A stretch of DNA of 64,000 nt from Pyrrhoderma lamaoense (taxonomy: Eukaryota; Basidiomycota; Agaricomycetes; Hymenochaetales; Hymenochaetaceae). The stretch is taken from assembly GCA_002794735.1 (NCBI GenBank), contig NBAZ01000005.1, positions 372,001 through 436,000 of the forward strand, in the 5' to 3' direction. The notes beneath the pieces were generated by a model. It was not told the DNA's origin and searched no databases. It saw only the letters and a program-made list of their open reading frames with translations. A program made the position numbers and the translations under genes. Below are positions 1-64,000 of this stretch, piece after piece. The stretch's first letter is position 1; the number at the start of each line of letters is the position of its first letter.

Positions 1-441
1 GCCACGTGGGTTAAGAGTAAATTAGGTGCTGGATGATGTGACGTGTCTGTGACATTTGTGACAGAAAGTGTCCCCTGTCACTGGGACTGTGACACATTGT
101 GCCTTTTGGATCTGAGATTTGGGTGGCTGTGTCTGAGATGTTTTTCCATTTCTCTCTCTCGTTTCATAGTAAGGAAATGGTATTTGTTAGCCTTTGCTTC
201 TCCACGCGTCTGCAGCTGTTCCCTCAGATGCCCATGCCCCCTTCCAAGTGCGCTTCACCCGCGCAAACTCATAGTCAGCCCCGCCTTCTTTCCCTGCTTT
301 CCACTAATTTCCTTTTTCCTTTTCTTTTTTTACTATCTTCTCGCTCTCCCTCTCTTTTTTTTATACTCTTCAATCTTCTCCCCCCCCTTCCTTCTCTCCC
401 CCCCTCCCTCTCTTTTCTTCTTCCCTCAACAACCCCCGAGC
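1..441 (+). promoter_or_regulatory. Upstream region of the APSES gene with E-box and TGTGAC cluster
   Basis: Probable promoter and 5' leader of the APSES gene that starts at 442. A perfect palindromic E-box CACGTG lies at 3-8. Four TGTGAC hexamers follow at 37-42, 48-53, 57-62 and 88-93, with the reverse complement TGTCAC at 76-81. From about 290 to 435 the strand is extremely pyrimidine rich, as is common just upstream of fungal start codons. Long open frames here (43-486 and 99-575) are leucine/serine/phenylalanine rich readings of the pyrimidine tract and are not treated as genes. Confidence 0.5.
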
Positions 442-3356
442 ATGGACGCCGTGGCTCATGCCCCTTCAGTACGAGCTCCCATCTGATTCATTCTCTGCTC
501 ACTCTCCTCATTGATATCTTTTTCGCTTCTTCGCTTAGGACACCGGTGCCGCGTCTCAAGCATCTTCTAGCATGAGTAGGTTCCGCCCATATGCAAGCTC
601 AAAGCATAGAGTTACAAGAGGGAGATACATCACATCCAACGATAGACGCGGATACATGTGAGATACTTCCGTATCACTTATTTTTTGCTCCGACATGTGC
701 TCATTATCACACAAATATTTGATACCCCGGCGTAATTGTAGACCCGTTTATGAATATCCGCTCAATGGTCAATGGATCATGATGGACTCAGATGATGGTT
801 TTGTCCTTTGGACCGGTATTTGGAAAGGTAACTCTCTTGTCTAACGAACCTTAATCGGAGCTCTTGGCTGATCTTCTATTTTTTTCTCCCCTTCTCACTA
901 ACGCACTGTAAACAGCTCTTGGAAATGCCAAAGGTAGTTACTATTTAGTCGGAAATTTCACTTTAGGGTTTGATTCGAGATTCACCAGCTGATATAGTCA
1001 AGATGCTTGAGTCTCAGCCTGAGCTCGCTTCTCAACTACGTCGAGTTCGAGGCGGTTATCTCAAGATACAAGGAACATGGATGCCTTATGAAGTATGCTT
1101 GCCCTTCTGTGAAATGCCGCTTAACTTCGGCCTAACTTCGTTTCTTCTAGGTTGCCCTGCGTTTGGCGAGAAGGTAAGGCAGACCGACTCATCTGAAATT
1201 TTCGCTAATTCACATTGTAGGGTTGCATGGACTATTCGCGAGGATTTGATTCCTTTATTTGGGTTCGTATACCGAGCTAAAGTCTACTTTGATGTGACTT
1301 AATCTAATTTTCTATATACGAATAGGCCAACGTTCCCGTCCACCTGCCTCGCGCCAGATCAGCCTGGGTACGGCCAGATTCTGGGAAATCAACAGGGAAA
1401 ACGGCGCGGAAGACGTGCTGCAGTGCCTCTACCATTGCCGGCTCCCTTACCTCCGCCGCAACCTGCAGAAATTGAACCTCGTACGGGATCACCAAATCAA
1501 CAGAGACAGACTAGCATTGCTGGACCTTCATCCTTGGGTGTCGTTCGAACTGGAGAACGACTTGAAAATGTGTCCCCCGCACCTTTATCTGCTGGACCTT
1601 CAAGAACAAGTCACTTTGATTATGCAGAAAGGGAACAGATACTTGGAGAATATCCTCGAGATGCTTATCCGTTTCCTCACGGTTCAGAATCGAGACTACA
1701 ACACTACAAGCTTTCGGTGATGGCACCTCCCCCACTACCCTCACATTATGACTACCCGAGGTCCCCAGTATCTCCTTTCCAGCATGCTCATTCCCCTACT
1801 TCTGTCTTCCGAAATGAACACCAACCAGCTACGATTCAGAGGCAAAGTGGACGGTACTCTCCCTATCGACGGACGTCATCCACACGTTATCGTTCTGCAA
1901 GCATAACAAATCCGTTCCCTCGAGCGTCTCCGATAGATTTACCACCTCTTGCTATTCCTTCACGACCACGCGCAGCCTCAAGTATAGACCGCAGCTCCTT
2001 ATCGGCTCACCCGGTATTGGGTCCATCTTCATATTCTCGCTCACACCCAAGTCCCTCGGCAGCAGATCCGACCACGCCACCGACACACCAACGGTCTCCC
2101 GGAGATACATTTATTTTACCACCCTTGCAACCGCCATTGGCAACAACGGTCTCCGACGTATCGCGACGGCGCTCTGATAGTGGTCACTACTCTTCGGGAA
2201 GTGGAAGTGGTTACTCCCTTCCTCCGATATCCTCACTAGATGACCCCCCTTCTACCGGCCACCGAAGAAGTTCACAGTTGGATTCTACTGCAGTCTTGAA
2301 GCGACTGGCTCTTGATGACGAGACTTATGAACGGACGTCTAGCTTTAGCAGCGTTGCCCATCGTCACCGAGTCGGCGCCGAGGTAGCTATAGGGACGACG
2401 ATGGCAACGATGTGTTAGTCGATCCCCCTACTGAAGAACAGCTCTGGACTAGACGCCGATCGTTGTCGGAACCTCCGTCTCAACAGTACGTTAAATCCAT
2501 GCATTGCAAGTCCGATATTGAATCGACGCTCAAATGTCTCGGTATATACTTTTATTAACAACAACTAATTTATTACGACAGGTATACCTTTACGAGAAAG
2601 CAGTCGCCAGGGAACCATGACGGTAGCTACGAGGCTAAAATGTCCCCGATCAATGAAGGAGAGTACTACCGAGAACGTCAAGAGTCTCGTCCAGACGTTC
2701 GGAGGGTTGCGGGGCTGATAAACTCCAGTGGTGAGTCAATTGGACAACAAAGTGAAACTCGACGGTCATCATACTTAGGAGGTAGAATGGAAAGAGGGAG
2801 TTCAGCCCATTCACTATCCCCTCCGGGGCGACCCTTATCGCAATCGCAGAACAGAGCAGACGACCATGCCAAGTCCGTTAAGAGAGGCACATCGCGGACT
2901 AACATCTCGCTTCTTCGAGAAGGACTTGGTGCAGGTTCTTCGGGCTTGAGGGATCTGGATCAACCAAGTGGCGAAAGAGACGATTATACACCTCGTCAGC
3001 GTGTATCCTCAATATCTCCAGAGCCACCAGCGTATTGGCGGCCGCACTCGAGGGGGTCTACGCCTTCGGGCAACCAGGCTCAGTATGTGCCCTCACCACC
3101 TGGGGAACCGCAGCCGCAAGTAAGTGTAGCTCCCTCTTACCAGCTTCAGAGTAGGAATAGTAGCCCATTTGAACGAGGAAGGCTGGATCAACCGCGTACG
3201 GCCCTTACGGACTCTCCTCCTCAGTCACAAGACGATTTGGTCTCGATAGATAACCGTAATAGAGTTACCGATACACAATACTCGACTCGAACTCGTTTCC
3301 ATTCTCCGGATACTAGTAATCCCCCAAAGAGACGGAGGGTGGAGGACGCGTGGTGA
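442..3356 (+). CDS. APSES/KilA-N DNA-binding transcription regulator (XBP1-like), 9 exons
   Basis: Nuclear transcription regulator. Spliced exons 442-468, 539-657, 742-827, 916-933, 989-1092, 1151-1173, 1221-1262, 1326-2485 and 2582-3356 keep one phase apart from the break below and give about 775 residues. The KilA-N/APSES domain occupies roughly residues 35-150, with DDGFVLWTGIWKALGN, ADIVKMLESQPELA, RRVRGGYLKIQGTWMPYEV, RRVAWTIREDLIPLFG and CLAPDQPGYG all readable across introns. The remainder is long, Ser/Pro/Arg rich and disordered, and ends in a basic PPKRRRVEDAW stretch that could be a nuclear localisation signal. The frame breaks near 2357-2359 (CCC); one extra C restores a continuous frame into DDDGNDVLVDPPTEEQLW. 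The first exon codes for only nine residues, so a downstream Met (572) is an alternative start. The family is certain from the domain; the exact orthologue is inferred. Confidence 0.9.
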
Positions 3357-6300
3357 TCTAAATCTCGAGAACGTGGTAACAAGCTCCCTCGGGACCTTCA
3401 TGTACTTGATACTCTGGACTGCAAAAGACGGACTTACTTTCATATCTTCTTTTAGTTTTTTTCTCCTATTCTCGTCCCCCACCCCCACCCCATTTTCGTT
3501 CAGATTCCACACCTTGGTCATGGTGTATTTTGTTTAGTTTATATTCCCCTCTTTGGACTCTTTCTTTTTCAGGCTCAGGTACTTATTTCGAAAGAGATTT
3601 AAGAGCCTTCTAAGCCCATTTTTTGTTCCTCATTCTCGAGGTAACGTTTGATCGGATTCCGGTCCTAAAAATTTGGTTGCCCTTTTGATCCTACAAGCGC
3701 TTTGTACCCACTTATTTCTGCAACTCATCTCTGTCGCGCTGCATTGCTTGTACATCTCTGTACATCGACATCTTATCAACCGGCAATTTGCCTGACTTGA
3801 TCTCTCGGACTGCTTGCTATTGTTCATGACTATTATAACGACTTGAAACTTGAAAAACACTCTCTGTCCTTTCCCACCATTCATTTGAGCACTTCTTTTT
3901 GATTTTAAAACAACTTGACCGGACTTCATTCACATCCTTAATACCTTAAGATTACTTTTTTTATATAGTTATGGTCGCTACCTTTATAATTTGTTGATTT
4001 TGTAAACTCATTTTACTACAACTCGACTCTGATCCCCGTTCTCGGGTTTACTGGCCCCCCTCTTCTCGGACTCTCTAACCCCTCTTCCTTCCCGCATTCG
4101 AACCTTTCCTTGAATAGCGCAAGCATTTTTTACCTTACATGTTGACCGCCGAACTTGACTCGATAGATCTTTTCACAGCCTTTTTCTATCGATAGGATTG
4201 TTGGACTCGATCTTGTTCCCCTATATATTACCTTTTCGTTGGCCGGCAATCCTTCCTTTTTTCTTCCTCTTCAGGTTCACCTGACCTACCTACAATTCTT
4301 TGATTGTTATTTCTGACATTCTCTTACCTTCAAAGTCAGCTTAACTTCCCTTATCTTTAAAATGGACGTTTGCTTTTCCCTCTAGGTCTACTGAGGTCCG
4401 GAGGTGCTGCTCTTCATTTCTTTTTTTTTTCCTTCTCAATATTATCTACTTTAGCCCACATGTATATTTTAAACATTACCGATATAGATCTAATCAGAAT
4501 AAGTAAACATCAAATTCCAGACGTCCATTTTGTTAGAAATAAATGGTGTGTTCCGATGTTCCAGACGTTTCGGGACAAAGGGCATAGACTTCGCTGAAGT
4601 TTAAATTCGGCAAACGATCCGCCTCATGTGCCCCCCCTCCCCTCTCTCATATCTTCAGAATCGGATGCTCACCCGTGAATATTACTTATAACGTATTCGT
4701 GGCAAGGCACACTTTTAAAAGAACTTCACTGACCTGCTACTTGTGAAAGTATAGAAGAACCAAAAAAAATTCAAATAAGGAAGAGTGACTCTAGATAAAC
4801 AATGAATAACAGAGATTTTTGTTTAGTCCTGAAAAATGGGGATATCTCCGCTCCAGGTACTCCCCGAGTGTAAGCGGACTTTACTGGCTGACGAATTCAC
4901 ATTGGAGAGGGTTCGATGATCGGGGGAGCGGCAAAACGAGATCATCTTCTGTAAAATCTTTGTATTCCCTTCTTTTTCTTTTTCCCTTCCCTTCATGCAC
5001 CTGAAAAAGTTTGGTCCTGACTTATTGTCCCCCCTTGCTTGAGAATTAATATCTACAAGCAGATACGACACCCCCTACCATTGGCATCGATAGAGCCTAC
5101 CAAAAACGTGTGTCGCGGAGACATCCGCTCAACTGTTGAAAAGAATTCTCAACTCAGACCGGGTACAAACTAACTCTTTTTCTTTTCTAATTTCTTTTTC
5201 CTCGGGTGCAGACCCGCAGATCTATAGTGTACTAGAGTTTTTGAACACCTCGCACAGAGAGATAAATCCACGGAACTGTATCCCCGCTTCCGCCGAGATG
5301 GTTTGCATTTCTTGGGAGGGAACTTTTTTTTTTTCCTCTTTTTCATTTTTTTTGTGGGACCAAATGTTTAGACTAAGCGGGAAGGGGATCAGACACAGGG
5401 AGACTTTTCTCTTGTGAAGCGCGGGCGGTATATCACATAAGCGAGTGGCCTCATGATAAAAAAAACAAAATGGCTAACTGAAAAAGGTTCCCACTGATTG
5501 AAGCACCTCTTTTTTTTGTGTGTGATAAGAGGTGAGAGAGAGATGTTAGTAGGAATCGAATCCCTTTTTTTATACGGATTCTTTAATTTTCGCGCCCCGT
5601 TCGCCCCTTAGCTGGTGGATCAAAGTCTCGTAGCCTCGTGTGGCTAGCTTCTCCCTCCAGCTGACTGAGTTCCTCTTTGATTATTAGTGGATTTGGAACT
5701 TGCGAAACCGATATTGTTGACTAGAAGCTTTGAAGGTGCGTGTCCACTGTAGGGAAGAAGACTTCGAGGGGGACTTCTAGCGTCTATGGCTCTTTGGCCT
5801 CGATAGGTAAAAGTGTCTTTGAAACCTTGTATTGGAAATAGAGGCTTCGTTAGCGCAGATTAGGCATAGATTTTCTCTTGACATTAAAATGAGAATTGGC
5901 TTGAAACTGTAATAAATATCGATGATACGATTAAACGCTGTTCTGACTTGAAAGTATCAAATTAAAGAGCGATTTTGTGTCATGTCTGTGAAGTAAATTA
6001 TGAGTTTAGGGAGATTAGGAGAAATATGATACCTGAAATGAATTAAGCACAAGCAATATATCAATAATTGAAGCAGTTAAGAGTGATTCTACTATAGACA
6101 AATCGGAAACATCCCATTTCAGAAATTTAATACGGTTCTTTCCCATAAAGGGTACGCTAATGATCTGCATGCACTGCCACTGGTTTAGTTACCCAGCACG
6201 AGAGAGCTGAGAGGTTGTAGCCTTGCTTTTGCAACAGACTTTATTCTGATCTATGAACTCTGCCTGAGACTCTACCAGAATTCGCGAAATCTTAGATTTT

Positions 6301-6441
6301 ATCTGGGGACGCCGGGAACTCGAGAGTGCCTCTAGTGCAACTCCTAGTCACGCCCCTCCGTTTACAGATTCCATACAACTTAGACCGCTCCGGCGAAGTA
6401 GCTTGGATAGGAGTGGAACCAGAATCGAGCTACCTAACGTT
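3357..6441. other. Intergenic region between APSES and phosphate transporter genes
   Basis: About 3.1 kb without a supportable gene. Short open frames occur on both strands but none shows a recognisable domain or splice pattern. The first part (to about 4,350) is T/C rich and is probably the 3' UTR of the APSES gene. The part before 6,442 is AT rich and probably holds the promoter of the phosphate transporter. Confidence 0.5.
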
Positions 6442-9400
6442 ATGAAATTTAGGTACATGCCACATGTAACTTTGTGAACTACATTAACATTTATATTTAG
6501 CAATTCCTTGAAATTTAACTCCGTTGCTGACTGGATTGATGAATATATTGAGTATGTGTGCTTTCATGTGCCATATTGCTAGTTAACGTAGTGCTTGCCG
6601 TTATACTAGCTATTCCTCACTAAAGAAGCAAATATATCAGCTAGAAAAGAAGCAACAAGCTATTTCAGTTACACGGGATCATGATGTGGAGTCTGACGAA
6701 CATTCAGCTCTTATAGGCCGCGATCCGTCATCTGCTATGACGGATGAGATTTTTAGACCTTTACTAGATCGGGAGCTCAAGAAAATATGCGGATTCTACG
6801 AAGCTCAAGAAGAAGCTCTTCTGAAAGACCTTGAAGAACTTGAAAGGTCTGTGCAAATGAAAGAGGAAGAGTTTTTACACGATGCAGAACAACACTACAT
6901 GAATTTTGATAATAATAATGACGACGATGATGATGACGATGACGATGACAGGGAGTCTCCTGTTCGTGAGCGCGCACCTAAAGCTAGCCGTTCTTTACAA
7001 AGACGCGGAAAGCCTGATAACTTTAGCAGGGGTGCTCGTACGTTCTCTAGGAGTTCATGTGTATTATACCCTTTTCTCTGACACCCTTTACTAGCCGTTG
7101 TTCAGACTTCTATATCTCATGACTCAGCCCAGTCCAGAATCTCGCGACGTCTCAGTGTTTCATCAAGTGAAGATGGCTATGACCTTGAAGCTAGCCTTGC
7201 ATCACTTGGCCAGATACCCGAGCATGATGCTCTACGGACAAGCGTTGGGGACCTTCGCGGTTCCAGTGTTTCTCCGACTCGGAGTCGCGCGAGAGCTGCG
7301 TTATCGAATATATTCACACTCGTCAAACCAGATGCTAGTGTAACATCATCACCACTTGCCAAAGATACAATTTGGAATACAAAGAGTAATTATGCATTTG
7401 ATGTTCGTGCCCTCTTCAAGAGGCGGATTACCACGTTATATAATACTGCCACATCGTTAAGAGCATACGTTGAACTAAATTACTCTGGCTTTCGTAAAAT
7501 TCTGAAGAAGTGAGGGTTTTCTTGCTTTAGACTACTGTTCTTTCTTACATTAATCGTAACAGATATGATAAGATAACGTATAATGAGGTTAGTAGTTTTA
7601 TCTTATTATACTTATCAAGTTACTAAATATATTTTTAGCTGAAAGACCATTACATGCATGATGTTGTTGAGGAGGCGTATCCATTCCAACAAGAAACGAA
7701 AGAGAAGCTCAAGAATACCATAAATCGCCTCATCGCACTCTATGCAAAATGTGTTACCCACAACGACTTTGCCGCGGCTTCCCGGCAGCTCAAAGTTCAC
7801 CAACGGGAGCAAATAGCTTGGGAGAGGGACACGGTATGGCGAACTATGATCAGCCAAGAACGCCGCGGAACGCGTGATGGTCAGGTGAAGGCCTTGGGCG
7901 GACGTGTTTCTCCTGAAGAAAGTTATGGTCTTGTAGTTCCCACTCCTCTCGGCAGATTCAAATTGTCAACGAAGAAGATTTTCCTCCTCGCGGCCATTAT
8001 AGTCTTTGTGATCTTGTTGAATACCGAACTTTATCCTACTACGGAAGCAAATAACTGTTTTGCTATCTTGATATTGAGTACTATCCTATGGGCTACAGAG
8101 GCAAGTCTTACTTGAGTTACATTGGAACTTATCAACTAGATAGCCTAACAAAATACTCAATAGGCTATTCCTTTATTCGTGACTTCGATACTCGTTCCCC
8201 TTCTACTTGTTGTTTTCCGTGTCTTTGTATCAGCGCACGATAAGGAAGTCCGGCTAGGGGCACCAGAAGCAACGAAGTAAGCTGCTGACTTATAGAAAGA
8301 CTTTCTGATGTTCTAACGCATCCTTCTTTTTCATTAAGATTCATCTTTTCGCAGATGTTTTCACCAACAATCATGCTGTTAATAGGCGGCTTTACAATCG
8401 CTTCTGCTCTGAGCAAGACAAATATCGATCGAGTAATCATTACTCGCTTGTTGAGTTTCGCAGGAACGAAGCCAAATACAGTCCTACTTGCATTTATGGG
8501 TGTATCCTGCTTCGCGAGCATGTGGATCAGGTATGCAGGACTATTCTTTCGGATGCTTAACACTCATTTACTTTCACAGTAATGTTGCAGCTCCAACACT
8601 CTGCTTTACCCTGATCAAGGTAATGTATGGCATATTTTTTAAGCTTCTAATTAATAACGTTTTCAAAGCCGATTTTACGAAACCTTCCCCCAAAACCAGT
8701 TTTGCACCATGTTTAATCGTAAGCGGATGGCTCCCGATTAATAATGAAGAGTACTTTATTCATAAACCCATAAAAAACTTGATTTTTTTAAATTTAGTTG
8801 GGTATCGCACTTGCAGCAAATATCGGAGGACAAAGTTCTCCTATTTCTTCACCGCAGAATCTTATTGCCCTAGATGAGATGGATGAGCCACTTGACTGGG
8901 CGCAGTGGTTCGCCGTAGCCTTACCTGTCTCGGCAATATCTATAGTCTTAATCTGGATCCTGTTAATTATGAGTTATAATCCCTCCCGCACTTTAGACGG
9001 AGAAACTCTTGTCATTAAGGAGATAAGGCCTACTAAAGAAAGTTTCACCGCTAAACAATACTGGGTCACCTTCGTTTGTATTATAACTATAGCTCTTTGG
9101 TGTATTGAAAAAGAAATTGAAGGTCTCGTCGGAGACATGGGAATAATTGCAATTATACCCATTGTTGCATTTTTCTCCACGGGTATATTAAGAAAGGTGA
9201 GTAACTGACGGGAAGGGAGACTTCTAAGCTTTTAATTAATGAAACGCTAGGATGATTTCGAGCAATTCTTGTGGACTATAGTGTTCCTAGCTATGGGTGG
9301 TATTGCTCTTGGGAAGGGTGTCACAAGTTCTGGACTACTAAACATCTTAGGGGACGGAATTAGAGATATTGTCGGCAGCCGTTCTCTTCCTGCTGTGGTC

Positions 9401-9931
9401 TTTGTTCTGACCTTTGTTGTACTTGTGAGTTCGGTGTCTCTTGTTTTTTTTTGTGCTTAGACTAATGAATAAATATGAAACAGGTCATATCTACTTTTAT
9501 TAGCCATACAATCGCTAGTGTTTTATTGGTACCTATCGCTAAAGAAGTGGCCAACAGTCTTCCAGGAAATCACCAGCGCCTACTTATCTTCCTTACGGGT
9601 CTTGTTTGTTCGACTGGTATGGGAATGCCCGTATCCGGATTTCCGAACCAAACTGCGTAAGCCATTATCACGGCTTTGTCTTTTCTTAGGGGCGTTATAA
9701 TATTGAAACTGTTTCAAATTCTAGCGCGACACAGGAGGACGATGTCGGCCAGCTCTATTTGTCAAATATTGATTTTCTCAAAAACGGCGTCCCAGCAAGT
9801 ATTATTGCGGCCCTTGTACGTTTGCCCCTATTTCCCTCTTATTATCGTTTCAGGACCCTAAATATGATTTCTTTCTTCGCACGTAGGTCGTTGCGACAGT
9901 TGGATTCGGTTTGATGCTTGCTATAGGGTAA
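6442..9931 (+). CDS. PHO91: SPX-domain low-affinity phosphate transporter (Pho91/Pho87/Pho90 family), 15 exons
   Basis: Membrane phosphate transporter with an N-terminal SPX (inositol-pyrophosphate sensing) domain fused to an SLC13/DASS-type transporter. Spliced length is 896 residues, matching yeast Pho91 in size. SPX landmarks are MKFSNSLKFNSVADW, SSLKKQIYQLEKK, LFKRRITTLYNTATSLR, VELNYSGFRKILKKYDK and DVVEEAYPF. The linker inside SPX has a run of ten Asp (6924-6953). The transport part has many hydrophobic helices plus MFSPTIMLLIGGFTIA, CFASMWI, GIALAANIGGQSSPISSPQN and a C-terminal GVPASIIAALVVATVGFG. One base is missing in the A run at 8692-8695 (the frame needs PPKTSFAPCL). The intron 8101-8163 is GC-AG. 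Yeast Pho91 is vacuolar and Pho87/Pho90 are at the plasma membrane; sequence alone does not decide which applies here. The junction of exons 3 and 4 (7058/7095) has a close alternative. Confidence 0.93.
8101..8163 (+). other. GC-AG intron in the phosphate transporter gene
   Basis: The exon ends ...ACAGAG and is followed by GCAAGT; the intron ends AATAG before GCT ATT CCT. Only this junction joins ILWATE to AIPLFVTSILVPL, the order expected for the family. No GT donor nearby keeps the frame. GC-AG introns with a strong AG|GCAAGT context are a known minority class in fungi. Confidence 0.85.
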
Positions 9932-11068
9932 GCTTCTTTTCCTTCCCTGCATCGAAGAGATCCTTAAATTCAATTTATCTTTTTAAAGCTTATGACGACC
10001 GACGTCGGACAATCACCGTTGTTATAGACTTCGCGCCATACCCTCTCGCATGCCTTTGTGGTGTTGGGAACGATATTCAATTTACCGCGCACGGCATAAT
10101 TTTTTTTTCTAGTGCAAATAGTTAATCCTCGCTGGTATATCAACGTTATCTGAGATGGCTGTATTGGTAACTACTTTATTCTCTTGGTTGCTTCCTATAA
10201 TAGAATTTGACACTCCGATGCGCTCGTTGCTTGATGTGAGAAGGGGGTTGTTAACATTCGCTGTCTTTATAACTGCGTTTCATGGTTTCAATGTGGACCA
10301 TCTGTTTGTACATGTTTTGTTAGCCGTTCTTTCTAAATTTAAAGGGCCTTTCCTAATTCCGATTATTGAAGATCTGATATTTATTGAACTTCATCAGATT
10401 CCGAGATATTGAATCAAACACAATTTTGTATTTATAGAGGTACAAGAACATATGAGAAACACAGAGAAGAGGTAATGTATATTTATCTTTTTTGGAGGGC
10501 AAGCTGTAAAGGAGTCATAACGTAATCGTGAATGAGGTAATGTCGTACGGGTCATTCGTTACCGGTCGTGAAGTGGAGAAAGAGAACATCAACACGCGCC
10601 AAGACGCATGTAAAAAGAGAAACTTTTACATCATATACTAGTTAATAAGACAAAGAACCCAAAACTTGGATAAAATTGAAGGGGCATATCTGTTGTATCA
10701 TGGCAAAATTGAGGTTTGTGGGGGAATTAGGGATATTACATGTATATAGAGATCTTGGTTAACAGATGGCTGAAGAAAAACTTACAGATTCTGTTTGTAA
10801 AAATAAGAATCAAGGATAGTGGCTGATAAAACACGAGGTGAGAATTGAAAGCACCGGAAGTAGAAGACAAGCATCCGCGATACTCTTTGCCAGAATAATA
10901 AGAGACAGTGACAAAAATAGTACAGAAGATTTCATTGAAATGGAGAACAAAGTTTGAGAACGGCACTTTAAGCCATATAATCAATGGCTTGTTCGGATTC
11001 TGAACGGCAGACAAAGCAATAATAAGGCGCTAGAGGCTGGAATCCCCCGCATGAAGTGGTTATGCCAA
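9932..11068. other. Intergenic region between convergent genes
   Basis: About 1.1 kb between the stop of the phosphate transporter (+) and the stop of the SAM-domain gene (-). It should hold both 3' UTRs. An open frame at 10155-10412 (+, 85 residues, hydrophobic) has no recognisable family and is not accepted as a gene. Nothing else supportable is seen. Confidence 0.5.
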
Positions 11069-13169
11069 TCATGTCTTCTTTCCCACTATCCGATTTAGCA
11101 AAGTAGTGAGTACGACCGCACATACACCGACACCAACCATAAAAACGTAAGATGGAACACCGTTCTCGAGAGGGTCCCAAGCATCAGGAATATAGTTCCG
11201 CCACTCAGATTTATTGGAAACAGGGGTCAATTCATCGCAATTATTGTTGGTACTGTTTTCGGCAATCGAAGGAGGTAGCTTCTTCGAAGGGCCAGAAGCT
11301 TCATTTGTCTGAGTAGAAGTGGCTTCCACCAGTATCGTGCTTGGCTTCGTAGCTCCCATGCACTCCGCCAGCATAGATCTCGACTCTGTGACAGAGTTCC
11401 TTTTCACAATATCCTGGCAATATTGATCTCGTATAACCTGCTCCGCGTCTTTACGTTCTAGGACTTCTAATTTCTTCTCAACCACGTCTAACCGTTCCTT
11501 GAAAATCTCTAGTAAGGACAATGCTGTTTGCAGCTTTTCATTTTCTTCCGTTTCAAGCTTCTTTTTCGCACTGTCAACCCCTGTTTGTATGGTATCTTGC
11601 CCCAGTTCATTAATGTCGATTTGCGTACATTCATCCACTTTCTCGACAATCTGCAGTGGAGTTCCCAGAGTTAACTTCAAGCCCCCTGGAGAAGAAGAGG
11701 CGGACATGGGTGGTGTGGGTAGTGGGCGTGAAGGCAAAGGGCGAGAAAAGATATCCTTGATCCGTCTCCTTGACTCGCCAGTAGACTTGTTACTCCCCTT
11801 CCCACTTCCTGTTCTTGAGTTGCAAGAAAGAGGAGACGGGATATGGGACTCTCAAGTGCGGTATCATTCTCGGGGTTGATACGCTTCACGGTTTCAGCAA
11901 TGTTTAAGTCTTCCCATGCCTTTGCACCCCAACTATGAGACAGAGAGTCGGTACTTGAAGCAAGCAATTCTTCAACAGAAGGTTCCTCGTCGTTTCTGAC
12001 TATCTCATCCAATCCTAATATCTCTGGTAAAGCTTCCATGACCGGAATCGGAATCGGTGACGTAGTACATGGAGGTTCTGGAAGGATGCGTTTTTTAACT
12101 GTCGCGCGCGCCTTTCGGTCCTCAATTTCACTAGCTTCTGATCCACTGGCAAAAGCTGCTTCCTCATCGGCCCAGGCATTAGTAAGTAGTTCTCCTTCAC
12201 TTGTAGAACTCCCGTGATTGCTGAGACCGGAACTAGAAGTCCGCTCAAGACTCGCTACAAGGCCACGAACACGACCTTTGCAATTAGAATTCTTGCTCGG
12301 AGTTATATCCTGAGACCCAGAAACATCATCGACCGATGAAGAGGAAGAACTAAAAGCGTGTGTATAGGGAATCTTGTAGAATTATTGTCATCTTCTTCAA
12401 AACCCCAGATTCGTCCCTTCAAAACATTTTGACGCAGGTTACGCGATGCATTAAGTAGAGCCTCGCGCCAGAGATTATTAACTCCCATTCTTTGAAATCA
12501 TATTTAGTATCGAGATTTTTGTGAATATGTGTGAACTCAGAAAACTTACGTCTCAAGATCCTGTTCATTCAGTCGCAAGAATGCGCGTCCATTCAGTCTT
12601 GCTTCCTTCACGAATCCAGCAATATCCTTTGCGACGGGAAGGGGTAGAGGTAAGCTTTCTCCCGAGCGCACACGAAGAGCAGTGATAAGATAAGAAGACA
12701 ATTGTGATGTTGTCCAGACTCGAGGATTCGAAGGTAAATCCTCAACCTTAACGGGGGAAGATGGCGGAGGAGCGGACGAGATTGGAAGCGTCTCTGCTCT
12801 TGTTCTTAGATTTGGGAAGATTGTCCCATCTGATCTTGCATGACTATGCCCAATCCTGCTCTTGACCGGGGAGGTTTGAGCTGGAGGTGTAGGAAGAGGC
12901 CTAGGTGAAGAATATGCCAGATCGGATTTGCTATGGCGATGTTTACTGGACGAGGGACTTGAGGTATTCGGTATATATACATGCTTTGGAGAAGCAGAGA
13001 AACCAGTTGAGTTAGATCGGGTCAGTAATGCGGTAGAAGTTGTCTTGATAGCATATGGGTGTTGATTTGGAGTAGAAGGTAGTGGACCGCGTTCACTTCC
13101 ACGATGTCCACTTGGTACGAGCACCGGAAATATTTTCTTTTCGGGCGACGCTGGGACACTTGTCGTCAT
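11069..13169 (-). CDS. SAM-domain protein with coiled coil and C-terminal membrane anchor
   Basis: Two exons, 13169-12550 and 12489-11069, giving about 680 residues after two single-base repairs. The N-terminal third is Ser/Pro rich and disordered (PRPLPTPP motifs). A sterile alpha motif-like domain follows, beginning VWTTSQLSSYLITALR and continuing LNGRAFLRLNEQDLET, crossing the intron into NNLWREALLNASRNLR. Then comes an acidic Ser-rich linker, a Lys/Glu-rich coiled coil (LLEIFKERLDVVEKKLEVLE) and a final hydrophobic helix (FMVGVGVCAVVLTTLLNRIV) followed by GKKT, a plausible tail anchor. The frame breaks at an A run (12352-12355) and a GGG (11845-11847); one added base each time restores it. 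SAM domains mediate protein-protein or RNA binding; the partner is unknown. The start at 13169 is chosen over an upstream Met at 13313 because the intervening stretch looks like leader sequence. Confidence 0.75.
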
Positions 13170-13345
13170 GTTGTTATAAGATTCAGTTCTGATGTCGCCA
13201 ACAATGATTATTACTAGATTTAAAAAGTTTCTGTTCCTTTGCTGTCTTGAATGTTGAAGATGGAGAGAAAAGTGTGTAGTAACCGATGAACCCCTATAAT
13301 TATTTGTCTTCACGGGTTTAACACGTTTTTATTTAGTACCCCCAT

Positions 13346-14451
13346 ATGGCCTCTCCCGTGGCTGGCTCGTCATCCTTGAAGTCGACTCTTAATCCTTATC
13401 AGCCTTTCCCTATCAAGGCCACAAAGGTAATTAGCTCCAACAATTGTTAGTCACATAGGTAGTAATTACGAAACTTGTTCTCCAGAATGAGCGAATTCAG
13501 TTTTCTTCATTACATCCGTTTACTCCTACCTTCGTGGAAACGCATATAAGCAAGTCAAAAAACCTCGATGCGAAATCTCTTTATGAGAACAGAGTCAAAG
13601 GTCGCACAATCTTACTTGAAAACCCTGTACGAGAGAGTCGATTTAAGAGGAAGAGAGAAGAAAAGAAGAAGCAACATCAAAAGGTCGTTGAACGAAGGAG
13701 ACTGAAGTTGATCAGCAAAAAGGAAGCTAAGCTAAAAAGTTTGTGGACGTTGGAAGATAATCAGAAGAAGTATGTGACAATAGCAGTTCCTCAAACTGAT
13801 ATTTGAACGATGTATGTAGTTATGAACTCTTTGTCCCATTACACCACTTATGGTTGGGATACATGTCCGAATTACTCGGTTTGAGTCCGGTGCCATCAAC
13901 GATACCCGGTACACCGTCTCTACCAAACTCAGCTGCAATGCATACCAAACTGGTCAAGGCAGATTTCCATGGTTCGATAATCACTGGTAAGTAAGCTTCT
14001 TCTCTTATGATATTCACAATCTCAGGGCTAAATCTCTCTTTTCCAGTAAAAAAGGCTAAAAACCCTTCTCTTGTGGGTATTTATGGGATAGTCCTACTTG
14101 AATCTGAGAACGCTTTCAAGCTTATTACGCCCAAAAATCAAGTAAAATGTAATGTTGATCGATCACTTTGAATGCTACTGTAAACTAACTTGCAACAGTA
14201 ATACCCAAACAAGGCGCAATCTTTTCTTTTAAAATACCAATATATGATATCCGATCTTTGATACCTTCAACGCCGCACTCTGCCTCACAGGAGACTAGCG
14301 AAATGGATGCAGGTAGCAATTCTGCTCAAGCACTTCCGGATCTCAGCATTATTCCTTATATGGAGTTCGAATTATACGGAAATCAGTTTCGGTTCGCGCA
14401 GCAGAGCGTGCAGGCAAGAAATTTAAAGCTAAGGAGACGATAGAGCTTTAG
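13346..14451 (+). CDS. POP4: RNase P/MRP protein subunit Pop4 (Rpp29)
   Basis: Subunit of nuclear RNase P and RNase MRP, which process tRNA 5' ends and pre-rRNA. Exons 13346-13426, 13486-13769, 13820-13986, 14047-14148 and 14199-14451 give 295 residues. Family landmarks are SLYENRVKGRTILLENPVRE, a basic KRKREEKKK stretch, LFVPLHHLWLGYMSELLG, AMHTKLVKADFHGSIIT, the UPF0086/Rof fold core NPSLVGIYGIVLLESENAFK and VIPKQGAIFSF, and ELYGNQFRF near the end. A single base is missing close to 14393; with it the C-terminus becomes AGKKFKAKETIEL, typical of the family, and ends at 14451. Without it the raw frame stops at 14443. It starts 177 bases from the divergent SAM-domain gene, so the two probably share a promoter. 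Confidence 0.93.
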
Positions 14452-14632
14452 AATACGCAGACCAACGTATTTTCTCGTCTCTTTTCTGCCTGCAAAAGAC
14501 AGACACGAATCATGTCGCTTTTGCCTGGTCCTATCTGCTATGCTTCAATCATCATTATGTTACCAATTTTTCAAGTAAACGATTTGAATATGCACTTGTA
14601 AGGATTATGTAACTGTAATTACGTCATATATA

Positions 14633-14653
14633 CTGTAGATAATTTATCTACAG
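14633..14653. repeat. Perfect 9-bp hairpin
   Basis: CTGTAGATA and its exact reverse complement TATCTACAG are separated by three bases. It lies 182 bases after the POP4 stop, so it could be a 3'-UTR or terminator-like hairpin. It is adjacent to a larger inverted repeat at 14656-14766. Confidence 0.7.
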
Positions 14654-14655
14654 CC

Positions 14656-14766
14656 GGTATAGTAAAGACGCAGATACAAGATTGGCGAGCCAAGTTGGAA
14701 ACGCCTATCGATTAACCTGCCTGGTTTAGTAATGTCGATCGTAATCCTGGCGTCCTTTACTATACC
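14656..14766. repeat. Inverted repeat between POP4 and MED22
   Basis: The left arm GGTATAGTAAAGACGC (14656-14671) and the right arm GCGTCCTTTACTATACC (14750-14766) are reverse complements apart from one bulged base. The 78-base loop contains further partial self-complementarity (around ATCGATTAACC / GGTTTAGTAATGTCGAT). It ends 53 bases before the MED22 start codon. It could be a promoter element, a small structured RNA or a MITE remnant; no target-site duplication is obvious. Confidence 0.6.
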
Positions 14767-14819
14767 CGCATTATAACAATCTATCTACACACTTTCGATT
14801 AGAGTCTTTCTAAACCACC

Positions 14820-15369
14820 ATGGCTGATGTCACTCAAACGGACGTCTCACGTCCATCGGCTCTTCCCTCAGCACGCTTAAAACCGACAGCAACTCAAGCT
14901 GTGGCAGACCTTAACTCTCATGATTATCTTGTGAATGTGGAAGAAGAATGGAACAAGAAAATCGATGTTGAAATTGAAACACTAGTAGATGGGATGGTTG
15001 ACATAGTCACATTAGCCTCAGTATGTATAACAATTTAACACCCATAATAAGATATAATTAATCTAAAGTTCATACTGCAACAAGATTGAGGACAAGGATA
15101 AATTTCGCATCGCTCAAGAATCCTTCCAGACAGAATGCCGTGCCGAGTCAATGATCCGTGCAGCCCACTCTTTACTTGGGATTACGCATTCCATGAAACT
15201 CCTTCTGCTCTTGTCAGATGAACAGCAGATAACGCTTCAACGTGATGCTACATTAAAGGAATCTCAGATGGGTGCAAAGGAAGCGAAGGACAAAGTAGCA
15301 GCGTTGTTGACAGAGCTGTTCGAGACAGCCAAAGAAACCACCTATGGAGATAATTCTGTCGCCAACTAG
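14820..15369 (+). CDS. MED22: Mediator complex subunit 22 (Med22/Srb6/Surf5)
   Basis: Head-module subunit of Mediator, which couples transcription factors to RNA polymerase II in the nucleus. Two exons (14820-15020 and 15085-15369) give 161 residues, the usual size. Diagnostic text is DYLVNVEEEWNKKIDVEIET, LVDGMVDIVTLAS, then after the intron IEDKDKFRIAQESFQTECRA, SMIRAAHSLLGITHSMKLLL and LLSDEQ. The predicted all-helical fold agrees with the family. The gene is intact: no frame repair is needed. The donor is the strong GTATGT. The start codon sits in ACCACCATGG, a very good eukaryotic initiation context. Confidence 0.93.
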
Positions 15370-16210
15370 TGAAATTGGCTCATTTAGACTCAAAAACATA
15401 CCATACTCAAATCAAATGGATATGGCATACGATATTCTGAATCATGGTCGTCTTGCTAGCCAAGGTAATTTACTATCAACTGCCTGTGTCTGTTTTCTCG
15501 TTGATTACTAATTTAATAATAGTTCTTGTGAGATAGGAGCGTAATACCGACTAGTCTACAAGCTTTGACATCTTGAAACCTCAGGAGGCTAAATCTCGGC
15601 TTCAACCTAATTCTTTTATCTTGATCATACACCTCAACTGGCCATTGGAGACGTGATAGGATACGTATATCCTGAAGGCATCTTAATATGATATTGTGTT
15701 CGACATCCTAACCGCAGTTGACAATATTTGACGTCACTCTCAATTACATAACAACTAACTTAAATATAAATTAAAAGACTGTTGCATTATATGTTGATGT
15801 GGTCTACAATCCCGCATAATTTTCTGCCTTGATAGTCTTCGTTATTTATTATAACCAACAGTTCTTTGGAACTATCGCATTGCCGCTACCCAGAGTTCTT
15901 ATTTAATCATGCACCAAAACAGTCATTTGCCTAAGCACATATCATTCAACAATCACCGTATTGTACAAAACTATCAACTTACAACGCGTATAATAGAACA
16001 CGTACATCGTGGATGGGTTATGTTATGCTTTAAGCCATCGACAAACTTTGAAGTTTATGCGATATTGTAATACTGATTACGCTAATAATACATATGTTAG
16101 GATTTAGTAACCGATCAAATCACATGTAAACACGGTTTAGAAACTTGTATCCACTATTTATTCTAAAGTGGAACAACATAGCGAGAGAAGCTTGAAGCCT
16201 TCGCCCCACG
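15370..16210. other. Intergenic region, AT rich
   Basis: About 840 bases between MED22 and the SCP2 gene. It is AT rich with no open frame longer than chance. No RNA gene or repeat recognised. Confidence 0.5.
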
Positions 16211-16851
16211 ATGTCTGATATCAAAACCGAAGGATTCAAAGTGAGTGATATACCATCTTTCGAATCAATAAGGGAAGAATACTTAAATTCTTGTTCCAAA
16301 AGTCGTCTGACGTTCTCGCCGAACTTGCTTCCGTATTTTCATCGTTCAGCGAGACGGAAAAGAAAGCTCAGATAAAGAAGGTACATTGTATATATTGCTA
16401 AGCTTGTAATAATGCAAATTCTGGGACTGAGGTGAACGCATTCTATCACAGGCGAATGGTATCTTTGAGCTGCAGATCAAGAACAGTGATGGGAAAGAGG
16501 GCGTGTGGACAATTGATTTAAAGAATACAGGGACTGTGTTCAAAGGGTCTGTACCGAAACCAAAGAAGGCCGATGTTATCATCATCCTTTCTGATGAGAC
16601 TTTCTGCAGCTTGCTGACAACAAAGTGAGCATTTGTTTTACTTCGTGTTTTATAAGCTTGGACTCAACGACTATATTCAAAGCTTGACGGTCAAAGGGCT
16701 TTCATGACGGGAAAGCTGAAGACAAAGGGTAATATGATGCTTGCAACGAAACTTGATAGTGTTCTCAAGGCAAGTACAGGCTTTAACTTACCCCTGATAC
16801 ATGAGTTCTTACATTGTTTGTCAGGCTGCTAAGCCTAAAGCTAAGCTCTAG
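16211..16851 (+). CDS. SCP2 sterol-carrier domain protein with peroxisomal targeting signal
   Basis: Small lipid-binding protein consisting of a single SCP2 domain, known to bind fatty acyl-CoA and sterols, usually in peroxisomes. Exons 16211-16240, 16303-16380, 16452-16624, 16683-16769 and 16825-16851 give 131 residues. Readable motifs are KKANGIFELQIKNSDGKEGV, WTIDLKNTGTVFKG, KADVIIILSDETF and AFMTGKLKTKGNMMLATKLD. The C-terminus is Ala-Lys-Leu, a classic PTS1 peroxisomal signal, encoded by the last exon. One base is missing in the AAA before the donor at 16625; phase requires it. The last intron (16770-16824) is GC-AG. Confidence 0.92.
16770..16824 (+). other. GC-AG intron in the SCP2 gene
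   Basis: The junction AAG|GCAAGT ... TTGTCAG|GCT joins DSVLK to AAKPKAKL and creates the PTS1 terminus. The donor context is the strong consensus typical of functional GC-AG introns. Confidence 0.85.
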
Positions 16852-18079
16852 GCAGCCGCATATACAAGCTCTACCTCACACCCTTCGTCCCCATGAGGTC
16901 TATATAAAGCTTATAGATCCTATAATATACCATTATCTTGTCTGGCTGGATGTTCATAACTTGAAAGTGCATTGTGCTATGTTAACTATTATATCGATGT
17001 TGTAGAACAGTAAGAAACAACTCAATTTACGGGAACATAATATCCCAATATTCTATATTTAACATGATCGTGGCGTTACAGACTCATGATATTAACGATA
17101 TGAAAGTTGACCTTGATCAGCTTGTATACGATGTGCTGGGAAAGGTCTAAGCTGATAGGTTGTCTGCACATGAAGTGATTGGCACCTGATACTACTGTGA
17201 CTAGTTGACTTTTACTGATCTTAATTCTATTTGAATCCACGCTTCCTTGGAATATAAATGTATGTACTACTAGACTACTGTCTATACCGGTAATTAGCAT
17301 ATAATGTATATTAAATAAGCGCATCAGTGTGAAAATATTGGTCCATACAACTTTCCCAATGTAACGCACTTAGTATATCAGGTTTACTCATATGCATGAA
17401 CTAGTTCACGCGCCTTTAGTTCTTTCTCCTCTTCTTCTTACACGTATGCCTACACGTACAAAGCTCGCTGAATAGAACCCATGGCTTTTCCTGCCACTCT
17501 CTGGTCTTTTGAGTACTAAATAAAGAAGAACATATATGCCAAACAGATGACTAGCATTCAGTCTATCTCCTTTTTTCAACAGTTAGCTGCACATTCGGCG
17601 TCATGTAACAAATAAATCTTGGGTCAGTCACTTATGAAAACGGCATTTCCTTTCCTTTTGGTGAACTCACCCTTACATGGACACGATCTCCTTCCGAGAT
17701 TCAAATTTCCAAGATAATTATATACTTAAAGTCCTTTCTCTTTTTTCTATAGATCATATAACTAGTGGCATCAACCCAGTGCTTTATACTGTCATTCCTC
17801 TGGCGTGTCTCCTATTGTTTTACAGCCCGTATGATACTCCTACTCCTCTAGGCACAGTACTGAGCTGAGAGATATTGTCTTCGCTTGTATGCATCTCTTT
17901 ACTCTACAGACCAAACGGATCACTCCGCCTTTCCCACAGAAGTATTTGATTTATACAACATACATGTGGTAATACTGATGGAACACGCGCTATCCTCCAG
18001 GTCAAAGTTAGCCCTAAGCTCAAGTTCAGTCATCTCTTGCTTTTGTCAAGTTTTCTCTATCTCATCGCCTATCGTTCTC
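16852..18079. other. Intergenic region, AT rich
   Basis: About 1.2 kb between the SCP2 gene and the kinase gene. Several short open frames exist on both strands but none shows a family signature. One open frame runs into the kinase start from 17885; the part before 18080 is not conserved-looking and is treated as 5' leader. Confidence 0.45.
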
Positions 18080-19663
18080 ATGTTTCAAGCTCCTGATCTT
18101 GAAAGCAACGAAAAGAAACTCAAAAATCAAGAGAAACTAGATGAAATTTTATCTCGAGTCAGGCACCTTGATCTTTCTGGGAAGCTAGAGGACGTGGAGG
18201 ATGCCAAATGTCAACATGGGGGCTACTCTGATATTTTTGTTGGATGGATTGATAGTACCCATCTACGAAAGCCATTCTCTCCGGGACGTGTCAAAGTAGC
18301 AAAGAAATGTCTTCGAGCTCATTTAAAAGGGGATTTCGCATTGGTATGAAAGTGTTCCGCGTTTGACGGAACGACCACTGATAGGCGGGTATCATATAGG
18401 CTTTAGCAAAGGAGATATACATCTGGTCTAAACTTGATCACAAGAATATTTTGCCATTACTAGGGTATATAACTGAAGGGCCATATCCATCCTTGATTTC
18501 CGAATGGTGCAATTTTGGCACACTCATACACTACCTAAATGAGAATACGGATAGTAATATCCTAAGTATGGTATGACAGCAGTAATCATGTTAGTTTCGA
18601 GCTTAACTTGAGTTTTTGCTTTGATAGGCTCTTGGTATAGCTGAAGGGCTCGAGTATCTTCACAGTCAGAGCATTGTACACTCAGATATGAAATCAGTGC
18701 GTTCAAATACTCATATCTGAACTCACAAGAACATTCAAGATGCTTTTTAGGATAATGTATTGATTAGCTCAGGTGGTGAACCTCTGATCTGTGATTTTGG
18801 CATCTCTCGGTTGATGTCCTCGACCCAGTCCTTCGGAGCAACAAGTAGTATATCTGGTATACGTGGAACCTGTCGCTGGATGGCCATCGAACTCCTACGC
18901 TTCGATGAAGACAACCCTGATGTTAAACATACACTACAGTCAGATGTGTGGGCATTTGGGATGACGATGTTTGTATGTGAACGCTCCTTCGAGACTGAAA
19001 CCATGAAGACCCGCTAACCCCATAGAGTAGGAAATAATAAGTCTCAAGAGACCTTACTTTGAGGTCAAGATGGATCTCCAGGTGTATTCCAAGATCATGC
19101 AAGGCGTTCTTCCACAGGAACCAGAAGGAATCCAAGAAGATCTTCATAAGCTTGTACTGTGGAATATATGTGAATTATGTTGGAAATCGGATCCAGTGTC
19201 CAGGCCTAGGATAACGGAGATCATCAGTCTACTTCTTGGGATCGAAATTTCGGATGTTGGTCAAGTTGTTTCACCTTTGGAAGATACAATAGATGAAGAT
19301 ATCAATACAGGAATTTCGCGTAAATATCCTTCTAAAAAGACTGTAATGGCTCGGCGAGTTAGTTATCGACAGGCTTCGTTAAAGGGCATAGATGCATCCT
19401 TTCGGGTAAGACGTCATAAGAAAACAGAATTCTATTTGCCTCCTTCTCCACCTCCCCAACTAAGTGATGGCAACATCTCTGTTATGGCTGTGTATAAGGG
19501 GCATGGAAAAGAAAAGGACTCTATACTATTATCGGACATGGCCCTGATAACGACTACATGGATGATATCAATGGTAATATTTGTACTGTTTTGTTCTCTG
19601 GCTTACGTTTATGATACTGTCCCTCAAAAAAAATCTTATGACTCTCCTCTATTTTATGTTTAA
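18080..19663 (+). CDS. TKL-type protein kinase
   Basis: Serine/threonine (tyrosine kinase-like) protein kinase. Exons 18080-18343, 18400-18570, 18628-18696, 18751-18972 and 19031-19663 give 452 residues in the raw frame. Kinase landmarks: glycine loop region QHGGYSDIFVGWI, ATP-binding Lys in VKVAKKCLR, hinge region LISEWCNFGTLIHYL, catalytic loop HSDMKSDN (HSD in place of HRD, Asp and Asn present), DFG in LICDFGISRL, an AIE variant of APE in WMAIELL, then SDVWAFGMTMFEI. All catalytic residues are present, so it should be active. This HSD/AIE style is common in the lineage-expanded TKL kinases of Agaricomycetes. The raw C-terminus ends in a hydrophobic stretch that may be an artefact: a one-base repair near 19530-19540 reads GHGPDNDYMDDIN and splices in phase into exons at 19819-20113, for a 502-residue protein. 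Confidence 0.85.
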
Positions 19664-19818
19664 TGTTAATATTCATTCCTCCTTACTCAAGCTTATATAA
19701 TTCTTAACACAACTTCATTGTCACATGTAATAGTCGCAATTCTATTTTCTACTAACTTGATACATATACATTCTGTTTATTATCTGCACTCCAAACTTGT
19801 TACTCATGCTCATTCTAG

Positions 19819-20113
19819 CACCACGAGAGGTTGAAAGCCTTTCGACTCTAAATTTGCGCCTTCACAATCGCAATATGGATGAAAACTCAAATTTGATTGA
19901 ATCACCTATAGATAAATCTTTGATGCTCAAAGATCGCATTGAGAGATGGATTGCTAATAACAAGAGTGTTATTGGTGAGTTATATAATCCTAAATGTGCA
20001 AGATTCTCAAATATAATGCAATTTATATAGATTATGCAGACCCATCCAAAGCACAACACGTAGAATCAGTAAAGTCAAAATTTGGGATCTTCTTAAAAGA
20101 TTTCATATCATAA
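19819..20113 (+). CDS. Probable 3' exons of the TKL kinase gene (or a separate 60-residue ORF)
   Basis: Two exons with good splice sites: 19819-19974 (acceptor ATTCTAG) and 20031-20113 (donor GTGAGT, acceptor TATAG), ending KSKFGIFLKDFIS and stop. Together they encode about 80 residues, helical and charged (RIERWIANNKSVIDYADPSK). The phase at 19819 matches a GT donor at 19574 only in the repaired kinase frame, so these are probably the kinase C-terminus. Alternatively translation could start at Met 19875, giving a 60-residue protein. I do not recognise the sequence. Confidence 0.45.
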
Positions 20114-21387
20114 GTTGATCCTTATTTTTGAAATAATAAAAAGTGAGTGTGTTATTGCAGTTGTTATTTTGGTGCGTAATCAGTGATGGCTTCGATCTCA
20201 TTGGCAGAACTAGGTAGCACCCCATTTATGAGAAATACATAGACAATGAAACTTGAATCTTATTGACTTTTAATCGACTTGCCAGTGATCGTAATTGTTA
20301 CCAATGATATAACTATTATAAAGTTATCTTGATACTCCAAGAAGCCACACTATAGTCAATCGTACTTAGAATTCAATCGATGAGATTACTCTTCTGATGG
20401 CTTTCACGATATAGAATATTGATCGCTGCGCTCCAAGACGTTTCATACTAGACCTAATATATGGAGTATCTGAGGCATATTACTATTTTTCGTCGGAAGA
20501 TTTGTGGTATACAAGTGAAAAAGTGGTAGGAAAATACTGTCACTATCCCTTCAGTTTATAGAAATGCCCAGATGTGATGGCCGAGTCAGGTTTGTCGCAA
20601 AACCATACTAGTAGATTTGAGAAGTGATGGTGAGTATACAGGGGAGTACGCGATGCAGCCTCAGGGTGGAAGGATTAAAGCAGACTCAGAGTGATCGCAA
20701 AGAGGACAAGAAGATGAATAGTATCCCTTTTCTGTTCTTGTTCACAGAATGTACTTAAGACTCCGGATAAAAGAGAGAATGTTACTACCAATCTTGAAAG
20801 TCCACATATGCGGGAAAATTAGTTGTGATACATTTGATCTCGTGTGGCATTAGTAAGTGTGTGGGTAGTTATCTTGAGATGGATGCTTCTTTCGCGTTAT
20901 TTGATGCTTTCTTCCGATATATCTGATACTTAACTGGTGAAAACTCCTGAAACTTGTCAGCTTCATGTTCGGTCGTCTATGTCTCGTTTTCTACAATTTT
21001 TTGTTCAAAATATCTTAATCTGGCTCTGTATCTTGATTCGTGGGCCGTTGAATGTGACTTGTATCTTCCTATCTTCTTCGTAGGTTATCGTTAGTCATAG
21101 GCACAAATTGGAATTACATTTATAATCTAAATTTAGTATATGATTTGCAATAACTCGCACGTGACACAATGCCGAGTGCTTCCGTCACAGTTTCTGACAT
21201 GGTGAATGATAGAATTTACGGTATTCACTCGCACTTTTTCGAAATTACTCAACGTCTTCAATCCGTCTGCATGAATAGGACATCTTACACACAAGCTACC
21301 GTTTGAAAACTCTTATACAAACTGCCCTTCTCATAATTCTTGTCATCTGGGGAGGGGATAAGTCGTTTTAAGGCTCTACTAGCAACA
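20114..21387. other. Intergenic region upstream of MGM1
   Basis: About 1.3 kb, AT rich, no coding potential recognised. The last 400 bases are probably the MGM1 promoter and leader. No repeat or RNA gene recognised. Confidence 0.5.
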
Positions 21388-24367
21388 ATGGTTACCGTTC
21401 GAATGATGTCTCGCAACACACGAAAATATATATCTAGCTCTCTTCACCCCCACTCCGTCCAAGACAGAATGTCTTTTCTCCTTACACTCTAACTTCGCGA
21501 CGAATGCATATTAGGGCACTTTCATATTCGACAATTCCGAAACTTGTTGCGCGTGCCTTCAGAGTCCCCATAGCCGGGGCGACAGTAGGAGCTGGGGCGT
21601 TGGGGTATGCTAACTATAAATTTGAGGGTGCGCTTATTTGTAAATACCGTCTATCTTCTCGCTAATTAATGCCCCATTTTAGAACTGAAGAAAGCTTCTA
21701 CTGGTTGGATAAATAGTGTTCATGAAACTGCGACAGATGTTTTCGACTTCGCATCCGACGGACTCAAAAATGTACAATCTAGGTTCTCTGAAGTTGAACT
21801 ACCAAATGTAGAGGCACCACAGTTCTTGAAAGACTTCTTCGCCTCCCGGGAAAGATCTAGAGGGTCAGATCCAAAAGGGAAATCGGACGGTGGTGGGGAA
21901 TCTAATGGGAACCGCCCAGACGGTGAAGATGCTGTTGTGGCAGCTCTTGCTGCTGCTACGTTAGGCGCTCCTGAGTACTCCGAAGAACGAAATTCAAATC
22001 CAGATACGCAACAATTCAACGGACTGATGCTTCTGACGAAGAAGTTAATACAAATAAAAGCAATGCTGCGTGAAATCAATAAAGAGGATTCTGTAAAGTT
22101 ACCTGGTATCGTCGTTATTGGATCCCAGAGCTCTGGTAAAAGCTCTGTATTAGAAGCCATTGTCGGACATGAGTTCTTACCGAAGTACGCCTCCGATGGT
22201 TTATCTGTACTTTAAATTTCTCACCTAATCTTTACAGGGGTAACAACATGGTCACCCGCCGGCCCATCGAATTAACACTAGTACATACGCCTGCTGACCC
22301 TACTGAAAAGGGGCCTCAGGAGTATGCTGAGTTCCCAGACCTAGGGCTCGGTAAAATTGCTGATTTCACACAAGTACAACGTACACTCACAGATCTCAAC
22401 CTCGCTGTTCCTGCTAGTGAATGTGTCTCAAATGACCCAATTAATCTCCATATCTATAGTCCAAATGTCCCTGATTTGACATTAACCGATCTTCCTGGCT
22501 ATATCCAAATCTCATCGATGGATCAACCTGAAACATTGAAGGAGCAGATCACAGACCTATGTGAGAAGTATATCCGTGAAAACAACATAATTCTTGCTGT
22601 CTGTGCAGCTGACGTTGATCTTGCAAATTCACCTGCTCTACGTGCAAGTCGAAAAGTTGATCCGTTAGGCCTACGTACGATTGGTGTCATAACTAAGATG
22701 GACCTTGTCCCTCCAGAAACGGGCGCACAGATTCTATCTGGAAACAGATATCCTCTGCATCTTGGCTACGTTGGTGTCATCTCAAAATCTCCGGAAAGAA
22801 GCAGAAAGAGTCAACAGGGGAATTAGTTAGGAGGAGAGAAGACGAATATTTTGGCCAAAACTCAGAGTACTTCGGAAAACCTTCATCGCTGATGGTAGGT
22901 ACAAGCACACTTCAGCGTCGATTACGAGAAGTTTTAGAGAGCTCTATGGCGTCGTCTCTTCACAGTGTCACGAATCACGTACAATTAGAACTTGAAGAAA
23001 CACGATATCAGTTTAAGGTTAAATATAATGACCGACGGATAACCGCTGAGGCGTATGTTGCTGAAGTGGTTGACACTTTAAAAAACCGTTTCCGCGAGTA
23101 TATATCACAGTTTTCTCGGCCTCAGCTGCGCTCGAAACTGAAGGATCACCTCAACGACAAATTGATGTCAATTATGGAACAGCTTTACTGGTCTGACCCT
23201 CGCACTAAGGAACTCTGCGACCTCGCCGCTGACCCAAAGGTAAAGCCTGAGGACGTTGAATTATATTGGAAATACAAGCTCGAGGCGGCTGGGTCATTGC
23301 TGACGAAATCTGGGATCGGACGGGATGCAACGAATGTAGTAGCTAATGGTCTACAAAGCCTTGTAGAGGCGATTTCTAAAGGTGAACCGTTGTCCCACCA
23401 TCCAGGCGCAGCAGAAAGACTAGTTGGGTTTGGACAAAAGATTTTGCGAGATAGGATTAATATTACGACGGATCAAGTCGAAAATTGTATTAAGCCTTAC
23501 AAATACGATATTGAGGTTGACGAGCGTGAATGGGAGCTTGGTCGTTTGAAATCACTGGAAACAGTCGAAAAAGAGCTGCAATTATGTGAGGAGCAACTGA
23601 GGAGCATTCGGCAACGTATTGGTGGTAGCAGAAGATTAAATAATCTTATGTCCTATTTCCAATCCGTTGAGGAGAAAGAAAGAGAAAGACGGAGACAAAG
23701 GTTTCTATCTGCAGATCCAAGCAATGAACCGGAAAATGATGAAGTTCACTATCGTTACAGTGCTGCTCAGATGTTTGATGGTACGCACAAACTAAAGCCT
23801 TGTTATAGTTCATCTCTAATATTTCATCCTTTTAGCTAAGCGTGCGATCAGTTTTTCCGACCGTATGAGGATCCTGAAGCTTCGGCTTGCAACTTTGAAA
23901 TCTAAGCGCTGTAAAGGTGGACCAAGTAATGACGTTTTGTGCCCCGAGGCCTTTTTAGATGCTGTTGCAGACAAGCTCGCGTATACTGCCTCCATGTTCA
24001 TTAATATTGAGTTGATTGGCCATTTTATTGATGAGGTGATTATCTTTATGTGCCAACCTATTTACGTCGTATTGACTGAGCTTGTGACCCAGTTCCCTCG
24101 AGAAATAGACTCAAGATTAATCTTCACCCTTGACCACAAAGAATTGGAAGCATTTGCGAAAGAGAATCCGACGGTTCGAGAGCATCTTGAATTACAAGAA
24201 AGGAAGGACAAACTTGAAGAGGTGTGTTCTATGGAGTCATTCATATTAAGCCTCTAAACACATCTATCACTCAGGTCATGAAGCAGCTTAACAGTCTAGC
24301 GAACTTGCGCAAGGATGCGCAACCAACACCACAGCGTTCAAAAGGCTTCTTCAGGAGTATTGTCTGA
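21388..24367 (+). CDS. MGM1: Mitochondrial dynamin-like GTPase Mgm1/OPA1
   Basis: Large GTPase of the mitochondrial inner membrane and intermembrane space that drives inner-membrane fusion and cristae shaping. Exons 21388-21627, 21683-22184, 22238-23780, 23836-24035, 24093-24221 and 24275-24367 give 902 residues after two repairs, the size of yeast Mgm1. The N-terminus is Arg/Ser rich ([11 protein letters not shown]) and then RALSYSTIP; a hydrophobic segment ([15 protein letters not shown]) fits the membrane anchor. GTPase motifs: G1 [10 protein letters not shown]2 within [10 protein letters not shown]3 DLPG, G4 TKMD. The middle and GED regions are long helices ending [10 protein letters not shown]. 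Two bases are missing, in the C run 21447-21451 and the GGGG 22817-22820. If the first repair is wrong, the start is Met 21504, which would lose most of the targeting sequence. Confidence 0.94.
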
Positions 24368-24838
24368 TGACAGTCCTTTGTCTCTATTTCTATTGTATAT
24401 ACCTTTGGTTTCTCATAACCTTATGACACGTCATATACTTTTCTCCTCTTCACGACCTGGTTTATGTAGACTTTGTTACGGTTCTATTTTCTCGTATTCA
24501 GCTCATATATGTTACTTTAATCCCCAATCACTCATGTTGGTATGTTCTATAAAATGTAGGATATGCATTACAAGTTTGTCTAATCAGATACTTAGCCTGC
24601 GAATGGTATATAGACTATGATTTAATGACACATGTTATAACAACGAGGCGCAGTGGGCTATGCACTAGTACAAATGCGGAAATTTCCTAGATTTCAGGCG
24701 ACGTGGTTTCTAAATAGAATGTAGCGTTAATAATTGTTGTCCTTTGAACCTTTGTATACCATCTCTGCTACACATGTTTTCCTTTTTGGGCAATTGCCTG
24801 AATTCATGGTAACGTCTTATGACATAGCACCACCACGA
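24368..24838. other. Intergenic region after MGM1
   Basis: About 470 bases, T rich at first (MGM1 3' UTR) and ending at the TATA box of the next gene. No gene seen. Confidence 0.5.
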
Positions 24839-24846
24839 TATAAAAG
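24839..24846 (+). promoter_or_regulatory. TATA box TATAAAAG
   Basis: Perfect TATAAAAG, 28 bases before an upstream ATG (24867) and 132 bases before the ATG at 24971 of the downstream gene. The distance to 24971 is typical for a fungal TATA box plus a short leader. Confidence 0.55.
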
Positions 24847-24970
24847 CAGAGTCTATAGCGGAAAGGATGAATCCCAATCAAGAACATAAACAGATCTCAA
24901 CCCAAGAGTCATCAAAAGACGAACACTTCCCGGTCTTTCCCTTAGCAAATCTACTAAAAATAAGGATACT

Positions 24971-26018
24971 ATGACAGAGAACGAGTTTGCTCAATTTCAT
25001 ATTGGTAAGAATTTGCATTTTTTTGTGGCCCATCTTTGCACGTTTTAATGTTTATTAGACGTATTTGCTGCGCCTGGTTGTGAGAAGCAAAGTTATGCCT
25101 CCTTTATTCAAAAGCAGCCTGTCTGCGGACTGACTGCGCCAATTGTGTTCGAGTCACTGACTCGATTACAATCGCATCTGCGGCACCAGAAGAAGCTGAC
25201 GAACACTCTCAGCAAAAATCGACTACCAAGATCCTTCCAGGTAGCCAGTACCAGTATCAATTATCGCTCTTTTTATGAGATGGAGGAACTTCCAGTTGAA
25301 AGCTGTGCGCCACATGTTATTGGCCAATTGTGGAAATCTAATGCCAAAGTCAACGAAGAAGGAGGCGAAGAAGTGTCAAACGATCTAGAAGAAACAGGGG
25401 ATGATGGCCAGACGGTGGAACTTGATTATCAAGAATCTGTGGTTCCCTCCCGCTTCTCTAGTCCAGATTCAAGTCATGAAGGCAGAAATACACCTTCGTT
25501 ATCAGAATGCAGTTCGCCACTATCAAGTTGCTCTTCCAGTTCCTTGGAATATCCACCCACACCACGTGTATGTCCTATATTATGTCTAGATAATATATCA
25601 AGACCTAATTCGCTTGCTTTCATAGCCTAAGACAATCGATCTCCCTCCCATCTCTGCTGATGAGGAACCTGAGCGTTGGGTTTCTCCAACTACAATTGGA
25701 CGCCAATCTTCCCTACAACCTGAAGAACCCGTATCGGCAGGAATTGATCCTTCCTATGAATTATTACATCCCCTTGCGGATGAATGGGGCTCCTCAATAC
25801 CAGTTTCTGCGATCCCGATAGCTTCGTATACGACCTATATGTCTCAGTTAGCTGGGTCAGGCGAAGAACGTGGCCCATGGTCTCGAGACAATGCACTAGG
25901 GCTTTACCTGACTCCCGCTGCGCTCCAGCTTCGACAAGGTCGCAGTGGGTCTAGAAGATCAAGTGCTCCTTCGCCATCGCCTTCGGTCATACCAAAGCAC
26001 GGATCACGCGAATATTGA
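24971..26018 (+). CDS. Hypothetical serine-rich protein
   Basis: Three exons, 24971-25004, 25059-25567 and 25626-26018, 311 residues. I do not recognise a family. The N-terminal third (FAAPGCEKQSYASFIQKQP, then ESLTRLQSHLRHQKKLTNTL) looks folded. The middle is acidic and then Ser rich (SSPLSSCSSSSLEYPPTPR), a pattern typical of phosphorylated disordered regulators. The C-terminus is basic and Ser/Pro rich and ends HGSREY. Splice sites are strong and both exon junctions hold phase. An ATG at 24867 opens a 35-codon frame whose TGA overlaps the ATG at 24971. One missing C in TTCCCGG near 24925 would fuse the two and give a 346-residue protein. Confidence 0.7.
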
Positions 26019-26311
26019 TTGATGCCACATGCCACCCCATACTTTCTTATATAAATACGATTTTTCATTTAAGGTCTAAACACTTCCATCTGTATGACCT
26101 CAAACCACTATCATGCTTTACTTGTATCATTTCATCCTCTATAGCCAACATCCATTGTATCATTTGCAAGACTTTTTGTATGACATCAAACTTACTAATA
26201 TTAATATAGATCGTTTTTACGTATCCAAAACATATCGCAGTACAATACAAAAACAAACGTGAGGCGTGATAGGTCATCAATTGTCGTGTCCAATATCAAA
26301 AGTCTCGTTCT

Positions 26312-28620
26312 TTAACTCAAGCTCTGAAAATCCTTTCTTCCTTCCCATTCTTTTCCATTATTCGCTTCTGTCTCCCAAACTTTAAGAGCATCGTCATCCC
26401 AGACTCTATCTGAGAAATCTCCTTCTTTCAGAAGAAATACATCGTCTTTAATTTGAGTCGGTAAGTATTGATTATGAACCGGATGTCTACGCGAAGAAAT
26501 TGTTATAAAATCTCATACTAATGGCATAGATGATAGACAAAGATAGTACAGGACTTACTTATAATCGGGATTGTATCGGTATCCCTCAGCATACCCAAGA
26601 CTTTCCATGAGTTTTGTTGGTGCATTACGTAGTTGAAGTGGTACGGGTAGAGTCATATCTTGCTCCGCAGCAGCTTCCGCACGATTATAAGCCCTATATG
26701 ATCGTGTTGATTTGGGGGCCTCAGAAAGATACGACACAAGATGAGCAAGATGAATACGACATTCAGGCATTCCAATTATCTGGCAGGCCTGATAAGTAGA
26801 TACGGCCTATATGCGGATAGAGCAACCATAATACTTAGGATTCGAAGGTTAGCAGGTGATCAAGAAGAATGCCACTTACTAAAGGTAGTGCTTTTGGATC
26901 AGCTAGACCGATATCTTCGCTAGCGCATACAAGCATCCGCCGAGCTATATAAAGAGGATCCTCTCCTGCTTTTAGCATCCGTGCAAGCCAGTACAAAGCT
27001 GCACTCCCTGCACTCCCTCTTACACTCTTGTGCAATGCACTAATTAGATCATAATGGGCATCGCCTGTCCGATCATACCCATTAATAACACTGGTACGTA
27101 ATGATTCGATAAGGGCAGAAGTTGGAGTCTCTTGCGGGGCACTCAACACAAGAGAAAGCAAGGAAAGAGCCGTTCGTGCATCGCCAGTAGAGAGGGATAT
27201 GAGAGACTGAAAGACTTTTTGCGAAATTTGGGGATGAGAAGGAAATGGGAGAGAATCAGACTCTGGAGAAGAGGTCATTACAAGAGTTTGTGAAGCCGTT
27301 TGAGAAGGCTGAGTTGAGAGCTCGGTGGGTCTGTAGTCACGTCCGACGGAGGATTGGCAGGATAATCTATTAGATCTGTACTTTGAACATCTCTATCATC
27401 ATTTTTACTAGAAGAGGAATCAACACGAGCGATAGCTCGTATGATGATTTCCTTTATGTCGTCATCCGTGAGTCGCTCAAGTACAAAGACACTAATGGGA
27501 TCCTTAATATTTAGTTGATGTTTTTTTTTCTAGCTATAGGAGCTTGAAGCTTACCGGCATCGACTGAGTAGAGCCCCGTTAACTCTGAACGAAGGATTTT
27601 CGGTGGTTGCTCCGATTAACTAGGAAACGGCTAGTTTTGTATAACATCCCATTTATCAGAAAGTACATCTTACTTGAATATGTCCCTGTTCTACATAAGG
27701 GAGAAATATATCCTAGAGTCACTTAGGTCTGTCATAAGGCCAAACATGAACGTGACGTGATTACTCACTTGTTGGGCCTTGTTGAAACGATGTATCTCAT
27801 CCAGGAAAAGAATGGTTTTTCTAAGCGAATAAGAGTTACAAAAATTATCAATAGAGTGTGATTTTCTGTAGTACCTTCCTGTCATTGCTAAGAGACCCTT
27901 GCTTCTTCAAACACTTTTCTTACGTCGTTTATCCCAGACCCTGTAGCAGAGAGTTCCTTGAACACAGAACCAGATTTATTCGCTAACAATCGAGCAAGAG
28001 TTGTTTTCCCACAACCTGGAGGACCCCAAAAGACAACACTTCCCATGTTCTTCCCTGACTCTAGAAGATGTCTTAAGAGTGAGTTAGGTCCTATAAGATG
28101 TGGTTGTCCGACAAAATCTTCCAGAGATTGAGGACGTAATCGTTCCGCTAAGGGCTGTGCATTCTCTAGATTTGAGGTAGTAGCCTTTGCACGTTTGTGC
28201 GAGACCCCTTGAGTAAAAGAGGATGAGGTCTGTATCTGTGTATGCGAGGTGAATGGCTCAGAGAAGAGAGCATCCGATTTTCTCTTTGAGTTAGATCCTC
28301 GAGAGGGTGTCTGAAAGGAAGTATCAAAGGGATTTGAAGCTTGCACTTGCGATGACCCCGGTTTACTGAAAATTGGTGCTAGCGGTACATCGGCCTGCTT
28401 AGATTTGGCAGAAGGCTTTGATGTGTTGGATTTATTTTCTTTGATAGGCGTGAATTTTATCGGAGTACGAGAAGTTACCACTTCCGAACAGCCATTATCC
28501 AAGTGTTCATTGATATCTCTTTCAGGAACCAACTGGGAACAAATAGGGCTGAAAATAATTGTATATAAGCTAGTTACTGAGTCTTAGAAGTCTAACTTAC
28601 CAAGTGACTTCAGAACTCAT
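26312..28620 (-). CDS. MGS1: AAA+ ATPase Mgs1/WRNIP1/RarA
   Basis: Replication-fork maintenance ATPase of the RarA/Mgs1/WRNIP1 family, nuclear, related to clamp loaders. Eight exons (28620-28601, 28548-27875, 27820-27769, then about 27,730-27,670, 27,620-27,557, 27491-26880, 26806-26559, 26486-26312) give 628 residues. The N-terminus has a Rad18-type ubiquitin-binding zinc finger, CPICSQLVPERDINEHLDNGC, split by the first intron. Then LAERLRPQSLEDFVGQ, Walker A GPPGCGKTT, Walker B FLDEIHRFNKAQQ, sensor GATTENPSF, the arginine finger region LLSRCRVF, and the tetramerisation part ending GMPECRIHLAHLV, EAPKSTRSY and EGYRYNPDY. Two bases are missing, in CCC 27896-27898 and near 27324; one base each restores phase. 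It starts 560 bases from the divergent VPS71 gene. Confidence 0.93.
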
Positions 28621-29180
28621 AAAATTAAGAATTAAGAGCAACTACCAGTGACTTGTCAATGAAAGACTTGAAATTGAAATAACTTCTTGGCGTAATGGGC
28701 GTTACTTATTTGTGTTACATAACGCGTAGCTAATGTCACGCGTCCGCGTCTAATTAGCTGAATATCCCTTGATTACAAGATGTAGTTTGAAACTTATAGT
28801 AATTCATCTGAAACGTTGTTGGAAGATTCCAATTTCCTTGAACATGCAAAATCCATACCATTTTATTTACATATACCTTTTACTTTGCATCTGTGATCTG
28901 TTGGCTGACAGAGTTATGTCCTTGTGAGAAATTATGAAAAGCTGGTACATGTTTTAGAAGTTGAAACTCTAAATATTCGGCTACAGTACGACAAAGATGC
29001 TAGTTGGTTATGTGGAGAGCATACAGTATCAGTGTATCAGTGTGGTGCTTGATCATTAAAACACGGCAAGTTCGTTATTGTGACTTTCCTAATTTGTACA
29101 TAATACATGATCGGCAAGTAGTTTATGTTTGCCAAGTTTCACAAAGACGTCCTCATTCTTCTACCGGCTTATGATACATT
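28621..29180. promoter_or_regulatory. Divergent promoter region MGS1 / VPS71
   Basis: 560 bases between two divergent start codons (28620 minus, 29181 plus). AT rich, no open frame of note, no perfect TATA box recognised. Presumed to carry promoters for both genes. Confidence 0.5.
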
Positions 29181-29907
29181 ATGGCTCCTGGTGGTACAGA
29201 ACGTAAACAACGTAAGTACACCCGGTTCTAACATGAAAAACCCAATCCATAACATCTAATAATTAGCAAGGAGAAAGCAGCAATCGGGCGTTGCCCAAGT
29301 CGGACTTTCTCGTGAAGTAATTGAGAAGCGTATCAAGAGGTATCTTGATGAACTCGAAGTATATCAATTTCTCTGATTTACGTATCATATACTCATCGGA
29401 AATACATCAGAGAACAAATTATACAGAACCTAGCATCTCTCTAGCTGGTATATCATTCAGCGAAGATGGAATGAGTGGGAGAGGAAGAGCACGCGAAACT
29501 ATTTCAGACAAGCGTGTAGTCGAAGGTGTCCCAAGAAAGAAAACACAGTCAAAAGTGGTTCGTGATGCTCTAGTTTACCGGAAAAATCTAGCCACACTCA
29601 TCGAAGAGTCGGTGAGCATCTTTATTACATTCTCTTTTCGAATTTGGGACTAGAAATAGCACAACGATGTGGAGTAATCGAACAAAAACTAATTGATAAG
29701 TTTAACTAGGGAATTGCTCGTTTGCCTCCAACTGTCCCAACATATCTCACTGCTGTTGCACCTCCTCCGATAGAACCTCCTCGCCCTCTGTGTTCTGTAT
29801 GTGGATATTGGGGAAACTACAAATGCCAGCGTTGTTCTGCATTATATTGTGACAAAACATGTGGAGATACCCATAATGAAACACGTTGTGAACGTCGGAT
29901 ATATTAA
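29181..29907 (+). CDS. VPS71: SWR1 chromatin-remodelling subunit Vps71/ZNHIT1
   Basis: HIT-type zinc-finger subunit of the SWR1/SRCAP complex that deposits histone H2A.Z. Exons 29181-29211, 29267-29358, 29411-29611 and 29710-29907 give 173 residues with no frame defect. The N-terminal part is basic. The middle has IKRYLDELERTNYTEP, ISFSEDG and DALVYRKNLATLIEES. Then RLPPTVPTYLTAVAPP, followed by the HIT finger CSVCGYWGNYKCQRCSALYC with the remaining ligands in CGDTHNETRC. This order is that of ZNHIT1 orthologues. It converges on SWD2 with 52 bases between stops. Confidence 0.93.
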
Positions 29908-29959
29908 CAGCTATGGAGATGTATATGTGTGCTACCCCAACATATATATGTATGCGGTT

Positions 29960-31359
29960 TTACCCTGTGGTCCTTTTCTTGAAATGCTCTTTAACTTCTT
30001 CGGATCCATCCCCTGCAAGATCAGGAAGCCAAAATGCCTGAAAGCTTGGTTCAATAATCGAAATCAGTCAAACTCTTATACCGGACTTACTAGTTCTTGT
30101 CCAGCTGTCGCCAGCATTGCGAATCGCGGATTGAATCTAACACAACGTGAAGGCCCAGGATGACCATCAATAGTAGATAATGGCTGAATCACTTTTGGTG
30201 GTTTACTCAGATCAATCGGTTCCTCTGACCGAGATGGTAGATTCTGCACGTCCCAAATGCAAATCTTTCCATCCAAACTGCCCCTAAAACAAATTTACTA
30301 TCAGGTGTCCAAGTGATTTCTTCCCCACTAATTCCTTTTGTTGGATTCAGTCCTAAACTAGCATCAATTCTTGTACGCTCTAATCCTACATGTCCTTCTA
30401 GTTTTGCAAGAAGATGTCCCTCAAAGGCATCTAGAATATAATGTGCAGCCCCAGACGTCCCAACAAGTAAATACTTTCCGTTTGATGAGAAAGCCAGTGA
30501 AGTCATGTAAATTGGTCTTGGAGGGAAAGATATGAGTTTGAGTAATGGATCGTCAAGGGTCATTGTAAGAAATGGCTCTTTGTCAAAGTTGTTCATATCG
30601 TAGAGTAAGATTCGGGAGAAGTTGTTTATTGCAACTGCAAAAACAAGTCCCGAGCTATCATATGCTACTAGCGGCGAGGATGGGAGGTGAAGAATGCCTC
30701 GACAATTCGGAGCTCTCAGATCCCACAATCGGACTGTACGGTCGACGGAGCCTGACATAAATCCATCATCCGTTGGTGATACCTCCAAGGTGATGACTCG
30801 TTCCTTATGGCCTTTAAAGTACTGAAGATATTTATTGTCATGTAAAGAGTGATATCGAATTGTGTCATCTTCTTTCGTTGATGCGTGCAGGAGTGAACTA
30901 CTTTTGTGTGTAAACCGTGGAAGATCGACACCATACTTCTTCGAGTATAAAGTCTTCATATGCCTACATTTAACAAGATATAGTGTATAAGAGTCTGGAC
31001 CCGTATAAAGGGATCTAAGGTAGGTATACTTACCTCCCACTTTTACAGTTATATATACGGAACGTTTCATCTTCAGCCGCGGTAACAATAACATCTCCAC
31101 GATCATCGAAGGACAGTCCAGTAATGTGCCGTGGATTTTGAGGTCTCTGTTGAGGAGTCCCAGAAGACAATGGAGGGAGAGGTTCAACAGAGTTCTTGAA
31201 TATCTTTGCGGGTTTTAGTTTACTCTAGATTCAAAGTAAGTCTGTTGTCAAAACATTCAATTAACAAAAAGCACGGACCATGAGTGTTTCGTTGAGTTCT
31301 GTTGAAGGTGCTGGAGGTTTGGAGCCATTGACAGCAGTACTAGGCCCTGCACTTGCCAT
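29960..31359 (-). CDS. SWD2: WD40 protein Swd2/WDR82
   Basis: WD-repeat subunit shared by the COMPASS/Set1 histone H3K4 methyltransferase and, in yeast, the cleavage and polyadenylation factor. Exons 31359-31279, 31224-31034, 30963-30091 and 30037-29960 give about 407 residues. Repeats are readable as HITGLSFDDRGDVIVTAAED, YFKGHKERVITLEVSPTDDG, SGSVDRTVRLWDLR, MTSLAFSSNGKYLLVGTSGA and SLDGKICIWDV, finishing with GHPGPSRCVRFNPRFAMLAT. This order is diagnostic for Swd2. One base is missing in CCCC 30281-30284 (the frame needs GGSLDGK). The protein is longer than WDR82 at both ends. It shares a 160-base divergent promoter with RPB5. Confidence 0.92.
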
Positions 31360-31519
31360 TTCTTCTTAGTGCTGCAACAAAATTTGATTTGATACCTTTT
31401 TTTGAAGTTGGGGAGTGTGAGTTGTCTTGGCTTCAAACAAGGCGCGATCGACGTTGAGACAGACAAACACGTGACGACAAAATTCTGTCTTTCCTGTACT
31501 TTCTTCAATAACCACAACG
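31360..31519. promoter_or_regulatory. Shared divergent promoter SWD2 / RPB5
   Basis: Only 160 bases separate the start codons of SWD2 (minus) and RPB5 (plus). The spacing leaves room only for a bidirectional promoter with short leaders. No perfect TATA box is present, as is usual for housekeeping genes. Confidence 0.65.
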
Positions 31520-32424
31520 ATGTCAGAAATTGGAGGACCTGACGAAGCTGCTCGGCTATGGCGTGTCAACAGAACTATACACGAACTTGTGAAAGATAGG
31601 GTAAATAACTAACAATAAATGTGACTCTGGCTATTGTTGAACCCTTGTGTAGGGATACCAAGTATCGACGAGGAAATACATATGGATCTTGCTACTTTTA
31701 AATCTCAATACGCAAACAGTGCCGGATCCGTAGAGTAAGTTCTGCTAATGTGCGAAGAACAATATTGCTTATAGTAATATTAGTCGTAATCAGCTAAATT
31801 TCTTCACGAACCATCAGCACAATCCATCAGAACATGTATTTATCTTCTTCACGGACGAGAAAAATGTCGGTGTAAAGACAATGAGAAAGTGCGTTAGATT
31901 TATACCATAAACTCAACTCAGATATTCATTGGCATCTACTAGACTTATCGGAATTTTAGAAGAAAAGTCAATCGGAGCTGGTATTGTCATTTTCCCCGGA
32001 ACAATGACCCCTTCCGCACGAAAGGTGATCATAATGATAACAAAAGCGTTTTGTTCCTGTTCTTATCCTTTTCTTCAAGGTCATAAACCAGGTTAAAACT
32101 TATCGGATTGAAGAATTCTCCGAATCAGATTTACTTGTTAATATTACCCGCCATATCCTCGTCCCTCACCACGAATTGCTCACACCAGAACAGAAAAAGG
32201 AATTATTAGAGAAGTAGTACGTTACGAATATCCTTCTTGCGCGGTTTCATTATTTTCTGACTAGAAAACTTTAATATAGCCGATTGAAGGACACACAGCT
32301 CCCTCGCATTCAGATAGCGGATCCAGTCGCTCGATATTATGGACTTAAAAGAGGTCAAGTAGTTAAGATTACCCGTCCCTCTGAGACCGCTGGACGTTAC
32401 GTCAGTTATCGCATATGTTTCTGA
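31520..32424 (+). CDS. RPB5: RNA polymerase I/II/III common subunit Rpb5 (RPABC1)
   Basis: Common subunit of the three nuclear RNA polymerases, part of the lower jaw. Exons 31520-31600, 31653-31734, 31784-31888, 31943-32024, 32080-32216 and 32280-32424 give 210 residues, the normal size. N-terminal jaw domain: [20 protein letters not shown], then [20 protein letters not shown] and [17 protein letters not shown]-terminal assembly domain: [40 protein letters not shown] and [20 protein letters not shown]. One base is missing near 31666; the frame resumes as [11 protein letters not shown]. All six junctions then hold phase. Confidence 0.95.
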
Positions 32425-32769
32425 CCCTCCCATCTCACTTTAGTGCTTCTTTTCCTCATGTAGTATTCTTTTATATTCAACAAAAATTGCTGTCTTAATA
32501 TTGCTATATTAGTTCTTCGATGTATTGTTTAGAGTGCCAGCTTCAGCGGACGTTTCCTTCTTTTCAGAAAATAGAAAGACGGTTCACAATATGTGCCTTG
32601 CAATTATGGGTTAAGTCTATATTGTGAGAAATATACATGTGCAAACAATTAACGTATGAGATCAAGAAGTAGATGCGGTATGCAATGAATATAATGGCAT
32701 GGGGAGTAGGTATAGTCATCAGAAATCTGAGCATGGCGTGGCAGGAAGGACGAGACGTGGAGAAAGAGA
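32425..32769. other. Short intergenic region between convergent genes
   Basis: 345 bases between the RPB5 stop (+) and the J-protein stop (-). T rich then AT rich, consistent with two 3' UTRs. No other feature seen. Confidence 0.5.
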
Positions 32770-34714
32770 CTATTGTGTCTGACACTCTGGAGTGCCATCC
32801 GCTTCATCATCTTCATCTATCCATGCATCTTCGTCGTCTTCATCTGCACCGAACTGGAAAGCAGAAAAAGCAGACTGGTTCAAAAAATCGGGACCAGGAG
32901 CGAAATAGCGCGCACGCACATTGGCGGAGTCGGCTTCTTCATAGGCCGGCTCGTCTACCACCGGTGGGCGAGGCTCAAGGTCTGGCTTCTTTGGAGGCAG
33001 CAACTGTTCCAGTGCCTGTATTCGAGAAGTCAGCAAGTCGACGAATGAGCAATAAAGTTACATTCAGGAAGTGAACAGATTGATCTCTGTCACCTTCAAA
33101 TGTGAATTCAGAAAGAGGGTATAAAACGTACCTTTTTATCGACTTCAGCAGACCATGTTGAATCTGGGAATTCAACATCAAACACGAGATAAAGATCACC
33201 CTTTGTATCTTGATTCTTGTACTGTGGCATGCCTTCTCCTCGGAGAATAATGGTGTCACCGGGGCGAGTCACCTTATTCTCGCGAGAAACTTCGATACCC
33301 CGACCATCAAGATGGGTAAGGAGTATACGCTTGAACCCAAGGAGAGCCTCAGAAATCGTGATCTGCACCTTTGTAAGAAGGTCGTTACCGGAACGCTCAA
33401 ACGAAGCGTGTGGCTTCAATTTAAGCACGAATATAACATCACCGGCGGGAGAATCGGGCTATTGAGCACATGCAATTAGGAGTCTATCAAAAGAAGGGAA
33501 GCAAGGCTCGTTATTTTCTTACATATTGGTCTCCCTCCCCGGTCAAAACGATGCGTTGCCGGTCAGACATACCCTTCTCCACGAAGATCTCCTGACGCTT
33601 CTTTTCTTTTATAGTCTTTTTCCCTTTACACTTTTTACAACTACAAAGACAAGTCAGAAGTGGTAGTATTAAGTACAGGTGTGGAACATTTTACCAATCT
33701 TTCTCCCGGAGTTTCTCACCCACGCCTTCACAATCCTCACACATGACCCGAGTTTGGCCAAAAGTTGAATGGCCCATCTAGTTAAAATGTCTAATTAAGT
33801 ACATACAGTTCTAGCGCGTTCATAATGATAACTTACGGGTGTGGTTGCAATTGTCCATCCCCTTCCTCGCATTTAATGCAAGTTTTTGGCTTTGCACTAC
33901 CTTTCGCACCGGATCTTTCAATGTCAGAGACTCAAAATGAGCGCAAGCGAAGGGTGGTCCATGCAACGCTGATCACATACCCTTTGCAGGAACCACAGAC
34001 GATCTGTCTCTCCATATTCATCTTAACTTGTTTTCCATTATATAGATCCTCTAGTGACACTTCGTAAGGAATCACAGAATCTTCTCCTCTCCCGGGCCGC
34101 CGAGGTCCCATACCAGGTCCACCACCAAATGAGAAGGAGAAACCTCCGTTCGTGAAGAGCTCTGAAAGTATATCAGCAGCATCCATTCCGTTACGTCCAC
34201 CATGATCGCCAGTGATGCCTTCTAGGCCTGATTCATCATATACCTCTCTTGTGTGAGGGTCAGAAAGAATCTCATATCTGTCATATTATTGAAATGAGAT
34301 AAACGCAAATCGAGACATCTTATCAAAAATACAAACGCAGTTCCGATCTCTTGAAAACGTTTACTGGCCTCCGGATCGTTGATATTCTGAATTAAGAATA
34401 AGCTATGTTAAGGCGTCGTACATGGTAGGCGCAAACCTTATCCTATATTCCATGCATGAAGCCCATCAATCAATTAAAAGTGACGTGCACGACGTACCGG
34501 ATGATGTTCCTTAGCCTACAAGAGTATGAGTAAAGCTTCGTCAAGGAAAAAACTTTCATTCCTGACCTTTTTATAGTACGCCCTCTTGATTTCAGCTTGA
34601 AAAGTATTTACAGGTAAGTAGCCACTCTGTGAGTTTTGTGAACTTGAAGCAACCTACCGTCAGAGGCATCTAGCGCCACACCAAGCAGATCGTAAAGCTC
34701 GGTCTCTACAGGCA
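32770..34714 (-). CDS. Class A J-protein (Hsp40) with CaaX box, Ydj1/Xdj1-like
   Basis: Hsp70 co-chaperone. Exons 34714-34658, 34595-34567, 34515-34498, 34442-34437, 34386-34337, 34277-33981, 33914-33837, 33777-33695, 33640-33523, 33458-33132 and 33015-32770 give 436 residues. J domain: ETELYDLLGVALDASD, AKEHHPDKNINDPEASKRFQ (HPD present, split over a 6-base microexon). A Gly/Phe-rich segment (NGGFSFSFGGGPG) follows, then four zinc-binding Cys pairs (CGSCKG, CIKCEEGDG, CEDCEGVG, CKKCKGK) and the substrate-binding domains (ITISEALLGFKRILLTHLDG, TRPGDTIILRGEGMP). The protein ends Cys-Gln-Thr-Gln, a CaaX farnesylation box as in Ydj1. The second Cys pair has one extra residue before the last Gly. 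One base is missing near 33837. No ATG lies in frame before 34714: the first visible codon needs an A from an upstream exon (A|TG), so the 5' exon is not resolved. Confidence 0.88.
34437..34442 (-). other. 6-base microexon encoding Asp-Lys of the J-domain HPD motif
   Basis: On the minus strand the exon GAACATCATCCG ends at 34498 before GTACGT; the intron runs to AATATAG; then GATAAG stands alone before GTTTGC; the next intron ends TTCAG before AATATCAACGAT. Only this arrangement gives EHHP-DK-NINDPEA, and all flanking dinucleotides are GT/AG. Confidence 0.85.
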
Positions 34715-35375
34715 CTTTAAGCACGCGTCAGGCACCTTTAATTTGGGAGAAATCTTCTGAATGGCTTACTTTTGGACAACTTATGCCACTACTTTCAATA
34801 AACACTTAGCCTAAGGTACTTTTAAAAGCGTTCTAATTGTGGTATAGTAGAGTAGTGACAAAGATGATGGGAAGAAGATGCCAAGTGTAGTGGCGAATAG
34901 TGTGCATAGTGCAGTCAAGAGGCGCCTATAGACGCGCTAAAAGTATGATTACGTACGTATATGCTTCGGCTGAGATGAATTGATCAATTTTCACCATCTT
35001 TCCCTTTTACATTGACGGCACCACGAAACAAAAATTTTTTATGGTGAGTATCAATATAACTCGGAATTATGAATAGATGATGTTTCAATTTCAAACTTAT
35101 CTACATTGTCCGACTGGCCCAAGCCAGATCTGACGAAATTTTACAATCTCTGACATTATTTGCAAAAGTTTCGCCTTTATCACACACATACTGACTAACG
35201 ATCTCACTCCTAGATTTCATATACATAAACCTTCGTCGTACGAAAAAGAAGATAAAGAAGAAGTAATAAACGTTAAGGTCGTGTGTGGGGGGGTTCATGT
35301 AGCAATTTCAATAACGGTCTGTAGTTTGTAGCGTTGACTGACTTTAATATACATAGAACTGTAATTTAATAGCCC
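34715..35375. other. Region between J-protein and RCM1
   Basis: About 660 bases between two divergent genes. It must contain the unresolved first exon of the J-protein gene (minus strand), with an ATG candidate at 35001 (MVKIDQ...) whose phase does not fit without a further correction, and the promoter of RCM1. AT rich; nothing else recognised. Confidence 0.45.
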
Positions 35376-37595
35376 ATGAACTTTTATTTTGAAGCCGCGA
35401 AGGCTCTGGACAGGCTTGATGCAAAGCAAGGCTCGATCAAAGGAGTCATAGGAACTCTTCCTGAAAAAGACAGGAAGCGTACAACAGCACTTATCATTGA
35501 AACCTTGAAGTGTGCGTCTCAGACGACTTTATAACAAACAACAAAGCTTTAGCTGCATCACTCAGATAGATAAGGCTGTATTGTCAGAGATCATACACAC
35601 ATCCGATCTATTGAAACATGAACGTCAAAAGCTCACTTCACCCAATCTTGCTCTATTATTGGTGCATGATCTCTTACTCTCGAAAGGTATACAGGCCGGA
35701 GATGGACCCATAAAGCAAGCGATCCTTCGGCACAAAACCCGGCTTAGCGCTGAGTTGACAAAGTTAAAAATTAGGCGTGGAGTAAAATCAATAGAGGAAC
35801 TCGCACATGCTGGAGACGCAAGAGCAGGTGGGCCCAATGGTAAACTCGTTATTTTTACGGCACTGATGTGTAATTTCTATTCCTCTCTACGGTCTCCCCT
35901 TTCTCAGATCAAATACCTAGATATATTCGAATAAATACACTGCTATGGAAAACCGAACAAGCAAGCGCTTATTTTACCTCAAAGGGATATGAAGAAAGCG
36001 GAGATCTTCTTCCCTTACAGTAAGCGTACCAATCAATTGTTGTACTGCAAGAGCCCGTCTCGATCGAGATTACTTTCAGAAATAATTTCCGTCGGGACGA
36101 ACATATTCCTGATCTTCTACTTTTCCATCCGTCGGTGTCCTTTAATGAAAGTACCCTACTCGCATCTGGGAAGATTATTTTGCAGGACAAGGCCTCTTGC
36201 TTCCCCGCGGTTGTACTGGCACCCCCAGACCATGTTGACGCACATGTTATAGACGCCACCGCGGCCCCGGGAAACAAGACAACACTATTGTGTGCCCTTA
36301 TGAAAGGTAGAGGTAAAGTACGTTACTAGGATAATTCCACTACTTCTTTTCCCTTTTGCTTCAAATACATCTAGTCTAATTACGTCTATGACCCTTCTTC
36401 TCAGCTCTATGCGTTTGAGCGGGATAAGAAGCGATTCAGAACTCTGAAAAAAATGTTGGATAGGGCAAAATGTAGTAATGTTGAGCCAATGAATGCCGAT
36501 TTTCTCGCTGTAGACCCCTCAGACCCAAAGTATGCTTTAGTATCACACATGTGGGCAGGTTCATTTATCTATGGGCTTCTCAATCTGATACACGATGCTT
36601 CTAGTCTATTGGATCCTTCCTGTAGTGGTTCGGGCATTGTCAACAGACTTGACCACCTGCTTGACATCGGTAAACTCAATGATGCCTGATAGATCAATGT
36701 CTATAATTAACTATACCGAACCCTTCTCCTTCAGACGAAGAAAGCAATGAATACGAGAAAGAAGAGGAAGACCGTCTTCAAAGACTTTCCGCCTTTCAGC
36801 TCACAATAATCAAGCATGCCATGAAGTGTACGTCTGTCCATCTAAGCTCTTTTTTCGTCCTACTTCCCATCATCGGTCACCATCATCATATCACGAGCTT
36901 CATCACTACTTCACCGAGATAACTAAAAACTCACTGAGAACAAATGCCTATGTACTTTCATAGTCCCGGCGATCCAGAAGATCGTCTATTCGACATGTAG
37001 CATCCACGCCATAGAAAACGAGCATGTTGTGAGCCAAGCCCTGGCTTCTCCCGAGGCTCGAGCCGGCGGCTTCATCCTCGCTAGAAAGGATGAGGTTCTA
37101 CCTTCATGGGAACGGCGTGGTATGCCAGAGAAAATGTCTACTGTAAATCCCGAACAAGGTACATATACTATTCTTTCCTTTTGTCTTCTTTCAATCTGTC
37201 CCAAGCATGTACGTGATGTGTCTAATTATATATTCTTCTCTTTAAACCCTTGTTCTTGGGGTCTCGAAACAGATGCAGCATCACTAGTACGTTGTTCTCC
37301 AGGTGAAGACCACACAAACGGATTTTTCGTGTCCTGTTTTATCCGTGGCGGGCGCACAACGATCGAGGGGACCAGATTATCCGGTACTCACAAAGCTACT
37401 CGTGGAACTCGAGAAGTTCCTGAGTCAACGCTGAATAAAGTCACGCTGATTCCGTCAAAGAAACGTGCAGTCCAGACTGTCGCAGACGATAGCGAAGTGG
37501 AACCGGAGCTACTCGGCGCTAGGGAAGCAGAACTTGGGGAATTATCTGGTGTTAAGGCGGTTCGTAAACGCAAAAAGAAGAAGAAAAACTCTTGA
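35376..37595 (+). CDS. RCM1: rRNA m5C methyltransferase Rcm1/NSUN5
   Basis: NOL1/NOP2/Sun-family SAM-dependent RNA methyltransferase; yeast Rcm1 and human NSUN5 methylate a cytosine in large-subunit rRNA in the nucleolus. Nine exons (35376-35511, 35570-35827, 35908-36019, 36080-36317, 36405-36550, 36605-36669, 36735-36827, 36964-37158, 37273-37595) give 521 residues with every phase intact. Motifs: N-terminal ALDRLDAKQGSIKGVI and SPNLALLLVHDLLLSKGIQ, PRYIRINT, IILQDKASCFPAVVLAPP, SAM-binding VIDATAAPGNKTTLL, YAFERDKKR, the release/catalytic Cys in LLDPSCSGSG and in IVYSTCSIHAIENE. The C-terminus is a basic tail (KAVRKRKKKKKNS), a probable nucleolar signal. No frame defect. Confidence 0.94.
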
Positions 37596-39851
37596 GAAAG
37601 TAAACAATGGATAATATCTCACTGCATGATACATGAACTACCATCTGTGTATGTAAGACTGATCACAATTATAAAAATATAATGAATTATTAATATAATT
37701 TCTTATTTGTCCTATCTACTGAAGGGTCGTATACAAATATGTATATTTATTTGCGATCAAATTTGTATGAGTATCAAAATTAGTGTGCACTTCGACTATC
37801 CGTACTTCTGTGCTTCGCCATAAACAAAGGACCAAAAAGAAAGAAAAAGGTAGTCGACAAGTCAAACTATACTCCGTTGATACACTTTCTTGTGACTATG
37901 AATAACTTAGAACACCCTACTACTCCGCTCACTCACCACTAGACATCGCAGATCATCCACCTCCGAGTACCCTCCATATCAGTTCGTATAGAATCACTAT
38001 CCCAGATCCAGATGATACACCCCTATACTACCCTGGGGTCATGGTGACCTCTCTCTCACAATGTCAACTCAAAGCACATCGTTCGCCCTCGCCATGCCCA
38101 GCCCTAATCGCCTGAGTCTGACAAGATCACTACTATGATCTGAAGCTCGTCTCAAACATCAATGCTCTCGTGACAGGAAGAAAACCCTGTCCTCAGCCTC
38201 AGAATAATTCAGTGCCAGTTACCCGTTATTGTTCCTAGTCTCTCCCCACCCCCCACATACAACAATTTACCCATCTAGCCGGGCCGAGTGGTCAAGCTGG
38301 CATTCCTCAACTCGGAGACCAAATCGTATCCCACAAGGACTCCGAGAAGAAATGTTGGATAAGGGGACGAGGACCACAAGTCCATGGGCACATCACCGCC
38401 CGCCTCGTTACTCAATCCCTGTTCCCATATCCTTCAAGCCACATCTGGATTGAATCTATACCATCGGCGGACCAATATCGAGCGTTACCTTCTCGAAGGA
38501 CCTTTTTACTCAGAGAACCCGAGGCTGAAGTTATCTTCGCATCTTAGTCAACTATATGGTCAAACCAACAACCCTTTCGAAGCCGTGACACACATGTCTT
38601 CTCCCCCATCAACCCCGTTTCTTGAAACACCTCAGAATCCCCTAGTACACAAACATGCCCACAAACAACAAGCGCTTATCTCACTCTCAATCCCACATTC
38701 TCCTCTCCAATTCCCTACCTCTCGGGGCTACTTATTCCCCTACCATATCCCGCCTCGCATCGGTATCTATCAATTTACAACCTTCCATCCAATGATCACT
38801 AAACAAGAGGGACAGACGTAGGGAAGAGGATCCAGCAACCCATCCTTCTGTCTTCCGCCTTCAGGCTTTTCTTTCTACCATCCAGTCACAGCTTAACACG
38901 CATGCCGCACATCATGTTATCTGATCTGATGAATGTATACTATAGTACCATCACTGTTCACTAACTCAGTTGCCTAGAGTTCCTGTCTACAAAGTACAAA
39001 GTACCACCCGCAATCTCAAACCCCTCACCCCAATCTTTAATCTTGAGATTCACTTTAGCTCGCCCGAGTCCCCCTTTTGGTTTTACCGACTCTCTTCCAT
39101 TCAATGATTCATATAATGATCAATACATACATTCAATTAAATTCTTTCAAAAGCCACCCGAGTCATGTACCTGTCTCCCTTTCGTATCCATCTATCCATA
39201 CTTTCATCTACTTAAGTTACCTTCCTTATTCCACCTTTCGCCGATCAACCCGTTCATCTTCTGACGTCCAATCACTTCAATTCCCCTTAATACTTAGCGT
39301 TAGCCGCCACTAACACTAGAACATCAACTTGAAATCCCGTAAAGGCCTCTTCTACGAAAATTTACGTTATTCCTGAATGAACCACGGTAGGGGCCAAGCG
39401 CGAGATATTTAACTTAGAGACGAGTAGAATTAGACATAATCATTCAATTCATGCTGTATTTTTATGAGTACGATACATGGCAGGAGCAAGGAGGCAATGA
39501 AGGAAAGTTAAGTGAATCATGACCAGAAATTCGGATCCAAATGAGGCATACGCTGCTATAGTAAATGTCATATCAGTGACAAAAACATCTGTAACACTGT
39601 GTCCTGCTAATTAGAAAAATCGGAGAAATTAAATAGCGATAACATCGCCAGAACCTACACCGTGAGCATGCATTTTGCGTTTCAATAGTTACAAACTTCA
39701 ATGACTTCGCTGAGATAATAACAAGTTCAACTTGAGAAACAAAAAGATATGGCAAAAAAAAGCTAGGTAGACCAGTGAATAACACATAGAATGATGGTTG
39801 AGAGAATTCAGTGGTGTATCGCAATTCTGGATGGGACGATTAGTATTGTCA
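37596..39851. other. Intergenic region, C/T rich
   Basis: About 2.3 kb between RCM1 (+) and BBP (-), both ending into it. The first 300 bases are AT rich. From about 37,900 to 39,300 the plus strand is rich in C and T with open frames (38229-38453, 38384-38821, 39043-39313) that are Ser/Pro/His rich and show no family or splice signature. A tRNA-like string near 38,278 lacks a B box. Treated as non-coding. Confidence 0.45.
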
Positions 39852-41743
39852 TCACTGAGTTGGTGTTTGGGCTTGGTTGTATTGTTGTTGATAGTATTGT
39901 GCGTATGCTGCAGAATAGTCCTGACCACCATAGCCCTGAGCGTAGTTTGCACCTTGATACCAAGCTTGAGGCTGTCCGCCATACATACCACCATATCCAG
40001 CAGTAGCACTGTATCCCTGCTGTGGGCGATAACCACTCTGCGGGGTCTGGGTAGGGGTCGGTTGCCACATCTCCGGACGACGCCAAGGCGGGATATCAGA
40101 TCCACCTGCGGTAATACTCAGCCCTGAGCTGATTCCTTTGCCAGCACCTGAACTGGCACCACTTTCTCCAAGCTCAGCCATAAGACTTGCATATTCTGAG
40201 TCAAAGTTCCCTTTTGTCAGACTACCTCCCATCCCCTGTGCACCAGCGGGGGCATTAAGATCTGGCTTCACCTGACAGTCCCGGGCCATGTGCCCGGCAC
40301 TACCACATACACGGCAGATGATGTTAGCTGTAAAATTTTTCTGCTCGGGGCAGTCATATTTGCGATGACCCACACCACCGCAATTCTGGCAAATTTGGTT
40401 TTCATCGTCACGAAGGGTTCCGTTGAGCGCGGCTAGTTCGCGAAGCTGGTTACGTTTATGATCATTCTGACCTTCAGGAGTAGAAGCTGCCTGTAAAACC
40501 AATAATTAGCATAAAGAACAAACAGAGGTATATTAAATTCCCATACTGTTTCGATAACCCTATTAATGAGCTTCACGCATGATGCAACTTTTTCTTCAGA
40601 ATCTGCCATAACTAAACAGTGCAAGTCTTCCTCAGCATCATCAGCGAATTGGTCAGGCTTTCCCTTTCCTTCCTTTACACTCCCTTTACCGCGAATACTT
40701 ATTTTTGCACCACTCTCTCTTTCCATCTTCTTCAAACTGTTTCCACGTGGTCCAACAAGTAAACCAAAGAAATTGATCTCAGGAAATTCTTTGACAGGAA
40801 TATACACTTTCTCTGACGGACGTTGCGAGCGTTTTTGTTGATGATATTCGACAGGGGGACGGAAGTTCGGATCGGTTTTAAGGGCCCGATCGACAAGCTT
40901 GATACGTTCATCTTCAAGCTTTTTACGGTAACGAACTTCACGTGTATTAGTACGTCGACCATGAGCATCATAAATGGGTGGAGGGGAAGGGGATCTATTG
41001 TAAGGTTTAACCTCAGATCATAACACCGGAAAAACGAGTCTAAACGGCAAAATACCTTTCTCTTTCAGGAGGAATGAAATCATTCAAGCGAAGTTTACGA
41101 TTAATCTCTTCCAAACGTAAATGAATTGCATAGTTATCAAGCTGAGCTTGAGTAACACCGTTGGCAGAGATGGCAGTAGGAAGGCCAGGCAAATCAGTCT
41201 TTACCGCCTCTCCCCAACGAGAGCGGCGTTTACGAGCAGTGTTTGCATCAGCTACAGGATAGTTAATTATGATAATCCAAAGGATATGAAGTTAGTCAAT
41301 TGGTTAGTTTCTTGTCAGGCAGAGTTTGGAGTATTATAAGTATAAACCAAGGTTAAGTGACTACACTCCCTTTTGTCGCGTGGCATAGCACAAATCAACA
41401 TGCCTAAAGCAAACGGTCTCTTGAATAGGATAGAAATGTTCATACATACCAGAGTTATTAGTTGCAGGGGACTGTTCACGAGACTTTTCCTCAGAGTCGC
41501 TGCGCTGGGGCTGCGGCCGAGGGTAAGCAGAGGGAGAAGGTTGCGCTAGTTGCGGCGGAGCGGATGATTCGACCGGTGCCGGGCCAAACCGTCTTCGGTT
41601 TCCAAGAGGTACTAAAGTTGAAGGATCAGCACACACAAGTTCCGTTTGATTGGCAAGAAAGGAAAGAAGGAACAAAATAAGAAGAGATGTCAAAGCTAAC
41701 CATCATTTGTTCCCGTTATTGCTTTCGTTGCAGGTCTCCACAT
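39852..41743 (-). CDS. BBP: Branchpoint-binding protein BBP/SF1 (Msl5)
   Basis: Splicing factor that recognises the intron branchpoint in early spliceosome assembly. Exons 41743-41701, 41611-41450, 41251-41056, 40994-40547 and 40490-39852 give 495 residues, all in phase. Order: [14 protein letters not shown], a Pro/Ser linker, the U2AF65-ligand-like RKRRSRWGE, the helix [39 protein letters not shown], a maxi-KH domain with [20 protein letters not shown] and [20 protein letters not shown], the QUA2-like [10 protein letters not shown], then two CCHC zinc knuckles [14 protein letters not shown] and [14 protein letters not shown]. The tail is Gly/Tyr/Gln rich, finishing QAQTPTQ. Everything needed for RNA binding is present. 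The name MSL5 is used in yeast. Confidence 0.95.
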
Positions 41744-44700
41744 TTTTTCTTTTTCTCAGGTCTGTGAGCCTAGGTTTTTGCCAAAAAAAATAGAAAAGAT
41801 GTCTATTTTGAAATCAATCGAGGTGAGAAAGGTTTTATCGCCAAGGTGCTAAAGGAGAACGTGAAGCAATCAAAGTACAGTCGCACTGCAGGTGGCAGGT
41901 AGAAAGAAAAGATGACCTTAAGCTTAGGGTCGACGATTGTCCATAGAAGTGCACTCTAAACGGCTATCACCGAGTTTTCGAGCGCCGATTGCCCAAATCG
42001 GGTAATGCTGTATTTCTCATGTCTGATGTCATGAACTTGTCTTCGTAAAGTACAAGTGTAGTTGCTCTTGACACCTTTCACCTATCGATACTAGGCTGCA
42101 AACTCTTGTGATATGGTCGAACCTATCTCTCTGGTAAAACCCGCTTCCAGTCTAGAACCAGCGTACGGGCGTTCCAATACACCTATTGAGATCAATTTCC
42201 GTCCGTTCTTGGTCAATCTAGATCCCTTGAGTACATCTCTATGGCACTCTTAGGACATGTTCTTGGTTTTCAATTCATGCTTTCAACATAGTACCTAAGC
42301 TTACGACCACTCCCTGAACCTCACAACTTTGCTCTCACGTCCTAAATCTCTTCATGTTCTTCGGTTTCGAGCGGAGACCCTTTTGAAACCGCAAAAAAAT
42401 AGAACACTTATCCGCTATCCGGTTCAGTCCTTACACTGCATAGATTCTCTTGGAAATGCATCATTTTAGCCCCAAACTCGGGCTCAATCGCTGCTTCTGG
42501 CTAATGTTGATACTTACTCAGTCCATAGCTATATGAGATCAGAGAGAGCACGCAAACGAGATGCTTTTACTGAGATGCTTCCGTTTCCGGTGATGATAAT
42601 ATTGAGCGCTCGGCTGAAGCTTCCGGAATAAATGTATGCGGGTAAAATAATATGACATGGAGGTACTTCTGTTCACTTAAGCAATGTCGATGGTGATGAG
42701 AGATACTGGAAATAGCAAGCGCCATCTATCTCATCTATCTCTTTTCTCGGTCCAGTAGTCATGCGTTCTCTGATACTGGAATCGCACTTTCCCTTGGGTT
42801 TAATGTATCCACAAAGTAATTATAACGCTGTCGAAAAAGGTCTCACAGCCTTCGGTGATTTGTATTTTGTTTGATCGTCAGAATGTCCGTCATCAGACTC
42901 CGATGCCTTTCTTTTCAGTCTTAATTACTGGATCTAACTAGGCGTCTGAAAATCACCTGTACGCTTCGAAGAAAGAACTTGTCTCTATTGAGCATTACTT
43001 TACTGGCAAAGCGAGAAGGTGCTCATACTCAAGTAGAGTGGGAGAAGAAGTACCATCCGTTTTGGTCCCTCGACGTACACATGGCTTTATCAGCAGTGAA
43101 ATGTGTATCTACATCGAGACGATATGACGTCTTCCTCATCGTTGTCAGTAATCCCCTCGGCTCGACCTCATCTGAATATACTAATATAATAATAAACTTA
43201 AACTGTCGAATATTACTTCCCCGCTATGATCTTTCCCTTTTTCCACTTTTCAATCGTTTACATTGCCCGACTTTAACCCTACTACCCAATCCGAACAAGG
43301 TGGCCCCGCGCGGTTTATCGGCGGTAATAGCTTTCCCTCCCCTCCAATTCCTCTGCCTTCTCCCATCCCCCCTCCTCGCCCGCAGAGACATTCTCCCGGG
43401 ACTCTATTCCTCATTTTATACACACTATAAATTTACGAAATCTTTCACTCGGCAGCACAAATCAGACCTCCGAATTCCGTAGTCGCCCAGCCTCACCAAG
43501 TTTGATTTCTTCCTTGAATTCTTCCTTATACTCCTTCTCGCATACCCCCTCATTGTTTGCCACAATTTAGAATACCCTTTCCTCATCAATCGCAAACTAT
43601 ATCTTGCTTATACCTCCCCGTCCCTTTCATGCAACAGGCCACAGCTTTGCACAAGTACCATATGGATCCTTACCAATCTTTTTACACAAATGCTTCTTTC
43701 ATGCCGCCTACCCCCTGACGTTTTCATCATGTCCTGGTAATAGAACTTGGGTCAGATGAATTGTGTTTGCTTGTTGCTAGGTCCCCAGCTTCTTTCATTT
43801 TCTCCTGTCTTCTTCATTTTTTCTCTTACTTCGTTTGTCCCAACCGACGAACTAAATGACTAACCAATAACCAATAAGTAACCAATTCATTATCAACTAA
43901 ACTGAATTAGACGAAACTCTTCTTTCGCTGACTCAGTCATCAACTAGATTCAGATTCAGACTCAGTTTAACCATACAGCGAATACCTATAATGTAAATAA
44001 ATGAAAGACTAAATGACTAAACGAGCTGATTGAACGGATTACCCTCTCCCCAACTAAACTAGCCGACTTAATACCTCATCAATCCGACTCAATTCAATCG
44101 AGTGTAAATCTAGACCCCTTCCTGTCTGCAGCCACCAAGCCTCTCGTCCCCAAACGAAGCACGAAGATTGACGCCGCCACACCCCCTACCTAGGCCTATC
44201 TCATGTTTTCCCTACTTTCCCTTCCTTTCCTTGTTTTCGTTTCCCTGTATTATAGTCCCGATCTAAGCCCTGAAACACTATCTTGGACCACAGACCTAGA
44301 ATTCCGAACCTGATGGTACTCAGATCGAGAGCCAGGCTCAGAACCCCAGACTTGCTTCAAAACTGTTGCTGTTTCCCACACGCATCGACCCCTTTCACGT
44401 CAAGTCACAAAACATCATTTATGCATGCTGTAATTTATTATGTTATTCTTAGGCTCAAGCACTCAATTTTTTTTACCCTCCAATCAATTAATATATATAT
44501 TTTTATACGTTTGTAGCAGCAATGTGACGCCAAGGTGGGGGTTTATACTGTTAACTGCAGGTATCACATAATTTTAGGTACCGATCCTACATGCAATACA
44601 TTGATACAAGTTGTATACCACTTGTGACTGTAATCAGGGTTATACAACTAGATAACCGAAGACTGAGCCGTAACACTTGACCTACAAGCCCTCTCCTGAA

Positions 44701-47700
44701 TCCTTATATTATTACTACATTTGGTACCTACCAACAGGTCTCCCGGATCTATTTCATATCTGACTAACCAAAGGGGAAGTCCCTTACATGATAATTACAT
44801 GATGCATGTCCCACATCTCTTTCCCATTTACCAAACCCCCATCACTCACTTTCCGTCTTCCGTCTTCCATCCTCCGAGATCCGGCATCCGGCTCCATTCT
44901 TCTTGATACACTTTATCGGTCAATATCTGATACTCGACGCCCACTACTAACACCTGATACAGGACGTTCGATACCTCACACCTAATATTCGATACCTGAT
45001 TTTGTGATACTCGACATCCAACATGCAAACATTCTAACAACCAACATTTCGACTTAACAGCCCGGAACACATCCCATCGGTCCACGATCAGCAAGCTGAC
45101 AGCAACAATCAAGCTCGAACAAACAGGACAAACAAACGGGAACAAACAACACAACGTGAAACTCCAAAAAGATATCCCTTAACTGCGAACAACTTTGAAG
45201 TTATCCGCTATTGCTCTACACACCCACCCCGCCCATCGCCCATCGCTCAATCACTACCCGAGCATCAAAATTAGGACCATCTACCCGTGATTAACAGTTT
45301 AACATACAAATCCATCAGTTGTTTATAATACAACGTTACCCATCTACCAGTACCAAAGATTTGTCCCACCCCGTCTTAACCCCATCAGCCTGGCAATATT
45401 TCTATCGTCGGCTAGGGGTAACCGATGAATTGAATCTTGCTGCGTATACTTACTATTTCGCCTTCTTTTCCCTCCCTACTGGCAGAGCGAGGTAAGACTC
45501 CTCGGCGTCCGGATACCCTGAGTATGACCTGTAAGCAACATACACTTAGCTAGGGGATGCTTGAATAAGCTAGGGTCTCCGAAATGTAGGCTATAACTTT
45601 GTAAGCTGTACTGCTATAGGCCATGAGTTTGTGATTCCAATGATTGGGGTATGCCGTAAGTAAGTAAACAGTATAGTAAACGATGTGATGTCTATCAGTG
45701 GCTATATTGCGCAGTTGTGTAGTAAAAACGTATAAACGTCTACTACTGTCAGCTTTCAATCTTTGAAGAGTTGAATGAGATTGTTATCCTTTAGTACCAG
45801 CAAGCTCTTTGAAGTATACTTGCTATGTACACTGGTGCGGTGGCTACAAGCATATATATGCATTCACAAATCAATCACTATTGACCACTATCTAACAAGG
45901 AAAAAAAATAAGGTTACGGCAATGGTGCCGTTTAATGGACTTCTGTTCGAGTTAAACGAAGTTGAACTTTTAAGCGTTAAGCTTACCACAGTAAACTCGG
46001 ATGGCCAGACCCGCCCGCTAAGCCACGCTATGTCCGCTATAGCCGTTTTTTTTACTACTATAGGCATTGACTATCCAGGCGGACTCTGGAGTCCTTACCT
46101 GAGAAAAAAGATCGCGTAGGTAGGAGCCGTACCCGTGACCGACTTTGTATCCGTACCCGACCCGAGCCAAGCAACCTACTCTGACTCTGGCCTGGCAATC
46201 AATACCAATTGGCAATACGAGATTATGCTACTACTAATACCAATTACCGATACCGATATCACCAAAGTCTACTTTTTTAAAATTGCAATCTCGGTTACAT
46301 TTACTTTCTTTTTTTCAAAAGCCCATTTCCAATCATGATTTACCTAGATGATATTGAGATAATTAAAGGTGAGTTTTAATGCTATGCTAAGTGCTAATGT
46401 ATGAATGAAAATCCCCCCCCCCTCTTCTTCCCCATGATCATGATCAAATAACCAATTTCGATAGGAATATCGTCATAGCTATAATTAATAACATAAACAT
46501 ATATCCAATAAATAGCAGTAATAACAAAAAGGTAAATGACAATGACGATCATCATGACATATCGGGGACACTAATTATTAAAATCGAATTAACGTCGATG
46601 ACGGCTAGTAATGTCTTGTAGGATCAAAGTCTATCAATCTTCCACTGACAGTCTCAGTGCTGTCTATCAGCTATAAACTTCGATTAACATCGATGAAAAA
46701 AGATTCAACGGAATTACTGGCAACTCCAAAAAAAGGTAAAAAAAAATAGCTATCGAACGCCACCTCCCATCGTCTCTAACCTTTTTATCTATTTATCATA
46801 TACACATCAGTCTGGATGATCATGCTTTAAGCCCGTCATCATGATGTCCGTCATGTTAATCACTACTTGTCAAAATGTTTAATACAAATACTCAAAAAAG
46901 AAATCTAGCTAAGTTCAAGATACCCCCCAAAAAAGAGAAAAAAGCAACGATAAACGATGAAAACACACTACACGAGACATACCATACACATACAACTGAA
47001 GGTGGACGCCACCGTATTCGCTCATGACACGGAGAAGAGTTATGACTTAATTAAAGTGGCAGAACTATTTATACAAATATCAAAACAGGGAACATAGCAG
47101 ATACACAGCGTACTTGTATTAAAACACACTCTCGTTGTACTTGTGCGATATATCAAGTACAATAAGTAAGCTACCTAATCTAATTTGGTGTGTCTCATAC
47201 GGTGAAGTAGAGAAGTTTCAATTTCAATTTTAGAATATTTCGAAGTTGAGGGTTGAGTCCGAAAATACAACCAAACAGACCAAAATAAACCGGAAGGGGG
47301 AGTGCCGCGAGTCGAAGTCGAAGGTGGAACACGCGCGTAATAACGGAGAACACGGGATAAGGGCAGACGGATGCAACCCCGGGGGTGGGGGGGTTTCTTA
47401 CTGTTGGTTCCCTAGAGCGCGGATATCAACGACCACTCGATTCCCTTATCGCCAGACCACCAACTACTGATGATTGTTACGATGACCCCCTGGTGTTATT
47501 GATATACCCTGATTCATGATTTGATTGACAAGCAAACTGACAAACCCAGCCACTAACCATGAACGAGCTCACCTAGGCTCAGACCTCAAGCTACGAACAA
47601 TACTTTCAAAGTAGATGATAAATTTACTTTGTTGTAACTCAGACTCGGACAATAGTACGGTACTCAGGAACGTAGAGCCCTCCGCGATACTTGCATGTAT

Positions 47701-49453
47701 GTATGTACTAGCGAGTGTGCTGTGCCCAGTTCTCCACTCAGAACGTCTCAGTGCTCTCCACCCTTCCATCCACCTCCCAGAACCTCTCTGATATCTCCGG
47801 ACCGACTACGCCCGTGATGAAACTGAAGAAACAAGGGGAAGGAGGACCAAAACAAAAGAAGAAATTTGAGGAAGTTTGTTGAGTGTCATTATCACTTATA
47901 AATAGTGTTTGTCTATAGTTTCTGGTATCTGGTGCGATCGTGCATGAGTACTACGGAACGCGAAGTATGGATGGTGGATGGATCGAACCAGAAATCGACT
48001 TGAAGCGCCTCCCCCTCCCCACCACCGCAGATGAAACAGAAATAGAAGCTTTGATGTTAATGAAACGGGAAAACGAGAAAGAAAAGAAAAAAGAAAGAAG
48101 GAAGGAAAAAAAACAAGGTGCCATCACTGAGTAACCCCATCAAATGACATCACAGTAGATCAGTTCTTCAGAGTACAAGTCCAAATAGTAGGAGTATATC
48201 ATACGTTACTTGTATTTGTGCTTTGAGGGCTCGGGTTCGGATATTAAGTTTTGATTAGACCCAGCTGTGTTGGGTTATCACTTGATAAAAACAAAGACCT
48301 GGATTACTTTTAGTACTAACTCCGGACATCAGTAATCAGTTACTAGATATCAAGTATTAAAAATAAAACATAAAAAGACATCAAGCATCGGAAATCAAAC
48401 TTCCAGTACCGAGCAAGTTGGAACTTCCTCCCGAGCCTCAATTTCCAGAATCCCAGCCTCGGTATCGCGGCTTTCGGTCATCAAGAGCTTTTTTAGACTT
48501 CGATAACATTAAATATGATTCGCTCGCAGGACGCAGAACAGTGGACCTTTTGCTGATTCGCTGATTCGCTGACGGAACTTCGGACATCCGGATCTTTGTC
48601 CTTCACTTTCTTCCTTCCTTCCCTTCTTTCTTTTTTTTTCAAGTTAGGTGTAGAGTGAGCTGCTACGAATGATTCGGAATAGCGTCTCTCGGAGTATTGT
48701 ACGATATATATCATTAAAAAATCCACTATCATACTAAGATATTAAGGTACAAAATGAAGTAAATATCGTACGCTGTTCAAACGGTTGATTAGGACATTAC
48801 AACTTGTATAGTACATCTAACTACGCATTCCCCCCGAAGTGGTGAAGCTTACATAACAGCTCAACATCACGACAAGATACCCAGCAAGACAGTCCACAAT
48901 TTATCGGAGCAATTTAGTTAGCAAAACACACAACCGAGGAGTTTCCAATGAAAGTTGATATACCGAAAGGGACATGGAACAGCGTATTAATATGCCATTA
49001 CGGACAGACCGATTCTTTGATATACCGAGGGAGCATATGTGTTTATATTGTACACCGGCCCTTTACGCTAATACACCGAATCCACAGATTCGATATACAA
49101 ATTACCGAGAAACCCCACTCACTTGTTTCCTTGTGATAACCCGAAGGTTTCCGTGTCGAAGATAAGATCGCACACAGGTAGGACAACGGTACATCAACGG
49201 TACACATCAATACGAATTAATTAACGTCAATCTGAACCAGATGTAAATTTACTACACATCTTGCGCAATGTCGCGTTTACCGAGAATGTGATGTAACTTT
49301 GTTTATGAGTGCGTTGCGTTATTATCGGAGTGCTGGTGGTTAAAGATTGCACTGTAACGATATCGGATAAACTTCATAAAAGTATATTGTAACCAAAAAG
49401 GCAAATGACTTGACTAAATAGGGACCCCCCCCCTTATTTTTTTTCTTTTTCCT

Positions 49454-49491
49454 GGCTGTGTAGCTGTGTCGCTGTGTCGCTGTGTCGCTGT
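49454..49491. repeat. (GCTGTGTC)n tandem repeat
   Basis: About four to five copies of an 8-base unit GCTGTGTC/GCTGTGTA in a row. Confidence 0.85.
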
Positions 49492-51270
49492 GAGAAAGAG
49501 TGGATAATCATGATATATCTACAAATCAAACGTATTTTTAGTGATGATGTTGGTGGTCGATGATGAAAGGACTGATCATGATGCCCCAACGAGCGAGACG
49601 AAAGACGGAAATTGAAGACACCCGAGGTTAAAAGTCAGAGAACGCGCGTACACATCATGCACTGATACAGAATAAGGAAATGCGATTACTATATATGACA
49701 AGTACTACCATGTGCACACGTGCGTTTTGCCATTCACACTCTACCTTTGGCTTCAAGAACGAGTATGTGTACTCTCGCCATATGGGACCTAAGAACAAAC
49801 GAGCGAGCCCCGCGGGCTATACACATACACATACATACACCCGAGGCTCAAGCGCCGAGGAAAAGAATGTTTGAAACAAATAGATACGAGGGGTGGAACT
49901 ATAAAGTATAGAGTATCAAGTACATAAATTCAAATAATCGGGGGAGAAAAAACAAACATAGAAGCTACAAACCCCAAAGCGGTAAAAGCGGTAAAAGCGT
50001 AAAAGGTTAAAAGCATAAAAGTATTAAGGTATATGACCTTAGAAAATCTAAATCTCCAAAGTCAAATAACTATCGAATAACGGATAACGGATGCCGATCT
50101 AGTAACAAACTAAGGATTTAACAACAAGTATTATTAACAAGGAAAGTATGGAGGTACAAAAAAATCAAATAACAATCGATAAAGATAAAGATCCGGGAGA
50201 AAGAATCTCTCTCGCGATGTTTCTTTAATTTGATTCTGAGTCTATCTACTAATACCCTCCTTCCCAGAAAAGAGAAAAGGAAAAAAAAGAACCCGAAGGA
50301 AAAGAAAAAGTGTCTTTTACACCTTGTCGGACAACTATAAGATATAGAATAAGATATAAAATAACAGACGAGACGAAAGTTTAAGCCGGGGTTGAGCACT
50401 CTTGGGTGAGTCGAGTGACTTTTATGAAAAAGTATGACTGGCCGATAACAATATCAGCAACAACTACGACAAATGACGAAAATCGGCACTCCCATCCCCC
50501 TCTCCTTCCTCCCTTGAAGCTCGGGATTCAAAGGTAAAAGGTAAAGGCCAAAGTTCAAAGTCGAGAGTGAGGAGGTGAGGGGGGGAGCCCCCGCTCGGGT
50601 ACTCGGGCTCTCGGGGAGGAACCTTCTCTATTTTTTAAAAACTTTTTTCGACTTCTTGTATTTTGTATTTTGTATCTTGTATTTCGTATCTTGTATCTTG
50701 TATTGGCATTTGAATTTTTTTACGTTCGTGTTCTTTGCTTCTTCGTGTATCTTCCGACTTACGAACATAACATACGCTGACCAGACTAGGGTAAACAGTT
50801 ACAGTCAATACAGTCAGTAATACAAATCAGTTAGTATAGTATAGTAATAGTTAGCAACCAAGCAAGGTTGCACTACCACTACGATTATCATGTACGAAAG
50901 ACAAAAAAATAATTTACTCCCGGACCCCCGGGTTCTCGGAACCAAACGGCCTCGGAGTACGGCAGGTACGGCAGGAACGGGCTCGCGATCAATTCTTCTT
51001 TCTCCTCCGGCTTAGTCATACGATTTTCTTAAAGTGGATGGTATAGATACGAATAACTAAGATCACTTTGTAAGTCGAAGTCATTGGTTATTGGGCTGCG
51101 AAGTAACATGACTTGTAGGCAGACGGAGGAGGTGAGTATATCGTATATTAAGTGAAAGCTGGAGCAAGTTGAATAAATGTAAAAAAGACGGGCTACAGAA
51201 TAAAAGATAAAAGATGAAAGATGAAAGATCGTAATCCTAGAAAGAAAAGAAGAGTAAAGTGGAGGGTAAA

Positions 51271-51296
51271 TCATAATCATAATCATAATCATAATG
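51271..51296. repeat. (TCATAA)n microsatellite
   Basis: Four successive copies of a 6-base ATCATA/TCATAA unit. Confidence 0.85.
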
Positions 51297-51433
51297 ATCA
51301 TAACAAATTGTACAATTTGTTGTTCGTTTCGTTGCTGTGCCCCTCCACCCCTCCACCCCACCTTCCCCAAGCATCTCCGAATCCTTGTTGTCATCGTTCC
51401 GTTGTTCTTTTCTTTTACTGGTGTACGTACTGT

Positions 51434-51465
51434 CCTGAGTCCTGAGTCCTGAGTCCTGAGTCCTG
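51434..51465. repeat. (CCTGAGT)n tandem repeat
   Basis: Four exact copies of the 7-base unit CCTGAGT followed by a diverged fifth (CCTGTGT). Confidence 0.9.
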
Positions 51466-52967
51466 TGTCTTACGTCCTACGTTTTACGTTCTATCTTTTT
51501 ATACTTTGTACTTTATACTTTATAGATTTATACTCGTATGACAGCTTGTTTTATTAGTTTTTATCAACTTTGTTGATTTTGATAGGTGTTTAGGGAGTCG
51601 AATGGTGGTAACTGTATTTTACTACTACGATAATTCGTAGCTTCGTTGTTCTTGTGTCTTGTCGATCGTGTGAAGAAAGAAAAAGGGAAGTTCTCAAAAG
51701 GGTCTCAAAGGGAAGGGAAGGAAGGATCAGTGTCTGTGCATACGCGCGTGGGGGGGACCGTCCTCCGTTGTCCGAGTATATAATACTAATAATAATTATA
51801 ATTATTATGATGGTGATGATACCATCTCAGATGTGTATACGTATCACTTGTGACTGTATGTACGAGTTCCAAGGTTCTGAGTTTCAAGAAAAAGTTTGAG
51901 TGTGGGAAGAAACGCATGTGCGCATACAGTTTACAGTACTGAGATTGTTTACGACCCCCCTCCCCTCTATACATTTATAGATATTTAAAATAATACACGG
52001 GTGATGGGCTTCGTACGTGTGCGGCGCGCGTGTATGTGCTTTGTTTCTTTTTTCGGTAAGAAAGGAAGGAAGGAGGTTGAGTAAGAAGTGAAGGAAGAGA
52101 AGGAGGGGAAGGAAGGAGGGATCAATTGAATGAATAAGTGAATGGATGAACTCGCGGTTTCAGTTCACGGATTTCTTGGTGGGGTGGTGGTTTCGTGGCT
52201 CGGATTAGGGCCTCAAACGAAGCAACGGAAGAAGAAGACGAAGAAGAAGGGGGTAAGCGTGGTTGAGTGGGGAGGGGGAAGGAGGGATGTCCTGATTTGG
52301 AGAGATGAAACGAGCCGTGTCCGGGTATGAAGGGAAGAAGAGAGGGGGGCTAAAGGAAGTAGGAGAGTCCTTGGAGACGGGGAGGGCGGGGACTATGATG
52401 GACCGGGGGAGTGAGACCAGAGGGCTGGGGACTCCGGGACCAGAAGGGATAGACGGTCTAGGGAAGCAGAAGAAGGTAAGAGACCGGAGTGACGGGAAGG
52501 ACGGGTAAATGTTGGCATGAAATAATCGAGAGGGAGCAAGTGATAAAATGGATGTTGTGATGTTGTGATGTGGGCCGTCCATGTTGACGCCGGAGAGAGG
52601 ACTCGGGAGATGCCAGACAAAGTGTCAAAGGCTAAAAGACGAGAAGGAGGAGGAGAGGGCTTGTGGGTTGGAATCGGTGAGAGTGATGAATGATGCTTGC
52701 AATCAGGTAATCTCGATCTGAGCCAGACGTTGATCACCTGTCCCGATATGGCAAGCAGTAAGCTCCTCGGGATCCGCTCTCGGGTGATGACCGACTAAGA
52801 AGAGAGCGGCTTCTTCGAGCACGGACTAGCACAAGCTGCTGCAGGCCACAGTCAAGTTGCAGAGGATCGCACTCGGCGATGACTTCCGCTCTGTCTGCAC
52901 TGGCTCTGGCCCTCGCCCTCGCCCTCGCTCTGCCACAACGACGATGGGTCGAAGGACGGTCCGCAAT

Positions 52968-52975
52968 TATAAATA
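52968..52975 (+). promoter_or_regulatory. TATA-like box TATAAATA
   Basis: TATAAATA, 275 bases before the bZIP start codon. A second TATATATA at 53071-53078 is 172 bases before it. Either could position transcription of the bZIP gene. Confidence 0.45.
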
Positions 52976-53070
52976 ATAACCGCCCAGTGCCCTCTCTCCC
53001 CTCACTCCCCCCAGTGCCAGTGCCAGTCCCTGCTCACTTTCTCACCCTGCTCCCGTCCTCCTTCTCCCGT

Positions 53071-53078
53071 TATATATA
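53071..53078 (+). promoter_or_regulatory. TATA-like box TATATATA
   Basis: TATATATA in an otherwise C/T-rich context, 172 bases upstream of the bZIP ATG. It lies inside a 97-codon open frame (52879-53172), which argues that frame is not translated if this box is used. Confidence 0.4.
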
Positions 53079-53242
53079 CCACTGCCTCTACCACTGCTAT
53101 CCGTCCTGCTACCCCCTCTCCCCCAAAAGTAAAGCCAAGCATCCCGTCCTCGTGCTCGTTCTAAATACATAAGTCTCTCCTCCCCACCCTCCCGGCTATT
53201 TCTATCATTGCTATTCAATCCTATTCATCCACCGACTTCATC

Positions 53243-54688
53243 ATGTCCTCCAAGCGAGGAAGGAAGCGCAACGACAACCTGCCCCCGAACAGAGCACGCG
53301 ACGTTCAGCGCGCTTTCCGTGCCCGTAGAGCTGCTCACCTTCTCGTAAGTTGTCCCCCCCTCCTCCCCCCACATACACACACACTCTATCTTTTCCCTTT
53401 CATCGGCTATATACTCCTGCTGCTTAGCCTCGACGTCCCGGGTACTATACCAGATTCCCGCCCATCTGTCCCTTCTCAATCATGTTAATAAGTAACTTGA
53501 GCTAATGCATACTACCTCATACCCTCTCCTCTACCCTCTATACATACAGGCACTTGAAAGTCGCGTCGAGGAGCTCGAAGACGAAAACCTTCGTCTTCGA
53601 CAAGCTCTCAACCTCCCTCCCCCAACTAGGATAGAACTCGGTCGAGGTCCAACAGGCAAGGACAAACCTAAACGCTCTTCCAGTTCCGGCGGTCTTCACC
53701 ACTCCTCTACCTCTTCCTCCTCCACCGTCATGCCTCCACTAATGGGTATGGGCTCTGGAGCTGGAGGGCTTCATGACGGCTTCCTGTCGTCACATCTGGA
53801 AGGTTCAGGCTCCCCGTCCCCTCCTCAGACGAACGTCTCTGCCTCGCCTCCCAACTCCGTCATTGGCGGAGGTGGTCCGGGAGGTGACGGCCTGGATATG
53901 GATATGGAAATTGAGGATATGAGAACTGGTGGCAGTGGTGGTGGCCATGGTGGTGCAGGGGGAAGTGGTACAGGAGGTGCCGCCAGTGGGGGTTCCTCTT
54001 CCTCTATCTGGGGAGACTTCTCTCATCACCATCCTCATCCACAACCCACTCACCCTGCTCACCTGTCGAGTGCCTATGGCTCTTCTGCTGACTCGTATAG
54101 GTTTGATGGGGCTTCAAGTGCTGCAGCCTCAGTGGGTGGCAGTGGAAATTCGAGGCAGAGGACTGTGACGGGTATGACGACGGGGAGTGCCGTTGGGGGT
54201 GTTAGCGCTGCTACTCTCTACTCCTCCACCACGAATCCGTATGCTTCTTCTTCTGCTGCTAATGCTACCACTAGTTCTTCGGCGTCTTCGAGGGATCCTT
54301 CAGGCCTGTCTTCTTCAACCTCTTCACTACCTTCTGCTTCCTCGTCTTCTACCTATTATCAGACCGATCTGAGAGGGTCTATGTTATCTACTCATCATCA
54401 TCCTCCACCCCCACCACACCAACAAGCACATCATCCTTCGCACCATACCTCACACCACCCTTCACATCAGCAACAGCAACAACAACAACAACATTCACCG
54501 CATATGCAAGCCCGCAGATTGAAACTTCGAACTCTAACTCATCTTCGAACACCAATCCCGGTCATAGTCACGGGCAACATGGTGGGCATGGTGGTCACAA
54601 TGGACATGGTGGACATGGAGGACATGCGACGAGCAGTAGCGGTCCTCGTGGTGGTCCTTATTTGGTGTCTGGATTGTATTCGTATTAA
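53243..54688 (+). CDS. bZIP transcription factor
   Basis: Nuclear DNA-binding regulator. Exons 53243-53344 and 53550-54688 give 413 residues after one repair. The N-terminus is SSKRGRKRNDNLPPNRARDV, then QRAFRARRAAHL (AP-1/Yap-like basic region), immediately followed across the intron by the leucine zipper ALESRVEELEDENLRLRQAL. Relative to Yap-type NRAAQRAFR the invariant Asn is two residues further from QRAFR. The rest is long, disordered, Ser/Gly/His rich with His-Pro and poly-Gln runs. The frame breaks near 54500; adding one base gives a Gly/His-rich end GQHGGHGGHNGHGGHGGH and a stop at 54688 in place of a hydrophobic tail. Base and codon use is more GC rich than in other genes of the window. 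The large flanking gaps suggest an extensively regulated gene, an inference. Confidence 0.88.
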
Positions 54689-57600
54689 TATAATCTGTCT
54701 CTGTCTCTCCCTCTGTCTCTCCTCCCTTTCTCTGTTCCTCATCCTCATCCCCTCTTATTGTTTGTTTGTTAACTTTTGCAATTGATATTCATCGTTTCAC
54801 TGCCCTCATCTACTTGTGTTAATTGTCCCTCCTATAAACACCTCCAGGGTCGTGTTGGCTGTGCTTTTGTGCTTTTTACCCCCCTTGTTACCCCGCGCCC
54901 CTTCTACGATTACTTTACAAACTATCACTATTGCTACTACTACTACTTTCTTCTTCAAACCCTCGCTCAAATCAGCTATCAAGAAGAGTTGAGTTGAGAT
55001 GATCACTCTTGTATCTGTGATTTACTTTTCTCTCTCTTTTTTCCCCCTTTAAATGGTTCGTTTACTCTCTATCCTTTCGTCTCTCTTACTTTCTCGTTCA
55101 CCCCCTCACTCATAATGCTTATTGTGACTTCCCCTCCTTCCCTTCTCTGACTCGACGCGCGATACCCTCCTCACCATCATACACACACTCACACACATAC
55201 ACGATCCTACTTTGTTCTCATCACTTCTCATCACATCACGCTTAAACCGCTCTTTTAAACAACCTCTTCTTTCCTTTCCTTTCCACTCGTACGCATCTCT
55301 CGAATCTCATACGTTGTGTTCATCAGCATGAACGACTGATGCCTGATACCTGATGCCTGATGCGCCTCTTCACGTCGAGCGTCGAACGTCTCACACACGC
55401 CCCTCGTATTTTTTTCCAGTTCTTTTGTTATACCCACCACTCACCACTCACCACTCTCTGTCTATGAAGGACGAGCGATGAACCATGGACGATGAACGGT
55501 CAGGCTCATTACGAGACTTTTATTGCTAACGGAAGGAGAAGGAGATTGAGAGATTGAGGTACGACTTAGGACGAAGGGGGACGAAAAGAAAGAAGGACGA
55601 AGAGGGAAGGGGGGTTTTTGGGATGAGTATGAGAGCTGGGACGAGTGTGTTGATGAGATTGTGAACGCAGGGAAAAGGACGAGAGGGACGGGGAAGGCGT
55701 TGAAGTGTATTGGGAAGGGGATGACGAGAGAGGGGCGTTTGGGCGTGTTTAGCGTACGCGGTATACGGTGCTCGGTGCTCGGTGCTCGGTACGACTCCTC
55801 CCCCCCCCCCTCCACCTCAGTTAGTACTGTGAGGGAAGTGAGGAAAGTGCAAAGTAGGAATCTGGGGACTTGGGATACTTAGGGATACTAGGGAGATGAT
55901 AGGAACTGAGGAACTTAGGGAGCTTGAGGGATTTGGGGTTCACGTGTCTGATGGCACATATGGGATTGAGAGGGGGGGGGTATGTGATAGTACTTCTACT
56001 ACCGGTACTACGAATTACGAATAATATTACTGGTATTGGTGTTGGTACTGGCATGAAGACAAAGATAGGAAAAAGGACGGAGGGACATGGGTTGGTGTTA
56101 TGGACCGGGGGTTTGGTTAAGGACGAGGGAGTGTGTAGACTGAGAGAGAGAATTGGGTCTCTTAACGTGGCGAGGGAAAAAGAGAGATAGGATGCGTGTA
56201 TGTGTATGTGTAGCATTTGAAGAGGAGAGGAGAGGAGAGGGGAGGAGTCCTACCTATACACAGAGAACGAAGAAGATGAAGGTGAAAGGAAGGAAGGAAA
56301 GGAGGGGGGAATGATAAACGATGAGTGATGAGTGATGAATGGACTTTGGGGGTTAACTAGGGATTTACTATTGGGATAGACGGTATATCGGTTTAAGGAG
56401 GGTGGGGGGGAGGTGGTTACCTGAGACCTCAAGACCTAGTGACGAGGGAGAACGAGGATCGAGGAATCGAGGTTGGAAAGGGAGAGAGAGAAGGTCTGGT
56501 TCTTCGTCTAGCTTTTTTAATTCTCCCCACCTTCTTTTACGCCCGCGCGCTCCCTAGGGGACCCTACCATTACAACCCCTTAGGCTTTTATTTGCTACAC
56601 TGCTACTCGATACTCGATACTCGATACTCTAAAAATAAATATATAATTATCCCTTCTCCCACCCCCCTTCCCCTCCCCCCACTCTTGTATTTCTCTCTCT
56701 CTTTTGAGTAGAGAGGCATAGAAGGAGAAGGGAAACGGATATGTGTTCTCTCTCTCTCAGTCTCAGTCTCAGTCCCAGTCCTAGTCTCTCCCGTCTCGTT
56801 CTCGCCCCGCACTGTTTCCGCTCCCCTCTAAGGGTTTCGATCCTCCCTTCCCTCCTCCCCTCTTCTTTTTAGATTTTATTTGTTGGGCAAAAGTTGGTTC
56901 GAGAGAGAGAGAGAGAGTTTATCCAACTCGGTCGTTCGACTTTGGGTTGAGTTGAGTTGGGTTGAGATGTGTTTGAGGTGGTGAGGGGGGGGGGGGAGTT
57001 CTAATTCAGTTTAGTTCGGTTAGTCTTTTACTTTTTTAACTTTTTCTTTTCGTTTCTCTCTCCCTTTCCTTTCTGTGTTATTGTTATCATTATTATCTTG
57101 TTTCTCTCTCTCTGCCTGTCTCTGCCTGTCTCTCCCCTCACCTGCATACGCATACTTCTTACCCTCTCCTCTCCTCTCTTTCTGTCTCTTTCTTACTACT
57201 CTCATCAACTTTTTCATCCCCGTTTCTTTCATGTTTATATAACTTTTTCTTTCTCTGGTCTTATGAATCTTTTGTGTTGTGTGTTGTGTGTTATGTGTTA
57301 TGTGTTATGTGTTGTTTATTAATTACAACTTGTTCTTTTTTCTTACTCTCTAAAATCCAATTCTTTTCAATATATATATATAGAAGAAGAAAGTAAGTAA
57401 GTAAGAAAGCAAGAAGGAAAAGAGGGAGAGGAGGGAGAGATTTCGATATTCGACGTATCTTGGCAAAAAACATTTTGAGAGGTCATTCTTGGGCTGATGG
57501 ACAATGAAGGAGAGAGAGAGAGAGAGAGAGACGAAGGAAGAAACTGTGAAGTGAAACCAAGAAAACCGTGAAGACGGTCGACGTTGAGACGTTGAGACGT

Positions 57601-57700
57601 TCAAGAGAAACGGAAGCGAGTAAAAAAAAAAGGGAAATTGGGAGATATTAATATTAATATTTTTATTGATATTGTTATTTGAGAGGGGGAAAAGAAAATA
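54689..57700. other. Low-complexity intergenic DNA with purine and pyrimidine tracts
   Basis: Non-coding by inspection. 54,690-55,450 is pyrimidine rich on the plus strand, 55,450-56,480 is strongly purine rich, 56,500-57,330 is pyrimidine rich again, and 57,380-57,700 is purine rich. Minor tandem units occur (CGGTGCT near 55,770; TACTCGA near 56,605; TATGTGT near 57,285). No gene seen. Confidence 0.5.
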
Positions 57701-58128
57701 GGAATCGGGAAATTAGGCAAAAAAAAAAAGAAGAAATCGGGATGATCGACGGACCGCGTTGTTCCTTTATACCGTGTAAATATTAAATAATATGGCATAT
57801 ATAGCGTACCCCTCCCCCCTTCTTCCCCTTGCTGAGAGCGCGCAGGGGACCGAGATTAGCGAGACCTAAAAAATCAAACAGAAAGAGAGAGAGAGAGAGA
57901 CTTAGTGAGAGAGAGGAGGAATCGGAAATTAGGCAAAAAAAAAAGAAGAAATCGGATGATCGACGGACCGCGTTGTTCCTTTATACCGTGTAAATATTAA
58001 AATAATATGGCATATATAGCGTACCCTCCCCCTTCTTCCCTTGCTGAGAGCGCGCAGGGACCGAGATTAGCGAGACCTAAAAAATCAAACAGAAAGAGAG
58101 AGAGAGAGAGACTTAGTGAGAGAGAGGA
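57701..58128. repeat. Tandem duplication, 217- and 211-base copies
   Basis: Copy A 57701-57917 and copy B 57918-58128 are aligned end to end. They differ at eight places and every one is a homopolymer length: GGG/GG, A11/A10, GGG/GG, AAA/AAAA, CCCC/CCC, C6/C5, CCCC/CCC and GGGG/GGG (copy A first). There is no substitution. The unit contains a GA microsatellite near its end. This is either a very young duplication read with homopolymer errors or, more likely, an unmerged overlap between two assembly pieces. Confidence 0.92.
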
Positions 58129-58346
58129 GGAAGTGTTTCCTTCCTTCTTGGAGTTCTTCTTTTAATCTTTGTGTCCCCTTACGATTGTTCCTACTGGGAT
58201 TAATAACACCCTCGTTGCTTATTCAACTTGTATACCTTAAATCATTTTTATTTGCTTCCGCTCTCTCGTATCCAATATCCGATGAAATAAGGTTTTTTTT
58301 TGAAACCCGTTCCTTTAATTAATTTGTCCAACTTTACTTCACTATG

Positions 58347-58382
58347 CTTTACTTTACTTTACTTTACTTTACTTTACTTTAA
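58347..58382. repeat. (ACTTT)n microsatellite
   Basis: Seven near-perfect copies of the pentamer ACTTT. Confidence 0.9.
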
Positions 58383-61300
58383 CTTTTGATTCCTTTGATT
58401 CTTGGTTCTTGACTCCGCCTTCTCATCGTATATCGTGTGTCGGGGTTTAAAGAGAAGAAGAGAAAGAGAAATTGGGTTTCGAATCTGCTGGGCGATGTCT
58501 CCGAAGTACAGCTACTCTTGCTCTTACTGTTACTACTATTACTCTTCAAAGGCCAAGTCAAAACCATCTCTAAATGGTTAAATGGACTCAAAGTCTAGCG
58601 TCTAGCTTGCTATCGCTCAAGAAACTCGCATGTATATATCAATATGATTAAGCGATAAGAAACAAATTATCCGTGACACTTCTTCCCTGATCTACACATA
58701 ATCCCTCCCCCCCGCAGTCAACTTATATCTCTAATAAAGAGCTTCCGTAGCTCAAAACTGGAAATACTGTCATCGCGGCTCACATTCCAGTATCAGTTTT
58801 TTTTCTTGTTCCTTTTTACCTCCTTTTCAACCTCCCCCGCCCCTCCGGGGGAGAAAAAAAAACTAAAGAAGATCCGTGTCAAGCCCGAACTGAGTTCCCC
58901 TTCCCTCAACGCACCTTTCTCTCCTTAAGCACACACACTCTTTCTTGTTGGACTCGGAGTTCGGAGCTCGGGGGCTCGGTGACCTAATTTTCCAGCTTCC
59001 TCAGACTCGGCCATCAACTATGCCCCCCTCTCGCGTATCGGTTGGTTGCTTTGGGCTGTGCTGGCCGTGCGTCCCAGATGGGTCTTGATTTTCTTACAAC
59101 CTGTGATTTGTCTTCTGCGCTTGTCGTCCTGCGCCCTGTGCTTGTGTCTCGCTGTGTCTCGAGTCTCTATCTATCATTGGGGGCGTTCCCGCGACCCTTA
59201 GCCCCCTCCCTGCCCCTTTGTCTTGTGTTGTGTTATACACCGTGATGTTCAGTGGGAAACAACAGGAGGTGTGGTGGTAAGGGTGGGTGGTGTTTCCAGT
59301 GACTGTTTCATCTCTTATTGCTCGGTCTCTTCCGGACATCTTTCTCCGCCACCTTCAAGATTGGATTGATTTTAGTCAATCAACCTTTGGACTATTGTTA
59401 TCCTGTTGTTAAAACCTGTTTGGCCCGCCCGCCCCCTTTTTTCTTTCTTTCTCTCTCTTTCTGTGTGGGTCAAGCCCCGCCGGGTTTAACATGTCTTGTC
59501 AGTTCTACCTCGCCTGCCCACTCGTCTTTATTCGGCTTGGGTCATTTGTTCAATCGTTACTTGTTCAAATCCTTTCAATCCGCCATCTATTCATTCGGCA
59601 TTTGGTCATTCTGGGTTAATCAGTCGTTGCTCATGTTTTGTTATTTTATTCTGTTGTATTCCTTCTCGTTTCAGGAGCTTTCAGGACTTTGACAAACTCA
59701 AATTCAGATCAACAATAGATTTCGAACCTCCCCTCAAACCAGAATTATATTTTTTCCCACACTCATCTCTTTGTGGCTTTGCTCCCCTCGATCCCTTTTA
59801 CCCCTTTCTTCCTTTTATTTCTAAGCTCCTCCTGTTTTTAGGTCATCACTACTATTTCCACGCCTCGGATTCTCCTGGTTTGTATCGATACGGATACGGA
59901 CTATTTTTAAAGAAAATTCTAAAGCTGGTGTTTCACATCTTTTTTTTTCACCTTTTGATTCCGTAATCAAGGGTGAGCGCCCTCCCCCTCCCGCTAAGCT
60001 TAATTTCTCATTCTAGTCCTTCTCTGGGGGGCTTCTTTCCGTAAAGTGGGTTACTAGGGAGGAGGTACTAATAGACGCTTAGATGTCCTTAGACGTACGT
60101 ATGTTGGCGCGCAGGGGGGGGGGGCAGCAGCTGGAATTTTTCTATATTTTTTTTTTCTCAATTAAAATCAAAACTTTATTTACGTGCATATCGAGTTTCA
60201 TGAATTACCGAAATACCGGGAGAGGCTAAAGTGATAACTTGGGTTACAAGACAACTGCAGGATAACACTGACGACAAATAGGATGATTGGGATAAGCAAC
60301 CGAGACTTGAGAGGCGCTGTTAAACGGCGTCATTTTTGGGAACAAGGAGGAACGGATATTTATTGAAAAGAGATCAATCTCTCTGGGTTGATGAAGAGAA
60401 TTGCTTCTTTCTGTTTCTCGTTTGGGGGAGTGAAGAAAGAGGGGAGGAGATACACATATGTGTATTGCCTTCTTTGAACTTGACTTTGACTTTGAGAAAC
60501 CCCGGAGGGGTTGGGGGGAGAAATCATGCTCCTTCTTAATCCTATTGAGATTAAACAACTGAACACCAAGTTCCGCGTAACATTTTTTTTTTCTCTCTCC
60601 CTTTCCGCAAGTAGGGTATGGTGCGTACGTATATGCACGGCACGGCACTTACAACACATAACACATACTCACACGCGCTCCGTGCCACGGAGGGAGGGAT
60701 GAACCTATCAATTTTTTTTCTCTCTCTCTTCTTTCCCCGAAGATATGGGATGATGAGATAATCCGATCCTCATAAAGTAGCTTAGCATCTTAGCATACGT
60801 CGGTGGAGAGGCCCCCTTCCTCTCTAGATCTTTCTCTCCCTTTTACCTACTTTGGCGAGGTTAGGCGGATTGGTGAGATGATCTGGGAGTGTGGGGGAGT
60901 GATGGCTGTATGCGGTATACTGTATACCGAAAATAGTATGCTGCATGCTTGTATGCTACCCGCGACGGAGGTTGGATGTGTAAGCTTTAAGGGCCATTAT
61001 TTCCCTGGTCATACGGCTTTCATCCTCACATATACATGTGCTGGATTATCCTACTTTAGAGCGTCTATCACAACTCGTCCTCGAGGGTACCATGAGGAAT
61101 GAGTAGATGAGGATCAAGAAGTTACTCAACTTCCTCTATCTTCTCGTTTGCTCTGTATTCTTCTCTTTTTATTCGCGCATGGATCGTATATATGCATCAT
61201 TGCATCACTTGGTTATCTCTCTGACATCGAGGCATCTGGAAATCTAAGAATCTAAGAATCTAGTACCTGCATCTATCTATGCATCTATCATTGGCATCTT

Positions 61301-62413
61301 TCTCCGAGTCTTTGGCCTACTATCCCCCATGAGAACTTATATTTCGATGTTGCTGTTGTTATTTTTCTTGTTCTCTTCTATGATTTCATCTGATTTCTAA
61401 GTTTTTAAAACGCCGTCTCTATAAGTAGTACTCGCCTTATCCCGCCTACCAGGACCCTGACACCATTCGACATCTTGTTATCTCGTCAGCTCACCTCTCC
61501 TTCTCTCTCACACATTCAAAAGAAAAAGAAGAAAATAAGGATCAATGATCTCGCATTAATAAGTAGGATTTTTTCTCACCCTTGCTTTGTTCTTTGTACT
61601 CTTATTTTGGCTGTTTATGTACATGTATCTATTCAACCACCACAAGCACCGTTCGGCCGCCCGCTCCTCCTGTTTAATCCATCATTCTCGTAAAGCTGTC
61701 AAAATTGTACGTACGTGTGTACATTGTGATCGAGCGCGGAGTGGAGGGATGGTCGGTATTGTATCGGACAGTCTTAGAAAACTAAGACTCGGAGAGTAAT
61801 ATCATCAATTTTTTTTAAAATTCATTTATCATTTTAACTCCTTTTACTTCGATCTAATACACTTTTCTATATATATCTTAGTACTTTATTTTTTTCTCCC
61901 TTTACTTTCTCATTCTCCCGTGCTTAAGTTCCCGTTGATCTACCCCTTCAGATTTGTGTTCCTGATATCACCTACTATTCCTCTTCAATTCAGTCTTCTG
62001 TATGGCCTTGTATATTACTTATTTACTCTATTTATTATATATAATTTATCTTGTTTTACATGTAAATGTGAATGATAACCTGTAATCAATCAATATACTC
62101 CCATTCTCTCCCTATTGAATAACCGTTCTCTCCGATCGTGTGCACTTTACCCTTTACCCTTTACCCTTCCCTCTTTATCCCTACCTTCCTTCGACCTTAC
62201 CCTTTGTTTTCTTGTTTCATGAGTACGCTCAGGCATCGGAACATCGGTGATTTTAGCCTGACTAAGCTAAAGTAATGAAGTCATCCATATCCCTCTTAGT
62301 AACTAAACTGCCCAAATTGTTAACGTGGGATTATTGATGAGTTTTTTTAAGGGGGTTTGATACTAGGACAGAACTGGGTTAAGAGCTAAGGGGGTGTGGT
62401 GGTGATGACTTAC
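58383..62413. other. Low-complexity intergenic DNA
   Basis: About 4 kb, mostly T and C rich on the plus strand, with long homopolymers (for example G near 60,115 and T near 60,150). Open frames such as 59318-59692 and 59496-59966 are hydrophobic, pyrimidine-derived and show no family or splice structure. No RNA gene recognised. Confidence 0.45.
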
Positions 62414-62790
62414 GAAAGATGGGAGCCGTTTGGTCCGGCATGAGTGGGGGATGATCGGTGGTGAACTCAGCCGGATGAAAGGGAACAAAGTATTCGGGAT
62501 ACGGGAATACAGGATGTGGGATAGGGATAGGACGAACGGGCTGCGGGATGGGTAAGCCGGGGCCGGTACGCTTACTGGGACTGGGGAGTGCCCGTGTTGA
62601 TTTGAGGTCGGGTGTATGTCACTGTCTTTGTGGCTGTTATCATTGTTGTTGTTATTGTTATTGTTGATGTTGTTGTTTGGTGGTGTCTTCGTTGCTGCGG
62701 CTGCCGTTGTTGCTGTCTGTCGATGTCAAGGGGAGTCGGTGTTGACCCTGCGGGTGGGGAATTTGATGAAGATACTCTACTCCTTTCTTC
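62414..62790 (-). pseudogene. Candidate broken exon of a Q/N- and Pro-rich protein
   Basis: Minus strand. Three overlapping frames carry coding-like text in sequence: SSSNSPPAGSTPTPLDID then RQQQRQPQQRRHH, next NNNINNNNNNNDNSHKDSD, then TGPGLPIPQPVRPIP and FPYPEYFVPFHPAEFTTDHP, ending at a GTAAGT donor at 62413. Each step between frames needs one added base (an A in CAAAC and a C in TCCCCA), the same kind of defect seen in the real genes nearby. No start codon or conserved domain was found. It may be an exon of a regulator whose other exons I cannot place, or chance. Confidence 0.3.
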
Positions 62791-64000
62791 TTCTTTTTTC
62801 TCTTCTTATCCTATTCTCCTTAGCTTTGTTTCTTTATACCTTCATCGTTCTCGTAGCTAGCATATTTTCCGCTAGTTTTGTTGTATATCACGATCATTCT
62901 CCCCGTAACTCTGCTTTTATGCTATCAAATAATCAATTTATCAGAGTACTTCCCTTAAACTCATGATCTCTTCGTGTATTATCATTCTCGCTTCCCTTTT
63001 CCCTCTAAACTGCTCGTCTCCTCAAAAATACCGAGAGCTCTTTTTTCTATACCGTAAACGTTTAATTTGATCTCTTTTACCTTTTTAGTTAATACATTTC
63101 ACCTCTTTTTGTATTGTCGAGTTGTTGCATTACCATTTTGCGCATATAGCAATGATGGTTCAATTAATCATGTTTGTGATATAATAGGTTAGTGTCGCAC
63201 AAGTATATACAGTATCGGGGATATGTATTGTATGTAAACTAACCTTATGTTTGTAGGACTCGTATAATCCTTTTATAATAGTAATCACTACTAATAATGT
63301 TCAACATGTTTATCTTTGCTCGACTCCTTTAGGACACATATTCCTGGTGGTACTCTTGTAGTGTTTCAGGTACATGCAGTAAGGACATGCATACACATCG
63401 TGTACTTGAGCAAAAATAAGGAAGATACCGATTTACGTGCATAATACTTATGTATACTTTGTGACATGCAGATGTCAAAATGCACGATCTGGGCCTAGAA
63501 GTAAGCATGGGTAGGGGAGTTTGTCGGAGGTCTAGGTGTTAATAGTTCTCCATGGCGTTAAATTGAATGCAGTTACAGATGCGGATGTGGTTGTATGTCA
63601 GTCTCTGTGGGGGAGGAGGAGGGGTCATCATGGTCTAGGGTGGTCTTACTGACCCTACTCACGAAAATTAACGAGATCCCGTACGAGATCATGAGATCAG
63701 AAATCGAAACGGCAAGTCGGCAACAGGAAATACGGGAGAAGGTCTTCAAAGTATACACAGAGAATAAAGCATAAGAAGCAAGGCGAAGATGTGTAGAGAG
63801 GTATTGTCCATTATGGAGAGAATTATGTTATAGCATCGTAATTAAATTATATTTTCATCTTTTTTTGCGCTGATATTAATGAGAAGAGAAGTATTGATGG
63901 GTAGGTAAGGTTCCATGCACATTGTACTGTTGTTGCCTGTTGGTTTAGAACCTGTTGCTGCATCAGAAAATGTATGTATGTGTGTATGTAGGGTTAATGT
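62791..64000. other. Right-end region, AT rich
   Basis: No confident gene. A plus-strand segment near 63,669-63,773 reads IPYEIMRSEIETASRQQEIR and continues EKVFKVYTENKA before a stop; it is helical and charged and could be a last exon, but no upstream exon was identified. The minus strand has a competing hydrophobic frame (63573-63758). Confidence 0.3.

What the first reader, a model, noticed from the sequence alone, without database searches (positions are those of the whole stretch)
2357..54500. Fourteen single-base gaps in eleven conserved genes, all missing bases
Tracing exon phases shows frame breaks at about 2358, 8693, 11846, 12353, 14393, 16623, 21449, 22818, 27324, 27897, 30282, 31666, 33837 and 54500. 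Every one is repaired by adding one base, usually extending a run of two to five identical bases; none needs a base removed. After repair total lengths are multiples of three and match family sizes (Mgm1 902, Pho91 896, Rpb5 210). One-sided errors in essential genes indicate consensus under-calling of homopolymers, not pseudogenes. Automated gene models here will be truncated.
Basis: partly seen in the sequence, partly recalled or inferred. Interest (0 to 1): 0.75.

Follow-up and report, generated by a model that had tools for sequence, protein, structure and literature searches.

The report
Missing-base sequencing errors break genes
Several ordinary fungal genes in this stretch look broken most likely because the genome sequence has lost single bases, an assembly error seen on other contigs too, and not because of any special biology.

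Summary
The frame breaks are real in this sequence, and the assembly-error reading is well supported. The window lies in a 30.65 Mb, 72-contig assembly of a fungus close to Hymenochaetaceae. Twelve of 14 breaks are supported: 11 by homologues whose adjoining residues fall in two frames, one (27324) by codon statistics only. Two (2358, 54500) could not be tested; an intron remains possible. Some positions move by up to 30 bases. All 12 go the same way: one base short. Eight protein families searched across the assembly give 20 frame changes without room for an intron, on eight other contigs; 20 of 20 are one base short. Junctions favour runs of three or more identical bases (17 of 26; background 32%), but 9 of 26 lie in runs of one or two, and long runs are not scarce in the assembly. 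So: deletion-biased consensus error, partly homopolymer under-calling. Introns, pseudogenes, classical -1 slippage (heptamer at 1 of 12) and Euplotes-like decoding (old-frame stop at 0 of 12) fit badly. Reads were not available. An ordinary artefact, useful as an annotation warning.

The parts
2337..2392 (+). Break claimed at 2358, gene at about 1003-3356 (probably a transcription factor, by eye); not confirmed
   Evidence: Codon scores favour a frame switch; a gene finder bridges it with an intron, donor GTCTAG; no Pfam match for pieces 967-1299 and 1303-2415
8686..8697 (+). Frame break in Pho91-like phosphate transporter
   Evidence: Yeast Pho90 8r33 adjoins across it; reading the old frame unspliced and unshifted scores 22 bits less with an insertion (216.9 against 239.3)
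11833..11842 (-). Frame break in SAM-domain/transmembrane protein
   Evidence: P0241 residues 220 and 221 adjoin in frames -2 and -1
12360..12375 (-). Frame break in the same protein
   Evidence: P0241 residues 1-44 in frame -3, 42-220 in frame -2
14389..14400 (+). Frame break in RNase P/MRP subunit p29 (POP4)
   Evidence: Human p29 C-terminus 6ahr aligned without gap, E 0.0008; yeast Pop4 6agb, E 0.016
16598..16609 (+). Frame break in SCP2-domain protein
   Evidence: 4jgx and others; new frame fits a phase-0 intron just after it
21444..21455 (+). Frame break in Mgm1 N-terminus
   Evidence: P0123/P0124 match the new frame from 21450; their first residues resemble the old frame
22784..22814 (+). 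Frame break in Mgm1 after the GTPase domain
   Evidence: P0121, P0123, P0124 pass from frame +3 to +2 here
27320..27332 (-). Frame break in MGS1/RarA-like AAA protein
   Evidence: Codon statistics only; called as a missing base by the gene finder at both settings
27888..27900 (-). Frame break in the same AAA protein
   Evidence: RarA 3pvs, loop of variable length (8g28 is shorter); splice phase of the next exon fits the new frame
30279..30294 (-). Frame break in Swd2 (COMPASS WD40 subunit)
   Evidence: 6 of 6 relatives aligned pass from frame -3 to -2 here
31661..31672 (+). Frame break in Rpb5
   Evidence: S. pombe 3h0g and yeast 1dzf aligned without gap across it
33860..33872 (-). Frame break in DnaJ-type chaperone, zinc-finger region
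   Evidence: DNAJA2 7zhs aligned without gap across it; splice phase fits the new frame
54275..54500 (+). Break claimed at 54500, low-complexity region of a bZIP-like gene (named by eye); not confirmed
   Evidence: Codon scores do not place a switch at 54500; finder uses an intron, donor GTCTAT, or at the lenient setting a missing base at 54351; no Pfam match

Best explanation
The breaks are consensus errors of a probably long-read assembly in which single bases were dropped, more often beside short runs of one base but also elsewhere. The living fungus very likely has whole Mgm1, Pho91, Rpb5, Swd2 and the rest. Shown: frame breaks inside conserved coding sequence, one direction only, recurring across the assembly, moderately linked to homopolymers. 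Inferred: that the true sequence differs, and the sequencing technology.
For: 12 of 12 supported breaks in the window are one base short. 20 of 20 clear frame changes in eight families elsewhere are one base short, none one over. Runs of 3 or more at 17 of 26 junctions against 32% background, p 0.0005; runs of 4 or more at 7 of 26 against 7.4%, p 0.002. Published long-read drafts show false deletions prevailing at runs of two to eight bases with a few at single bases (PMC12007338, passages seen).
Against: 9 of 26 junctions lie in runs of one or two. Long homopolymers are not depleted against an order-3 model in 264 kb. The gene finder also placed a few extra-base shifts: strict setting, window 1 missing and 0 extra, 20 other loci 3 and 2; lenient setting 6 and 3, 11 and 4. 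Of the 7 unclear family pairs, 2 lean towards an extra base. No reads or second assembly.
Confidence: 0.95

Rival explanations
1. True gene decay: real single-base deletions make these pseudogenes.
For: The frames are truly broken in the sequence as given.
Against: Decay should give extra bases as well as missing ones; 0 of 20 clear cases elsewhere and 0 of 12 here are extra. Residues stay well conserved on both sides, for example 83% and 88% to P0001 in Swd2. The genes include core functions such as Rpb5, HSP70 and CCT (their importance is recalled).
Confidence: 0.01
2. Unrecognised introns explain the shifts.
For: A gene finder can bridge 8 of 14 positions with introns; for 2358 and 54500 nothing here excludes it.
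Against: Those introns use mostly poor donors (such as GTTTGG, GTTCGC, GTCTAG) and, where relatives exist, remove residues that the relatives keep (Swd2, p29, SAM protein). Relatives adjoin across the junctions with no room for an intron; typical introns here are 47-95 bases (5th-95th percentile).
Confidence: 0.02
3. Recoding: ribosomes shift by -1 at these places, or transcripts gain a base.
For: Genome-wide and one-directional, as an unusual decoding system would be.
Against: Classical slippery heptamer at 1 of 12 junctions; no old-frame stop at any of 12, the next one 2-54 codons on; no shared motif seen in the contexts printed. Euplotes shifts +1 at stop codons (PMC10235951, abstract start in listing).
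Confidence: 0.005

Closest known systems
Gene-fragmenting deletion errors in long-read assemblies (PMC12007338, passages)
   Same: False deletions prevail, mostly at short homopolymers, some at single bases; conserved genes look frameshifted
   Different: That paper deals with small (bacterial) genomes and had reads and references; here a fungal assembly without reads, and outside A/T runs the C and G runs are prominent
Euplotes nontriplet decoding (PMC10235951, abstract start only)
   Same: Many genes change frame across a genome
   Different: Euplotes shifts +1 at stop codons; here the sense is opposite and 0 of 12 junctions sit on a stop
Programmed -1 ribosomal frameshifting (general knowledge)
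   Same: Direction of shift that would be needed
   Different: The classical heptamer is found at 1 of 12 junctions, and the genes are constitutive ones

Membership tests
Long-read consensus deletion error | One-sided direction (missing, not extra bases) | tested here: met
   12 of 12 in the window, 20 of 20 clear cases elsewhere; 7 unclear pairs split 5 to 2
Long-read consensus deletion error | Spread over the assembly, in conserved genes | tested here: met
   8 other contigs, 6 of 8 families searched
Long-read consensus deletion error | Association with homopolymers | tested here: met
   17 of 26 in runs of 3 or more, 32% expected; moderate, 9 of 26 in runs of 1-2
Long-read consensus deletion error | Long homopolymers shortened in general | tested here: not met
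   Runs of 7-11 A/T and of 9 or more G/C exceed an order-3 model in 264 kb; the model is a weak yardstick
Long-read consensus deletion error | Reads disagree with the consensus | not testable with these tools
   No reads available
Pseudogene | Mixed lesions, both missing and extra bases, relaxed sequence | tested here: not met
   Single direction; high identity either side
Intron | Gap of intron length between adjoining residues, with good splice sites | tested here: not met
   Adjoining or overlapping residues at 11 junctions; not settled for 2358, 27324 and 54500
Programmed -1 ribosomal frameshift | X XXY YYZ heptamer at the junction | tested here: not met
   1 of 12
Euplotes-type decoding | Old-frame stop codon at the junction | tested here: not met
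   0 of 12

The most novel reading that the evidence does not exclude
The genome is correct as given and this fungus decodes core genes across single-base deficits throughout the genome, a -1 nontriplet decoding or insertional RNA editing. Without reads the evidence does not strictly exclude it.
Probability: 0.005. Interest if true: 0.95.

Novelty: not a real feature. Interest (0 to 1): 0.1.

Why it matters
Gene models, gene-loss counts and pseudogene claims from this assembly cannot be trusted gene by gene. Matched domains outside the window show about 0.26 missing bases per kb as a lower bound (20 in about 76.7 kb); the window shows about 0.6 per kb if all 14 count over the 7,283 codons predicted. 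A simple finder hid most breaks under false introns, so the damage may go unflagged. Polishing with accurate reads should cure it.

Tried and rejected
Codon-model gene finder with frameshift states: at the strict setting it reported 1 of the 14 breaks, since weak introns absorb others, and it also placed some extra-base shifts (counts in the Against line); used as proof only for 27324. Homopolymer spectrum: no truncation, so it does not by itself show under-calling. Pfam scans of pieces: good for naming, mostly too short to bridge junctions. Pho91 without splicing: the old frame stays open, but fits yeast Pho90 less well. Species name: one paper search and a term search in PMC10410303 gave nothing that fits. 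Tandem repeats: not at the junctions. Junctions for the homopolymer test were placed by hand from alignments and may be off by a few bases; that test covers the 12 supported window sites and 14 of the 20 outside ones (one myosin pair with a 20-base gap, four glucan synthase and one kinesin pair were left out). In one search one HSP70 pair counted was a match nested in another; the un-nested pair gives the same direction (40 bases of overlap for 13 profile positions, by hand). Pairs more than 600 bases apart were dropped before counting, and one nested glucan synthase match was dropped.

Full report
What the window is. It is bases 372001-436000 of contig 5 of a 30,650,214-base, 72-contig assembly; the contigs sampled reach 3.69 Mb, and the window holds no N. 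Swd2 matches Sanghuangporus baumii, Coniferiporia weirii and Phellinidium pouzarii proteins at 82-84%; Mgm1 matches Fomitiporia, Coniferiporia, Phellopilus and Sanghuangporus proteins at 69-72%. It is a fungus close to Hymenochaetaceae; the species was not identified. Contig sizes suggest long reads (inference).

Checking the breaks. I aligned relatives to the window, or compared joined pieces with solved structures, and asked whether residues that adjoin in the relative fall in two frames with no room for an intron. Swd2: 6 of 6 relatives aligned end in frame -3 at 30279-30285 and go on in frame -2 from 30282-30294. SAM-domain protein: frame -3 to -2 at 12366-12375, and -2 to -1 at 11839. Mgm1: frame +3 to +2 between 22784 and 22814, and a break at 21450, where P0123 and P0124 match the new frame while their first residues resemble the old one. 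Pho91, Rpb5, DnaJ, RNase P p29, SCP2-domain and MGS1-like. For Pho91 the old frame is open if nothing is spliced, but that reading scores 216.9 bits against 239.3 and needs an insertion. For SCP2, DnaJ and MGS1-like the splice phase of the next exon, read by eye, fits the new frame. The 27894 case is weaker, as the loop varies in length among relatives. This makes 11 of 14. The break at 27324 rests on codon statistics alone. For 2358 and 54500 no relative was obtained; codon scores favour a switch at 2358 but do not place one at 54500, and introns with poor donors can bridge both.

Direction. In all 12 supported cases the new frame begins one base early. If missing and extra bases were equally likely, all-one-way would have p 0.0005.

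Genome-wide test. Eight families were searched in the whole assembly: HSP70, CCT/Cpn60, SNF2, AMP-binding, actin, myosin, glucan synthase, kinesin. Neighbouring matches within 600 bases were compared for spacing in the profile and in the genome. Of 107 pairs, 79 look like introns, 21 have no room for one, and 7 are unclear. Of the 21, one keeps its frame and 20 change it; all 20 are one base short. They lie on contigs 1, 2, 3, 6, 7, 8, 16 and 19. Of the 7 unclear pairs, 5 lean short and 2 over. AMP-binding and actin gave no clear case. One glucan synthase gene shows three breaks in a row. Other copies run unbroken over most of the profile, for example a CCT match over 46-486 of 490 and an SNF2 match over 25-289 of 290, without stops. 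One of the 20, a myosin pair with a 20-base gap, is looser than the rest.

Homopolymers. At 26 junctions the longest run within nine bases was four or more in 7 (7.4% expected, p 0.002), three or more in 17 (32% expected, p 0.0005), and one or two in 9. Over 264 kb the assembly is not short of long runs. So the error favours short runs but is not confined to them, and general homopolymer shortening is not shown.

Rivals. The classical slippery heptamer occurs at 1 of 12 junctions. No junction sits on an old-frame stop; the next is 2-54 codons on. Euplotes shifts +1 at stops (PMC10235951, abstract start in the listing). Pseudogenes should show extra bases too. Published long-read drafts show the same picture: false deletions prevail, at runs of two to eight bases, with a few at single bases (PMC12007338, passages).

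Consequences. Of the 14 positions, one simple gene finder bridged 8 with weak introns (near 2358, 11846, 12353, 14393, 22818, 27897, 30282, 54500), reported 1 (27324), avoided 1 by a later start (21449), missed 2 genes (SCP2-domain, Rpb5) and modelled 2 otherwise (Pho91, DnaJ). At 0.26 per kb, if it held throughout, several thousand bases would be missing from the assembly (inference).

Verdict. Real in the sequence, very probably not in the organism; low interest beyond annotation.

Noticed in passing
41744-53242 and 54689-64000: Two stretches of about 10 kb in which the gene finder predicts no gene, on either side of the bZIP-like gene, rich in simple repeats, with a 211-base unit in two copies at 57700-58132.
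   Followed up: partly
10968-13169: SAM-domain/transmembrane protein with 56 relatives found, fungal wherever named, none with a precomputed Pfam domain; function unknown.
   Followed up: partly
14820-15369, 35376-37595, 39852-41743: Genes without a listed break: Med22, an RsmB/F-type methyltransferase and a branch-point binding protein. They were not checked end to end against relatives.
   Followed up: partly
53165-53485: A bZIP-like basic stretch seen by eye (recalled motif); Pfam gives no match.
   Followed up: no
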